DNA of 50,722 nucleotides from Clostridia bacterium (GTDB lineage: Bacteria; Bacillota; Clostridia; Oscillospirales; CAG-382): assembly GCA_017563195.1 (NCBI GenBank), contig JAFXDO010000043.1:1-50722 (forward strand). Reading direction: 5' to 3'. Of this stretch, positions 1 to 50,722 are shown one piece after another. The position numbers were made by a program, and so were the translations under genes. The notes under the pieces were generated by a model. The model was not told the DNA's origin, did not search any database, and worked only from the letters and a program-made list of their open reading frames with translations. The first letter of the stretch is position 1. The number at the start of each line of letters is the position of its first letter.

Positions 1-71
1 TCAAGCAGGGGATAATATTGCTCACCTCTGAGTTCATAGGTAATTCCGTTTTGTTCAATGTACTTTTCCAT
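1..71 (-). CDS. Possible TnpV-like transposon protein, N-terminus only
   Basis: On the minus strand an ATG at 71 opens a frame running off the window edge; it begins MEKYIEQNGITYELRGEQYY. This resembles the start of the small TnpV-type proteins found on Clostridia mobile elements, which begin with a short polar helix and a TYxLxGxxYxP motif. A purine-rich GGAAAGG lies about 8-12 bases upstream of this ATG; a second in-frame ATG at 83 has the same GGAAAGG directly against it, so the start at 71 is preferred. Only 23 codons are visible, so the family call is tentative. If correct, a mobile element lies just left of the window. Confidence 0.4.
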   Translation of the reverse strand, partial: MEKYIEQNGITYELRGEQYYPLL

Positions 72-140
72 ATATTGCACCATCCTTTCCTTTGGTGCTT
101 TAAGTGTACTATAAATACGGAAAATCTGCAAATGTGCAAA

Positions 141-182
141 AAAAGAAAAATACGAGAAACACCGAAATGTTCTCGTATTTTT
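141..182 (-). terminator. Intrinsic terminator after nadE
   Basis: Read on the minus strand, AATACGAGAA pairs with TTCTCGTATT around a short loop and is followed by a run of Ts broken by one C. It lies about 90 bases after the nadE stop and closes the pncA-nadE unit. The stem is A/T-flanked on both sides, so it may also stop transcription from the other direction. Confidence 0.7.
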
Positions 183-268
183 CTTCGCCTTCGCAATGCT
201 CGTAATTCTTAATTCTCAAAAACTGTCCTTAAGAACAAACGGCATTCACCTCGAGGCTTTTCTTATTG

Positions 269-1000
269 TTATATGTTGGGCTTGAAGCAGGGCATAAAGC
301 TGAGCTTGAACAGGTTTGCCTTATGCTTTCTGTCGATAAGCGCCTTTTTGTCCTCGTTTGCAATATAGCCGGTGCGGATGTAGGTGTCAAGCTCGGCATA
401 GGTAAAGCCGAGGTTTTCCTCGTCGGTCTTCCCGCAAAGTCCGTCGATGGGGATCTTGTCGACCAGCTCCTTGGGAAGCCCGAGCAGGTAGCCGATCTCC
501 TTGATTTCGGTCACGGTGATGAACGACATCGGCGAAAAGTCGCCGACCGAGTCGCCGTAGCGGGTCGAGTAGCCGACCCAGTCCTCCGAAAGGTTGCAGG
601 TGTTGCAAACTCTTCCGTTATTGCTCTGCGAAACGGCGTAAAGCGTCGACATTCTTATTCTTGCGGGGAGATTCTGAAGCGATTGCGGGGTGAGCTCGAG
701 CTGGGGGGGCATATTTTTCACGATCGCGTCGACGGCGTCCTTGATATTTACCTCGTAATGCTTTATCCCGAGGTGGTTTACCAGCATATACGCCTTATCG
801 ATATCGTGCTGTACGCCCTGCGGCATCAAAACGCCGATAACCCTGTCCTTGCCAAGTGCCTCGACGCACAGCGCGGCGGCTATCGAGCTGTCCTTACCGC
901 CCGAGATGCCGACTACCGCGTTACAGCCCTTGCCGTTTTCCTCAAAGAAATTGCGGATCCATTCAACACATTCGTTTTTTACCCTTAAAGCGTCAAACAT
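269..1000 (-). CDS. nadE: NAD synthetase
   Basis: Makes NAD from nicotinic acid adenine dinucleotide and ATP, the last step of NAD synthesis, in the cytosol. The 243-residue protein has the ATP-pyrophosphatase P-loop SGGKDSS at about residues 33-39, followed by an alternating sheet/helix pattern and a conserved DWxGYSTRYGDSVGDFSP segment near residues 140-157, typical of NadE. There is no N-terminal glutaminase (nitrilase) domain, so the enzyme should use free ammonia or a separate amidotransferase. Start ATG at 1000 is preceded by AGGAGGG. It lies 12 bases after pncA on the same strand, so both are probably one transcript and form a nicotinamide salvage pair. The nicotinate phosphoribosyltransferase and NadD needed between the two steps are not in the window. 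Confidence 0.93.
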   Translation of the reverse strand: MFDALRVKNECVEWIRNFFEENGKGCNAVVGISGGKDSSIAAALCVEALGKDRVIGVLMPQGVQHDIDKAYMLVNHLGIKHYEVNIKDAVDAIVKNMPPQLELTPQSLQNLPARIRMSTLYAVSQSNNGRVCNTCNLSEDWVGYSTRYGDSVGDFSPMSFITVTEIKEIGYLLGLPKELVDKIPIDGLCGKTDEENLGFTYAELDTYIRTGYIANEDKKALIDRKHKANLFKLSFMPCFKPNI

Positions 1001-1012
1001 AACACCCTCCTG

Positions 1013-1516
1013 TTATTCGATAACGTCTATCTGGCACATTTTCATCGTCGCGAGCGCGGCGTTATGGCTTTCGACGGTCACGCCTGCACAGCACTTCGCA
1101 TCGACCGAGACCAACGCGTTCGGGAAGCACGCCTTGATTATGAGCGCGTTCGAGACCACGCAGATGTCGGTGCAAAGCCCGATAAGCTCAACGCATTCAA
1201 GCTCTTCCCCACTCCAATGCGGCCAGCCGAAGTTGGGTTTATCGATTATCCTGCAGCCCTCGACGTAAAGCCCGTCTGCAATTTCCCAGCCCTTACTGCC
1301 CTTGATGCAATGCGGGACGGGAAGCTTCCTTCCCTCGGGGGTGTCGAGATAATCCTCGCCGTGGGTGTCGCGGGTGAATATGATCTCGTCGCCGTTTTTG
1401 CGGTATTCCTCGATCTTTGCCCTGACGTTGGGCAAAATCGCGACAGCCTCCGCGGTACCGAGCGCCATATCGATAAAGTCGTTCTGCATATCAACAACGA
1501 TAAGTGTTTTTTTCAT
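1013..1516 (-). CDS. pncA: Nicotinamidase / isochorismatase-family amidase
   Basis: Cysteine hydrolase expected to convert nicotinamide to nicotinic acid. The 167-residue protein shows the family triad: Asp9 in VVDMQND, Lys93 in DKPNF, and Cys119 in GLCTDICV. RDTH at 49-52 supplies likely metal ligands of nicotinamidases. The protein is shorter than E. coli PncA (about 210 residues) but complete at both ends. Pairing with nadE favours nicotinamidase over other isochorismatase-like functions. A GGAAGTGAA stretch precedes the ATG and a consensus-like promoter lies just upstream. Confidence 0.85.
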   Translation of the reverse strand: MKKTLIVVDMQNDFIDMALGTAEAVAILPNVRAKIEEYRKNGDEIIFTRDTHGEDYLDTPEGRKLPVPHCIKGSKGWEIADGLYVEGCRIIDKPNFGWPHWSGEELECVELIGLCTDICVVSNALIIKACFPNALVSVDAKCCAGVTVESHNAALATMKMCQIDVIE

Positions 1517-1536
1517 TTCTTCACTTCCTTTGCTTC

Positions 1537-1566
1537 GTTATAGCACAAACCGCTGGCCCTTGTCAA
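1537..1566 (-). promoter_or_regulatory. Sigma-A promoter of pncA-nadE
   Basis: Minus strand TTGACA (1566-1561), 18 bases, TATAAC (1542-1537), about 20 bases before the pncA start codon. Confidence 0.7.
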
Positions 1567-1577
1567 TATTTGCAAGC

Positions 1578-1611
1578 AAAAAGGCCGAAAAGGAGTCCCT
1601 TTCAGCCTTAA
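1578..1611 (-). terminator. Intrinsic terminator after the SpoIID gene
   Basis: Minus strand: AAGGC-GAAA-GG pairs imperfectly with CC-TTTC-GCCTT and is followed by TTTTT. It begins within 10 bases of the stop codon at 1619 and lies just before the pncA promoter. Confidence 0.7.
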
Positions 1612-1618
1612 AATCTAT

Positions 1619-3226
1619 TTATTTGCCTGCCATTTCAAGCGTGGTGCCGTTGAAGAAGAAGCCGAGGATGTACTTATAGCTGTAGCCGTCCTTCGAAAGC
1701 TTTTCACTGCCCGTCGCCGAAAATCCGACGCCGTGGCCTGCACCCTGACCGTTTACCGTAACGGTGTCGGGCGTGATCTCGACGCCCTGAGTAGTCATAT
1801 ATCCGTCGCCGAAGCCCTCGAACGGCTTATATCCGTCCTCGGTGAGGATGCCGGTGACCTTGCGCTTCTCGACCCTGCCCTCCGCCGTGAGGACCTCAAG
1901 CTCGGTCGAGTACTCAAGCGTGAAGTTTGCGCTGTTGAAGCCGCAGGCAGAGCGGATATCCTCGCTCGTTTCGACGGTAATGCTGTTGCCGCTGCCGTCG
2001 CTGACCGAAAGAACCGTGATATAGCTCGAGCCGTAGGGGTCCTTCGCGAGTATCTTCATCGAGATATCGTCGTCGGTAAGCCCCGAAAAGCTGTTGCGCG
2101 ACTTGAGATACTTGAAAAACTCGGTCTTGGAGTATACTCGGCTCCAGCGATCGCCGTCCTCGTATTCCTCCTGAAAAACGGTGGTGAGATAGGGAACCTC
2201 GTCCCCGCCCCACGCCGCAACCGACGAGCAGCTCGCGCCGCCGTTGGAGTTATGGTAGAGCACCATTATCGGCGCGCCGTTGTAGGCACAGAAAAGTCCG
2301 CGGGTCGCGTCGACGATGGCGTTATTTTCATCGTTCATACGGTAAAGACCGTGATAGACCTGACAGCAAGCCGAGTTGGTGCAGACGTCGAAGCCCTGCT
2401 TCTGATGCTTGGAGTAAAGCGGAACCGTTCTTGCAAGCACGGCGAACGCCTTGCGGGTCTCGACCGAGTAGTTCGTGCCGATCTCGTTCGCCATTACGCA
2501 CTTGGTGTAGTCTTCAAGTCCGAGGATGTTTTCCATCCAGAGGCGTCCGTCGGACACGCTGTATTCGAAAATACCGCTGTAATCGTAATGATTTATGCTT
2601 CCCGAGCGGTGGCGCATCGGGATATTGACCGAATGTCCGTTGTGTCCGCGCAGCGCGAGCGGGCGCGTCGTGTCCTCATAGCTGAAAATCACGCGTCCCG
2701 ATTCATCAACGACGGTGATGCCGCCGCTCACGGGAGAAGCGACAGTCCTGCCGCCCGACGCCTTTTTCGCCTCGTCTGAAGAGTTTGAGAGGAAGGCGCG
2801 CGACTCGAAGCCGCCCTTGACGACAGCGACGAAGCCGTTTTTGCTTTTTGCCGAGCTCAATGCCGCGGAATAGCTCGAAAAGCTTCCGATGACCGCGCTG
2901 TACGAGCCGATGCTGCCTGCGTTATCGGGGGTCGCCTTGCCGTTGGAAAGGCTTGCATTCACCTGCGGGAGCAGGATTATCGAGCTATCGGAAAGCGAAA
3001 AGAGCTTCACGAAGCTATCGCCCTCGGTGTAACCGATATCGAACCCGTTTGCCGACTTATTGTTAGACGAAAAGGTACGGGTATCGAGCAGCGGAGCCGA
3101 CACGTACATACCGATCCTCACGTCGGGCTCGTTATATTCAACGTTTTTTGCCGTGGGCATTATCGCCGCACCTGCGCAGAATACGATGGCAAGCGCGAGC
3201 GAGACGAGGCGCTTAACCGATCTCAT
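1619..3226 (-). CDS. SpoIID/LytB domain protein, exported
   Basis: Predicted peptidoglycan lytic enzyme acting on denuded glycan strands outside the membrane. The 535-residue protein starts with a signal peptide (residues 1-26), then about 170 residues without a clear call that include SPOR-like alternation (SYSAVIGSFSSYSAALSSAK), then the SpoIID core from about 215. The core shows LGLEDYTKCVMANEIG (Glu248 is the likely catalytic acid), a KAFAVLARTVPLY segment, the CCQVYHG cysteine/His motif, and the C-terminal GQGAGHGVGFSATGSEKL signature near 490-510. It is longer than sporulation SpoIID (about 340 residues), so it may be a LytB-like homologue rather than the engulfment enzyme. Its start overlaps the upstream gene by 14 bases, suggesting coupled translation. 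Confidence 0.85.
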   Translation of the reverse strand: MRSVKRLVSLALAIVFCAGAAIMPTAKNVEYNEPDVRIGMYVSAPLLDTRTFSSNNKSANGFDIGYTEGDSFVKLFSLSDSSIILLPQVNASLSNGKATPDNAGSIGSYSAVIGSFSSYSAALSSAKSKNGFVAVVKGGFESRAFLSNSSDEAKKASGGRTVASPVSGGITVVDESGRVIFSYEDTTRPLALRGHNGHSVNIPMRHRSGSINHYDYSGIFEYSVSDGRLWMENILGLEDYTKCVMANEIGTNYSVETRKAFAVLARTVPLYSKHQKQGFDVCTNSACCQVYHGLYRMNDENNAIVDATRGLFCAYNGAPIMVLYHNSNGGASCSSVAAWGGDEVPYLTTVFQEEYEDGDRWSRVYSKTEFFKYLKSRNSFSGLTDDDISMKILAKDPYGSSYITVLSVSDGSGNSITVETSEDIRSACGFNSANFTLEYSTELEVLTAEGRVEKRKVTGILTEDGYKPFEGFGDGYMTTQGVEITPDTVTVNGQGAGHGVGFSATGSEKLSKDGYSYKYILGFFFNGTTLEMAGK

Positions 3227-3710
3227 AGTCGCCTCTTATCGTAAAATATGCCTTGCCGCCGGTGACGAGTATCGCCTTGCGCGACTCGCTTTCCGACGCG
3301 TAATAGATATGTCCGTATTCAAGAGGCTCACCGGAGAAGATCTCCTTACCCTCCGACATATCGGTAATTCCCTCGTTTTCGTCGTTCGACGAGGTGATGG
3401 CAACGGCGTTGCCGCCGCGATAGATGACCTCCGCATTGGGCGAAAGGATGATGACGTCGCCCTCGTTGAAGGAAACGTCCTCATAGGTCGTCGCGATAGT
3501 GATGCCGCCCTCGGCGGTAAGCTCATCGATTATCTCCTGCCTCAGCTCTTCTCTGAACTTTTCGAGATAACCGTAGGTGACGGGCGTGTCAGAGGGGATC
3601 GATTCGCCTGCCCCCGCGCCTGCGCCCTCCGCTGCTCCGACGACCGCGGAAACGGCAAAGCACACCGTCAGGATCGCTGCGAGCATAAGCGGAATGATGA
3701 TCTTTTTCAC
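3213..3710 (-). CDS. Small exported protein of unknown function, coupled to SpoIID
   Basis: I do not recognise the family. The 165-residue protein has a signal peptide (MKKIIIPLMLAAILTVCFAV, cleaved near AAEGAG), a low-complexity AGAGAGES linker, a short charged helix (YLEKFREELRQEIIDELTAE, about residues 48-67) and a beta-rich domain with GDVIILSPNAEVIYRGGNAV. Such an exported helix plus beta domain would suit a cell-surface partner. The stop codon overlaps the SpoIID start by 14 bases, so the two proteins are probably made together and may act together on the cell wall. Confidence 0.7.
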   Translation of the reverse strand: MKKIIIPLMLAAILTVCFAVSAVVGAAEGAGAGAGESIPSDTPVTYGYLEKFREELRQEIIDELTAEGGITIATTYEDVSFNEGDVIILSPNAEVIYRGGNAVAITSSNDENEGITDMSEGKEIFSGEPLEYGHIYYASESESRKAILVTGGKAYFTIRGDYEIG

Positions 3711-3875
3711 AGAAAATTCTCCTTAAATATTTTTGGAAGCCGAAAACGATAGACTCGCGGTAATAAATAATATGCGGCTTCCTTTGGAAATATGCACTAA
3801 GATGAAGGATTTTTTATGTGCGAAAACGACAAAAATCGGGTCTCTTTTTCGCAAGCGCAGATATTTCCACTTACT

Positions 3876-3885
3876 ATTATATCAC
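3876..3885 (-). promoter_or_regulatory. Possible extended -10 promoter for the exported protein-SpoIID pair
   Basis: Minus strand TGATATAAT has the extended -10 form TGnTATAAT. A TTGACA (3895-3890) is present but only 8 bases upstream, too close to be the partner -35. The long leader to 3710 contains nothing else I can name. The rest of the gap from 3711 to 4138 holds only the terminator at 3958-3999 and no convincing gene. Confidence 0.35.
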
Positions 3886-3957
3886 ACCTTGTCAAGTCCC
3901 ACAGAATGGGGTCGTCTCCTTCCCCTACCCAATATATTGTTATTTGGAACGAAACGG

Positions 3958-3999
3958 CAAAAAAGGAGAGAACGACTTTTTCGCAAAAGCCTTCTCTCC
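3958..3999 (-). terminator. Intrinsic terminator after the dockerin protein gene
   Basis: Minus strand GGAGAGAA ... TTCTCTCC with a 19-base loop, followed by TTTTTT. It lies 140 bases after the stop at 4139 and separates this gene from the SpoIID pair. Confidence 0.75.
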
Positions 4000-4138
4000 G
4001 ATGCGCGATATTATTTTTTTGTATAACGCAGAGCTGTTCTCTGCCTGTCACTTATTGCGCCGCTCGATGGGCGATGCGCCACAGTGAGAAAACGGTTTTG
4101 CGCGTTTTTTGTGCCGAATGAATCTTCAGAGCCGTGCT

Positions 4139-6025
4139 TTAAGCCCCGAAATCCTTGAAAAACGTCGGGTCGGGGTTAAAGAAATAGCGTCGGATAAGCA
4201 GGTAGTCCAAAACGTCGAGACCGCCGCTGCCCGAAACGTCGACCGCAGCCGATTGCACAGAATTCAGCTTGACCGTGCCGAGATAAGCACGCTTTGCGAG
4301 GATATAGTCGCCGACGTCGAGCAAGCCGTTGCCGTTAACGTCGCCCGCGAGGCAGACCGTCGCGCTGTCGACCGTATTCCCCTGCACCGCAAGCGTTACG
4401 ACCGAGCCGGTCCCGATATAGCCCGAAGCCGAAAGGTCGGTTCCGTCGGAGGAGCTCACGGTGATGCTTTGCTTATCGAAGTACTCCGAAAAGGAATCGA
4501 AGCTCATTTTCCACGCCGCGGCGCGCAGATACCCGTCATCGCCGAGCGTGAACAGCTCGCCCGACGGGTCGATGTTCATTCTGCTGTAGAAGGTGGTATA
4601 CTCGAGGAAGACCCAGCCGCTCTTGCCGTAGTATTCGGTCTTGCCCCAGAAGCCGTCGACCTCATCGACCTCGATTATCGTACCGTTCGGAATGACGGCG
4701 AGCGAGTCGGTGGCGGTGTTCGCCTCCTCGCGAAGGTTGAGGTTCGCCTTCAGCTTATAATAACCGACCTCCTTCTTCGTGAGCACGACCTTGGAGTCGG
4801 GGTAGTTTATCGGCATATTGACGTAAAGTATGCCCTTCGCCGCCGCTGTCGCGAACTGCTCCCAGGTATAACGCCTTGTCGAGATGACGCAGGGCTGTGA
4901 AACGACGCCGTCGCCGCCCGCGTTGCCGTGATATATAACGATGAAGTCCTCGTCCATCGTGAGTATCGAGACAGAGTGTCCCGCCGCAAGCCTTACGTGC
5001 GCGCCGGGGGCTGCAGACATCAGCAGGCTCTTGACGCTGTTCGCCGTTACCGCGCCCGAAGAAAGCGTGCCGACGTTATAGTAAAGCGAGCTGTTCGCCG
5101 AATGATCTATAAACCCGAAGCAGGTCCAGAACACCATACGCGCGAACGAAAAGCATTGCGCCCCAAGCAGATCGACCTCGCAGGTCTCCTTCTTACCCGT
5201 CGGGTAATAGCGCATACAGTTGCAATTTCCGACCGACTGGATGCAATACGTCGAGCTGGTGTGGTGGCAGGTGCACGCCTGCCCGTTTTTCGAGAAAAAG
5301 GTGCCCGGCATATGGTAGCTAAGCGGCAGAGTGACGCTTCCCACCTCAACGTACGGGCCGGAATAGTCGCTTCCGCTTGCCATCGGAGTGCCGACCTCGG
5401 CGCGGGTATAGCTCAGGTCGCTTTCGGGCGCGCTGTTGGGCTCTGCAACGTACTGCAGGTACTCTTCCCCGCCCTCTGTCCAGACCTCATCGCCGTTTTC
5501 CTCGATATAAATATAATCGGGGTTTTCCTTGACCCAGCGGATGCTCCCGTCGGGCTCGGGCACAAAGCCCGCCATCCCCTCGCGGCGAAGCAGCAGCTCT
5601 TCCCTGCCGTTCTGCATCGAATAAACGCAGTCTCCTCGCATATAAAGCATCCCGTTTTCGACGACGTAAAGGCATTTCGCCTCGCTTTTGAGGCGATGCA
5701 CCGTCTCAACGCCGCTTCCGTCGGGGTTGATCGACATAATTCTGTCGTTTGATATGAAATATATCCTTCCGTCGGAATAATTCAGGTATTTCGCGTCGAT
5801 ATCGGCAAGCTTTGCCCTGTTTCCCGCCGCGTCGACACGCCAAAGCGCGCCGTTTTCGGAAAAGACCGTATCGTCGCCCACGTCAACAGCCGTGCCGCCG
5901 TAAAGTATCCTGTCGCCGAACTCGATCCCCTCGGCAGACACGCTTGTCGGCGTGCTTGCGCTGAACGGTATCGCAAAAAGCGCCAATACCCCGCACAACA
6001 GCAACGAAACAACTCGCTTTAACAT
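4139..6025 (-). CDS. Secreted cysteine-hydrolase-like protein with SH3 and dockerin domains
   Basis: A 628-residue exported protein. In order: signal peptide (1-31, ending SVSA); a repeated beta motif region (about 40-170) reminiscent of DUF5050-type propeller blades; a cysteine-rich segment (251-282) with CTCHH and CNCMRYYP; a CHAP/NlpC-like hydrolase region with candidate Cys291 in QCFSFAR and His350 in AAGHSVSIL (290-405); a bacterial SH3 domain (about 423-478, LNLREEANTATDSLAVIP); and a type I dockerin at 560-616 (GDVNGNGLLDVGDYILAKR and DVSGSGGLDVLDYLLIRR). The architecture suggests a peptidase or amidase docked to a cohesin-bearing scaffold. GGAGG lies 7 bases before the ATG. The hydrolase assignment rests on motif shape only. 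Confidence 0.75.
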   Translation of the reverse strand: MLKRVVSLLLCGVLALFAIPFSASTPTSVSAEGIEFGDRILYGGTAVDVGDDTVFSENGALWRVDAAGNRAKLADIDAKYLNYSDGRIYFISNDRIMSINPDGSGVETVHRLKSEAKCLYVVENGMLYMRGDCVYSMQNGREELLLRREGMAGFVPEPDGSIRWVKENPDYIYIEENGDEVWTEGGEEYLQYVAEPNSAPESDLSYTRAEVGTPMASGSDYSGPYVEVGSVTLPLSYHMPGTFFSKNGQACTCHHTSSTYCIQSVGNCNCMRYYPTGKKETCEVDLLGAQCFSFARMVFWTCFGFIDHSANSSLYYNVGTLSSGAVTANSVKSLLMSAAPGAHVRLAAGHSVSILTMDEDFIVIYHGNAGGDGVVSQPCVISTRRYTWEQFATAAAKGILYVNMPINYPDSKVVLTKKEVGYYKLKANLNLREEANTATDSLAVIPNGTIIEVDEVDGFWGKTEYYGKSGWVFLEYTTFYSRMNIDPSGELFTLGDDGYLRAAAWKMSFDSFSEYFDKQSITVSSSDGTDLSASGYIGTGSVVTLAVQGNTVDSATVCLAGDVNGNGLLDVGDYILAKRAYLGTVKLNSVQSAAVDVSGSGGLDVLDYLLIRRYFFNPDPTFFKDFGA

Positions 6026-6140
6026 CCTTTTTCCTCCGTTTTTTGTACTTCGATTTACATAATATCACATTATTCGCCCTTTTTCAAGTGCTTTCAACCC
6101 CAAGCGCGGATTTTTGCACGGTAAAGAAGGGAATTGAAAA

Positions 6141-6355
6141 GGTGCGTTACGAACCCTTTCCATACAATGCGTTTAACATAACGCCCACGCGGGTCGAGGG
6201 TTTGATTTAAGTTTTACCTTTACCGCGGGCTTTAAAAGGCGTGTTACACGCCCTTTCCATACAAAACGTATAACATAACGCCCACGCGGATAGAGGGTTT
6301 GTTATTTTGACGCGTTCATCGCGGGCTTTAAAAAAGGTGCGTTACGCACCTTTCC
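6141..6355 (-). repeat. Two-copy leader repeat (type B units) upstream of the dockerin gene
   Basis: Two direct copies of about 97-100 bases (6141-6239 and 6238-6337), plus the start of a third. Read on the minus strand, toward the gene starting at 6025, each has a GC hairpin, GCCCGCG, a CCGCGTGGGCG segment and a GGAAAGG-like end. This matches the type B leader units found on the plus strand before the DUF1015 gene, valS and gyrA. The hairpins are GGTGCG-TAA-CGCACC and GGCGTG-TAA-CACGCC, a pairwise change that keeps the stem. The type A and C units of the other loci are absent here, and this gene has a normal Shine-Dalgarno sequence. The rest of 6026-6411 has no gene. Confidence 0.75.
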
Positions 6356-6411
6356 TAAAAATATATTCCCGCTCGGGGCGACGCTTGCCGTTTTAATCGA
6401 AAGCACAACGC

Positions 6412-6443
6412 AAAAAAAGAGACGCTCCGCGAGGGAGCGTCTC
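6412..6443 (-). terminator. Intrinsic terminator after the CBM9-like gene
   Basis: Minus strand GAGACGCTCC, five-base loop, GGAGCGTCTC, then seven Ts. A perfect 10-bp stem 26 bases after the stop codon. Confidence 0.92.
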
Positions 6444-6469
6444 GTAAGTCAGCTATTTATGCTGTGTAA

Positions 6470-7975
6470 TTACTGCTTCTTCTTCTTGAGAACAACTACA
6501 ACAACTACAGCGATGATAGCAACAACTGCAACGATGATGCCGATGATGAGACCGGTGTTGCCGCCTTCTTCTGCCTCGGAGGAGGTAGAAGCTGCTGCAG
6601 AGGACTCAGCCTTGGAGGATTCTTCGGAAACCTCGGAGGATTCTACGTCGGAGGATTCAACAACGCTGGATTCAACGTCGGAGGATTCTACGTCGGAGGA
6701 TTCTGCGCCGGAGGTATCGCCGGAAGCTTCGGATACAACGTAAAGCATGGAGTTGGTGTAGAGGGTATCTGCTTCTTCGAGATCAACACCGAAGAGAGCA
6801 ACCTTGGTGCCAACTGCGAGGTTAGCAGCAGCGTTTCTGCGTTCTGCGCCTGCGCTGGTGTCGTCGAGAGCGTGTGCAGAGTAGCAGAGCATGCCGTCGG
6901 TGATTTCGGAGGTGAATACAACGTCTTCGCCTGCGCCCTGGATGCTTTCAACTACGGTGTAGTAGCCTTCTTCGCCTTCAACGGGAGCGAGGAGTACGTT
7001 TATAGACCACTTGGTATTCATACCGCCGAGGTTTTCGGGTCTGGTGAAGAGGTAAGCGGTGTCGGAGGAGATAGCGGTGTTAACGCCGTCGATGATGAGC
7101 TGAACCTTATCGGTAGCTTCTGCGGGAACTTCGCCTTCTTCCTTCGCGGGAGGATCGGGCTGAACAACGATTTCGATTTTCTTACCGGTGAGCGAGATAG
7201 CTGCTGCGCTGTCTGCATCCTTGGAGGTAAGCATACCGTTCTGCCATTCGATCATACCGGGCTTAGCGTCGTAGTCCTGAGCTGCTACAGCGTAGGTAAA
7301 GCCGAACTTTTCGTCGTTGCTGACCTTGGAAAGACCGGTCTTGTCCCAAGGAATACGAACTTCGTAAGTGGTGGTCTTAGCGTCTTCGTCTCTGGTAATA
7401 ACTGCGTCCCAGTCATTAACTTCGAGAGAGGAAGCGTTTACAGGCTTGCACCATGCAATACGGATCTGTTCGCCGTTTTCGGTGAGTGCGAGACCTGCTT
7501 CGAGGTAGTCGCCGTCGTACTGGCCAACCTGGTAAGAGGTTTCACCCTTCTTGGGTTCGCCGGGGGTAAGAATGAACTGTACGCAAGAGAACTTCCACAT
7601 GAAACCGTAGTCGTTGCTGTCCCAAACACCGTCGCCGCTGTGGTCGGTTTCGGGGATAGCGATGTGAGTCTCGGTGTTGAGAACCCATGCGAGGTAGAGG
7701 TTGTCATCGTCCCATGCACCGTAGAAATCAAAATCCCAATCGGATTCGGAGTACTGGTTGTGTTCGGTATCAACGAACTGGGACTTATCTTCGGGATAAG
7801 AGTGGATAGGAGCCTTGCCGTATTCGCCGGTCTTAACTACACCGTCAATCTTCGGTGCGGTTTCGATGTACTTGAACTCTTCCTGGTAGTTGACGTTGTC
7901 AGCTGCTGCAGAGGGAAGTACGAACATCGCGCAAAGCATAGTTGCTGCGAGAAGAAACGCGAGTAACTTCTTCAT
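6470..7975 (-). CDS. Membrane-anchored surface protein with CBM9/DOMON-like domain
   Basis: A 501-residue exported protein with a signal peptide (1-25, PSAAAD), then a CBM9/DOMON-like domain beginning APKIDGVVKTGEYGKAP (about 39-55) with DDNLYLAWVLNTET, which are hallmarks of sugar- or haem-binding beta sandwiches. A second beta-rich region covers about 290-420. A Ser/Glu/Asp/Val linker of repeated ESSDVESS units (about 425-465) spans the wall, and a C-terminal membrane helix followed by KKKKKQ anchors the protein. The gene uses a narrow codon set (GCT, GTT, AAC, GAA) like pgk and tpiA, which suggests high expression. It stands alone, with its own promoter and strong terminator. The ligand is unknown. 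Confidence 0.8.
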   Translation of the reverse strand: MKKLLAFLLAATMLCAMFVLPSAAADNVNYQEEFKYIETAPKIDGVVKTGEYGKAPIHSYPEDKSQFVDTEHNQYSESDWDFDFYGAWDDDNLYLAWVLNTETHIAIPETDHSGDGVWDSNDYGFMWKFSCVQFILTPGEPKKGETSYQVGQYDGDYLEAGLALTENGEQIRIAWCKPVNASSLEVNDWDAVITRDEDAKTTTYEVRIPWDKTGLSKVSNDEKFGFTYAVAAQDYDAKPGMIEWQNGMLTSKDADSAAAISLTGKKIEIVVQPDPPAKEEGEVPAEATDKVQLIIDGVNTAISSDTAYLFTRPENLGGMNTKWSINVLLAPVEGEEGYYTVVESIQGAGEDVVFTSEITDGMLCYSAHALDDTSAGAERRNAAANLAVGTKVALFGVDLEEADTLYTNSMLYVVSEASGDTSGAESSDVESSDVESSVVESSDVESSEVSEESSKAESSAAASTSSEAEEGGNTGLIIGIIVAVVAIIAVVVVVVLKKKKQ

Positions 7976-8028
7976 AATGTTTTTCTCCTTACTGTATTTT
8001 CGGGCTTTTGCCCTTTTATGGTGAATAC

Positions 8029-8057
8029 ATTATAAACGATTCTCTTCAAAAAAGCAA
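8029..8057 (-). promoter_or_regulatory. Promoter of the CBM9-like gene
   Basis: Minus strand TTGCTT (8057-8052), 17 bases, TATAAT (8034-8029). The leader carries a small GGGCAAAAGCCC hairpin, and an AAGGAG site lies before the start codon. Confidence 0.65.
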
Positions 8058-8147
8058 TAGGGAAAAATATCTTTTTTACATTTTTGTTTACTTTGTCCCG
8101 TTTTTTACCGCTTTTTTAACCGCTCCGCCGAAAAATGCAAATAGGTC

Positions 8148-8176
8148 TTGAAATTTAATTACATTTATATTATAAT
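8148..8176 (+). promoter_or_regulatory. Sigma-A promoter of the helicase gene
   Basis: TTGAAA, 17 bases, TATAAT, 30 bases before the ATG at 8207. Divergent from the minus-strand promoter at 8029-8057. Confidence 0.75.
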
Positions 8177-8206
8177 AAATCGATTACACATACGGAGAAT
8201 TTCCTG

Positions 8207-10576
8207 ATGTCTCTCGAAAAAGATTTTTTCTGCCTCAAGCGGGCACTTTTTGATAAATACTTCGGCTTTTTGAATCCCGCACAGCGCGAAGCCGTCTACA
8301 CGACCGAGGGTCCCTTACTCGTTCTTGCGGGGGCGGGAAGCGGTAAAACAACGGTTATCGTCAACAGGATCGCAAACCTCGTGCTTTTCGGGCGGGCATC
8401 AAGCGACAAGGCGCTTCCCGAAAACGCAGAAGCGTTGATTCCGCTGATGAAGCTCGCTCTTGCCGACGGGAGCTCGGCGAAAATACGCGAAGCACTGCAG
8501 AAGGCGGCTGTCGAGCCGGTCTTTCCCTACAGGGTGCTTTGCATCACCTTCACCAACAAGGCGGCGCGCGAGTTCAAGGAAAGGCTTGAGCAAACGCTCG
8601 GCGAAGCCGCACACGACATCTGGGCGGGCACCTTCCATTCGATCTGCGTGCGCATACTCCGCAGGCACATCGATCGGCTCGGCTACAAAAGCGACTTTAC
8701 GATATACGACGTCGACGACTGCAAGAGGCTGATAACGTCGATACTCAAGGAGCTGAACATCGGCGAGCACACGCTCGCACCGAAGACCGCGCTTTACTCG
8801 ATATCGGCGGCAAAGGAAAAGGGCTTGACTCCGCGGGACGAGCTTCTCGACGCGGGGCGCGACAGGATGCGTCTCAACCTCGCGCGGGTGTACGAAAGCT
8901 ATCAGGAAAAGCTGTTTGCGGCGAACGCGCTCGACTTTGACGACATAATTATGCTAACGAATCGGCTGTTTGAAAGCCATCCCGACGTGCTCGACCGTTA
9001 CAGAGAGCAGTTCCGATATCTGCTTGTCGACGAGTATCAGGACACCAACCCATCCCAAAGCAGGCTTGTTGCACAGCTTGCGGGGGAGAGGTGCAACGTC
9101 TGCGTTGTCGGCGACGACGATCAGTCGATATATTCCTTCCGCGGTGCGACGGTCGAAAACATTTTGGGGTTCGACAGGGAATACCGCGACACGAGCGTCA
9201 TACGGCTTGAGCAGAACTACCGTTCCACGGGAAACATACTCAAGGCCGCCAACGGGATAATCGCGCAGAACGAGTCGAGGCTCGGCAAGGAGCTTTGGAC
9301 GAGCGCGGGCGACGGCGAAAGGGTACACGTCCGCAAGCTGTACTCGCAAGCCGAGGAGGCTGCCTTCATCTGCGACACCATCGCGTCAAAGGTATCGCAA
9401 GGCGCGAAATACTCTGATTTTGCGGTATTATACCGCGTAAACGCACTTTCAAACTCGCTTGAAACGGCGTTTGTGAAAAAGCGGATCCCCTACAGGATAT
9501 TCGGCGGCGTTCGATTTTATGAGCGGCGCGAAATAAAGGACGTTTTGGCATATCTTTCGGTCATTTCGAACCGAAGCGACAGCGTGCGCCTGAGGCGCAT
9601 CATCAACCTGCCCAAGCGCGCCATCGGCGACGCGACCGTCGAAAAGATTGCGAGCATCGCCGAAGAACAAAACGTTCCGATGTTCAGCATCATCGAAAAC
9701 GCGCACGACTATTCCGAGCTTAAGCGTGTCGCGCCGAAGCTCATACAGTTTGCAGCCCTCATCAACGAGCTGCGTGATTTCTCTGCGGAAGCGAGTCTTG
9801 CAGACCTCGTATCCCGCGTCATCGAGCGCACCGGCTACCGAGTGATGCTTGCCGAGGAGGACGACGGGGCTGAGCGCGAGGAAAACGTGCTCGAGCTTGT
9901 ATCCTCTGCGGCGCTATTCGCCGAAACGAGCGAAAGCCCCACGCTTTCGGAGTTTTTGAACGAGATCGCATTGGTCAGCGACCTCGACGGGTACGACGAC
10001 AACGCCGATTCGGTCGCGCTGATGACGGTGCACTCGGCGAAGGGGCTTGAGTTCCCCGTGGTCTTCATCCCCGGCTTTGAGGAGGGGCTGTTCCCGATAA
10101 CTCAGTCCTCGACCGAGGGCGAAAAGGGGATAGAGGAGGAGCGGCGGCTCGCGTACGTGGCTGTTACACGTGCGAAGGAGGAGCTTTATCTGCTCAACGT
10201 CTCGAACAGAATGCTTTACGGGCGGACCGAGCTTAAGCGGATATCGCGGTTTGCCGACGAGATACCCAAGGATTGCTGTGAAAGCGGACACGCAAGCGGG
10301 TTCGGGGCGCAAAAAAGCTCCGAAAGAAACGCTTACACCGCGCAAAACGCCGAAAGTCGGAGCAGCTACCTCAAAAACGTGGGCTACGGCAGGCAGGCGT
10401 CTGCCGGCGCAGTCAAGACCTTCAGGGTCGGCGCCGCGGTCTCGCACCCGATGTTCGGGGTCGGAGAGGTGCTCAGCGCTCAGCCGATGGGCGGCGACGT
10501 CCTGTATGAGATAGAGTTCGAATCTTCAGGCGTTAAGCGGCTTATGGGCAACTTCGCAAAGCTTAAAGAGGTTTAG
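8207..10576 (+). CDS. pcrA: UvrD/PcrA-type DNA helicase
   Basis: ATP-driven 3'-5' helicase of superfamily 1A, used in nucleotide excision repair and removal of proteins from DNA. All motifs are visible in the 789 residues: Walker A AGAGSGKTT (41-49), motif II VDEYQDTN, motif III GDDDQSIYSFRGA, motif IV LEQNYRST, motif V TVHSAKGLEFPVVFIPG, and motif VI RRLAYVAVTRAK. The C-terminal FRVGAAVSHPMFGVGEV segment is the Tudor-like domain that binds RNA polymerase in PcrA. Length is normal. GGAG lies 9 bases before the ATG. It is not next to ligA, unlike in Bacillus. Confidence 0.93.
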   Translation: MSLEKDFFCLKRALFDKYFGFLNPAQREAVYTTEGPLLVLAGAGSGKTTVIVNRIANLVLFGRASSDKALPENAEALIPLMKLALADGSSAKIREALQKAAVEPVFPYRVLCITFTNKAAREFKERLEQTLGEAAHDIWAGTFHSICVRILRRHIDRLGYKSDFTIYDVDDCKRLITSILKELNIGEHTLAPKTALYSISAAKEKGLTPRDELLDAGRDRMRLNLARVYESYQEKLFAANALDFDDIIMLTNRLFESHPDVLDRYREQFRYLLVDEYQDTNPSQSRLVAQLAGERCNVCVVGDDDQSIYSFRGATVENILGFDREYRDTSVIRLEQNYRSTGNILKAANGIIAQNESRLGKELWTSAGDGERVHVRKLYSQAEEAAFICDTIASKVSQGAKYSDFAVLYRVNALSNSLETAFVKKRIPYRIFGGVRFYERREIKDVLAYLSVISNRSDSVRLRRIINLPKRAIGDATVEKIASIAEEQNVPMFSIIENAHDYSELKRVAPKLIQFAALINELRDFSAEASLADLVSRVIERTGYRVMLAEEDDGAEREENVLELVSSAALFAETSESPTLSEFLNEIALVSDLDGYDDNADSVALMTVHSAKGLEFPVVFIPGFEEGLFPITQSSTEGEKGIEEERRLAYVAVTRAKEELYLLNVSNRMLYGRTELKRISRFADEIPKDCCESGHASGFGAQKSSERNAYTAQNAESRSSYLKNVGYGRQASAGAVKTFRVGAAVSHPMFGVGEVLSAQPMGGDVLYEIEFESSGVKRLMGNFAKLKEV

Positions 10577-10604
10577 TTTTTTGAGGGTTTTTAAAAAAAG
10601 ATTT

Positions 10605-10672
10605 TCGAGAAAAACCCTTTTGCAAAAGGGTCTTTCTCGAGCTCTTTTCCCAAAATCCTTTAAAATAAATAA
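10605..10672 (+). terminator. Conserved 3' hairpin element after pcrA
   Basis: Inverted repeat TCGAGAAA.ACCCTTTT with AAAAGGGT..TTTCTCGA (10605-10640), then the tail GCTCTTTTCCCAAAATCCTTTAAAATA. The hairpin plus this tail recurs after many genes in the window, in the sense direction. It lacks a classic T-run. Confidence 0.6.
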
Positions 10673-10685
10673 TATTAAGTGCAAA

Positions 10686-10734
10686 AACGTTACGTTCAAA
10701 TTGACTTGACAGAGTGAATTGCAACAAAGAGTAG
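10686..10734 (+). promoter_or_regulatory. Shared promoter block of the DUF1015-valS unit
   Basis: Palindrome AACGTTACGTT (10686-10696), 9 bases, TTGACA (10706-10711), 17 bases, then GAGTAG in the -10 position, which is weak. The block is nearly identical to the one before dnaN (28031-28079), where the -10 reads TAATAG. The palindrome could be an operator. Confidence 0.5.
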
Positions 10735-10760
10735 AACCACGTAGGACATAACAAAATATA

Positions 10761-10999
10761 GAAAGGAATCGCGGGCGTGTAACACGCCAAATAAAGCCCG
10801 CGGTAAACGCAAAACAGACAAAAAGCCTCTTTCCGCGTGGAGCAGAGGTAAACAATAACAGAAAGGAATCGCGAAGTAGAAGTAAACAAGCGCGTTAACC
10901 AAGTCTGTAGAACCTTGTAGAACCTCCCAAGCTTCTGTAAGGTCTCGCGGAGAGAAGTTAACGAGTCCGTTGCATCGAAAATCGCGAAATTAAGAAAAA
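10761..10999 (+). promoter_or_regulatory. CGCG-box leader repeat before the DUF1015 gene (units B-A-C)
   Basis: Unit B (10769-10868): CGCGGGC pairs with GCCCGCG around a nested GGCGTG-TAA-CACGCC hairpin, then a CCTCT...AGAGG hairpin (10826-10848) and AGAAAGG. Unit A (10869-10950): TCGCGA, AAGTAAACAAG, then the long hairpin ACCTTGTAGAA...TTCTGTAAGGT (10912-10943). Unit C (10945-10987): TCGCGG to TCGCGA enclosing GTTAACGAGTCCGTT. The ATG follows 12 bases later with no Shine-Dalgarno sequence. Matching copies occur before valS, dnaN, gyrB and gyrA. Confidence 0.8.
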
Positions 11000-12253
11000 A
11001 TGGCAGGAATTAAGCCGATAAAGGCATTAAGATTTACCGAAAAGGCGGGAAACATTGCAGACTGTGTCTGCCCGCCGTACGACATCATATCCGAAAGCGA
11101 AAGGGAAGCGCTGATCGCGCGTAACGAAAACAACGTCGTGCGCCTTGAGCTCCCCGTCGGCGAGGACAGATACAAGGAGGCAGGCAAGACGCTCAACAGC
11201 TGGCTCAACAGCGGCGTGCTTGCGAGAGACGAGCAGGAGGGCATCTACGTCTACCGCGAGGAGTTCAACGTAGGCGGAAAGGACTACTGCCTCACCGGTA
11301 TGATCTGCCTCGTTCAGCTTTGCGAGTTTTCCGAGCGCATCATTCTCCCGCACGAGGAAACGCTCACCAAGGCTAAGCAGGACCGTCTCAACCTTATGAT
11401 GGGCACCGGCTGCAACTTCTCGTCCATCTACTCGCTCTATTCCGACGAAAGCGGCGACATTGCAGGCATTCTCGACGAAAAGACCAAGGAATCGCCCATC
11501 TGCCGCTTCACCGACGAGGAAGAGGTTACCCACACCCTGTGGAAAATCGAAGACGCAGGTAAGCTCGGTGTGATAATCAACACGCTTGCCGACAAGCAGC
11601 TCTTCATCGCTGACGGTCACCACAGATACGAAACCGCGCTCAACTACAAGAAGGCGCTCGAGTCGACCACCGCAGGCGCAGACGCGAGCCACGTAATGAT
11701 GACGCTCGTCGATATGGACGACAAGGGGTTGGTCGTTTTCCCGACGCACAGACTTATTGTTGACAAGAGCGTGAGCAGGGAAGAGCTTATCGCCAAGTGC
11801 GAAAAGGATTTTGAGACGAAAACGCTTCCGCTGTGCGAGCTTAAGGGCGCGCTTGCAGACGGCGAGGACGCTCACACCTACGCGTTTTACGACGGCGGCG
11901 ACGATTTCGTGCTTCTCACCCTCAAGGAGTCGGCAAAGCGCAACATAGACGGCAGAAGCGACGCATACAGCGATCTCGACGTCAGCATACTCCACTCCTT
12001 CGTGCTTGAAAACGCGCTCGGGATCGACAAGGAGAACATGGCGAACCAGATCAACCTCCGCTATACCCGCTCGATGGACGAGGCTATCGAGTCGGTCAAG
12101 TCGGGTAAGGCTACCGCGGCGTTCCTTATCAACGCAACCAAGGTCAGCCAGATCAAGGCTGTCGCGCTCGCGGGCGACAAAATGCCCCAGAAGAGCACCT
12201 ATTTCTACCCCAAGCTCAAAACCGGCTTGGTTATGAACGTCCTTAAGAAGTGA
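11000..12253 (+). CDS. DUF1015 family protein
   Basis: Member of the DUF1015 family (Pfam), whose biochemical role is not established. The 417-residue protein has the typical opening (GIKPIKALRFTEK...CVCPPYDIIS) and the conserved DGHHRYETALNYK motif near residues 210-222; the His pair and acidic residues suggest a hydrolase- or kinase-like metal site, but this is inference. Length is normal for the family. It starts with an ATG 12 bases after a CGCG-box leader unit and lacks a Shine-Dalgarno sequence. The valS leader begins immediately at its stop codon and no terminator intervenes, so it is probably co-transcribed with valS. Confidence 0.85.
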   Translation: MAGIKPIKALRFTEKAGNIADCVCPPYDIISESEREALIARNENNVVRLELPVGEDRYKEAGKTLNSWLNSGVLARDEQEGIYVYREEFNVGGKDYCLTGMICLVQLCEFSERIILPHEETLTKAKQDRLNLMMGTGCNFSSIYSLYSDESGDIAGILDEKTKESPICRFTDEEEVTHTLWKIEDAGKLGVIINTLADKQLFIADGHHRYETALNYKKALESTTAGADASHVMMTLVDMDDKGLVVFPTHRLIVDKSVSREELIAKCEKDFETKTLPLCELKGALADGEDAHTYAFYDGGDDFVLLTLKESAKRNIDGRSDAYSDLDVSILHSFVLENALGIDKENMANQINLRYTRSMDEAIESVKSGKATAAFLINATKVSQIKAVALAGDKMPQKSTYFYPKLKTGLVMNVLKK

Positions 12254-12554
12254 GGCGTGTAACACGCCTTTTAAAAGCCCGCGGTAAAGGTCAAGTCAAT
12301 CGAAAACCTTCTGCCCGCGTGGAACAGAGGTAAACAATAACAGAAAGGAATTGCGAAGTAGAAGTAAACAAGCGTGTTAACCAAGTCTGTAGAACCTTGT
12401 AGAACCTCCCAAGCTTCTGTAGGGTCTCGCGGCGAGAAGTTAACAAGTCCGTTAACCAAGTCTGTAGAACCTTGTAGAACCTCCCAAGCTTCTGTAAGGT
12501 CTCGCGGCGAGGGCGAAACAAGCTTGTTGCTTGGTCTATCGCGACTGTAAAAAT
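12254..12554 (+). promoter_or_regulatory. CGCG-box leader repeat before valS (units B-A-A-C)
   Basis: Starts directly after the DUF1015 stop with hairpin GGCGTG-TAA-CACGCC (12254-12268), then GCCCGCGG and an ACCTTCTG...CAGAGGT hairpin. Two A units follow; the segment from GTTAACCAAG to CTCGCGGCGAG is directly duplicated at 12376 and 12451, a 75-base period. The final C unit (12502-12544) encloses AACAAGCTTGTT and ends 10 bases before the ATG. There is no Shine-Dalgarno sequence and no recognisable T-box. Confidence 0.8.
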
Positions 12555-15239
12555 ATGGAGAAGAAGTATAATCCTGCCGATTTTGAGGAACGGCTTTATA
12601 ACGAATGGGACAGTAAGGGCTACTTCAAGCCCGCCGGAAAAGAGGGAAGCGAGGCGTTTTCTATCGTAATGCCGCCTCCCAACATCACGGGTCAGCTTCA
12701 CATGGGCCACGCGCTCGACAACACGCTTCAGGACGTGCTGGTAAGATACAAGAGAATGTGCGGCTACGACACGCTCTGGCTCCCCGGCACCGACCACGCA
12801 TCCATCGCGACCGAGGCAAAGATCGTCGAAGCGATGAGAAAAGAGGGGATCACCAAGGAAGACCTCGGCAGAGAGGGCTTTTTGGAGCGCGCGTGGGAGT
12901 GGAACAACACCTACGGCGGCAGGATCTGCGAGCAGCTCAAGAAGCTCGGCTCGTCCTGCGACTGGTCGAAGCGTCGCTTCACGCTTGACGACGGATGCTC
13001 CGAGGCAGTCAAGGAGGTTTTCGTCAAGCTTTATAACGAAGGGCTCATCTACCGAGGAAACCGTATGGTCAACTGGTGCACCACCTGTATGACCTCTATT
13101 TCCGACGCAGAGGTAGAATACGAGGACCAGAACGGCAGCTTCTACCATCTTCTTTATCCGGTAAAGGAAACCGGCGAGATGCTCGAGCTTGCGACCACCC
13201 GTCCCGAAACCATGCTCGGCGATACCGCCGTTGCGATCAACGCCGACGACCCCAGATATGCACATCTTCACGGCTGCCACGTAATGCTGCCGCTTATAAA
13301 CAAGGAAATTCCGATCGTTTGCGACGAGCACGCCGATATGACAAAGGGTACGGGCGTGGTTAAGATCACCCCCGCTCACGACCCCAACGACTACGAGGTA
13401 GGTCAGCGTCACGAGCTTCCGCTTGTACGAGTGTTCACCTACGACGGCAGGATGACGGGCGCTGCAGACAAGGCGGAATACGAGGAAAGCCTGGCACGCG
13501 GCACCGCCGCTGTCGGCGAGCCCGAGGTGCTCGACTGCGGCAAATACGCAGGTATGACCACCGTTGAGGCGCGCAAGGCGATTCTCGCAGACCTTCAGGA
13601 GCTTGGTCTCTTGAAGTCGGTCGAGCCGCTCACCCACAACGTCGGCACCTGCTACCGTTGCCACCACGTTATCGAGCCGATGGTCTCGAAGCAGTGGTTC
13701 GTATCGATGAAGCCGCTTGCTGAGCCGGCTATCGAGGCTGTAAAGAGCGGCGAAGTACGTTTCATCCCCGACAGATTCTCCAAAAACTACCTCCACTGGA
13801 TGGAAAATATCCGCGACTGGTGCATCTCGCGTCAGCTTTGGTGGGGTCACAGGATCCCCGCATTCTATTGCGACGACTGCGGCGAGCTTGTCGTAACCAA
13901 GGAAAACGAGGCGACCTGCCCGAAATGCGGCAAGGCTATGCGTCAGGACCCCGACACGCTCGACACTTGGTTCTCTTCGGCGCTCTGGCCCTTCTCGACG
14001 ATGGGCTGGCCCGACGAAAACGCCGAGCTGCTCAAGCGCTTCTACCCGACAAATACGCTTGTTACCGGCTACGACATCATCACCTTCTGGGTATCGAGAA
14101 TGATCTTCTCGGGACTCGCGCACACCGGCAAAAAGCCGTTTACCGACGTGTTTATACACGGTCTCGTGCGTGACGCGCTCGGCAGAAAGATGTCGAAATC
14201 GCTCGGCAACGGCATCGACCCGCTCGAGGTCATCAAGACCTACGGTGCAGACGCGCTCAGATTCACGCTTGCGACCGGCAACAGCCCCGGAAACGATATG
14301 CGTATCTCCGACGAACGCTTCGAGGCGTCGCGTAACTTCGCGAACAAGATCTGGAACGCCGCAAGATTCGTGCTTATGAACCTCGATACCGACTGCGACA
14401 CCGACAATATCGACGTTTCGACGCTTGCCGAGGAGGACAAGTGGGTGCTCTCGCTTTACAACCGTGTTGTAGGCGAGGTACGCGACAACATCGACAGGTA
14501 CGAGCTCGGCATCGCCGTTTCGAAGCTTTACGACTTCATCTGGGACGTATTCTGCGACTGGTACATCGAGCTTGTCAAGCCGAGACTGCAGGAAAAGGGA
14601 AGTGCAAGCAACCTCGCGGCACAGAACACCCTCACCTACGTGCTTTCCAACACCTTGAAGCTCCTGCATCCCTTTATGCCCTTCATCACCGAAGAGATCT
14701 GGCTTGCGCTCCCCCACAAGGGCGAAAGCATTATGATATCCGACTATCCCACCGTCAAGCCCGAGCTTGACTTCCCCGAATCCGAGCGCAATATGGACGT
14801 TATGCTTACCGCTATCCGCGCGATCCGCAACCGCCGCGCCGAAATGAACGTTCCGCCCAAGAGACTGGCAAACGTGATCATCGCGACCGCGGAAAAGGAG
14901 CTTTTCGCCGATAAGGAGCCCTTCTTTACCCGTCTTGCGTCGGCTTCCGGCATCACCGTCGTTGACAAGTGCGACGACGAGGGCACAGTCAGGATCGTAA
15001 CCAACGCCTGCGAGATCTTCCTCCCGCTTGCCGACATTGTCGACACCGAGGCAGAGCGCGAACGCCTTACCAAGGAGCTCGCAAACGCAGAAAACGAGAT
15101 CAAGCGCGCTCAGGGCAAGCTCAACAACGCCGAATTCGTCAACAAGGCGCCCGAAAAGGTCGTCAACGCCGAAAAGGAAAAGCTTGTCAAGTTCCAAGAG
15201 CTCGCCGCAAAGCTCCGCGCCTCCATCGAAAGCCTTTAA
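12555..15239 (+). CDS. valS: Valyl-tRNA synthetase
   Basis: Class I aminoacyl-tRNA synthetase that charges tRNA-Val and edits misactivated threonine. The 894-residue protein has the HMGH signature (about 49-52) after PPPNITG, an editing CP1 insertion (TTRPETMLGDTAVA), a Cys4 zinc-type segment (CDDCG...CPKCG), KMSKS near residue 545, and a C-terminal coiled coil (ERERLTKELANAENEIKRAQ) that contacts tRNA. The ATG at 12555 gives the family N-terminus MEKKYNPADFEERLY; an in-frame TTG at 12531 lies inside the leader repeat and is less likely. Firmicutes valS genes are commonly preceded by a T-box, but here the CGCG-box leader occupies that place. Confidence 0.96.
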   Translation: MEKKYNPADFEERLYNEWDSKGYFKPAGKEGSEAFSIVMPPPNITGQLHMGHALDNTLQDVLVRYKRMCGYDTLWLPGTDHASIATEAKIVEAMRKEGITKEDLGREGFLERAWEWNNTYGGRICEQLKKLGSSCDWSKRRFTLDDGCSEAVKEVFVKLYNEGLIYRGNRMVNWCTTCMTSISDAEVEYEDQNGSFYHLLYPVKETGEMLELATTRPETMLGDTAVAINADDPRYAHLHGCHVMLPLINKEIPIVCDEHADMTKGTGVVKITPAHDPNDYEVGQRHELPLVRVFTYDGRMTGAADKAEYEESLARGTAAVGEPEVLDCGKYAGMTTVEARKAILADLQELGLLKSVEPLTHNVGTCYRCHHVIEPMVSKQWFVSMKPLAEPAIEAVKSGEVRFIPDRFSKNYLHWMENIRDWCISRQLWWGHRIPAFYCDDCGELVVTKENEATCPKCGKAMRQDPDTLDTWFSSALWPFSTMGWPDENAELLKRFYPTNTLVTGYDIITFWVSRMIFSGLAHTGKKPFTDVFIHGLVRDALGRKMSKSLGNGIDPLEVIKTYGADALRFTLATGNSPGNDMRISDERFEASRNFANKIWNAARFVLMNLDTDCDTDNIDVSTLAEEDKWVLSLYNRVVGEVRDNIDRYELGIAVSKLYDFIWDVFCDWYIELVKPRLQEKGSASNLAAQNTLTYVLSNTLKLLHPFMPFITEEIWLALPHKGESIMISDYPTVKPELDFPESERNMDVMLTAIRAIRNRRAEMNVPPKRLANVIIATAEKELFADKEPFFTRLASASGITVVDKCDDEGTVRIVTNACEIFLPLADIVDTEAERERLTKELANAENEIKRAQGKLNNAEFVNKAPEKVVNAEKEKLVKFQELAAKLRASIESL

Positions 15240-15262
15240 TAGTATATAATATATGGCAATAT

Positions 15263-15326
15263 ACGAGAGACCCCTTTTGCAAAAGGGGTCTCTCGTGCTC
15301 TCTCCCCAAAAACCTTTAAAATAAAA
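15263..15326 (+). terminator. Conserved 3' hairpin element after valS
   Basis: Perfect 34-base palindrome (15263-15296): ACGAGAGACCCCTTTTG pairs with its complement, followed by the tail GCTCTCTCCCCAAAAACC and TTTAAAATAAAA. Same family as 10605-10672 and 20915-20975. Confidence 0.65.
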
Positions 15327-15345
15327 TATATATATTCAAGTCTGT

Positions 15346-15427
15346 TAAAGGGGTTCAGAGCAGATGCAGACTGTGCAAACACAGCCCGCCGCTGTAGAAA
15401 TCTACTGCAAGCGGCTGTGTTTGTGCA
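15346..15427 (+). repeat. Dispersed palindromic repeat, copy 1
   Basis: Long imperfect inverted repeat: TGCAAACACAGCC (15374-15386) pairs with GGCTGTGTTTGTGCA (15413-15427), with inner GTAGA/TCTAC pairing. A related copy lies on the minus strand at 36640-36752. Flanked by GTTCAGAG. No protein is supported. Confidence 0.65.
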
Positions 15428-15640
15428 GAATGAAATGCTCTGCGCTGCTATGGATCCCTTTGCAGCATCCATATAATTTAACAAAAACGGCTGTGTTTGT
15501 GCAGAACGAAATGTTCTGCGCTGCTATGGACCCCTTTGCACCATCCATATAATTCAACAAAAATGGCTGTGTTTGTGCAGAACGAAATGCTCTGCGCTGC
15601 TATGGACCCCTTTGCAGCATCCATATAATTTAACAAAAAT
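15413..15640 (+). repeat. Three 76-bp tandem repeats upstream of the RNB gene
   Basis: Units begin GGCTGTGTTTGTGCAG at 15413, 15489 and 15565, with exact 76-base spacing. A truncated fourth unit at 15641 contributes the bases just before the -35 box of the next promoter. Units differ at a few positions (for example CCCTTTGCAGCATCC versus CCCTTTGCACCATCC). Each unit can form a GCAGAAC...GTTCTGC hairpin and an ATGGA...TCCAT hairpin. The first unit overlaps the right arm of the dispersed palindromic repeat. Confidence 0.85.
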
Positions 15641-15643
15641 GGC

Positions 15644-15672
15644 TTGACACGGCAATATATATGCGTTAAAAT
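15644..15672 (+). promoter_or_regulatory. Sigma-A promoter of the RNB-family gene
   Basis: TTGACA (15644-15649), 17 bases, TAAAAT (15667-15672), 36 bases before the start codon. It abuts the last tandem repeat, whose GGCT start is shared with the -35 region. Confidence 0.75.
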
Positions 15673-15708
15673 CAGTATGAATATATATAATATAAAGGAA
15701 GCGAAATT

Positions 15709-17148
15709 ATGCAGAACGGACAGATGACACAGAATATAGTCTTCAGCGCCTTCCCGAAGAAGGTTTTGGAGCAGGCAACCGCGGCAACCAAGCTGCGCAC
15801 CTCGTCTCAGCTTGCACGCAGGCACGACCTGCGAAGCAAAACCGTGTTGACCTTCAGCGAAACCGCCGACAGCAACGCCGAATGCGCCATTTCGCTCAAT
15901 AAATCCTCGTCGGGCTGGCAGCTTACCGTCCACATCGCCGACGTTGCCGAATACGTCTGCGAGGGCTCGCCCCTCGATTCCGAGGCGCGCTACCGCAACG
16001 CCGCCTTCAGAAACGGCTTCGTTAAATCGGATATGCTTCCCGAAGGCATCACAAACGAGGTCTGTAACCTGCAATCGGGCAAGGACAGGCTTTGTGTGTC
16101 CGTTTTATTGGACATTGACACCAAGGGCAACCTTAATGACGTGCTTGTAGAGGAAACCGTGGTCCGCGTTGCCGAAAAATGCGTATATACCGAGCTCGAC
16201 CAGCTTGGTATGGCGCAGGAGGCATCATCGATACACGTGCTCCGCGAGAAATACCGCCCCTATATGGCGATCCTCACCGAAATGTATGAGCTTGCGGCAA
16301 TATTCTGCGACCGCCGACGCAAAAACGGCGGGCTTGACTGCAGCGTATATCGCAGAACGTACAACCGTGACGAAAACGGCAGGGTAATCGGATTTTCCTT
16401 CGAAACCGAGCCCGACAGCCGCGCGATGGTGCGTGAGATAGGGTATTTTGCCGCCGAAGCTATCGGAAGCTATCTGTATTCCAACAAAATGCCCTGCATT
16501 TTCATCGGACAGCAAGGACTCGGCGACGAGGAGCTCGATTATCTCGCAAAGCTTCTCGACGCAGACACCGTCTGCGCGTCCAAGCTCGGCAGGACCGTCG
16601 AGCTTGCAGAGCTCGCAAAGGGCTCGAAATATTACGATTTCGTATGCGGCGCCCTGCGCGAAAGACTGCCGAGAGCCGAATTTTCGACACAACCCATCTA
16701 CAACCTGCATTGTGCGTCCGACAAGGTGGTCTCCTTCGTCCGCCCCGCAACGCGTTACACCGACCTTTTGACCCAGCGCACCTTAAAAACCTGCATTGCC
16801 GCCTCGAGCGACCCCAAGAACCTGAACATCAACCGCTACCGTCAGCTTATTCAGGCGGCGGCAGAAAGCGCAAACAGAGCCGAGGAGTTCGTCCACGGCG
16901 TAACCATGCGCTTCCGCGATATTGCGGCGCAGGAATATATCGAATCGAGCGAGGACACAATATTCTACGGGTTCCCGTTCAAGCGTGAGCCCGACGGAAG
17001 ACTGCTCGTAAACCTGCTTTGTGGTGCAAACGGATATGTTCCCGCAGAGCTTGCATCCGATTCGCTCGAATTCGGCAGACTTTCCGCATTTGAAATAACC
17101 GACAAGGGGAACGAAGAGGTTCTTTGCAGCCTCAAGCCTACAGAATAA
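15709..17148 (+). CDS. RNB-domain protein with degenerate active site
   Basis: Homologue of the catalytic RNB domain of RNase II/RNase R. The frame RRHDLRSKTVLTF, GWQLTVHIADVAEYVCEGSPLD, MLPEGITNEVCNL and RPATRYTDLLTQRTLK match conserved RNB blocks (compare RRDL, IADVSHYV, MLPE..SNGLCSL and SPIRRYPDLL). In active enzymes the first block continues with four metal-binding aspartates (E. coli RNase II D201, D207, D209, D210). Here the aligned stretch FSETADSNAECA has S, N, E and C in those places, so exonuclease activity is unlikely. Cold-shock and S1 domains are not apparent in the 479 residues. AAGGAAGCG precedes the ATG. An RNA-binding or structural role is possible; the function is unknown. 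Confidence 0.75.
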   Translation: MQNGQMTQNIVFSAFPKKVLEQATAATKLRTSSQLARRHDLRSKTVLTFSETADSNAECAISLNKSSSGWQLTVHIADVAEYVCEGSPLDSEARYRNAAFRNGFVKSDMLPEGITNEVCNLQSGKDRLCVSVLLDIDTKGNLNDVLVEETVVRVAEKCVYTELDQLGMAQEASSIHVLREKYRPYMAILTEMYELAAIFCDRRRKNGGLDCSVYRRTYNRDENGRVIGFSFETEPDSRAMVREIGYFAAEAIGSYLYSNKMPCIFIGQQGLGDEELDYLAKLLDADTVCASKLGRTVELAELAKGSKYYDFVCGALRERLPRAEFSTQPIYNLHCASDKVVSFVRPATRYTDLLTQRTLKTCIAASSDPKNLNINRYRQLIQAAAESANRAEEFVHGVTMRFRDIAAQEYIESSEDTIFYGFPFKREPDGRLLVNLLCGANGYVPAELASDSLEFGRLSAFEITDKGNEEVLCSLKPTE

Positions 17149-17164
17149 TGTTTCACGTGAAACC
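17149..17164. other. parS: parS centromere-like site 1
   Basis: TGTTTCACGTGAAACC, a 15/16 match to the ParB recognition palindrome TGTTTCACGTGAAACA, directly after the TAA of the RNB gene. Confidence 0.88.
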
Positions 17165-17185
17165 TTTTTCTGCAAAATAACATTT

Positions 17186-17201
17186 TGTTTCACGTGAAAC
17201 A
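17186..17201. other. parS: parS centromere-like site 2
   Basis: TGTTTCACGTGAAACA, a perfect 16-base ParB site, 21 bases after site 1 and just before the lipoprotein start. ParB binding here would load chromosome segregation and SMC complexes about 10 kb from oriC. No parAB genes are in the window. Confidence 0.93.
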
Positions 17202-17220
17202 ATCCGAACGGAGAATGATA

Positions 17221-18675
17221 TTGAAAAAGAGATTAACCGCACTATTATTGCTGATAATACTGACAATAACCGTCGCAGGCTGTGAAAACGTAGAATATAT
17301 CACAAAAAGCGAAGCCGGCGAGGAGGAATCCAAGAATATTTACGAGCAGCTCGACGAGGACCTGCCCGACCTCACACCCGGTGAAGACGGCGAGGTGATC
17401 GAGCAGTCGTTCGTCATCGCAACCAACAAAGCCTCGGTATTTTACAACGAGGAGGGCGCGGCATCGTCGATTTCGCGTGCTGTCGAGGACAGAACCGTCT
17501 TTTTGAAGGACAAATACGGCGCAAACGTCACCGTAAAGGAGGTTTCTTCGAAGGATCTCACGAACGAGCTTAAGACAGCGATCGAATCGGGGATACCCTA
17601 TTGCGATATGATCTGCGTGTCGGCTAAGGACACGGTAAAGCTTTACACCGCAGGGCTTTTGGGAGATATGAACAAGCTCCCGAGCTTTGATATCGAAAGC
17701 GCGTACTTCGATCCGAACAACGCAAAGGCGCTTGCCACAAACTCGACTCTTTATATGCTTGCCGACCCGACGGCACAGGTTTACGAGGAGACCTACGTGA
17801 TGTTTTTCAATCGCGATCTCGTGAACACAGCCGCAGGAAAGGACCCCGAATCGCTTGTAATGCAAGGAAAATGGACATGGGACGCCTTTAACGAAACGGC
17901 TCGCGCGGCGGCACCCAAGGTTTATAACAAATCGGCGTCCGACATTCTCGTAGACACCTTCGGATACGCCTCTTATTATTCAGAGGGGACCTTCCCGCTG
18001 GTAATGTGGAACTCCTGCGGGCTCCATCTTGTCGATAACACCTATAAAAATCCCGTTTCGCTTTCGATGACGGTCGATGAGATCACTTCATATGCTTCCA
18101 AGCTGAAGAGCAGCTATAACTCGCGCGGACGCTTTCCGCTCGAGGGTGCAGACGCGGCGAAGGCGTTTGAAGAGGGAAGACTCGCGTTTTTCTGTAACAA
18201 GCTCGACTATTTCTACGCTTTGCGCGACGGAACGACTCTCGGAAGCAACTACGGAATGCTGCCGATGCCGAAATACGACGAGAATCAAAAGGATTATCAT
18301 TGTATGGTAGGCAGCGACGCGAGAGTGTTCTCGATCCCGAAAAGCGTCGAAAACGCCGATGAAAGCAGAAAAATGTTCGTTTCCGCGGTAATTCAGGCGA
18401 CCTGCGCATCGGGCAGAACCACCATAAAGAAGGCGTTTTTGAATCACCACATCGCGACCTACCTTAACAATAACGCCGAAACCGTGATGCTTCAGACCAT
18501 ACTCGACAGCGTGTATTTCGATTTTGCAACCGTTTACGGAAGCAATATCAGCGCGATACGCCGTGCAACGACGACGGCTGTTTCCGACTATATCGAGTTC
18601 GGCTCGGGGCTGTCGAATTCCATCGCGAGCGCAAAGCCCAATTTCGAGAAATATTGCTCGGATAATTTCTCTTAA
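17221..18675 (+). CDS. Extracellular solute-binding lipoprotein
   Basis: Likely ABC-transporter substrate-binding protein (family 1 type, often sugars) tethered outside the membrane. The N-terminus MKKRLTALLLLIILTITVAGC has a lipobox (VAGC) about 20 residues in. Features such as YVMFFNRDLV, GKWTWDAFNETARAA, WNSCGLHLVD, AAKAFEEGRLAFF and VFSIPKSVENAD follow the usual pattern of these proteins. The start is taken as TTG at 17221, seven bases after GGAG (17210-17213); an in-frame TTG at 17185 lies within parS site 2 and would give an odd N-terminus, and an ATG at 17215 is too close to the GGAG. No permease or ATPase gene is adjacent, so it is an orphan. Confidence 0.78.
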   Translation: MKKRLTALLLLIILTITVAGCENVEYITKSEAGEEESKNIYEQLDEDLPDLTPGEDGEVIEQSFVIATNKASVFYNEEGAASSISRAVEDRTVFLKDKYGANVTVKEVSSKDLTNELKTAIESGIPYCDMICVSAKDTVKLYTAGLLGDMNKLPSFDIESAYFDPNNAKALATNSTLYMLADPTAQVYEETYVMFFNRDLVNTAAGKDPESLVMQGKWTWDAFNETARAAAPKVYNKSASDILVDTFGYASYYSEGTFPLVMWNSCGLHLVDNTYKNPVSLSMTVDEITSYASKLKSSYNSRGRFPLEGADAAKAFEEGRLAFFCNKLDYFYALRDGTTLGSNYGMLPMPKYDENQKDYHCMVGSDARVFSIPKSVENADESRKMFVSAVIQATCASGRTTIKKAFLNHHIATYLNNNAETVMLQTILDSVYFDFATVYGSNISAIRRATTTAVSDYIEFGSGLSNSIASAKPNFEKYCSDNFS

Positions 18676-18701
18676 ATCGCTTCAAAATATTGGAAAAGCT
18701 A

Positions 18702-18730
18702 TTGATTTAAGGCGGTATTTGGTATATAAT
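18702..18730 (+). promoter_or_regulatory. Sigma-A promoter of pgk
   Basis: TTGATT, 17 bases, TATAAT, located 74 bases before the pgk start codon. Confidence 0.7.
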
Positions 18731-18803
18731 AGCCTTGATTGGGAAGAAATTCCCGTTGAATAACGAAAACAAAAAAATAATACAAAATGAGGAGAAATTC
18801 CAA

Positions 18804-20009
18804 ATGAACGCAAAAAAGTCCGTTGAAGATCTCAGAGTAGCCGGCAAGCGCGTGCTTGTACGTTGCGATTTTAACGTTCCCCTTAAGAACGGCGTCATCA
18901 CCGACGAAAACCGTATCGTTGCAGCGCTCCCCACCATCGAATACCTTCTTGACCAGGGCGCGAAGGTCATCCTTTGCTCGCACCTCGGCAAGCCCAAGGG
19001 CGAACCCAAGCCCGAATTTTCTCTCGCTCCCGTAGCGGTACGTCTCGCTGAAAAGCTTGAAAGAGACGTTGTTTTCGCGGCTGACGACTGCGTAGTAGGC
19101 GAAAACGCTAAAAAGGCTGTTGCCGCAATGGAAGACGGCGACGTAGTTCTTCTTCAGAACACCCGTTACCGCGCAGAAGAGACCAAGAACGGCGAAGCTT
19201 TCTCGAAGGAGCTCGCTTCCCTCTGCGATATTTTCGTAAACGACGCGTTCGGCGCGGCTCACAGAGCTCACTGCTCTACCGTCGGCGTTGCTTCCTACGT
19301 TGAGGAATCTGCAAACGGCTTCCTCATGGCTAAGGAAATCAAGTTCCTCGGCGACGCTGTTAACAACCCCGTTCGTCCCTTCGTTACCATCCTCGGCGGC
19401 GCTAAGGTTGCAGACAAACTCGCAGTTATCGAAAACCTCATCACCAAGGCTGACTGCCTCATCATCGGCGGCGGTATGGCTTACACCTTCCTCAAGGCTC
19501 AGGGTAAGGAAGTCGGCACCTCGCTCGTAGACAACGAAAAGCTTGACTACTGCAAGGAAATGCTCGAGCGTGCAAAGGCTAACGGCGTTGAGCTTCTTCT
19601 CCCCGTTGACTGCACCATCACCAAGGAATTCCCCAACCCCATCGACGCAGTTGTCGAAACCCAGACCGTTTCGGTTGACGAGATCCCCTGCGATATGGAA
19701 TCCCTCGATATCGGTCCCAAGACCCGCGAGCTTTATGCAAGCAAGGTAAAGAAGGCAAAGACTGTTGTTTGGAACGGTCCTATGGGCGTATTTGAAAACC
19801 CCATCTTCGCTGAAGGTACCATCGCAGTTGCTAAGGCACTTGCTGAAACCGACGCTACCACCATCATCGGCGGCGGCGACTCTGCAGCGGCTGTTAACAT
19901 TCTCGGCTTCGGCGACAAGATGAGCCACATCTCCACCGGCGGCGGCGCTTCGCTCGAATACCTCGAGGGCAAGGAGCTTCCCGGCATCGCGGCAATGACC
20001 GATAAGTAA
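18804..20009 (+). CDS. pgk: Phosphoglycerate kinase
   Basis: Glycolytic enzyme that transfers phosphate from 1,3-bisphosphoglycerate to ADP. The 401-residue protein carries the signature [12 protein letters not shown] (about 16-27), [10 protein letters not shown], the [11 protein letters not shown] loop, [21 protein letters not shown], and the nucleotide-binding GPMGVFE and GGGDSAAA motifs. The ATG at 18804 follows AGGAG by 10 bases; an in-frame upstream start at 18735 is less likely. Codon use is strongly biased, as expected for a highly expressed gene. It is followed by tpiA; gap is not in the window. Confidence 0.97.
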
Positions 20010-20030
20010 TATTATCGACACGAAATTACC

Positions 20031-20075
20031 AAGGGGCGCTTTTAAAAAAGCTCCCCTTGACCCCGCAAAATTTTT
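20031..20075 (+). terminator. Hairpin between pgk and tpiA
   Basis: AAGGGGCGCTTTT pairs with AAAAGCTCCCCTT (one mismatch), followed by GACCCCGCAAAATTTTTA. It is a variant of the conserved 3' hairpin elements and may partly terminate or stabilise the pgk transcript. Confidence 0.5.
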
Positions 20076-20112
20076 ATATTTTATATATTTATTACAAAAG
20101 GATTAATAAATT

Positions 20113-20886
20113 ATGAACAAGGAATTCAGAAAAGCTATAATCGCAGGCAACTGGAAGATGAACAAGACTCCTGCAGAAGCTGTTGAGCTTATCAACGCTA
20201 TCAAGGCAGAGCTTAACGGCAAGGACACCTCGGGCTGCGGCATCATCGCATGCGTACCCTACGTTGACATTGACGCGGCTGTCAAGGCTGCTGCAGGCTC
20301 GCCTATCGAAATCGGCGCAGAAAACTGCCACTGGGAAAAGTCCGGCGCATACACCGGCGAAATCTCGGCTGATATGCTCGTCGCTTGCGGCGTTAAGTAC
20401 GTAATCATCGGCCACAGCGAGCGCAGACAGTACTTCGGCGAAACCGACGTTACCGTTAACAAGCGCGTGCTTGCTGCTCTTGAGGCTGGTCTTAAGGTCA
20501 TCCTCTGCGTTGGCGAGCTTCTTGAAGAGCGCGAGCAGGGCATCACCGGCGAAATCGTTTCTATGCAGACCAAGATCGCTCTTATGGGCGTAACCGCTGA
20601 GCAGATGAAGAACATCATCATCGCTTACGAGCCTGTTTGGGCTATCGGCACCGGCAAGACCGCTACCTCCGATCAGGCTGACGAGGTTTGCGGCATCATC
20701 CGTAACGTTGTTGCTTCTCTCTACTGCGACTGCGTAGCTAAGGCTACCACCATCCAGTACGGCGGTTCTATGAACGCTAAGAACTGCGACGAGCTCCTTT
20801 CCAAGGAAAACGTTGACGGCGGTCTCATCGGCGGCGCTTCTCTCAAGGCTCCCGACTTCGCTACCATCATCAACGCAGCTCTTTAA
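20113..20886 (+). CDS. tpiA: Triose-phosphate isomerase
   Basis: Interconverts dihydroxyacetone phosphate and glyceraldehyde 3-phosphate. The 257-residue TIM barrel shows GNWKMN (Asn/Lys of the active site, residues 12-17), IIGHSERR (catalytic His), YEPVWAIGTGKTA (catalytic Glu and mobile loop 6) and IQYGGSMNAKN...GGLIGGASL (phosphate-binding loops). Full length. A purine-rich AAAAGGATT precedes the ATG. Codon bias matches pgk. A separate promoter is not obvious in the 103-base gap, so it is probably read from the pgk promoter. Confidence 0.97.
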   Translation: MNKEFRKAIIAGNWKMNKTPAEAVELINAIKAELNGKDTSGCGIIACVPYVDIDAAVKAAAGSPIEIGAENCHWEKSGAYTGEISADMLVACGVKYVIIGHSERRQYFGETDVTVNKRVLAALEAGLKVILCVGELLEEREQGITGEIVSMQTKIALMGVTAEQMKNIIIAYEPVWAIGTGKTATSDQADEVCGIIRNVVASLYCDCVAKATTIQYGGSMNAKNCDELLSKENVDGGLIGGASLKAPDFATIINAAL

Positions 20887-20914
20887 GTAGAGATAATTAA
20901 TATTTGATTATTTA

Positions 20915-20975
20915 CGAGAGGAACCCTTTTAAAAAAGGGTTCCTCTCGCGCTCTCTTCCTAAAATTTTTCAAAAA
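20915..20975 (+). terminator. Conserved 3' hairpin element after tpiA
   Basis: CGAGAGGAACCCTTTT (20915-20930) pairs perfectly with 20933-20948, then GCTCTCTTCCTAAAATTTTTCAAA. The rest of 20976-21034 holds nothing I can identify. Confidence 0.6.
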
Positions 20976-21034
20976 TATAAACATTAAAAATATGCACCTA
21001 AGCTTCGCGAGCTGTAAATAATGAGCTATCGAAA

Positions 21035-21370
21035 TCAAGCATAAAACAGCCCATTTGTGGCAACTATCGTCGCGTTGTCATCTTGAAACCGAATCATTTC
21101 TATAAGCGAGACGGATTTCAAGGCGCAAAACGCATATTCCAAAAACGAACGGCTATGGCTAAACAGCTCGTGCATTCTGCAAAACGGAACGGGGGTGCCG
21201 TCCTCAAAAACAACCACGTTTCCGGTTCTGCTGCGCTCCGCGAACCCAACAAGCATCATATATATCAACACGATGCGCGTCCAATTGTTAAACCTTTTAA
21301 GACCTTCCACGCGCTTGTCCATTAAAAATTGCTTTTTGAGCTTTAACTGTGCATTGATGTTGAAATCCAT
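21035..21370 (-). CDS. Hypothetical protein, 111 residues
   Basis: Not recognised. A complete reading frame with a good GGGAGCGAGGAA site before the ATG at 21370. The protein begins with a charged region (LKLKKQFLMDKRVEGLKRFN), then a hydrophobic stretch (IVLIYMMLVGF), then VVVFEDGTPVPFCRMHELF. It lacks a signal peptide and no neighbour suggests a function. It lies between two convergent units (tpiA and jag) and is read from the minus strand, so it may be a later insertion. Confidence 0.45.
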   Translation of the reverse strand: MDFNINAQLKLKKQFLMDKRVEGLKRFNNWTRIVLIYMMLVGFAERSRTGNVVVFEDGTPVPFCRMHELFSHSRSFLEYAFCALKSVSLIEMIRFQDDNATIVATNGLFYA

Positions 21371-21468
21371 TTCCTCGCTCCCTTCGATAAAAGTGTATCA
21401 CACCGATCGTCGCTTTTCATCCCGTCTTTCTCCAACGAAAATCCCACGAAAATCCCATTATTTTCTCA

Positions 21469-21516
21469 GAAAACTTTTGCAAAAGTTTTCCGAACCTTTC
21501 AAAATCCTTTAAAATA
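21469..21516 (+). terminator. Type II 3' hairpin element between tpiA and jag
   Basis: Perfect 22-base palindrome GAAAACTTTTGCAAAAGTTTTC followed by CGAACCTTTCAAAATCC and TTTAAAATA. The tail orientation fits plus-strand transcription, presumably readthrough from tpiA. Confidence 0.55.
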
Positions 21517-21520
21517 TATA

Positions 21521-21568
21521 AAAAAAGTGCCCTAAAGTCAGGTCAAACTAACTTCGGAGCACTTTTAA
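21521..21568. terminator. Bidirectional intrinsic terminator between tpiA and jag
   Basis: AAAAAAGTGCCC-TAAAGT pairs imperfectly with AACTT-GGAGCACTTTT. A and T runs on each side allow it to work in both directions. Confidence 0.65.
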
Positions 21569-21574
21569 TTATTT

Positions 21575-21670
21575 CTTTAAAAGTTTTTGGAAAAAGAGCA
21601 CGAGAGAAAACACCATGGGGTCCCCGAAAATGCTTGCATTTTTGGGGTGCATTAGAAAGGTTTTCTCTCG
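21575..21670 (-). terminator. Conserved 3' hairpin element after jag
   Basis: Minus strand CGAGAGAAAAC pairs with GTTTTCTCTCG (21601-21611 and 21660-21670). Inside is a second stem CCCCAAAAATGC/GCATTTTCGGGG. The tail GTGCTCTTTTTCCAAAAAC and TTTTAAAG matches the family. Confidence 0.6.
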
Positions 21671-21693
21671 TAAATAAACAGAATTTAAACCAA

Positions 21694-22320
21694 TTACTTC
21701 TTCTCGGGAGAGATGATGATCTTTCTGTCAGCGCCCTCGCCGATGGAGCGGGTGGTTACGCCCTGAATGTTCTGGCACTCGGAGTGGATGATGCGGCGCT
21801 CGTAAGCGTTCATAGGCTCAAGCGCGAAGCTTCTCTTATACTTAAGCACCTTTTCGCTCATACGTCTTGCAACGCCTCTGAGAGTCTCGGCACGCTTTTC
21901 GCGATAGCCCTGAACGTCCACCGTGACGCGGTAGAAGCCGCTCTTTTCGATGTTTGCGGCAAGGGTAGCAAGATACTGGAGCGAGTCGAGAACGTCGCCT
22001 CTTCTGCCGATAAGGAGCCCCAGCGAGCCGCCGTTGATGGCGATGCAGACGCCCTCTTCGTCCTTGGAGGTGATTTCAACGTTCGCCTCAAGGCCCATAT
22101 TCTTAAGAAGATTTTCGATAAATTCGTATGCGCGGAGTGCGGGAGTCATCTTAAGCGAAACGCTTACCTTAGCGTCGCAGGCGCCGATACCGAGGATACC
22201 CTTCTTAGGCTCCTCAAGCACCTCGTAGCTGACCTCCTCGGGAGTGACGCCGAGCTCCTCACAAGCCGCGTTCACTGCCAATTCAACCGTTTTTGCGGTT
22301 GTAACGGTTTGCTTCAACAT
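21694..22320 (-). CDS. jag: RNA-binding protein Jag/KhpB
   Basis: Cytosolic RNA-binding protein linked to cell division and elongation in Firmicutes. The 208 residues contain the Jag_N domain (about 1-50, with GILGIGACDAKVSV), a KH type II domain with the GRRGD loop (IGRRGDVLDSLQYL, about 110-123), and an R3H domain with REKRAETLRGVARRM and NAYERRIIHS (about 140-203). It is in its usual place directly after yidC, 36 bases downstream. mnmE, which often follows, is absent. Confidence 0.93.
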   Translation of the reverse strand: MLKQTVTTAKTVELAVNAACEELGVTPEEVSYEVLEEPKKGILGIGACDAKVSVSLKMTPALRAYEFIENLLKNMGLEANVEITSKDEEGVCIAINGGSLGLLIGRRGDVLDSLQYLATLAANIEKSGFYRVTVDVQGYREKRAETLRGVARRMSEKVLKYKRSFALEPMNAYERRIIHSECQNIQGVTTRSIGEGADRKIIISPEKK

Positions 22321-22356
22321 ATTTATATGCCTTTCAATATTTTAATTGCGTCTGCC

Positions 22357-23667
22357 TTATTCTTCGCTTTCGTCCTCTTCATCGGCGGTAAGCATCTGAA
22401 TGTGGCGGGGGGTACGCTGTGTCGGATCGACGGGCTTTGACTTCTTCGCGCCCTCGGGTGCGTCGACGATCATTCCGTCGTAGCTGTCATCGTCCTCATC
22501 GACCTCGATGGTGATGACCTTCTTCTTTTTGACCTTGCTCTTGAGCTCACGTCTTGCCTCGGCGATCTGCTCCTCGGTTACCTGAGGAATCGGCATTGCC
22601 TTAGCGAAAACAAACGTCTGAACGATGGAGATAAGCGTTCTCCAGATCCAGTAAACACCAACTGCCGCAGTCATTCTCGCCGAAATGAAGGCGGAAAGAA
22701 GGGGCATACCGACCTCCATAAACAAGCCGCCGCCGATGGGGTTACCGTTCGCGTCGGTCTGGTTAGCAGAGCCCGAGAAGCGCTTGGTGAGCTTGGTCTG
22801 CAGGAAGGAGGTAAGGAATACGAGCACGGGGATAAGCATCAACCAGATATTGTCGCTGAAATTGGGGTTGTTGATGAGGTTGAGCGGACCAACGTAGTAA
22901 TTGGGGATGTCGTCGCGGTAAGCGTCAAGGGTTTCGACAAGCGTGGTGTCGAAATCAGCATTCAGCTTGCCCTCGCTCTTGAGCTTTTCAACGTTTTCCT
23001 TTTCATCGTTGATGAATCTGACAAGCGCGCTTTCGGCGGTGGACTTCTTCATCGACTGAATGGTGGAATCGTTGGGGACGTACACGTTAACGGTCGAGCC
23101 GTTGATATCCTTTGTGGTCTTGTTGTCCTTATCAATACCGATCTCGGTCTGATAGGTGTCAAGCATGGTCAGATAAGCGTTATATTCTTCAACGCTTGCG
23201 AAAGCGTCCTTGTTCAACGCTTCCTTCTGGTTCTGATAATAAACGACAGCCTGATTGTAGTATTCGGTGTTGAACTTACTTTCGGTATCGGTCAATCTGA
23301 CACCGTAGGTAATAGGCTGACGCACGATGTTGAATACTACTATAACGATGGGAAGCATAATGAGCAGGGGGAGACAGCCGCCGAACTGGTTATAGCCGGT
23401 CTGCTGATACATTTCCTGTATCTCCATGCTCATCTTCTGCTGGGTCACACGGTCGTTTCTACCCTTGTACTTCTCGCGGATCGCCATTTCCTTGGGTCTG
23501 ACCTCAGCCATTTTGATCTGCGATTTCTGCTGCTTGATCGCAAGGGGAAGAAGAAGTATCTGTACTACAAGAGCAAAGAAGAAAAGAGCAAGAATATAAT
23601 GATTTCCCGCCAGGTACAGACAACCCTTCATCAGATACGAAAAAGGACCGTTCAGAAAATTAAACAT
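22357..23667 (-). CDS. yidC: Membrane protein insertase YidC/SpoIIIJ with large internal insertion
   Basis: Inserts membrane proteins, alone or with Sec. The 436-residue protein has membrane helices near 15-45 and 95-120, then 275-290, 315-335 and 340-360, with the conserved QLFGGCLPLLIM-like segment (QFGGCLPLLIML). Between the second and third helix lies an extra domain of about 140 residues (roughly 125-270), rich in Asp, Asn, Tyr and Thr, far longer than in Bacillus SpoIIIJ (about 260 residues in all). The C-terminal tail has KSKVKKKK and a long acidic stretch, which could contact ribosomes. There is no lipobox at the N-terminus, unlike Bacillus. Neighbours yidD and jag confirm the call. 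Confidence 0.92.
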   Translation of the reverse strand: MFNFLNGPFSYLMKGCLYLAGNHYILALFFFALVVQILLLPLAIKQQKSQIKMAEVRPKEMAIREKYKGRNDRVTQQKMSMEIQEMYQQTGYNQFGGCLPLLIMLPIVIVVFNIVRQPITYGVRLTDTESKFNTEYYNQAVVYYQNQKEALNKDAFASVEEYNAYLTMLDTYQTEIGIDKDNKTTKDINGSTVNVYVPNDSTIQSMKKSTAESALVRFINDEKENVEKLKSEGKLNADFDTTLVETLDAYRDDIPNYYVGPLNLINNPNFSDNIWLMLIPVLVFLTSFLQTKLTKRFSGSANQTDANGNPIGGGLFMEVGMPLLSAFISARMTAAVGVYWIWRTLISIVQTFVFAKAMPIPQVTEEQIAEARRELKSKVKKKKVITIEVDEDDDSYDGMIVDAPEGAKKSKPVDPTQRTPRHIQMLTADEEDESEE

Positions 23668-23766
23668 TTACACTACTCCTTAAAGACAAACTCCGTCGGG
23701 CCCGTGTCGGGGGCAGAGCAACGGATTCCTGCTTTTGCATTATTTCTCCCGATAAGTAATCATTTT

Positions 23767-24012
23767 TCAGCCGCGCCTACGCTTAAAAAGGCTAAACTCC
23801 TCGGGCACCGGATCGTGTCCGCAGTGCTTGTTAAAGGGGTTGCACCTTAAAATTCTGTATAACGCAAGCAAAAGCCCTTTGAATGCGCCGTGTCTTTGAA
23901 ACGCCTCTATAGCGTATGCCGAGCAGCTCGGCGAAAAACGGCAGCAACGGGGCTTATATGGAGAAATATGCTTTTGATAAAACCGTACCAGGCCGATAAA
24001 TAACCGCCTCAT
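23767..24012 (-). CDS. yidD: Membrane protein insertion efficiency factor YidD
   Basis: Small membrane-associated protein assisting YidC. The 81 residues contain the family motifs [27 protein letters not shown] and [18 protein letters not shown], with the conserved cysteines. The start overlaps the rnpA stop by four bases (ATGA), the usual coupled arrangement. Confidence 0.95.
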
Positions 24013-24356
24013 AAAAGTGCCGCCTTTGACAATAAAGCCTCGAGCTCACTCGTTACCACGGAAACGTGTGCATCCACGCAAGGCTGACGCGCGACAATGA
24101 CGATAATATGACCTTCTTTTACAAACGGATGGAATACGCGGTAGGCTTCACGGATGATACGCTTGGTTCTGTTCCGCTTGACCGCGTTTCCGCGACTCTT
24201 GGATACGGTGATCCCTAATTTTTTAGTATCCCGCTCGCGCATATTTTTCAATACGTACAATGCGACATACTTGCCGGAAAAGCACCTGCCCTTTCGGTAT
24301 GCACGCGAGAACAGGTGATTTTCCTTTAAAGTCATTATCCTTTTTGTTTTTTCCAT
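24009..24356 (-). CDS. rnpA: Ribonuclease P protein component
   Basis: Protein subunit that helps the RNase P RNA cut 5' leaders from tRNA precursors. The 115-residue basic protein has the F-RAYRKG start, [28 protein letters not shown] (the RNR signature, about residues 46-73) and VIVARQPC. Alternative starts exist (M8), but the first ATG at 24356 is preferred by the conserved order. It is 37 bases after rpmH and overlaps yidD by four. Confidence 0.93.
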
Positions 24357-24393
24357 TTCAAAAAACTCAATCGGATATTTTCGTTAAAAACGA

Positions 24394-24528
24394 TTAATAG
24401 GTGAGTCTTGCTCTACCCTTAGCGCGTCTTCTCTTGAGAACCTTTCTGCCGTTAGCGGTAGCCATTCTCTTTCTGAAGCCGTGCTCCATCTTTCTGTGTC
24501 TCTTCTTGGGCTGATATGTTCTGAGCAT
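24394..24528 (-). CDS. rpmH: Ribosomal protein L34
   Basis: 44-residue, highly basic 50S subunit protein. Translation of the minus strand starts [18 protein letters not shown] and ends [25 protein letters not shown] is the family signature. GGAGG lies 9 bases before the ATG. First gene of the conserved rpmH-rnpA-yidD-yidC-jag group, reading away from dnaA. Confidence 0.97.
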
Positions 24529-24611
24529 TGGTTTTGCACCTCCAATTATTATTCAAAAAACAGTTAACTGATGACTATTCTGCAGCCGTGGTCCGCAGAG
24601 CATAGCAACAT

Positions 24612-24641
24612 ATTATATACCGAAAATTCCCTGTTTGTCAA
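24612..24641 (-). promoter_or_regulatory. Sigma-A promoter of rpmH
   Basis: Minus strand TTGACA (24641-24636), 18 bases, TATAAT (24617-24612). About 85 bases before the rpmH start. Confidence 0.78.
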
Positions 24642-24658
24642 GTGTTTTCGCGCATTTT

Positions 24659-26173
24659 TTAAGCAATGCTTGCGTAAAGAGCGATGCTCGAAATACAGAA
24701 AAATGCACTCAGCGTTATTGTGAAAATTCGGATAAAACCAAACATTTTGTTGTTTTTGTCGATTCGGTCGTTCAAATACCCAATATATAGCGCACCAAAA
24801 ACAACGGTCAGCGCGATATAACGAAAGTCCATCGTGCAAAAATGCGGGAATTCAAAGCAGAATTTAATATAAGAAATCAATAAAACAAGCGAGCAAATTG
24901 CCGTCGAAATAAGCAAATTGAGCTTGCTTTTTTCTCTTTTTGCCGCAAAAACGATCGAATAAGCAAAGGATATGATAGAAAAAACGGCGAGGACGACACC
25001 GGTATAAAATAAAATTGTTGCAAATATTTCGCTGAAGCCGTTGCCGAGCCCTATGTAGTATTCCCCGAATACCGAGCTTTTAAGTGCGCCGAGCGGAATA
25101 TTGTATTCGTAATGATCGAATACCCCCTCCATGCTCTTTACAGCTCTTGCGGGATAGACACCGTTTTCAAAAAGCGAGGTGAAATCGAAAAGCCGCTCGC
25201 GTATGCTGTGAAAGCCGATATATTGCGTGCTGTTTTCGGGAAGCATCGGCACGTAGGTCATCGGAATACCGAATCTTATAAGGTTTCTTACCTGCCACCA
25301 AAGCGAAATCGGTGCACAGATGACGCCGAAAACGATGAATTGAAGAAAAATATTCAGCTTTTTCTTATGCCTTTTCCCAAAAAGCACGATTGCAAAAAGA
25401 AATGCAATACCGACAGATATCAAGCCGCCCGAAAGCTTTACACCCATCGCAAAACCTATCGAAAGCGCAAGGGGGATGATCTTTGTAAATCTCGGATCCT
25501 TGTACCAATCGATGGCGAGCGTGAGCGAAAGCAGAGAAAGCATCAGCGACAAAACGTCGTTGTTCACGCTTGCCGAAAGCAGAATAAAGGTCGGGTGAAA
25601 GGCAACGACGGCGAAGGAAGCACAAAGCGGAAGCCCTTTAATTTCAAGCTGTCTGAAGAGCTTCAATGCAAGCAGTGAAATAAAGCTCGAGCAGAGCATC
25701 GAGATAAACTGAATATTTTCAAGCGCGACCGTGTGCGGGATATGAAAAAGAGTCTGAAGCCTTAAAAACGAAGCGCAAATAAAATGCCAGACCGGCGGCT
25801 GATAGTACTGCCACGACTCAAGTGTGCCGACGGCAGGCAGCTCTTCACCGTTAAAAAGCGTCATTATGTAGTCGTAATGCCCGTTGTCACCGAAAACGTC
25901 GTGCTGACGTACGAAAAACGGCGTGGTCTGCACGTAGCAGAGCCTGAAGGCAAGCGAAATTACAAACAGCAGCGAAAGCAGCGTTTTTTCGTCAAGCGTG
26001 CGCTCACGCGATACAAAAACGACGTAAAGAAGGCATACGCAGGAGGTGGATATAAAAATGATCCGCGAAATATTGAAGGCGCCGCCCTGCTTCGGGAAAA
26101 TTATATTCAGAATACAGAAAATTACGCAAATTATCAGCGTGGAAAGGTATTTGCGCTTCAAGAGCCCGCTCAT
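24659..26173 (-). CDS. GT-C type membrane glycosyltransferase (GT39/PMT-like)
   Basis: Predicted polytopic enzyme that transfers a sugar from a lipid-phosphate carrier to an extracellular acceptor. The 504 residues form about 11-13 membrane helices. The first extracytoplasmic loop has acidic and His residues (RQHDVFGDNGHYDYIMTLFN, about 89-108) followed by YYQPPVWHF, the arrangement seen in ArnT/PMT-like GT-C enzymes. AAAGGAGG precedes the ATG and a near-perfect promoter lies upstream. It ends 18 bases before the rpmH -35 box with no terminator of its own. Its place between rpmH and dnaA, normally gene-free, is unusual. The acceptor is unknown. Confidence 0.72.
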   Translation of the reverse strand: MSGLLKRKYLSTLIICVIFCILNIIFPKQGGAFNISRIIFISTSCVCLLYVVFVSRERTLDEKTLLSLLFVISLAFRLCYVQTTPFFVRQHDVFGDNGHYDYIMTLFNGEELPAVGTLESWQYYQPPVWHFICASFLRLQTLFHIPHTVALENIQFISMLCSSFISLLALKLFRQLEIKGLPLCASFAVVAFHPTFILLSASVNNDVLSLMLSLLSLTLAIDWYKDPRFTKIIPLALSIGFAMGVKLSGGLISVGIAFLFAIVLFGKRHKKKLNIFLQFIVFGVICAPISLWWQVRNLIRFGIPMTYVPMLPENSTQYIGFHSIRERLFDFTSLFENGVYPARAVKSMEGVFDHYEYNIPLGALKSSVFGEYYIGLGNGFSEIFATILFYTGVVLAVFSIISFAYSIVFAAKREKSKLNLLISTAICSLVLLISYIKFCFEFPHFCTMDFRYIALTVVFGALYIGYLNDRIDKNNKMFGFIRIFTITLSAFFCISSIALYASIA

Positions 26174-26208
26174 CCCGAAAACCTCCTTTTTAAAGTATTC
26201 TACCGCAA

Positions 26209-26237
26209 ATTATAATGCAAGTTACCGGATATGTCAA
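26209..26237 (-). promoter_or_regulatory. Sigma-A promoter of the glycosyltransferase gene
   Basis: Minus strand TTGACA (26237-26232), 17 bases, TATAAT (26214-26209); both boxes are perfect. Divergent from the dnaA promoter, with a very AT-rich stretch (26238-26300) between. Confidence 0.85.
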
Positions 26238-26300
26238 TAACCCTGCATATAATAAGGAATATATTATATATAATATACGTTAAAATATATGTAAAAGGAC

Positions 26301-26329
26301 TTTACAATTTGGAAATGATGTGATATAAT
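26301..26329 (+). promoter_or_regulatory. dnaA: Sigma-A promoter of dnaA
   Basis: TTTACA, 17 bases, TATAAT, 60 bases before the dnaA ATG. A weak DnaA-box-like 9-mer (TTTTACACA on the minus strand, 26346-26354) lies in the leader and could allow autoregulation. Confidence 0.82.
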
Positions 26330-26389
26330 CAAATATGTATATTTATGTGTAAAACCCGACACGCGAAAAATCAAACGCGGAGTATAAAA

Positions 26390-27712
26390 ATGACAGATAA
26401 CGAATTAAAGCAAATAAAGCTTTTTGCTCTTGAGGAGCTTGAAAAGCTGTATTCCTCGGCAACGGTGAGCCTTTGGTTCAAGCCGATGCGGGTCGTGGCA
26501 GTCGACGTAAGCTGCATCACGGTCTCGCTTCCCGAAAACCGCAAGGCGTTTGTCGAATCCTCTTACTACAACGTGCTTCAGGAGGTATATTCGAGAGTCA
26601 TCGGCTGTGATATCGAGCTTAGGCTGATCACCGACGAGGAGGAGGCGGAAATGAGCCGCGAGTTCACCGAAGTGGTCGACTCGGCTTACAAGATGCGCTT
26701 CAACCCCGAATACACCTTTGAAAACTTCGTCGTCGGCAAGTCGAACCAGCTTGCACAGTCGGCATCGCTCGCGGTAGCAAATCATCCGGCGGAGCTTAAC
26801 AACCCGCTCTTCCTTTACGGACCGTCGGGACTCGGCAAGACCCACCTTTTGTTCTCGATAGTAAATGAAATAAGAAAAAATCACCCCAATTTCAACATAC
26901 TCTACGTCACGGGCGAGGAATTCACGAACGAGCTTATCGAATCGCTTTCTTTAAAGAAGCCGATGGCGTTCCGCGAAAAGTACAGAAACGTAGACGTTCT
27001 GCTTGTCGACGACATACAGTTCATCGCGGGCAAGATGTCGGTGCAGGAGGAGTTCTTCCACACCTTCGACACGCTCTTTAAGATGAACAAGCAGATAATT
27101 CTCGCATCCGACTGCGCGCCCAAGGACATAAACAACCTTGAGGACCGACTCAAGAGCCGATTCGTCATGGGCTTGGTCGCAGACATTCAGCCGCCCGATT
27201 TAGAGCTTCGCGTCGCGATATTCAAGCGCAAGGCGATCGATTTCAACTACGATATGGATCTTGACGTGCTTTATTACCTCGCCAAAAACATCACGACGAA
27301 CATCCGTCAGATCGAGGGCGCGTTGAAGAAGCTCAAGGCACACACGCTGATAACCGGCGAAAACTGCGACGTTTACGTGGCTAAAAAGGTATTGAACGAG
27401 TTTTTCGCTAACGAAAACAGCAAGGAATCGGTTATTGAACGGGTATTCAGCTTCGCTGAAAAGCGATACGGCGTCAAGCGCGAGGAGATCGTCGGGCACA
27501 GAAGAAGCTCGGACATCATCTCGGCAAGGCACTACGCTATCTACCTTATCCGACACACGACGAATCTTTCCCAGACCTCGATTGCGAAGCTATTCAACAA
27601 AAAGGACCACACGACCGTTATCAACTCGATAAGCTTTATCGAAAAGAAGATGGACAACGAGCCTGCCTTTGCACGCGAGATCGAATCTGCGATAGCCGAG
27701 CTCCGATCGTAA
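26390..27712 (+). CDS. dnaA: Chromosomal replication initiator DnaA
   Basis: AAA+ ATPase that binds DnaA boxes and opens oriC. The 440 residues show domain I (MTDNELKQIKLFALEELEKL...WFKPMRVV), Walker A GPSGLGKTHL, Walker B VLLVDDIQFIAGK, sensor region NNLEDRLKSRF (box VII-like) and the C-terminal DNA-binding domain with GHRRSSDIISARHYAIYL and KKDHTTVINSI. The ATG at 26390 follows CGGAG by 8 bases and gives the normal N-terminus; an in-frame ATG at 26345 would add 15 unlikely residues. It is transcribed alone from 26301 and ends at the terminator 27737-27756. Confidence 0.97.
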   Translation: MTDNELKQIKLFALEELEKLYSSATVSLWFKPMRVVAVDVSCITVSLPENRKAFVESSYYNVLQEVYSRVIGCDIELRLITDEEEAEMSREFTEVVDSAYKMRFNPEYTFENFVVGKSNQLAQSASLAVANHPAELNNPLFLYGPSGLGKTHLLFSIVNEIRKNHPNFNILYVTGEEFTNELIESLSLKKPMAFREKYRNVDVLLVDDIQFIAGKMSVQEEFFHTFDTLFKMNKQIILASDCAPKDINNLEDRLKSRFVMGLVADIQPPDLELRVAIFKRKAIDFNYDMDLDVLYYLAKNITTNIRQIEGALKKLKAHTLITGENCDVYVAKKVLNEFFANENSKESVIERVFSFAEKRYGVKREEIVGHRRSSDIISARHYAIYLIRHTTNLSQTSIAKLFNKKDHTTVINSISFIEKKMDNEPAFAREIESAIAELRS

Positions 27713-27736
27713 ATTACACGCTTTCAGCCGAAAAAC

Positions 27737-27756
27737 AAAAGGGTACCACCCTTTTT
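27737..27756 (+). terminator. Intrinsic terminator after dnaA
   Basis: AAAAGGGT, ACC loop, ACCCTTTTT. It begins 25 bases after the stop codon. Confidence 0.8.
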
Positions 27757-27776
27757 GCAAAAAGAAAAGAAACTAT

Positions 27777-27909
27777 TTATAATAGTATTTATTAGTATTA
27801 TTAGTAATAGTAGTCTCGGTGGATTGGTGGAAAGAGCCGCCGCGCTGTGTGCCGCAAGCAAATTTCGACCTTTAACGCGTGGACAAACTGTGCACACGCC
27901 TGTGGACAA
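27777..27909. other. oriC: Candidate origin of replication (oriC) between dnaA and dnaN
   Basis: Contains an AT-rich tract ending in TAGTAATAGTAG (27802-27813), which matches the pattern of the DnaA-trio unwinding motif of Bacillus. A GC-rich stretch follows, then DnaA-box-like 9-mers on the minus strand: TTGTCCACG (27886-27878) and TTGTCCACA (27909-27901), each close to TTATCCACA, with TGTGCACA between them. Genes on either side diverge in direction at dnaA. The distance from trio to boxes (about 65 bases) is longer than in Bacillus, so exact limits are uncertain. Confidence 0.65.
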
Positions 27910-27962
27910 CTCCGATTTGTGAGTGGATTCGGTTATGGAGTACGATTTTTGGAGTACGGTTT

Positions 27963-28014
27963 TTGGGAAACTTTTGCAAAAGTTTCCCAAACCCTTCAAA
28001 ATCCTTTAAAATAA
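27963..28014 (+). terminator. Type II 3' hairpin element after oriC
   Basis: Perfect 28-base palindrome (27963-27990; TTGGGAAACTTTTG and its complement), followed by ACCCTTCAAAATCC and TTTAAAATA. It directly adjoins the dnaN promoter block. Confidence 0.6.
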
Positions 28015-28030
28015 AAAAATTAAGTTTAAA

Positions 28031-28079
28031 AACGTTACGTTGAAATTGACTTGACAGAGTGAATTGCAACAAATAATAG
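28031..28079 (+). promoter_or_regulatory. Shared promoter block of dnaN-recF-remB-gyrB
   Basis: Palindrome AACGTTACGTT (28031-28041), 9 bases, TTGACA (28051-28056), 17 bases, TAATAG (28074-28079). ACCGT-GTAG-ACGGT just downstream would form a hairpin at the transcript 5' end. Confidence 0.62.
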
Positions 28080-28113
28080 AACCGTGTAGACGGTAAAAAA
28101 ATTGTGAAAGGAA

Positions 28114-28168
28114 TCGCGGAGAGACCTCGACAAATTTGTTGTATGGACCATCGCGACTGTAAGAAAAA
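28114..28168 (+). promoter_or_regulatory. CGCG-box leader unit C before dnaN
   Basis: GAAAGGAATCGCGG opens a single C unit (28114-28156), with ACAA/TTGT inner pairing, that closes at TCGCGA. The ATG follows 12 bases later with no Shine-Dalgarno sequence. This is the simplest copy: units A and B are absent. Confidence 0.75.
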
Positions 28169-29287
28169 ATGAAGTTTGTGGCTGATAAGAAGACGTTGTT
28201 GTCGTTAATTATGCCGGCGGCGTCGGCGGCGTCGAATAAGACGACTCTGCCCGCGCTTGAGGGGTTGCTGTTCAGGCTCGAGGGGGATAACCTGACGGTT
28301 TGCGGCTATGACCTTGAAAAGGGCGTAAGGACCTCGGGCACGGTAGTACCGATGCAGGAGGGCGCGGTCATCATCAACGCGCAGAAGATCACGTCGATCA
28401 TAAGAAATTTCCCCGACTGTGATATCTGCATCGAATCCGACGACAGAAATATGGTTCGTATCAGCGGCGGCATGAGTGATTTCACCATCCACGGAGTCAC
28501 GGCTGAGGTCTATCCCGCGCTGCCCTCGCTCGGCGGTGATAACGCGTTCAATATTTCGCGCTCGCTGATGAAGGATATAATTAACAGTACGGTTTTTGCA
28601 GTCGCACAGAGCGAGGCGAGACCGATTCTGACAGGCGAGCTGTTTATGATCGAAAACAGGACGCTTACCGTTGTTGCACTCGATAACTTCAGACTCGCGA
28701 TGCGTGAGGAAAAGCATTGTGTGTTTGATAACGATAACAGATTCTCGTTCGTCGTGCCCGGCAAGGCGCTTTCCGACCTTGCAAAGCTGCTTGACGACAG
28801 CGACGAGTTCCTGAGGGTCGAGTTTACCGCGAAGTATATTATTTTCAAGCTCGGCGATATCGTGTTCTTCTCGAGATTGCTCGAGGGCGAGTATCTTGAT
28901 TACAGACGCGCGCTTCCGCAGTCGAACAGGATCTTTGCAACGATAAACAGAAGCGAGTTTATCGAATCGGCAGAGCGTGCGAGCCTGCTTGTCGATGAAA
29001 AATTGAGGACCCCGCTCCGCTGTAAGTTTGAGGATAACAGCCTCAATATTTCCTGCAGCACGCAGTACGGAAGCGTAAACGACAATTTGAAGATCAAAAA
29101 GGACGGCGACGACATCGAGATAGGGTTCAATAATAAGTATCTTCTCGACGCGCTCAGAGCCTGCAGAGACGAAAAGATTATTGCATCGCTTTCGACCCCG
29201 CTGATGAGTATGATGATCGAGCCCGCCGAAAAGAGCGAGGACAGCAATTATATTTATCTCGTGTTGCCTTGTAAGCTTAAGGATTAA
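28169..29287 (+). CDS. dnaN: DNA polymerase III beta sliding clamp
   Basis: Ring-shaped processivity factor that holds DNA polymerase on the template. The 372 residues start MKFVADKKTLLSLI and show the three-fold clamp pattern, with VVALDNFRLAMREE (family motif, about 160-173) and a C-terminal YIYLVLPCKLKD close to the usual LVLPMRL ending that lines the protein-binding pocket. Length is normal. The start is fixed by the leader unit and conserved N-terminus. recF follows after three bases. Confidence 0.96.
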   Translation: MKFVADKKTLLSLIMPAASAASNKTTLPALEGLLFRLEGDNLTVCGYDLEKGVRTSGTVVPMQEGAVIINAQKITSIIRNFPDCDICIESDDRNMVRISGGMSDFTIHGVTAEVYPALPSLGGDNAFNISRSLMKDIINSTVFAVAQSEARPILTGELFMIENRTLTVVALDNFRLAMREEKHCVFDNDNRFSFVVPGKALSDLAKLLDDSDEFLRVEFTAKYIIFKLGDIVFFSRLLEGEYLDYRRALPQSNRIFATINRSEFIESAERASLLVDEKLRTPLRCKFEDNSLNISCSTQYGSVNDNLKIKKDGDDIEIGFNNKYLLDALRACRDEKIIASLSTPLMSMMIEPAEKSEDSNYIYLVLPCKLKD

Positions 29288-29290
29288 ATA

Positions 29291-30367
29291 ATGCGAATAG
29301 AGCATTTGTCACTTCGGTCGTTTCGCAACGCGAGCGAAAGCGAAATAAGCTTTTTGCCGGGAGTGAACGTTATTTGCGGTGCCAACGCCGCGGGAAAAAC
29401 GAATATTTTAGAGGCGATATTTTATTTCGCCGCAGGCAAAAGCTTCAGAAACTGCAAGGATAGGGAGCTTATCTCGTTTGGGTGTGATAAGGGCAGCATC
29501 GCGATGCGCTTTGCCACCGAAAACGACGTGTATAAGATGTCCGCACAGCTTTCAAAGAGCGGCAGACGTGTGATAAGGCTCGGCGAAAGCGCACCCCTGA
29601 GGATGACCGAGTATATAGGCAGGTTCCGCGCCGTGATATTCACGCCCGACCATCTTAATCTGGTCAAGGGCGCGCCCGAAAACAGGCGCAGGTTTTTGGA
29701 TCTTGCCATTTGTCAGTCGTTTCCGCGGTATGCAAAGACGCTTTCCGAGTATAACCGCGTTCTTGCGCAGAAAAACGCGCTGCTCAAGCGCGGAAGCGTC
29801 AACGACGATCTGCTTTTCGTCTATAACGAGCGGCTTGCGACGCTTGCCGCGGTGATCACGGTCAACCGCCGTAAGTACGTGCAGAAGCTCGAGGAGGAGG
29901 CAAAAACGTTCCTGCTCGATATGAGCGACGGAAAGGAAAGCCTGACGCTCAGCTACCAGTCTCAGGGCGACGGAAGCACGCAGGAAGAGATAAAGGAAAG
30001 CTATTTAAAGCTGTTTAACGAAAAATCGGAATACGAAAAGGAACGGTTTTTGAGCCTTTACGGCGCACATAAGGACGACTTTTCGGTTTGTATAAATAAA
30101 AAAAGCGCGCGTATGTATGCGTCGCAGGGACAGCAGAGAAGCATCGTGCTTTCGCTGAAGCTTGCCGAGGGTGAGCTTTCGTATAAGCTGACGGGCGAGT
30201 ACCCCGTGTTTTTGCTTGACGACATACTTTCCGAGCTTGACAGCGACAGAAAGGAGTATATTCTGTCGCGCATCACCGACCGACAGGTGATAATAACCGG
30301 CTGTGAAAGCGAGATTTTCGAAAACGAGGGCAAGATTCTCGTTTGCGAGGGAAGGATCACGCAGTAG
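29291..30367 (+). CDS. recF: DNA repair protein RecF
   Basis: ABC-type ATPase that helps load RecA at gaps. The 358 residues begin MRIEHLSLRSFRNA, have Walker A GANAAGKTNILEA (about 30-42), the signature SQGQQRSIVLSLKLAE near 278-293 and Walker B FLLDDILSELD. It starts three bases after dnaN and its stop abuts the remB ATG, so it is in one operon with both. Confidence 0.95.
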   Translation: MRIEHLSLRSFRNASESEISFLPGVNVICGANAAGKTNILEAIFYFAAGKSFRNCKDRELISFGCDKGSIAMRFATENDVYKMSAQLSKSGRRVIRLGESAPLRMTEYIGRFRAVIFTPDHLNLVKGAPENRRRFLDLAICQSFPRYAKTLSEYNRVLAQKNALLKRGSVNDDLLFVYNERLATLAAVITVNRRKYVQKLEEEAKTFLLDMSDGKESLTLSYQSQGDGSTQEEIKESYLKLFNEKSEYEKERFLSLYGAHKDDFSVCINKKSARMYASQGQQRSIVLSLKLAEGELSYKLTGEYPVFLLDDILSELDSDRKEYILSRITDRQVIITGCESEIFENEGKILVCEGRITQ

Positions 30368-30625
30368 ATGAGATATTTACAGCTCGAAAAGGGCGAAAGC
30401 ATCGATAAAACGACGGTGATCGGGATATTCGATATCGAAACGGCGAGTATGTCGCAGGCGACGAAGGAGCTTTTCCGCCGCAAGGAGGAGGAGCACGGCG
30501 TCGTCAGCGTCAGCAACGACCTGCCGAAAAGCTTTGTGCTGACCGAAAACGAGTATAACGACAGCGTTTATATCACCGGTCTTTCGACCGAAAGCATAAA
30601 AAAACGGTTGGATAACAGCATAAGA

Positions 30626-30655
<30 letters not shown>
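30368..30655 (+). CDS. remB: RemB/YaaB-like DUF370 regulator with repeat-derived tail
   Basis: 95-residue homologue of Bacillus RemB (YaaB), which sits at the same place between recF and gyrB; the relative RemA activates matrix and osmoprotection genes by binding DNA. Matching features are VIGIFDIETASMSQATKELFRR, LPKSFVLTENEYNDSVYITGLSTESIKKR. The ATG directly follows the recF stop. The last codons (RSHSVWNRGQ) and the stop come from the start of the gyrB leader repeat (from about 30626), so the C-terminus looks replaced or extended by repeat sequence. The biological role here is inferred from homology only. Confidence 0.88.
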
Positions 30656-32932
<2,277 letters not shown>

Positions 32933-32950
32933 GGAAGTTTTAAACGGATT

Positions 32951-33004
32951 GGGGAAGCTTTTGCAAAAGCTCCCCCAAACCCCCGCAAAATCCTTTAAAA
33001 TAAA
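32951..33004 (+). terminator. Type II 3' hairpin element after gyrB
   Basis: GGGGAAGCTTTTG pairs with CAAAAGCTCCCCC, then AAACCCCCGCAAAATCC and TTTAAAATAAA. It is followed at once by the gyrA promoter block. Confidence 0.6.
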
Positions 33005-33017
33005 AAAATATAAAGTG

Positions 33018-33092
33018 CAAAAACGTTAGGTTCTACTCTTCGTAACGGGGAAAAAGAACTTATAAAGTGAATTGTAACAAATAATAGAACCT
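33018..33092 (+). promoter_or_regulatory. Shared promoter block of gyrA (diverged copy)
   Basis: AACGTTAGGTT replaces the palindrome, and an inserted stretch separates it from GTGAATTGTAACAAATAATAGAACC, which matches the -10 region of the dnaN and DUF1015 blocks. A clear -35 is lost, so promoter strength is uncertain. Confidence 0.45.
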
Positions 33093-33110
33093 CATAGACG
33101 GTAACAAATT

Positions 33111-33346
33111 TCAGAAAGGTATCGCGGGGGCGTGACGCCCCAAGCAGTTCCCGCGGTAAGACTTAACAAAAAACAAAAACCTCACTCCGCGTGGGTCGAG
33201 GTTAACAAACTAAAGAAAGGTATCGCATAGTCGAAGTAAACAAGCGCGTTAACCAAGTCTGTAGAACCTTGTAGAACCTCCCAAGCTTCTGTAAGGTCTC
33301 GCGGAGAGAAGTTAACGAGTCCGTTGCATCGAAAATCGCGACTTTA
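33111..33346 (+). promoter_or_regulatory. CGCG-box leader repeat before gyrA (units B-A-C)
   Basis: Unit B: CGCGGG/CCCGCG around GGGGCG-TGA-CGCCCC (33122-33156), then an ACCTC...GAGGT hairpin (33179-33202). Unit A: 33223-33304 with the same long hairpin as before the DUF1015 gene. Unit C: 33299-33341, almost identical to 10945-10987. The sequence after TCGCGA (CTTTAAGAAAAA) is interrupted where the ATG stands in other loci. Confidence 0.8.
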
Positions 33347-33351
33347 AGAAA

Positions 33352-33509
33352 AAAGTTTTTTTCGGGGACATGTGCCTCGAAAAAAACACCTATGATGTCC
33401 GCAACCTTGGACAAGGCGCAAAGCGCCGCGCACAAGGTTGATGCGAATGCACGGACATCCAAAAAAATACCGATGAAAAACAAAGTTTTTCATCGAGAGC
33501 GGAGCGTCA
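33352..33509 (+). repeat. Triple-hairpin element inserted before the gyrA start
   Basis: Three strong inverted repeats in a row: GTTTTTTTCG/CGAAAAAAAC (33355-33364, 33378-33387); GATGTCCGCAACCTTG with CAAGGTTG and CGGACATC (33394-33409, 33433-33459), having an inner GGCGC-AAA-GCGCC; and GATGAAAAAC-AAA-GTTTTTCATC (33472-33494). A GCGGAGCG site near its end probably serves as the gyrA ribosome binding site. AAGAAA occurs at both borders (33346-33351, 33510-33515), possibly a target duplication. The family is unknown to me. Confidence 0.7.
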
Positions 33510-33514
33510 AAGAA

Positions 33515-36073
33515 ATGGCACACGAGTACGATTATAGTAACCATGAGGAACAGGTTATTCATAATATCGGAATAGAAAACGAAATAAAGAGCTGCTATAT
33601 CGACTATGCCATGTCGGTTATAGTCGGCAGAGCGCTGCCCGACGTAAGAGACGGTATGAAGCCGGTACACAGACGTATCCTTTACGCTATGTACGAGGAT
33701 AGGCTGACCTATGATAAGCCCTTCCGTAAGTCGGCAACGACGGTCGGTAACGTGCTCGGTAGATACCACCCGCACGGCGACGCGTCGGTCTACGATGCGA
33801 TGGTGCGTCTCGGTCAGGACTTCTCGCTGAGATACTGCCTTATCGATAAGCACGGTAACTTCGGTAATATCGACGGTGACCCCCCTGCGGCATACCGTTA
33901 TACCGAGGCGAGAATGTCGAAGATCGCCGACGAAATGATGGCGGATATCGAAAAGGACGTCGTCGATTTCATCCCGAACTTCGATAATATGCGTAAGGAG
34001 CCGGTCGTGCTCCCCTCGCGCTTCCCCAATTTGCTTGTAAACGGCAGTGTGGGTATTGCGGTAGGTATGGCGACGAATATCCCGACACATAACCTGCGTG
34101 AGGTTATCGAGGCGACCGAATACCTCATCGATAACCCCGATTGCTCGATAGTCGAGCTTATGCAGTACGTCAAGGGCCCCGATTTCCCGACCTACGGCAC
34201 GATCTACGGCACAAGCGGCATTTACGAGGCGTATATGACGGGCAGGGGCAAGATCCGTGTCCGCGCAAAGGCGCATTTCGAGGAAAAGCACGGCAGGACA
34301 AGCATCGTCGTCACCGAGCTGCCCTACCAGGTCAACCGCTCGATGCTGCTCGAAAGCATGGTCGACCTTGTCAAGACCAAGCGCGTCGAGGGTATTGCCG
34401 ATATCCGAAACGAATCGGGTAAGGCGGGTATGCGCATCGTCATCGATATAAAGAAGGACGCAAACGCGCAGATCGTACTCAATCTTCTGTATAAATATAC
34501 ACAGCTTCAGGACACCTGCGCTGTGAATATGGTCGCGCTCGTAAACGGCGTGCCCAAGCTCTTGAACCTCAAGGAGGTGCTCACGCACTACCTCGTTCAC
34601 CGTAAGGACGTTGTAACGAGAAGGGTGAGATACGACCTCGCGAAGGCAGAGCACGAGGCGCATATTTACGAGGGCTATAAGATCGCGATCGATAATATTG
34701 ACGAGGTCATCTCGATAATCCGCGCAAGCGCAAGCATCGCCGACGCAAAGGCGAACCTGATGGAGAGGTTCGGTCTGTCCGAGCCGCAGGCACAGGCGAT
34801 CGTCGATATGACGCTCGGTAAGCTTTCGGGCATGGAGCGTCAGAAGATCGAAGACAGATTGGCTGCTCTTTACGAGCTTATCAAGGAGCTGAAGGAGATC
34901 CTTGCAGACGAGGGCAAGCTTGTTGCCATCATCAAGGAGGACCTCGAGTTCATCAAGAATAAATACGGAGACGAAAGAAGAACCGACATTGTCGAGGCTG
35001 AAAACGATATCCTCATCGAGGACCTTATCGAGCGCGAGACCTGCGTAATCACCGCGACCCGCGCGGGCTACGTAAAGCGCCTGCCCAGCGATACCTATCA
35101 GGCACAGCGCCGCGGCGGTAAGGGCATCACCGCGATGGGCACGAGGGAGGAGGACTTTGTCGAGGACGTTATCATCTCGCACAGCCACGACTTCCTGCTT
35201 ATGTTCTCGAACACAGGTAAGGTGTATATTAAGAAGTGCTACGAGATCCCCGAAAGCGCAAGAACCGCGAAGGGCACCAACCTCGTAAACCTTCTGTCGC
35301 TCGATAACGACGAAAAGATCACCGCGATAGTCCCCGTGACCGAGTTCAACGAGGACACTAACCTCGTGCTGGTAACGAGATTCGGCGTAATCAAGCGTAT
35401 CAACCTTATGGCGTACAAGACAAAGCGCCAGAACGGTCTTTACGCGATCAACCTCGACGAGGGCGATCAGCTTCTGTACGTGCTCCGCTCGACCGGCAAC
35501 GACGATATCATCGTAGCGACGAGCCGCGGCGTATCGATAAGATTCTCCGAGGACGACGTCCGCGAAATGGGCAGACACGCACGCGGTGTGCGCGCCGTTA
35601 TGCTTGAAGAGGGCGACTACGTCGTCGGCGCGGCTATCATCCCCGACGGAAACGACGATAACGAGCTTTATATTCTCACCATCACCGAAAACGGCTTCGG
35701 TAAGCGAAGCGTTACCGGCGAATACAAGTGCCAGCGCCGCGGCGGTAAGGGTCTTATCTGCCACGGTATCAGCGCAAAAACGGGTGCATTGGCGGGCCTC
35801 AAGCTTGTTCGCAGCAGCGAAGAGGTTATGCTCATCACCGACGGCGGCATAATCATAAGAACCCGCGTTTCGGAAATCCCCGTCTACGGCAGAAGCGCGT
35901 CGGGCGTAATCGTTATGCGTCTTGAAGAGGGCGCAAGCGTCGCAAGGTTCGCGGTCGTCGACCCCGACACCGAGGCGGACGAAAAGGAGCAGCTCACCGA
36001 AGGAGCTGAGGCAGAAACGCTCGAGGAAGCCGCAACGGCAGAAACAGAACCCACAGCAGGGGAGGAACAGTAA
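33515..36073 (+). CDS. gyrA: DNA gyrase subunit A
   Basis: DNA-cutting subunit of gyrase. The 852 residues include the winged-helix core (RALPDVRDGMKPVHRRILYAM, YHPHGDASVYDAM), catalytic Tyr in AAYRYTEARM, the six-bladed C-terminal domain with the GyrA box QRRGGKG at two sites (about 528 and 738), and an acidic tail. Residue 90, the quinolone-contact position, is Ala rather than Ser or Thr. The ATG at 33515 gives the family N-terminus (NIGIENEIKSCYIDYAMSVI); in-frame starts from 33392 run through the hairpin element and are rejected. Its stop overlaps the next ATG by one base. Confidence 0.95.
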   Translation: MAHEYDYSNHEEQVIHNIGIENEIKSCYIDYAMSVIVGRALPDVRDGMKPVHRRILYAMYEDRLTYDKPFRKSATTVGNVLGRYHPHGDASVYDAMVRLGQDFSLRYCLIDKHGNFGNIDGDPPAAYRYTEARMSKIADEMMADIEKDVVDFIPNFDNMRKEPVVLPSRFPNLLVNGSVGIAVGMATNIPTHNLREVIEATEYLIDNPDCSIVELMQYVKGPDFPTYGTIYGTSGIYEAYMTGRGKIRVRAKAHFEEKHGRTSIVVTELPYQVNRSMLLESMVDLVKTKRVEGIADIRNESGKAGMRIVIDIKKDANAQIVLNLLYKYTQLQDTCAVNMVALVNGVPKLLNLKEVLTHYLVHRKDVVTRRVRYDLAKAEHEAHIYEGYKIAIDNIDEVISIIRASASIADAKANLMERFGLSEPQAQAIVDMTLGKLSGMERQKIEDRLAALYELIKELKEILADEGKLVAIIKEDLEFIKNKYGDERRTDIVEAENDILIEDLIERETCVITATRAGYVKRLPSDTYQAQRRGGKGITAMGTREEDFVEDVIISHSHDFLLMFSNTGKVYIKKCYEIPESARTAKGTNLVNLLSLDNDEKITAIVPVTEFNEDTNLVLVTRFGVIKRINLMAYKTKRQNGLYAINLDEGDQLLYVLRSTGNDDIIVATSRGVSIRFSEDDVREMGRHARGVRAVMLEEGDYVVGAAIIPDGNDDNELYILTITENGFGKRSVTGEYKCQRRGGKGLICHGISAKTGALAGLKLVRSSEEVMLITDGGIIIRTRVSEIPVYGRSASGVIVMRLEEGASVARFAVVDPDTEADEKEQLTEGAEAETLEEAATAETEPTAGEEQ

Positions 36074-36624
36074 TGAGCTTAAAGACATTCATACTTGAAA
36101 ACAGTTCGACCAAGAAGCAGCGTCAGTCGGATATCCAGAAAAAGCTGCGCGAATACCTCGATAACCCCAAGGCGAAGGTCGTTTACGACGAAAAGGGCAG
36201 ACCGACGGTCGAAAACGTCGAAAAGAAGGTCCATATTTCGGTAACCACCTGCGGCGCGGTTATGCTTTTGGTCATTTTCGAAAAGGCGATCGGCATCGAC
36301 GGAGAGTATCTCCCGCGTCTCACTTCGCCCGAAAATAAGGTCGACTATATGCTCCTCGCAGAACGCTTCTTCTCCTACGACGAGGTTGAGTACCTCCGCG
36401 ACTGCGCACGTGAGGCAGAGGCTGAAACCTTTGCGAACATCTGGGTCCGCAAGGAGGCGTACGTCAAGGCGGCGGGCAAGACCGTTGCCGAGTTCCCTAA
36501 CTTCTCGGTAGTCGACGGCTCGAGATTCGTGAAGAAGATCCACAATATCTCGATAAAGAAGTTCCAGATCAAGTTCCCCGACTGCGAAAGCTATACGTTT
36601 GCTATCGCCGGCAACATTGATTAA
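36073..36624 (+). CDS. 4'-phosphopantetheinyl transferase superfamily protein
   Basis: Likely transfers the phosphopantetheine arm of CoA to a carrier protein. The 183 residues show the three motifs of the Sfp/AcpS superfamily: the metal-binding GIDGEYL (about 76-82), RFFSYDEVEYL, and the IWVRKEAYVKAAGKT block (about 119-133, Trp/Lys-Glu-Ala-Lys-Gly). Length is between AcpS (about 120) and Sfp (about 225). TAATG overlap with gyrA indicates translational coupling. No carrier protein or synthase gene is near, so the target is unknown. Confidence 0.82.
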   Translation: MSLKTFILENSSTKKQRQSDIQKKLREYLDNPKAKVVYDEKGRPTVENVEKKVHISVTTCGAVMLLVIFEKAIGIDGEYLPRLTSPENKVDYMLLAERFFSYDEVEYLRDCAREAEAETFANIWVRKEAYVKAAGKTVAEFPNFSVVDGSRFVKKIHNISIKKFQIKFPDCESYTFAIAGNID

Positions 36625-36639
36625 CGAAAAAGCGGGGAA

Positions 36640-36752
36640 GCTGTCCATAGCGGCGCCGAGCATTTCATTATGCACAAACCCAGCCACTCGCAGTAGAATA
36701 CTACAGCTTCGGGCTGTGTTTGCACATTCGGCATCCACTCTGAACAGCTTCG
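36640..36752 (-). repeat. Dispersed palindromic repeat, copy 2
   Basis: Minus strand matches 15346-15460: GTTCAGAG, GATGC, TGTGCAAACACAGCC, GCTGTAG, TCTACTGC, GGTTTGTGCA and GAAATGCTC appear in the same order. Located between the transferase gene and the bidirectional terminator. The first arm pairs with the second as in copy 1. Confidence 0.65.
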
Positions 36753-36783
36753 GGTTTTTGTTACGCATTAAATTCAATCATAT

Positions 36784-36815
36784 AAAAAAGGTCTGTTATA
36801 AAGCAGACCTTTTTA
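36784..36815. terminator. Bidirectional intrinsic terminator between the transferase and metH
   Basis: AAAAAAGGTCTG, eight-base loop, CAGACCTTTTT. Works for both converging units. Confidence 0.82.
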
Positions 36816-36890
36816 TTTTGAAAATTTTTGGGAAAAGAGCACGAGAAAAACCTCTTTTTATAAAAAGGGTTTTTCTCGTAGGGTTTTTCT
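36816..36890 (-). terminator. Conserved 3' hairpin element after metH
   Basis: Minus strand ACGAGAAAAACCC pairs with GGTTTTTCTCGT, then GCTCTTTTCCCAAAAATTTTC. The 5' arm is duplicated in tandem. Confidence 0.6.
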
Positions 36891-36913
36891 CGTAAATAAA
36901 CAAAAACAACAAA

Positions 36914-39256
36914 TCAGAGACTCTGGGCGTATTTGACCGAGGACATGGCGTCGGGGCCGAAGAAGTCGGCGCCCATGGAGCGCGCGTATTCCTCGGTGAG
37001 GACTGCGCCGCCGACCATAATTTTGACGCCCGGCGCCCTTTCGCGGAGCAACGCGCAGGTCTCGACCATTGCAGGGACGGTCGTCGTCATAAGTGCCGAA
37101 AGTCCGACAAGCCTTGCGCCGTGGGCGATTACGGCATCAAGCACAGCCTCGGGAGGCACGTCCTTGCCAAGGTCGATGACCTCGAAGCCGTAGTTGGAGA
37201 GCAGGGTGGAAACGATGTTTTTGCCGATGTCGTGAATGTCGCCCTTGACTGTCGCAATGACGATCTTCATCCCCTTTTCGCGGTTTTCGGTGGAAAACGC
37301 CGCGTTGACGGCAGAAAACGCCGCCTTTGCCGCCTCGGCACCGCCGAGGAGTCGGGGCAGGAATATTTTTTTCGATTCGTACCCGTCGCCCAACGCGTTC
37401 AGCGCGGGGATGAGCACGGTTTCGATGATTTCGAGGGGGGAAAGTGACTCGAGCAGCTCGGAAGCCTTTTCCTTCGCCTTGGCGGAAAGCCCGAGGTATA
37501 CCGCGTCGTAAAGCGATATGTCGGAGGGTTGCGAGGCGTTGACGAGCGCTTCGGGCGCTTCAAGGTCGAAAGTAAAGTCGCGCGATGGGCTTTCGTCGTT
37601 GAGGACGAGCCTCATCGGCTCGCTCGACGGGTTGATGATGGCGGCGGAGAGCCCGCGCGCAATAGCCGCGCCGAGGAAGGACGCGTTGATGGCGTCGCGG
37701 TTCGGCATCCCGTAGGAGATGTTGGAAACGCCGAGCGCCGTGAGAAATTGACGCTTTGAAAGCGCTTCGACGCATTCAAGCGTCTTTTCGCCGCTGTGCT
37801 CGTCGGTCGCAACGGTCATGGTGAGCGCGTCGAAGAGTAAGCGGCTCGGAGAAACGCCGTGCGCTTCTGCTGCTGCGATGATCTTGTCTGCGATGGCGAG
37901 CCTGCCCTGCGCGGTGTCGGGAATGCCCGACTCGTCGAGCAAAAGCGCGACCGAAAGCGCGCCGCTCCTCTTGACGATGGGCAGTACTGCGTCGAGATTT
38001 TCACGCTTGCCGTTGACCGAGTTGATTATCGGCACGCCGTTGTAGATGCGCGATGCGGCGGAAAGCGCGTCTGCGTCAGCCGAATCGAGCTGAAGCGGCA
38101 GGTCGGTGACGCTTTGTATCGCAAGCACCGCCTGCGGAAGCATTTCGCTTTCGTTGATTTCGGGGATGCCGACGTTCACGTCGAGAATGTCCGCGCCTGC
38201 CGACTGCTGTGCAACGGCTTCGTTGCAGAGATAGTCGAAATCCTTGGTCTTCAGGGCTTCCTTGAGCTTTTTCTTGCCCGTCGGGTTGAGACGCTCGCCG
38301 ACAACGGCGGTTCTGCCCTCGAATTTGTAAAGCCTCGTGCCCGAGCATACCGCGGGGATTCGCTTAGGCATCGGGATAGAGCATTCGACGCCCGAAACGG
38401 CGGACGCGACCTGACGGATGTAGTCGGGATTCGTGCCGCAGCAGCCGCCGACGGCGGAAATACCGCCCGAAACAAGCGATTTTGCAAACGAATGGAATCG
38501 CTCGGGAGGGATATCGAAGTAGGTGTTGCCGCTTTCGTCTATTTTCGGGAGCCCCGCGTTCGCGTTCACGATTACGGGCATACCCGAAAACTGCGCGATG
38601 CTTTTCGCGATCGGCTCCATAGCGTCGGGACCGAGCCCGCAGTTGACGCCGAGAACGTCCGCACCGACGCTCGAGAGATAAAACGCCACAGTTTCGGCGT
38701 CCGCACCCGTGAGGATGCGCCCCGATTCGTCAAAGGTCATCGAAACGGCGACGGGGAGACTCGTGTTCTCCTTCGCCGCGGTGATCGCCGCCTTGCATTC
38801 GTAAAGGTCGGAAAAGGTTTCGAAGAAAATAAGGTCTGCACCGGCTTTTTCGGCACCGATAACGGCACCCTTGAAGGCGTTTACCGCCTCCTCAAACGAA
38901 AAATCGCCCAGCGGGGGCATCAATTTTCCGGTGGGCCCGATGTCCGCCGCGACGAAAATACGCCTGCCTGCTTCGGCGGCGGCTTTTTTCGCGATGGCGA
39001 CGGCGCGCGTCACCTCGGTCTCGCTGTCGAGACCGTATGGCGAAAGCTTTATTGCGTTTGCACCGAAGCTGTTCGTCGAAATAACGTCGGCGCCTGCTTC
39101 GATATATGCGCGGTGTACGGCAAGGACGGCGTCGGGGTCTTCGGAATTGAGGGTCTCGGGCAGCGCGCCGGGCTTGAGCCCCGCGGCTTGAAGCATCGTC
39201 CCCATCGCACCGTCGAAAACCAGCACCTTTTTGCCGATAATGTCTGAAAACTTCAT
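36914..39256 (-). CDS. metH: Cobalamin-dependent methionine synthase without activation domain
   Basis: Transfers the methyl group of methyltetrahydrofolate to homocysteine through cobalamin. The 780 residues hold the homocysteine-binding barrel (DGAMGTMLQ start, zinc ligands in NCG and GGCCGTNP, 1-295), the pterin-binding barrel (GERLNPTGKKKLKEAL, about 318-333, to about 570), the cobalamin cap and the cobalamin domain with GDIHDIGKN (His ligand of cobalt). E. coli MetH is about 1,227 residues; the SAM-binding reactivation domain is absent here, as in many Firmicutes where it is a separate protein. It follows metF by 18 bases. Confidence 0.94.
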   Translation of the reverse strand: MKFSDIIGKKVLVFDGAMGTMLQAAGLKPGALPETLNSEDPDAVLAVHRAYIEAGADVISTNSFGANAIKLSPYGLDSETEVTRAVAIAKKAAAEAGRRIFVAADIGPTGKLMPPLGDFSFEEAVNAFKGAVIGAEKAGADLIFFETFSDLYECKAAITAAKENTSLPVAVSMTFDESGRILTGADAETVAFYLSSVGADVLGVNCGLGPDAMEPIAKSIAQFSGMPVIVNANAGLPKIDESGNTYFDIPPERFHSFAKSLVSGGISAVGGCCGTNPDYIRQVASAVSGVECSIPMPKRIPAVCSGTRLYKFEGRTAVVGERLNPTGKKKLKEALKTKDFDYLCNEAVAQQSAGADILDVNVGIPEINESEMLPQAVLAIQSVTDLPLQLDSADADALSAASRIYNGVPIINSVNGKRENLDAVLPIVKRSGALSVALLLDESGIPDTAQGRLAIADKIIAAAEAHGVSPSRLLFDALTMTVATDEHSGEKTLECVEALSKRQFLTALGVSNISYGMPNRDAINASFLGAAIARGLSAAIINPSSEPMRLVLNDESPSRDFTFDLEAPEALVNASQPSDISLYDAVYLGLSAKAKEKASELLESLSPLEIIETVLIPALNALGDGYESKKIFLPRLLGGAEAAKAAFSAVNAAFSTENREKGMKIVIATVKGDIHDIGKNIVSTLLSNYGFEVIDLGKDVPPEAVLDAVIAHGARLVGLSALMTTTVPAMVETCALLRERAPGVKIMVGGAVLTEEYARSMGADFFGPDAMSSVKYAQSL

Positions 39257-39274
39257 AAATTACTCCAAAAGAGG

Positions 39275-40144
39275 CTAAATTCCTCTTATTTCGGAAATAT
39301 TATCGAGAATCTCAGCCGCAACGTCGGGCTTGTTCATCGCGTAAATGTGGATGTTGTTGACCCCGTTCGCGATAAGATCGATGATCTGCTCGGTCGCAAA
39401 GGCGATTCCCGCCTGACGCATAGCCGACGGCTTGTCGCCGAACCGCTCGACTATCTCGCGCAGCCTGCGCGGCACCGTCGTGCCCGAAAGCGATGCGCTT
39501 CTCTGAAGCTGACGCGCGTTCGTGATGGGCATAATTCCCGCGATGACGGGGATGTTGATGCCCTTGCGCTGGAACTTCGTCATAAACGAGTACATAATGT
39601 CGTTGTCAAAAAACATCTGCGTCGTGAAAAACTCGCATCCGCTTTCCGCCTTGATCTTGAGCGCGTCGATGTCCGCCGAAACGCTTGTCGCCTCGGGGTG
39701 TCCCTCGGGATAGCAGGCGCCGCCGACGCAGAAGTCGCCCATAGACTTAATTTCCGCCGCGAGATCACTCGCGTGGGGGTAGACACGCTTGGGCTCGCGT
39801 CCCTGCGGCATATCGCCGCGAAGCGCAAGCACGTTTTCAATGCCGTTTTCCTTAAGCGAAGCAAGATAATCGGTAAGCGATTCCCTGTCGCTCGACACGC
39901 AGGTGACGTGCGCGAGCGATGCGATTCCGCAGCTTTCGACAGCCTCTGCAAGCTCCGCCGTGAATCCCGCGGTCGAGCCCGCCGCGCCATAGGTCACCGA
40001 TATGAAATCGGGCTTTAGCGCCGCCATTTCGCTGACGATCCTGCGGCTCTGCTCAAGCTCGGTGCCGAGCTTCGGCGGGAAAATCTCGCAGGAAATCGTT
40101 ATTTCCTTCTGCTTTAAAATGTCGCTGATCTTCATAATCGTCAC
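39275..40144 (-). CDS. metF: 5,10-methylenetetrahydrofolate reductase
   Basis: FAD enzyme that makes the 5-methyltetrahydrofolate used by MetH. The 289 residues show SCEIFPPK, DFISVTYGAAGST, HVTCVSSDRESL, NVLALRGDMPQG and the flavin-site FFTTQMFFDND, all family blocks. The frame opens with a GTG at 40144 directly after the upstream stop; an ATG at 40135 is an equally reasonable start. Next to metH in a methionine synthesis operon. Confidence 0.93.
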   Translation of the reverse strand: MTIMKISDILKQKEITISCEIFPPKLGTELEQSRRIVSEMAALKPDFISVTYGAAGSTAGFTAELAEAVESCGIASLAHVTCVSSDRESLTDYLASLKENGIENVLALRGDMPQGREPKRVYPHASDLAAEIKSMGDFCVGGACYPEGHPEATSVSADIDALKIKAESGCEFFTTQMFFDNDIMYSFMTKFQRKGINIPVIAGIMPITNARQLQRSASLSGTTVPRRLREIVERFGDKPSAMRQAGIAFATEQIIDLIANGVNNIHIYAMNKPDVAAEILDNISEIRGI

Positions 40145-40873
40145 TCAGCCTATCTTTTTGAAAATATAATAATCCTTTTCGGCTTCCTCACAGCCGTCAA
40201 ACCCCTTGCCGCCGCTTAGTGAGACAAGCTCAAAGCCCGATGCGGCTGCGATTATGTCCTCGCGTGAGTGGTATTTTTGGGTCTGCGTCTCGGAAAACCG
40301 CTCGTAGCAGCCGTCGTCAAGCTCGATGAAGGTGTCTAAATCGAAATAGCAAAGCCCCGACTCCTTTTCGTACTCGCTTCGCCATACGGTGAGCGAGTCC
40401 TCGAATTCGTAGACGTAGCTTTTTCCGTCGTAGACCTGACTGTACCTGTGCTCGGTGTTGACGTCGAGGATGAAAAGCCCGCCCGTCTCAAGATAATTGC
40501 GCACCAAAACAAAGACCTGTGAAAGGTCTTTGCTTTCGGTTATGTAGTTGAGACAGTCGAATGAGGAATAAATGGCCTGCACGGTGCCGTAAAGCTCGAA
40601 CTCGCGCATATCCTGACAAAGCAGGAGCGTGTTCCTGCCCTGATTCCTCTCCCTCGCGAAATTGAGCATTTCGGGGGAGCAGTCGAGCCCGATCATATCG
40701 TAGCCCCTGTCGGCAAGCAGCGCCGTGATGCCGCCCGTGCCGCACCCGAGATCGAGCACCTCGCGCACGGGTATGTCGGCAAGCGCGAACGCCTGCTCAA
40801 GCATATCGGCATAGGGAAGATATGCGTTTCCGTTTATGCGGTCGTATATGCAGGCAAGCGCCTCGTAGCTCAT
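40145..40873 (-). CDS. Class I SAM-dependent methyltransferase
   Basis: 242-residue methyltransferase with the Rossmann SAM-binding motif I VLDLGCGTGGITALLA (about 38-53), motif II GLDCSPEML and a motif IV-like QAIYSSFDCLNYI. The substrate cannot be told from sequence. It overlaps yerC by four bases and touches metF, so it is made with the methionine genes and would use the SAM they help supply. Confidence 0.85.
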   Translation of the reverse strand: MSYEALACIYDRINGNAYLPYADMLEQAFALADIPVREVLDLGCGTGGITALLADRGYDMIGLDCSPEMLNFARERNQGRNTLLLCQDMREFELYGTVQAIYSSFDCLNYITESKDLSQVFVLVRNYLETGGLFILDVNTEHRYSQVYDGKSYVYEFEDSLTVWRSEYEKESGLCYFDLDTFIELDDGCYERFSETQTQKYHSREDIIAAASGFELVSLSGGKGFDGCEEAEKDYYIFKKIG

Positions 40874-41157
40874 TCGGAAATACGGTCGAGAACCATTGCG
40901 TAGCCGTCGCTTCCGTAGCGGAGCGCGCGGTTTACGCGGGTGATGGTCGCAGTGGAAAGATGGGTCTTTTCTGCAATCTCGTTGTAGGTATTGCCGTCGC
41001 GGAGCATTTCTGCGGCGGTGAGTCTCTTGCTCATTTCGGTGATCTCGCTGATGGTGCAGAGATCGGAAAGGAAGCGATATGCTTCATCGACAGAGCGAAC
41101 GCTTACGATAGCGGCAGCGAGCTTGTCTGTGTTGGCGTCTTTTACCTTTTCAATCAT
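40870..41157 (-). CDS. yerC: YerC/YecD family TrpR-related protein
   Basis: 95-residue all-helical protein with a TrpR-like helix-turn-helix (LTAAEMLRDGNTYNEIAEKTHLSTATITRVNRALRYG, split about 45-82). The family is widespread in Firmicutes but its regulator function is poorly defined; Bacillus yerC sits near pcrA. Here it overlaps its neighbours on both sides by four bases, at the centre of a five-gene unit with metF and metH, and could regulate it. Confidence 0.88.
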   Translation of the reverse strand: MIEKVKDANTDKLAAAIVSVRSVDEAYRFLSDLCTISEITEMSKRLTAAEMLRDGNTYNEIAEKTHLSTATITRVNRALRYGSDGYAMVLDRISE

Positions 41158-42782
41158 TTTTCTGATTCCTCCGTGTTGAATTCTATTTCGTCCGCCTTAA
41201 AGGTTCCCTTGATAAAGCGGTATGTGTCGTTGTATACCGAATGAAGCTTCGGGTCGTCGGACGTGTAAGCGCGGTAGTAGATCCCCGGCACGCCGTCCTG
41301 ATAGTACATATGCGCCGCGTCGGTCATATAGCCGGTTATCGCGCCTGCGGCATAGTATTTCTTGATTCTTTCGATGTTCCAGTCCTGAACTCCGCCGACC
41401 TCAAGCTCGATGCACATTCCCAAAAGCTTGGCAGTTTCCGCCGCGTCGAAGAGACGCGAGTCGGGAACAGCTTGGTTGAAGGCGTAGTTGGGCTGATAGC
41501 AGACCACGTCGAAGCCGAGATTTTTCCAGTCGTTGTAGCCCGACGCGTGGAAATAGGGTATCCAGGTCGTGATGAGCCCGAGCGTGCGTACGTAGTCGGT
41601 GGTGAAGCGGAGAAGAGATAGCAGCTGGCTGTCCGCGTAGTTGATCTCCTCGGTGAACCAGTAGTAGCCCTTGAGCTCGAGATGCTCGTACTTTTTCGCG
41701 TTGAAGCGCGCGTACTGCTCGTCGATGAGCCACTTAAGCGCCGCCTTTCTGTCCTCAAGTAACGAAAAATCGAGGTTTCTGCCGTCGATGACGCCGAATT
41801 CCTTTACCTCCTTTACGGGGTAGAGGATGGAGAAGTAAACGTTGACCTTGTAATCGGGCATTCCCAGCTTCTCCCCGACCTCCTTGGCAGCTTCGTCAAG
41901 CGCGTCCATGTTGAAGCCGTCGATGAACTGGGTGTCGATGTAATATTGCCACTTTTCCTTGGTGAGCGGGCGCTTTTTGTAGCCCTCGTAAAGGAAAGCG
42001 ACGTAGGGCAGGAAGAGATATCCGTCAAAGAGAGTGTCCTTTATCTCGCCGTTTTCGATGTAAGCGACGTGCGGCAGGAAGACGTCCTTGCTGATCGGCT
42101 CCTTGCTTTCGTGGCAGAAATAGGCAAGCAGCACGTCCTTCGAGCCGAGCGCCTCGGTCGATGCAAAGGAATTGGGAAAATCGTTGCCGCTTTCGTCGGT
42201 CGGGACGATGTCGAGCGCGCCCTCGGTATCGGTGCAGCCGTAAAGCTCGAGCTGCTCTATCCAGATGTGAAGAGACACGTTGAAGCAGAACTTGACGTAT
42301 CTCGCCTTAACGGGAGCAAATTCAACGCTTCTGTTGATGATAACGGGAGAAGAGTCGGAGCAGAACTGCGTGATGTCGCCCACCGCCTGCCAGCCGTCCC
42401 CGTCCTCCGATGCAAGCAGAGTTATTCTCGGGGGAACGCCGACGCCCGTCGTGTCCTCGCGCAGGAGCGAGACCGAAGCACCGCTTATCGCGCAGACACA
42501 GCCGAGATCGTAAAGGATCTCTCTCGCACAGCCGCCCGTGAAGTGGAAAAACGCTTCGTCGAAGCAGGTTGCCTCCTTGGCGCGTACTCCGTCGGTAAGC
42601 TTCATACAGCTGCTCGGCGAGTTGAACCAATCTGTCCGATGCATTTCGGGAATGGTTTCGAAGTTCCTTATCTTCTGCGGAAGCCCGAGCAAAAGGTTTT
42701 TCCTTTCCTTCGTGCGCTCAACACTGCGCTCGGGGGTAGGCTCAAGCGTAAAATCACCGTAAAAATCCACTTTAGCGATCAT
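41154..42782 (-). CDS. DUF4855 family protein
   Basis: 542 residues from the ATG at 42782, which follows AGGAGGCGG; an upstream in-frame start at 42809 is less likely. The N-terminal part (about 40-210) looks like a discoidin-type beta sandwich (VKARYVKFCFNVSLHIWIEQLELYG). The C-terminal part matches DUF4855, a putative glycoside-hydrolase-like barrel, with KGYYWFTEEINYAD, ITTWIPYFHASGYNDWKNLG and CIELEVGGVQDWN. No signal peptide is visible, so it would act inside the cell, which is unexpected for a glycan-related domain. First gene of the operon leading to metH. Confidence 0.78.
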   Translation of the reverse strand: MIAKVDFYGDFTLEPTPERSVERTKERKNLLLGLPQKIRNFETIPEMHRTDWFNSPSSCMKLTDGVRAKEATCFDEAFFHFTGGCAREILYDLGCVCAISGASVSLLREDTTGVGVPPRITLLASEDGDGWQAVGDITQFCSDSSPVIINRSVEFAPVKARYVKFCFNVSLHIWIEQLELYGCTDTEGALDIVPTDESGNDFPNSFASTEALGSKDVLLAYFCHESKEPISKDVFLPHVAYIENGEIKDTLFDGYLFLPYVAFLYEGYKKRPLTKEKWQYYIDTQFIDGFNMDALDEAAKEVGEKLGMPDYKVNVYFSILYPVKEVKEFGVIDGRNLDFSLLEDRKAALKWLIDEQYARFNAKKYEHLELKGYYWFTEEINYADSQLLSLLRFTTDYVRTLGLITTWIPYFHASGYNDWKNLGFDVVCYQPNYAFNQAVPDSRLFDAAETAKLLGMCIELEVGGVQDWNIERIKKYYAAGAITGYMTDAAHMYYQDGVPGIYYRAYTSDDPKLHSVYNDTYRFIKGTFKADEIEFNTEESEK

Positions 42783-42823
42783 AAAAATCCGCCTCCTGCT
42801 TTTAAACATTAATGCGTTAGTTT

Positions 42824-42852
42824 ATTATACAATTAATTTCCCGACTTTTCAA
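42824..42852 (-). promoter_or_regulatory. Sigma-A promoter of the DUF4855-yerC-metF-metH operon
   Basis: Minus strand TTGAAA (42852-42847), 17 bases, TATAAT (42829-42824). No SAM riboswitch or other recognisable leader lies in the 41 bases before the start codon. Confidence 0.75.
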
Positions 42853-42881
42853 GGGTGTTTTGCTAATTTAATAAAATTTTC

Positions 42882-42910
42882 TTGCGTTAACACATATTTT
42901 AAAGTATAAT
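42882..42910 (+). promoter_or_regulatory. Sigma-A promoter of the cation efflux gene
   Basis: TTGCGT, 17 bases, TATAAT, 33 bases before the ATG. Confidence 0.68.
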
Positions 42911-42943
42911 GGTAATTACAATAATCGGAAAAGGAACATTCTT

Positions 42944-44110
42944 ATGATAAAGCTGCTCGCAGGGCTGTTCATAAAGGACAGCAAAAATACCGATTCCCCC
43001 GACGTCAGACGCAAATACGGCGTCCTCTGCGGTGCCGTCGGCATCGCGCTTAACGTATTGCTTTTCGCGCTGAAGCTCTTCGTCGGTACCGTTTCGGGCT
43101 CGGTCGCCGTCACGGCTGACGCCTTCAACAATATCTCCGACGCAGGCAGCTCGGCTGTCACGATGGTCGGCTTCCGCCTTGCGGGAAAGAAGCCCGACCC
43201 CGAGCACCCCTTCGGCCACGGCAGAATAGAATACGTTTCGGGGCTTATCGTCGCGATGCTCATATTTATGATGGGCTTTGAGCTTATCTCGAGCTCGTTT
43301 TCGGCAATACTCGACCCGAAGCCGACCGAGATATCACCGATAACCGTCACTATCCTCGTATTTTCGGTGATCATAAAGCTTTATATGTACCTTTATAACC
43401 GCATCCACGGCAGAAAAATAGCCTCCGCCGCTATGATCGCGACCGCGGCTGACAGCATCGGCGACGCCGTCGCGACGACCGCCGTGCTCGTTTCGCTCAT
43501 CGTTTCGAGGTATACCGGTCTGCTTATCGACGGCTACGTCGGTATGCTCGTCGCGATCTTTATTCTCGTTGCGGGCTACCGCGCCGCGAAGGAAACGATC
43601 GAGCCTCTGCTCGGTGCCCGTCCCGAAAAGGAGCTTGTCGATCAGCTCGAAGCACTCGTCCTGTCGAACGAGCCCATTACCGGCGTGCACGACCTCATAC
43701 TTCACGACTACGGACCCGGCAGACGCTTTCTTTCGCTCCACGCCGAGGTGCCGATGGAGGAGGACATACTTCACGTCCACGACGTCATCGATAATATCGA
43801 GATCGAGATCTTCGAGCGCTTCGGCATCGAAACGGTCATACATACCGACCCGATCGACACCCGCGATCCCAAGCTCAACGAGGTAAAGGCGACTGTGAAG
43901 CGATTTTTGAGCGAGCTCGGTGAGGAAATGAACGCCCACGACTTCAGAATGGTGCCGGGCAAGACACACACGAATATCGTCTTCGACGTCGTCATCCCCG
44001 CCGACAGCAGGACCGACCCCGAGGCGCTTAAGGTTGCGGTTTCGACAGCCGTTGCGGCGACGAACCCCGACTACCGCTGCGTCATCAAAATCGACCGAAA
44101 CTACGGATAA
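42944..44110 (+). CDS. Cation diffusion facilitator family transporter
   Basis: Membrane antiporter exporting divalent metals such as manganese, zinc or iron in exchange for protons. The 388 residues have six predicted membrane helices; metal-site residues are in helix 2 (TADAFNNISDAGS, about 57-69) and helix 5 (ATAADSIGDAV). HPFGHGRIEYVSGL is a family signature. A cytoplasmic metal-binding domain follows (VHDLILHDYGPGRRFLSLHAEV, about 245-266), and the C-terminal end is longer than in FieF (300 residues). The metal cannot be assigned with certainty; the N-D pattern in helix 2 leans to manganese. GGAAAAGGAAC precedes the ATG. Confidence 0.9.
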   Translation: MIKLLAGLFIKDSKNTDSPDVRRKYGVLCGAVGIALNVLLFALKLFVGTVSGSVAVTADAFNNISDAGSSAVTMVGFRLAGKKPDPEHPFGHGRIEYVSGLIVAMLIFMMGFELISSSFSAILDPKPTEISPITVTILVFSVIIKLYMYLYNRIHGRKIASAAMIATAADSIGDAVATTAVLVSLIVSRYTGLLIDGYVGMLVAIFILVAGYRAAKETIEPLLGARPEKELVDQLEALVLSNEPITGVHDLILHDYGPGRRFLSLHAEVPMEEDILHVHDVIDNIEIEIFERFGIETVIHTDPIDTRDPKLNEVKATVKRFLSELGEEMNAHDFRMVPGKTHTNIVFDVVIPADSRTDPEALKVAVSTAVAATNPDYRCVIKIDRNYG

Positions 44111-44146
44111 AATCGGCAAAACCCGCCTTTTATGCACCGAAAGGAC

Positions 44147-44175
44147 TTGAAATTTCGCGTTTGCTGTGTTAAAAT
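44147..44175 (+). promoter_or_regulatory. Sigma-A promoter of hom
   Basis: TTGAAA, 17 bases, TAAAAT, 33 bases before the hom start codon. Confidence 0.68.
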
Positions 44176-44208
44176 AGGACGATTATTATAATTTGGAGTA
44201 TTGTTGCT

Positions 44209-45258
44209 ATGACAAATATTGCCATTCTGGGCTTCGGCACGGTCGGCGGCGGCGTTTACGAGGCTATCTCGCGCTGCAGCAAAAAGCCGCTGTGCGACGT
44301 TAATATAAAATATATCCTCGACCTCCGCACCTTTCCCGAGCATCCCCTCGGCGACAGAGTGACAAGCGATTTCGATAAGATCCTTTCCGACGAAAGCGTA
44401 AGCGTCGTCGTCGAAACGATGGGCGGCACCGGCGCGGCGTATAACTTCAGCCTCGCGGCTCTTAAGGCGGGCAAAAGCGTCGTCACCTCGAATAAGGCTG
44501 TCGTCGATAAGTTCGGCGCGGAGCTTGAAAGAGCGGCTGCCGAAAACAGCGTCGTTTATCTTTACGAGGCGAGCGTCGGCGGCGGTATTCCGATAATCGC
44601 GCCGCTCAACAACTGCTTCCCGGTCGACGATATCGTCCGTGTTGCAGGCATTCTCAACGGCACCACCAACTATATCCTCACACATATGCAGAGCGAGGGC
44701 AAATCGCTTGAAGAGGCTCTCAAAACTGCTCAGGAGCTCGGCTACGCCGAGGCAGACCCCCACGCAGACCTTGCGGGTCTTGACGCCGCAAGAAAGATCG
44801 CGATACTCGCGGGCATCGCGTTTGATAAGTACATTTCCTACGAGTCGATCCCCCATATCGAGGGCATCGAAAACGTGACGAGCGAGGATATCCGACTTGC
44901 CGAGCAGCTCGGCTGCGTCATCCGACTCATCGCGGTTGCCGAAAGGGTAAACGATAAGGCGAGGATCCTCGTCGCGCCCCATCTCGTCGGCGCATCGAGC
45001 CTCTTCCACGCCATTCGTGAGGCGTTCAACGCTGTAAGCGTGACCGGCTCTGCGGTGGGCGAGGTCGTGTTCTACGGTCAGGGCGCAGGCTCGCTTCCCA
45101 CGGCGGCGGCTGTCTGCGGCGATATCGAGCGCGCTATTCTCGGCAAGGCGACCACGGTCGTTCGTAAGGATTGCGAGGAAGGCTTCCTCCTCTCCGATGA
45201 CGGCGAGGGTAGATTCGTCACGCTTGCAAACGGCAAGAAATACAGATATTTCGAATAA
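44209..45258 (+). CDS. hom: Homoserine dehydrogenase without ACT domain
   Basis: NAD(P)-dependent reduction of aspartate semialdehyde to homoserine, the precursor of threonine and methionine. The 349 residues have the nucleotide-binding GFGTVGGGV (about 8-16), VVTSNKAVV, EASVGGGIPII, NGTTNYIL, and the substrate site GYAEADPHADLAGLDAARK with the catalytic Lys. Most homologues are about 400-430 residues with a C-terminal ACT domain for threonine feedback; that domain is missing, so threonine inhibition by this route is unlikely. thrB and thrC are not adjacent. Confidence 0.94.
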   Translation: MTNIAILGFGTVGGGVYEAISRCSKKPLCDVNIKYILDLRTFPEHPLGDRVTSDFDKILSDESVSVVVETMGGTGAAYNFSLAALKAGKSVVTSNKAVVDKFGAELERAAAENSVVYLYEASVGGGIPIIAPLNNCFPVDDIVRVAGILNGTTNYILTHMQSEGKSLEEALKTAQELGYAEADPHADLAGLDAARKIAILAGIAFDKYISYESIPHIEGIENVTSEDIRLAEQLGCVIRLIAVAERVNDKARILVAPHLVGASSLFHAIREAFNAVSVTGSAVGEVVFYGQGAGSLPTAAAVCGDIERAILGKATTVVRKDCEEGFLLSDDGEGRFVTLANGKKYRYFE

Positions 45259-45264
45259 GCAATT

Positions 45265-45300
45265 GCGAGAGAAACGCATATCGTTTTTCTCGCCTTTTTA
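45265..45300 (+). terminator. Intrinsic terminator after hom
   Basis: GCGAGAGAAACG pairs with CGTTTTTCTCGC (one mismatch), followed by CTTTTTATTT, starting six bases after the stop codon. The next gene starts only 20 bases later, so it may depend on readthrough or an internal promoter. Confidence 0.8.
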
Positions 45301-45319
45301 TTTAAAACCGAGGTGAAAT

Positions 45320-47644
45320 ATGAAAATAACCGCTAAATTCTTATCTTTGATCATTGTTTTTTGTATGCTGATAGCCTGTGTCCCGAGCAAAATCGAAGCG
45401 AACGCCGACGATAACGCTATATATATCCTCGCGGGCTCGGATTTTCAGGCCGGCTCGAACGAAGCGAGCTCTTCCAACGTAAAAAGCATTATTTCGGCGA
45501 TCAAGGCTTCGGGTGTGACAAGCATCGACGGCTTCCTCTTCGGTGGCGACTATAACACCGAATACGACGATAAGGCAGAGGAAATCGAAGCCCTTAAATC
45601 GACGGTTATGGGCGAATTTACCACCTTGAATTCGAAAAATATGATATTCGTTCAGGGCAACCACGACCCTGCAGGCTCTGTCGGTCTTTCGCAAAGCGGC
45701 GCAAACGACAGCGATCATTACGGCGTTTTCGTTATCAACGAGGACGATTATATGTGGTATAACAACGATGAGGCGCGTATTAAGAAAACCGCCGAGAATC
45801 TCGAAACGTACCTCAAGGCAAAGTCCCAAAACGCTTACAATAAGCCGATTTTCGTCGTTTCTCACCTTTCGCTTAACTATTCCAAGCGCACCTATAACGA
45901 CGGCGACGGTATGTATGCCCGCTATCTTTTCGACGTTTTGAACAGCTACGGCAAGCAGCTTAACATCATCTTCCTCTTCGGTCACGACCACAACAATAAA
46001 TACGACGATTATATCGGCGGCTCGACGGTTTACCTCACCAAGGGCGACGAAATTTTCATCTCGAAGCTCGGTCAAAAAACCGCGACGCCCGATAAATTCA
46101 CGCTTAATTTCACCTACATGAATTACGGCTACGTTTCTGCCGCATATTGCCTTAATAACCAAATTTCGATGACGCTTTTCGAAATTAAGGATGGCATCGT
46201 GAAGGTCAAAAGGGTTTCCCCGACGGGCGAAATCCCCCTGAAAACCAAGGGTCAATGGGCTTCGTCGCTTGACGAAACCGCTTCTCTTTACGGCACGACC
46301 GATAAATATCTCGAAACCGCCTACGACGGTGCAGATTATATCGGTGACGAGGCGAAAAACGGCGACGTTACCGTTATTTCCGACGGCATCGAATCGATTA
46401 CGACCGAAAAGCTCACGAATAAGCGCTTTTCGGGCTTCCAAACCGCCTATGCCGATTACACCATAACGAGCAAGGGCTATAAATCGGGCGCGACCGCCGT
46501 CGTGAAGATAAAGCTCTCTGCCAAGTTTGATGAAGAAATGCCGGTTTTCGTCCGCGATACCGCAAGCGACGAAATATTCATCACCGAAATGCAAAACGGC
46601 AGAATCTGCTTTAAAACCGAAAGGCTTTGCTCTTACGAGGTTTATCAAACCGCCGAAACCGCCCTTTCGGCGCGTAAAACCACGATCTATCAGCCGACGA
46701 CCCAATTTGTCGACGGCAAGAGTATGATGATCGTCTCCTCGAACGGCGTCGGTAGCAGCTATGCGCTTCAAAACAGCGCGGGCACGAGCATCTCCGCAAA
46801 GGAAATCGAAATCAAAAGCGGCTATGGCTCGGTTTATATCGACGATAACGATGCAAGCATCCTTTGGAAATTCATCCACGACGTCGATTTCGGCTATGCA
46901 TCGGCTATCGGTGATCTTGAAAACCAAAAAACCGGCCGTTACCTTGTCGCCGAAAACGGTGGCACCAACCTTTCGACGGTCGACGGCACCGAATATGAAT
47001 ACACCGCTTGGCGTAACGCCGCATCGACCGAGTTCGGTATGTACACCCTCCCCAACAAGAACACCTACGACAGATCTTACGTCAAGTTCGATAACGAATT
47101 TATCGTTTCGCTTACCGAGGACGGCGCAAGACGCGTTTACCTCTTCGTTGAAAACGAATTAAGCGTCGACGTTTCGGGCTATGCCGATAACCTTCTCGGC
47201 TCGGTTTCGGCTTCCGCCTCGGGCGATGCAACGACGGGTAGCAAAATTTATGCCGTTTCGACCGACGGAAGCATAGAAGAGATCGAGGTCAGCGTTTCGA
47301 TGCTTAGGGACGCAAGCGGTAATCGGCCCGATACCTCGAAAGCAGGCGTTATCGAAAACCTCGCCCTTTATTACGACGGCAAGCTCATCGCAAGCGGTTA
47401 TACCCTTTTCGTCGGAACCGAGGTCGTTTATCCCGACCCGATTCCCTCGAACGTCGGCGACGTTAACAACGATCAGCTCGTTAACCAGTACGATTACATC
47501 CTTGTTAAGCGCCACTATTTCGGCACCCGCACGCTCTCCGACGCCGAGCTCGACGCCGCCGACGTTAACCGCGACCAAAAGGTCGATCAATACGATTACA
47601 TCCTCATCTGCCGCCATTACTTCGGTACGTATAAGATTGCATAA
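45320..47644 (+). CDS. Secreted metallophosphoesterase-dockerin protein
   Basis: 774-residue exported protein. A signal peptide ends near residue 28; MLIAC at 16-20 could also act as a lipobox. A calcineurin-like metallophosphoesterase domain follows, with metal ligands in GSDFQ (Asp41), GGDYN, GNHD, VSHLS and GHDHNN (to about 225). The middle (about 230-690) is beta-rich and I cannot assign it. The last 75 residues form a type I dockerin of two calcium loops (GDVNNDQLVNQYDYILVKR and DVNRDQKVDQYDYILICR). The enzyme would hydrolyse phosphoesters at the cell surface or on a scaffold; the substrate is unknown. Confidence 0.85.
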   Translation: MKITAKFLSLIIVFCMLIACVPSKIEANADDNAIYILAGSDFQAGSNEASSSNVKSIISAIKASGVTSIDGFLFGGDYNTEYDDKAEEIEALKSTVMGEFTTLNSKNMIFVQGNHDPAGSVGLSQSGANDSDHYGVFVINEDDYMWYNNDEARIKKTAENLETYLKAKSQNAYNKPIFVVSHLSLNYSKRTYNDGDGMYARYLFDVLNSYGKQLNIIFLFGHDHNNKYDDYIGGSTVYLTKGDEIFISKLGQKTATPDKFTLNFTYMNYGYVSAAYCLNNQISMTLFEIKDGIVKVKRVSPTGEIPLKTKGQWASSLDETASLYGTTDKYLETAYDGADYIGDEAKNGDVTVISDGIESITTEKLTNKRFSGFQTAYADYTITSKGYKSGATAVVKIKLSAKFDEEMPVFVRDTASDEIFITEMQNGRICFKTERLCSYEVYQTAETALSARKTTIYQPTTQFVDGKSMMIVSSNGVGSSYALQNSAGTSISAKEIEIKSGYGSVYIDDNDASILWKFIHDVDFGYASAIGDLENQKTGRYLVAENGGTNLSTVDGTEYEYTAWRNAASTEFGMYTLPNKNTYDRSYVKFDNEFIVSLTEDGARRVYLFVENELSVDVSGYADNLLGSVSASASGDATTGSKIYAVSTDGSIEEIEVSVSMLRDASGNRPDTSKAGVIENLALYYDGKLIASGYTLFVGTEVVYPDPIPSNVGDVNNDQLVNQYDYILVKRHYFGTRTLSDAELDAADVNRDQKVDQYDYILICRHYFGTYKIA

Positions 47645-47654
47645 TTATTGAGTC

Positions 47655-47722
47655 TTACGAGAAAAACCTTTTTTACAAAGAAGCGGTTTTTCTCCTGCTC
47701 TTTTCCCAAAAAACCTCATAAT
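47655..47722 (+). terminator. Conserved 3' hairpin element after the dockerin phosphoesterase
   Basis: ACGAGAAAAACC pairs with GGTTTTTCTC, then CTGCTCTTTTCCCAAAAAACC. Same tail as the other family members. Confidence 0.6.
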
Positions 47723-47725
47723 TAA

Positions 47726-47780
47726 TAAAAAAGAAGCGCTCTACTGTAAGATAAACGAAACAGCAGAGCGCTTTTTAATT
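47726..47780. terminator. Bidirectional intrinsic terminator
   Basis: AAAAAGAAGCGCTCTACTGT pairs with ACAGCAGAGCGCTTTTT around a loop of 11-12 bases. It separates the two converging units. Confidence 0.85.
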
Positions 47781-47781
47781 T

Positions 47782-47845
47782 TTCTTTGAAAAAGTTTGGG
47801 GAGCGTGCCGGAGAATGCCCTTTTGCAAAAAGGGGGTTCTCTCGC
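47782..47845 (-). terminator. Conserved 3' hairpin element after the flavoprotein gene
   Basis: Minus strand GCGAGAGAACCCCC pairs imperfectly with GGGCATTCTC, then CACGCTCCCCAAACTTTTTC. Member of the same family. Confidence 0.55.
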
Positions 47846-47860
47846 AAAAAATCATAATTA

Positions 47861-49084
47861 TCAAACACTGCTTCCGGCAACAAAGGCTGTGGAGAAGGCT
47901 ATTTGAAGGTTAAATCCGCCGGTGTATGCGTCGACGTCCATGACCTCGCCCGCGAAAAAGAGTCCCGACACAAGCTTCGATTGCATTGTCTTAGGGTCGA
48001 TCTCGCGGCAGTCAACACCGCCGCCCGTGACGATCGCCTCGTCGATGGGACGCGTGCCGGTTATCTGCACGGGAATCGCCTTCATCAGCGACACGATCCT
48101 TGCGCGCTGCTCCTTGGTGAGGCTGTTCAGCTTGGTTTCGGGCGAAATACCCGTCAGCCTGATAAACGGATCTATAAGCTTCGAGGGCATCAGCGCGTTG
48201 AAGGCGTTCTTCAGCGCCTTGTTGGGAATCTCGGCAAAATCGCGAAGCAGCCGCTTGTCGAGCGTTTTTTCGTCAAGCGCGGGCTTTAGGTCGATGAGCA
48301 TCTCGCAGGGATAGCTCCCCTGAAGATGCGCCGACGCCGAAAGAATTACGGGACCGGTCACGCCGAAATGGGTGAACATCATTTCACCGAGCTCTTCGTA
48401 AATCGGCTTTTTACCCTTCCCGTAAAAGGAAATACCGACGTTGCGGAGCGAAAGCCCCATAAGGTCGCGGCAGAGTCGGTCGGGTGAAACGAGCGGCACC
48501 AGCGACGGTCGGATCTCGGTTATCGTGTGCCCGACGGCGCGCGCGAGCCTGTGCCCGCCTCCGTCCGAGCCTGTTTTGGGGTAGGATGCGCCCCCGCAGG
48601 CGAGGATAACGTTCTTTGCCGCGATGGTTTCGTTAAAGCAACGGACGCCGACGATGGCGTTGCCGCTTACGCAAAGCGAGGTGACCTTTTTCTGCTTTAT
48701 TTCGACGCCGACGGTCTTGCAGGCGTCGACGAGGGCTGAGGTAACGTCGTGCGCGCAGTCGCTTTGAGGGAAAACGCGGTTGCCGCGCTCAACCTTCGTC
48801 GCGACGCCGAGCGACTCGAAAAACGCGACGGTGTCCTCCGACGAAAACCGCGATATCGCGCTCATAAGAAAGCGCGGGTTCGCGATTACGTTGTTGAGAA
48901 ATTCCTCGCGCGTGCAGGCGTTGGTGAGGTTGCACCTGCCCTTGCCCGTGATGTCAAGCTTTTTGCCGCAACGGTCGTTCTTCTCGAGAAGAAGCACGCT
49001 GTTTCGGTTTATCGCGGCGTTGTATGCGGCGAAAAGCCCCGCGGGCCCGCCGCCGATAACTATGCAATCATACGTCATTGTCAT
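47861..49084 (-). CDS. BaiN/HI0933-family NAD(P)/FAD-dependent oxidoreductase
   Basis: Flavoprotein of the HI0933/YhiN/BaiN family; some members reduce bile acid intermediates, most are uncharacterised. It shows the FAD-binding YDCIVIGGGPAGLFAAY near the N-terminus, the family signature GKKLDITGKGRCNLTN, ACGGASYPKTGSDGGG in the middle and the C-terminal FAGEVMDVDAYTGGFNLQIA. The ATG at 49084 (with a second at 49078) is favoured over a TTG at 49114. It overlaps the 3' end of the upstream rpiR-type gene by 17 bases, so both are one unit. Confidence 0.88.
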   Translation of the reverse strand: MTMTYDCIVIGGGPAGLFAAYNAAINRNSVLLLEKNDRCGKKLDITGKGRCNLTNACTREEFLNNVIANPRFLMSAISRFSSEDTVAFFESLGVATKVERGNRVFPQSDCAHDVTSALVDACKTVGVEIKQKKVTSLCVSGNAIVGVRCFNETIAAKNVILACGGASYPKTGSDGGGHRLARAVGHTITEIRPSLVPLVSPDRLCRDLMGLSLRNVGISFYGKGKKPIYEELGEMMFTHFGVTGPVILSASAHLQGSYPCEMLIDLKPALDEKTLDKRLLRDFAEIPNKALKNAFNALMPSKLIDPFIRLTGISPETKLNSLTKEQRARIVSLMKAIPVQITGTRPIDEAIVTGGGVDCREIDPKTMQSKLVSGLFFAGEVMDVDAYTGGFNLQIAFSTAFVAGSSV

Positions 49085-49928
49085 ATACTTCGTTTTCTGC
49101 CCAGATGCGTTCAAGAATAGAGAAGCGAGCCGCCGTCCGCTCGGGGTCGCGCCTGCCTATCTCGTGGATAAGCGCGTTGATCAGCGCAAGCGGAGCCGTG
49201 AGCGAGTCGACAAAGGTGTCGCTTTCGTTGCTGGCGTAAAGCGTGACGTCCGCCGTCTTTGCAATGGGCGAGCGAACGCTGTCGGTCAGTCCCAAAACGG
49301 TTGCGCCCGCGCGCTTGCAGAACTCAAGCACGTCGACGGTAAGCTTCGAATATCTCGGGAAGGAGATGCCGAGCACGACGTCGCCCTCCTTGACGCGGAA
49401 CATCTGGTCAAACGCCTCGCTGCCGATGACGGTGTGCACGACGGTCACGTTGTCGAAGAGTATCGAAAGATAGAAATTCATGAATATCGCAAGGCTTGCA
49501 GAGCTTCTCGCGCCGACCAAATATATGCGGTTTGCCGAGATCAGCGAGTCGACGAAGGCGTCGAAGGAGGCTCTGTCGGTGCTGGCAAGCGTCTTTTTTA
49601 TGCTTTCGACATCGGAGCTGAAGCTCGCGACAAGCGAATCCTCGCAGGAGCGCGACTTGAGCCTTTCGAGCCGCTCGACCGAGGTCAGCTTCCGCCTCGC
49701 CGCGTATTTGAGCGCAGACTGCAGAGCGGGATAGCCGTCAAAGCCGAGCTCGCTTGCATAACGCACGATGGTCGATTCCGAAACGCCGACCGTCTCGGAA
49801 AGCCTCGCGGCGGTCATATAAGCCGCCTTCGCGTAATTCGCAAGCAGATAAGTGCCTATCTTCCTCTGCCCCTTCGAGCAGCTGTCCATACGCTCGCTTA
49901 TTGTTTCAAGTACGTTTTTGTTTTGCAT
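49068..49928 (-). CDS. MurR/RpiR family transcriptional regulator
   Basis: DNA-binding regulator that senses phosphosugars. The 286 residues have an N-terminal helix-turn-helix (MTAARLSETVGVSESTIVRYASELGF, split across about 38-63) and a SIS sugar-binding domain (about 110-250) with RIYLVGARSSASLAI and GDVVLGISFPRYSKLTVDVL. The ligand is unknown. The neighbouring flavoprotein gene overlaps its end, but no sugar metabolism gene is in reach. Confidence 0.9.
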   Translation of the reverse strand: MQNKNVLETISERMDSCSKGQRKIGTYLLANYAKAAYMTAARLSETVGVSESTIVRYASELGFDGYPALQSALKYAARRKLTSVERLERLKSRSCEDSLVASFSSDVESIKKTLASTDRASFDAFVDSLISANRIYLVGARSSASLAIFMNFYLSILFDNVTVVHTVIGSEAFDQMFRVKEGDVVLGISFPRYSKLTVDVLEFCKRAGATVLGLTDSVRSPIAKTADVTLYASNESDTFVDSLTAPLALINALIHEIGRRDPERTAARFSILERIWAENEVYDNDV

Positions 49929-49955
49929 TTTTTACTCCGTCGTTTGAAGTATTAG

Positions 49956-49983
49956 GGCTGTCGCAGGTTCCCCCGTGACAGCC
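49956..49983 (-). other. Hairpin between glyS and the RpiR gene
   Basis: GGCTGTC (49956-49962) pairs with GACAGCC (49977-49983). There is no T-run on either side, so it is more likely an RNA stability or processing hairpin than a terminator. Confidence 0.45.
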
Positions 49984-50011
49984 GCTGTTGCCAAAACTAC
50001 AATATATGATA

Positions 50012-50722
50012 TTAGAAGCAAAGCTTCTCCTCGATGTATGCGCGGACCTCGGAGATGGGCATTCTTACCTGCTCCATGGTGTCGCGGTCGCGAACGGTTA
50101 CGCAGTTGTCCTCGAGAGAGTCGAAGTCGTAGGTGATGCAGAAGGGGGTACCGATCTCGTCCTCGCGGCGGTAACGCTTGCCGATCGAGCCCGATTCGTC
50201 GTAATCGCAGGGGAAGTACTTGCAAAGCTCGTTTGCGAGCTCGTGAGCCTTTTCGCCGAGCTTCTTCGAGAGAGGAAGCACAGCCGCCTTGAAGGGCGCG
50301 AGTGCAGGATGGAAGCGGAGCACGGTGCGGATGTCCTCGGCGCCGTCCTTGCCGATGTTTTCCTCGTCGTATGCATCGCAGAGGAATGCGAGCACCGAGC
50401 GCTCAACACCGAGCGAGGGCTCGATGACGTAGGGAATGTATCTTTCGTTCTTTTCCTGATCGAAGTAGGTAAGGTCGTTACCCGAGGTGTTCTGGTGCTG
50501 GGTAAGGTCGTAGTCGGTTCTGTCGGCAACGCCCCAAAGCTCGCCCCATCCGAAGGGGAAGAGGAACTCGAAGTCGGTGGTCGCCTTGGAGTAGAAGCAA
50601 AGCTCCTCGGGATCGTGGTCGCGGAGTCTGAGATTTTCTTCCTTGATGCCAAGGCTAAGGAGCCAATCGCGGCAGAAGCCTCTCCAGTACTCGAACCATT
50701 CAAGGTCGGTGCCGGGCTGGCA
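50012..50722 (-). CDS. glyS: Glycyl-tRNA synthetase (single-chain type), C-terminal half
   Basis: Class II enzyme that charges tRNA-Gly. The frame is open from the window edge to the stop at 50012, giving 237 residues; the N-terminal half lies outside. Visible blocks are [47 protein letters not shown], the motif 3 region [17 protein letters not shown], and the anticodon-binding domain [19 protein letters not shown] with the C-terminal [28 protein letters not shown] (given in parts). This is the homodimeric alpha2 type rather than the alpha2beta2 enzyme. Confidence 0.95.

Follow-up and report, generated by a model that had tools for sequence, protein, structure and literature searches.

The leaders of the DUF1015 gene, valS, dnaN, gyrB and gyrA in a 50,722-nt stretch of Clostridia bacterium DNA (the window) are built from common CGCG repeat units, and their sequences and modelled folds suggest that leaders of this kind are probably split ribosome-binding sites in which RNA structure closes the gap. 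The order of parts is an SD-like (Shine-Dalgarno-like) GAAAGG, a CGCG-type box, one or more units, a closing CGCGA, 9–12 A-rich nt and the ATG. We propose that the outer boxes would pair and turn the insert into a closed hairpin, and that closure would bring the SD and ATG to within 8–18 steps, close to the usual SD spacing of 8–12 nt (peak at 9–10 nt in four genomes). The 30S subunit could then pair with the SD, let the hairpin protrude and start at the ATG, as in T4 genes 25 and 38, and in this species the cassette of SD, hairpin and A-rich tail would have spread in many copies as a modular repeat. Genome G000, 1.71 Mb in size and 73% complete, includes the window as its contig C58; G002, G005, G006, G007 and similar labels denote the related genomes with which it was compared, and all of these sequences are draft assemblies.

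All five leaders lie on the plus strand, and the shared units of the original prediction were seen at each of them. Ahead of the DUF1015 gene, module U (10653–10760), which has 81% identity over 122 nt to the dnaN leader and partly matches that of gyrA (repeat families D3 and D4), is followed by GAAAGG with a B unit (10761–10860), a further SD-like GAAAGG (10861–10866) at the 5′ foot of an A-C composite hairpin, and the hairpin itself (10869–10987; z-score -4.2), with the ATG at 11000. The valS leader begins directly past the DUF1015 stop with a B unit (12254–12342), and continues with an SD-like GAAAGG (12343–12348) and an A-A-C array (12351–12544) to the ATG at 12555. That of dnaN comprises module U (27998–28105), an SD-like GAAAGG (28106–28111) and a single C unit (28112–28156), with the ATG at 28169. 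The gyrB leader holds GAAAGG plus a first A-C composite (30662–30788), GAAAGG plus a C unit in its middle (30800–30850) and a last A-C composite (30874–30993) before the ATG at 31004. Upstream of gyrA there is a variant of module U (33041–33113; repeat family D3), GAAAGG plus a B unit (33114–33214), GAAAGG plus an A-C composite (33215–33341), and then module D (33342–33514), which separates the C unit from the ATG at 33515. Module D is a ~170-nt multi-hairpin segment that also precedes an IF-2B-family gene on contig C35 (locus L016). B-type pieces on the minus strand (6185–6330) are distant from any start codon.

When 236 nt of the DUF1015 leader served as query, 57 matching pieces were found in G000 at E≤10. 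We then built a covariance model of unit C from an alignment of 29 sequences, 28 from G000 and one from G006, and ran it against 24 genomes of the genus, G000 included. There were 32 C matches in G000 at E≤1, 29 of them strong (E≤1.6e-6), although these 29 correspond to the 28 model-building sequences and one identical copy, with no further strong copy added. Two new copies appeared in G002 (3.5e-10 and 5.4e-6), giving three C copies at E<1e-5 in two same-genus genomes (G002 and G006), of which the G006 copy was in the model; the remaining genomes showed weak matches only. One weak C-type unit, in G016 (contig C122, L259), sits right before a gene start, at a candidate ATG where the frame appears interrupted. 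When 60 relatives were searched at the DNA level, two besides G000 gave a match, a genuine C unit in G006 and a stretch inside a long ORF in G057, and conservation of the sequence across the genus was therefore rejected. An exact pattern search of named genomes gave no match, with this genome or a near one possibly left out of that search. The CGCG repeats are real, with more copies than chance gives, and one species has amplified the family, which is sparsely represented in its relatives. The copies are interspersed, modular and equipped with inverted repeats, as in BOX/MITE-type repeats, and the leaders are U-B-A-C mosaics with tandem units. The array ahead of yebC is present in G000 only and absent from the 23 other same-genus genomes (110 nt read per leader), which is at most suggestive of empty sites. 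In G002 (contig C3, L242) a U-C copy faces the end of a presumed rplL, with no sense start codon near behind.

Placement relative to predicted start codons was examined for the 29 strong C copies out of the 32 matches; by our reading 23 are array-terminal and six array-internal. The predicted ATG of a long sense ORF lies 9–12 nt past the closing CGCGA in 14 of the 29, which is 14 of the 23 array-terminal copies, and this rules out placement that is random with respect to start codons. The directly led genes are DUF1015, valS, dnaN, gyrB, yebC, an ABC ATPase gene, mrp, pepF, mscL, mnmG, dapB, a SpoIIE-domain gene and two genes without family; mscL was counted by its second in-frame ATG (+10), another in-frame ATG being at +1. 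For DUF1015, valS, dnaN and gyrB the last C unit ends 10–12 nt before the ATG and the gap holds no SD, as had been noted. Two further array-terminal copies have an ATG at +22, each behind its own close SD, and seven have no ATG within 40 nt: one precedes, at a greater distance, RNase J with an SD of its own, two are separated by module D from gyrA and the IF-2B-family gene, and four have no sense gene near behind. The proposal of a replication and translation gene set proved too narrow, given that pepF, mscL, dapB, mrp, the ABC ATPase, the SpoIIE-domain gene and two family-less genes are also led and that certain copies have no close sense gene behind them. These gene-less copies indicate that the CGCG unit exists also without an obvious translational role. 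The suggestion that the valS and gyrB leaders lie in operons without a promoter fits a consensus promoter scan, which gave no plus-strand match in 10400–12600 and one weak match inside the gyrB array (mean of shuffles 0.6), although such a scan proves nothing. A terminator or attenuator was rejected, as A-runs follow the hairpins and a scan gave no plus-strand terminator in 10400–12600 or 30300–31010.

It had also been claimed that these leaders replace the SD, but an SD-like GAAAGG is present at the 5′ foot of the arrays. It lies 2–4 nt ahead of the first CGCG-type box in each array (variants TTGCG, TCGCA and TGCG) and 53–338 nt from the ATG. GAAAGG or GAAGGA was found upstream in all 14 of the directly led cases, at 50–334 nt from where the last unit ends. 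Counted back from the end of the last C unit, the nearest GAAAGG starts at 127 nt for DUF1015, 202 nt for valS, 51 nt for dnaN and 194 nt for gyrB. The pattern GAAAGGNNTCGCG occurs 15 times in G000 compared with 0 for the reversed control pattern, and 16 times compared with 37 in the other 23 genomes. An SD-box-gap-box-gap-ATG pattern occurs seven times in G000 compared with one for the control and has a match in 13 of 149 genomes; outside G000 the full layout was found only in G005, before metF and with a wholly different insert, the others being judged on the matched sequence alone. Both GAAAGG and the A-rich tail are part of the repeat, because both flank copies without a gene too.

Folding predictions supported the claim of a folded leader at the translation start. 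Single C units are predicted to form a CGCG basal stem with an apical hairpin, with z-scores over six leaders from -0.7 (dapB) to -3.1 (dnaN -1.4). A-C composites are predicted to fold as one long hairpin in which the 5′ end of A pairs with the 3′ end of C (z-scores of -5.2 for yebC, -4.2 for DUF1015 and -1.4 for mrp), and the consensus fold of 11 composites has 33 pairs. The z-scores of dapB, mrp and dnaN are weak. Units A, B and C are all present as repeat units, as originally described, but A and C are not independent in the composites, where they form a single hairpin. We measured folded distance as the shortest SD-to-ATG path through sampled structures, using 40 shuffled spacers as a control. 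This predicted 8.4–17.8 steps in 13 of the 14 G000 leaders, with gyrB staying at 25–31 steps; linear spacers of 338 nt (pepF), 206 nt (valS) and 201 nt (mscL) shrank to predicted distances of 14.0, 14.5 and 14.9, respectively. A distant SD together with structure that restores its spacing, as in the T4 split sites, was accordingly seen in anatomy and predicted fold for 13 of 14 leaders, gyrB being the exception. In a set of 27 leaders, where those from relatives had been chosen for having a stem and a wrong ATG was used for mscL and G005 dnaN, 25 were nearer than the shuffled-spacer mean, although only nine had ≤3 of 40 shuffles as close. Covariation in the C family was not significant (311 of 500 shuffles reached as many pairs changed on both sides), and in the composites it was marginal (26 of 500 by double-changed pairs; 29 of 500 by score). 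Pairing is not provable by covariation in the CGCG family because the CGCG boxes are invariant.

Relatives also have SD-hairpin-ATG leaders at dnaN, DUF1015, the ABC ATPase gene, valS, mnmG and gyrA. For dnaN, GAAAGG followed by a hairpin of different sequence and then the ATG was seen in G007, G005, G006 and G002, while an ordinary close SD precedes the gene in G013, G022, G019, G009, G012, G015 and G020; for the ten most distant genomes the reading was cursory. In G002 and G006 a second AAGG-type sequence past the dnaN hairpin could act as an SD. At mnmG there is a C unit in G000 and an ordinary SD in G016 and G022, and the stem is CGCCG/CGGCG in G006 versus CGCCU/AGGCG in its sister G002, one pair being changed on both sides; in G005, G007 and G013 a different, terminator-like hairpin lies close to the ATG, and a clear SD is lacking. 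Comparison of DUF1015 (19 loci minus the eight most distant) revealed hairpins in G006, G002 and G005 and an ordinary SD in the other seven of ten relatives, with a hairpin that comes ahead of the SD in G013. The ABC ATPase gene has hairpins in G005 and, nearly identical to each other, in G002 and G006. A hairpin precedes valS in G005, with a C-type unit then GGAG in G012 and ordinary leaders elsewhere; gyrB has C-type units then GGAG in G022 and a hairpin after AAGGAG in G002; and gyrA has a distal SD with a hairpin in G005 and G007. Many orthologues in relatives have ordinary SDs. A protein tree of five genes (≤150 aa each) groups the species with such hairpins in a subclade of eight (support 0.94), within which the dnaN leaders of G013 and G022 are plain. 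Layout rather than sequence seems to be kept across related species, because relatives put different hairpins between SD and ATG at the same genes.

We also scanned stretches of six genomes (1,224 genes), comprising 0.33–0.44 Mb each of G005, G002, G000 and G013, 67 kb of G006 and 34 kb of G007, with the G000 stretches partly picked for known copies. To match, a gene had to lack a close SD at all of its candidate starts and to carry a 6-mer SD 18–90 nt upstream, followed by a strong in-register stem. Among the 80 genes with only a distal SD there were 17 matches, compared with 4.35 for shuffled spacers and 3.7 for shuffled motifs, distributed as 4 of 265 genes in G005, 2 of 25 in G007, 0 of 54 in G006, 6 of 329 in G002, 5 of 310 in G000 and 0 of 241 in G013. 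One G002 match (L237) looks like chance. Eight of the 12 matches in G005, G007 and G002 are orthologues of the 17 array-led G000 genes where 0.51 would be expected (p = 7e-5, 0.01 and 2e-4, respectively), in a scan that was partly non-blind, since the dnaN hairpins (two of the eight) and metF were known beforehand, and across related species, so that shared genes are non-independent events. An earlier scan in which close SDs at any start were not excluded gave 17 matches against shuffled-motif means summing to 5.9, and a k-mer scan with loose stems was discarded as too noisy.

The same features could arise if the units were BOX- or MITE-like parasitic repeats in intergenic DNA, tolerated when folded away and of no benefit to host genes. 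The BOX elements of S. pneumoniae are modular interspersed repeats with variable inner units and a predicted RNA fold, cluster with other repeats, and were judged parasitic rather than specialised (PMC3049150). Our units share with these elements the interspersed modularity with varying inner-unit numbers, the predicted fold and the clustering with other repeats, and they differ in lying in sense, at a fixed distance to the ATG and behind an SD. A parasitic origin would account for the U-B-A-C mosaics and tandem units, the amplification in one species (a DNA search of 60 genomes gave a genuine match, G000 aside, in G006 alone), the gene-less copies, the G002 copy facing away from any start, and the likeness to pneumococcal BOX in modularity and fold (PMC3049150). 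However, it leaves unexplained both the constant 9–12 nt to a sense ATG and the unrelated same-register hairpins at the same genes elsewhere, and we regard it as unlikely.

Two other readings concern how initiation itself would work. The CGCG unit might be a regulatory RNA that gates initiation of a gene set, either as the binding site of a protein or another factor or by melting with temperature; a common unit before several housekeeping genes and the partial recurrence of this gene set in relatives would suit such a role, yet the hairpins of relatives have no common sequence, so there would be no common sequence-specific binder, and Rfam offered no match, which makes this reading very improbable. 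The view that the leaders match no known riboswitch or T-box held up, since a gathering-score Rfam search of the whole window gave 0 matches and both identities were rejected as no Rfam family matched. At relaxed thresholds there were 0 matches in 27900–33530 at E≤0.5, and those in 10500–12600 at E≤1 were confined to sub-threshold miRNA/sRNA families at 10502–10691, ahead of the CGCG units. Alternatively, ribosomes might initiate independently of an SD on the A-rich unstructured stretch before the ATG, GAAAGG being a leftover of the repeat. The 9–12 nt before the ATG are indeed A-rich, and by the SD pattern used here 36–48% of the genes sampled from four genomes lack a close SD at all candidate starts; nevertheless GAAAGG or another SD is kept at the hairpin foot despite diverged loops and in the unrelated hairpins of relatives, and the A-rich tail is likewise part of the repeat, so that we attach hardly any weight to this possibility.

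Within the preferred reading of split, structure-closed ribosome-binding sites, we tentatively entertain, as a possible but rather doubtful extension, that a self-spreading cassette replaces native ribosome-binding sites of housekeeping genes. This would be the recent expansion of an arrangement long established in the clade, with pairing selected while the sequence is free, and perhaps with shared control of initiation by RNA stability. SD, hairpin of almost any length and A-rich spacer would travel as one modular repeat, and the genes under split sites would be dnaN, gyrA, gyrB, valS, mnmG, DUF1015 and the ABC ATPase gene. Control dependent on RNA stability is possible, and as the hairpins of relatives share no sequence, a sequence-specific regulator would not be needed.

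The leader of E. coli thrS is also a split site, in which both a hairpin domain and a single-stranded domain precede the SD. These two domains are described, the single-stranded one as essential, and the ribosome accommodates the long hairpin in the binding region without unfolding (PMC3936740). A ribosome accommodating a long hairpin is what our leaders would have in common with thrS, and they differ in forming a repeat family, of which none is described for thrS. In T4 genes 38 and 25, according to a review, structure between SD and AUG cuts the spacing, which falls from 22 nt to 5 nt in gene 38 and from 27 nt to 11 nt in gene 25; destabilising this structure lowers initiation, and the split regions are shared by close T-even phages and missing from those more distantly related (PMC3014915). 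As in these T4 genes, RNA structure is predicted here to bring a too-distant SD to working distance. The T4 cases are single phage genes with inserts of 22–27 nt, whereas here chromosomal genes have inserts of 27–338 nt; unlike in T4, one species has turned the layout into a family of modular repeats, and its relatives carry hairpins of other sequence at the same genes. The mechanism itself is known from phage, and within the literature searched the extent, insert length, modular repeat form and keeping of layout without sequence appear to be new, with no report of genome-wide SD-hairpin-AUG leaders or such repeats in that literature, where subscription papers were thinly covered. If the reading is true, folding would set SD-to-start spacing over hundreds of nt in bacterial genes, and such starts would escape gene finders and be missed in counts of ‘SD-less’ genes. 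The leaders would also provide a natural series of lengths and sequences for asking how large a fold can separate SD from AUG before the 30S subunit no longer tolerates it, and an example of a repeat family that spreads by bringing along a working ribosome-binding site.

The window contains further repeats. Three tandem copies of a 76–80 nt repeat at 15413–15644 belong to a second intergenic repeat family that is unrelated to the CGCG units, and related to them are inverted arms at 15348–15454 and 36644–36750, a 107-nt stretch that is 85% complementary across 21 kb. Intergenic hairpin repeats of the CGAGAAA...TTTCTCG or AACTTTTGCAAAAGTT type occur at 10624–10669, 21471–21528, 27968–28025, 36812–36906 and 47663–47725, and hairpins similar to these are also found near the mnmG ATG in G005, G007 and G013. 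Finally, fifteen-nt tandem repeats are present at 6629–6718 within a minus-strand ORF (6470–7975).
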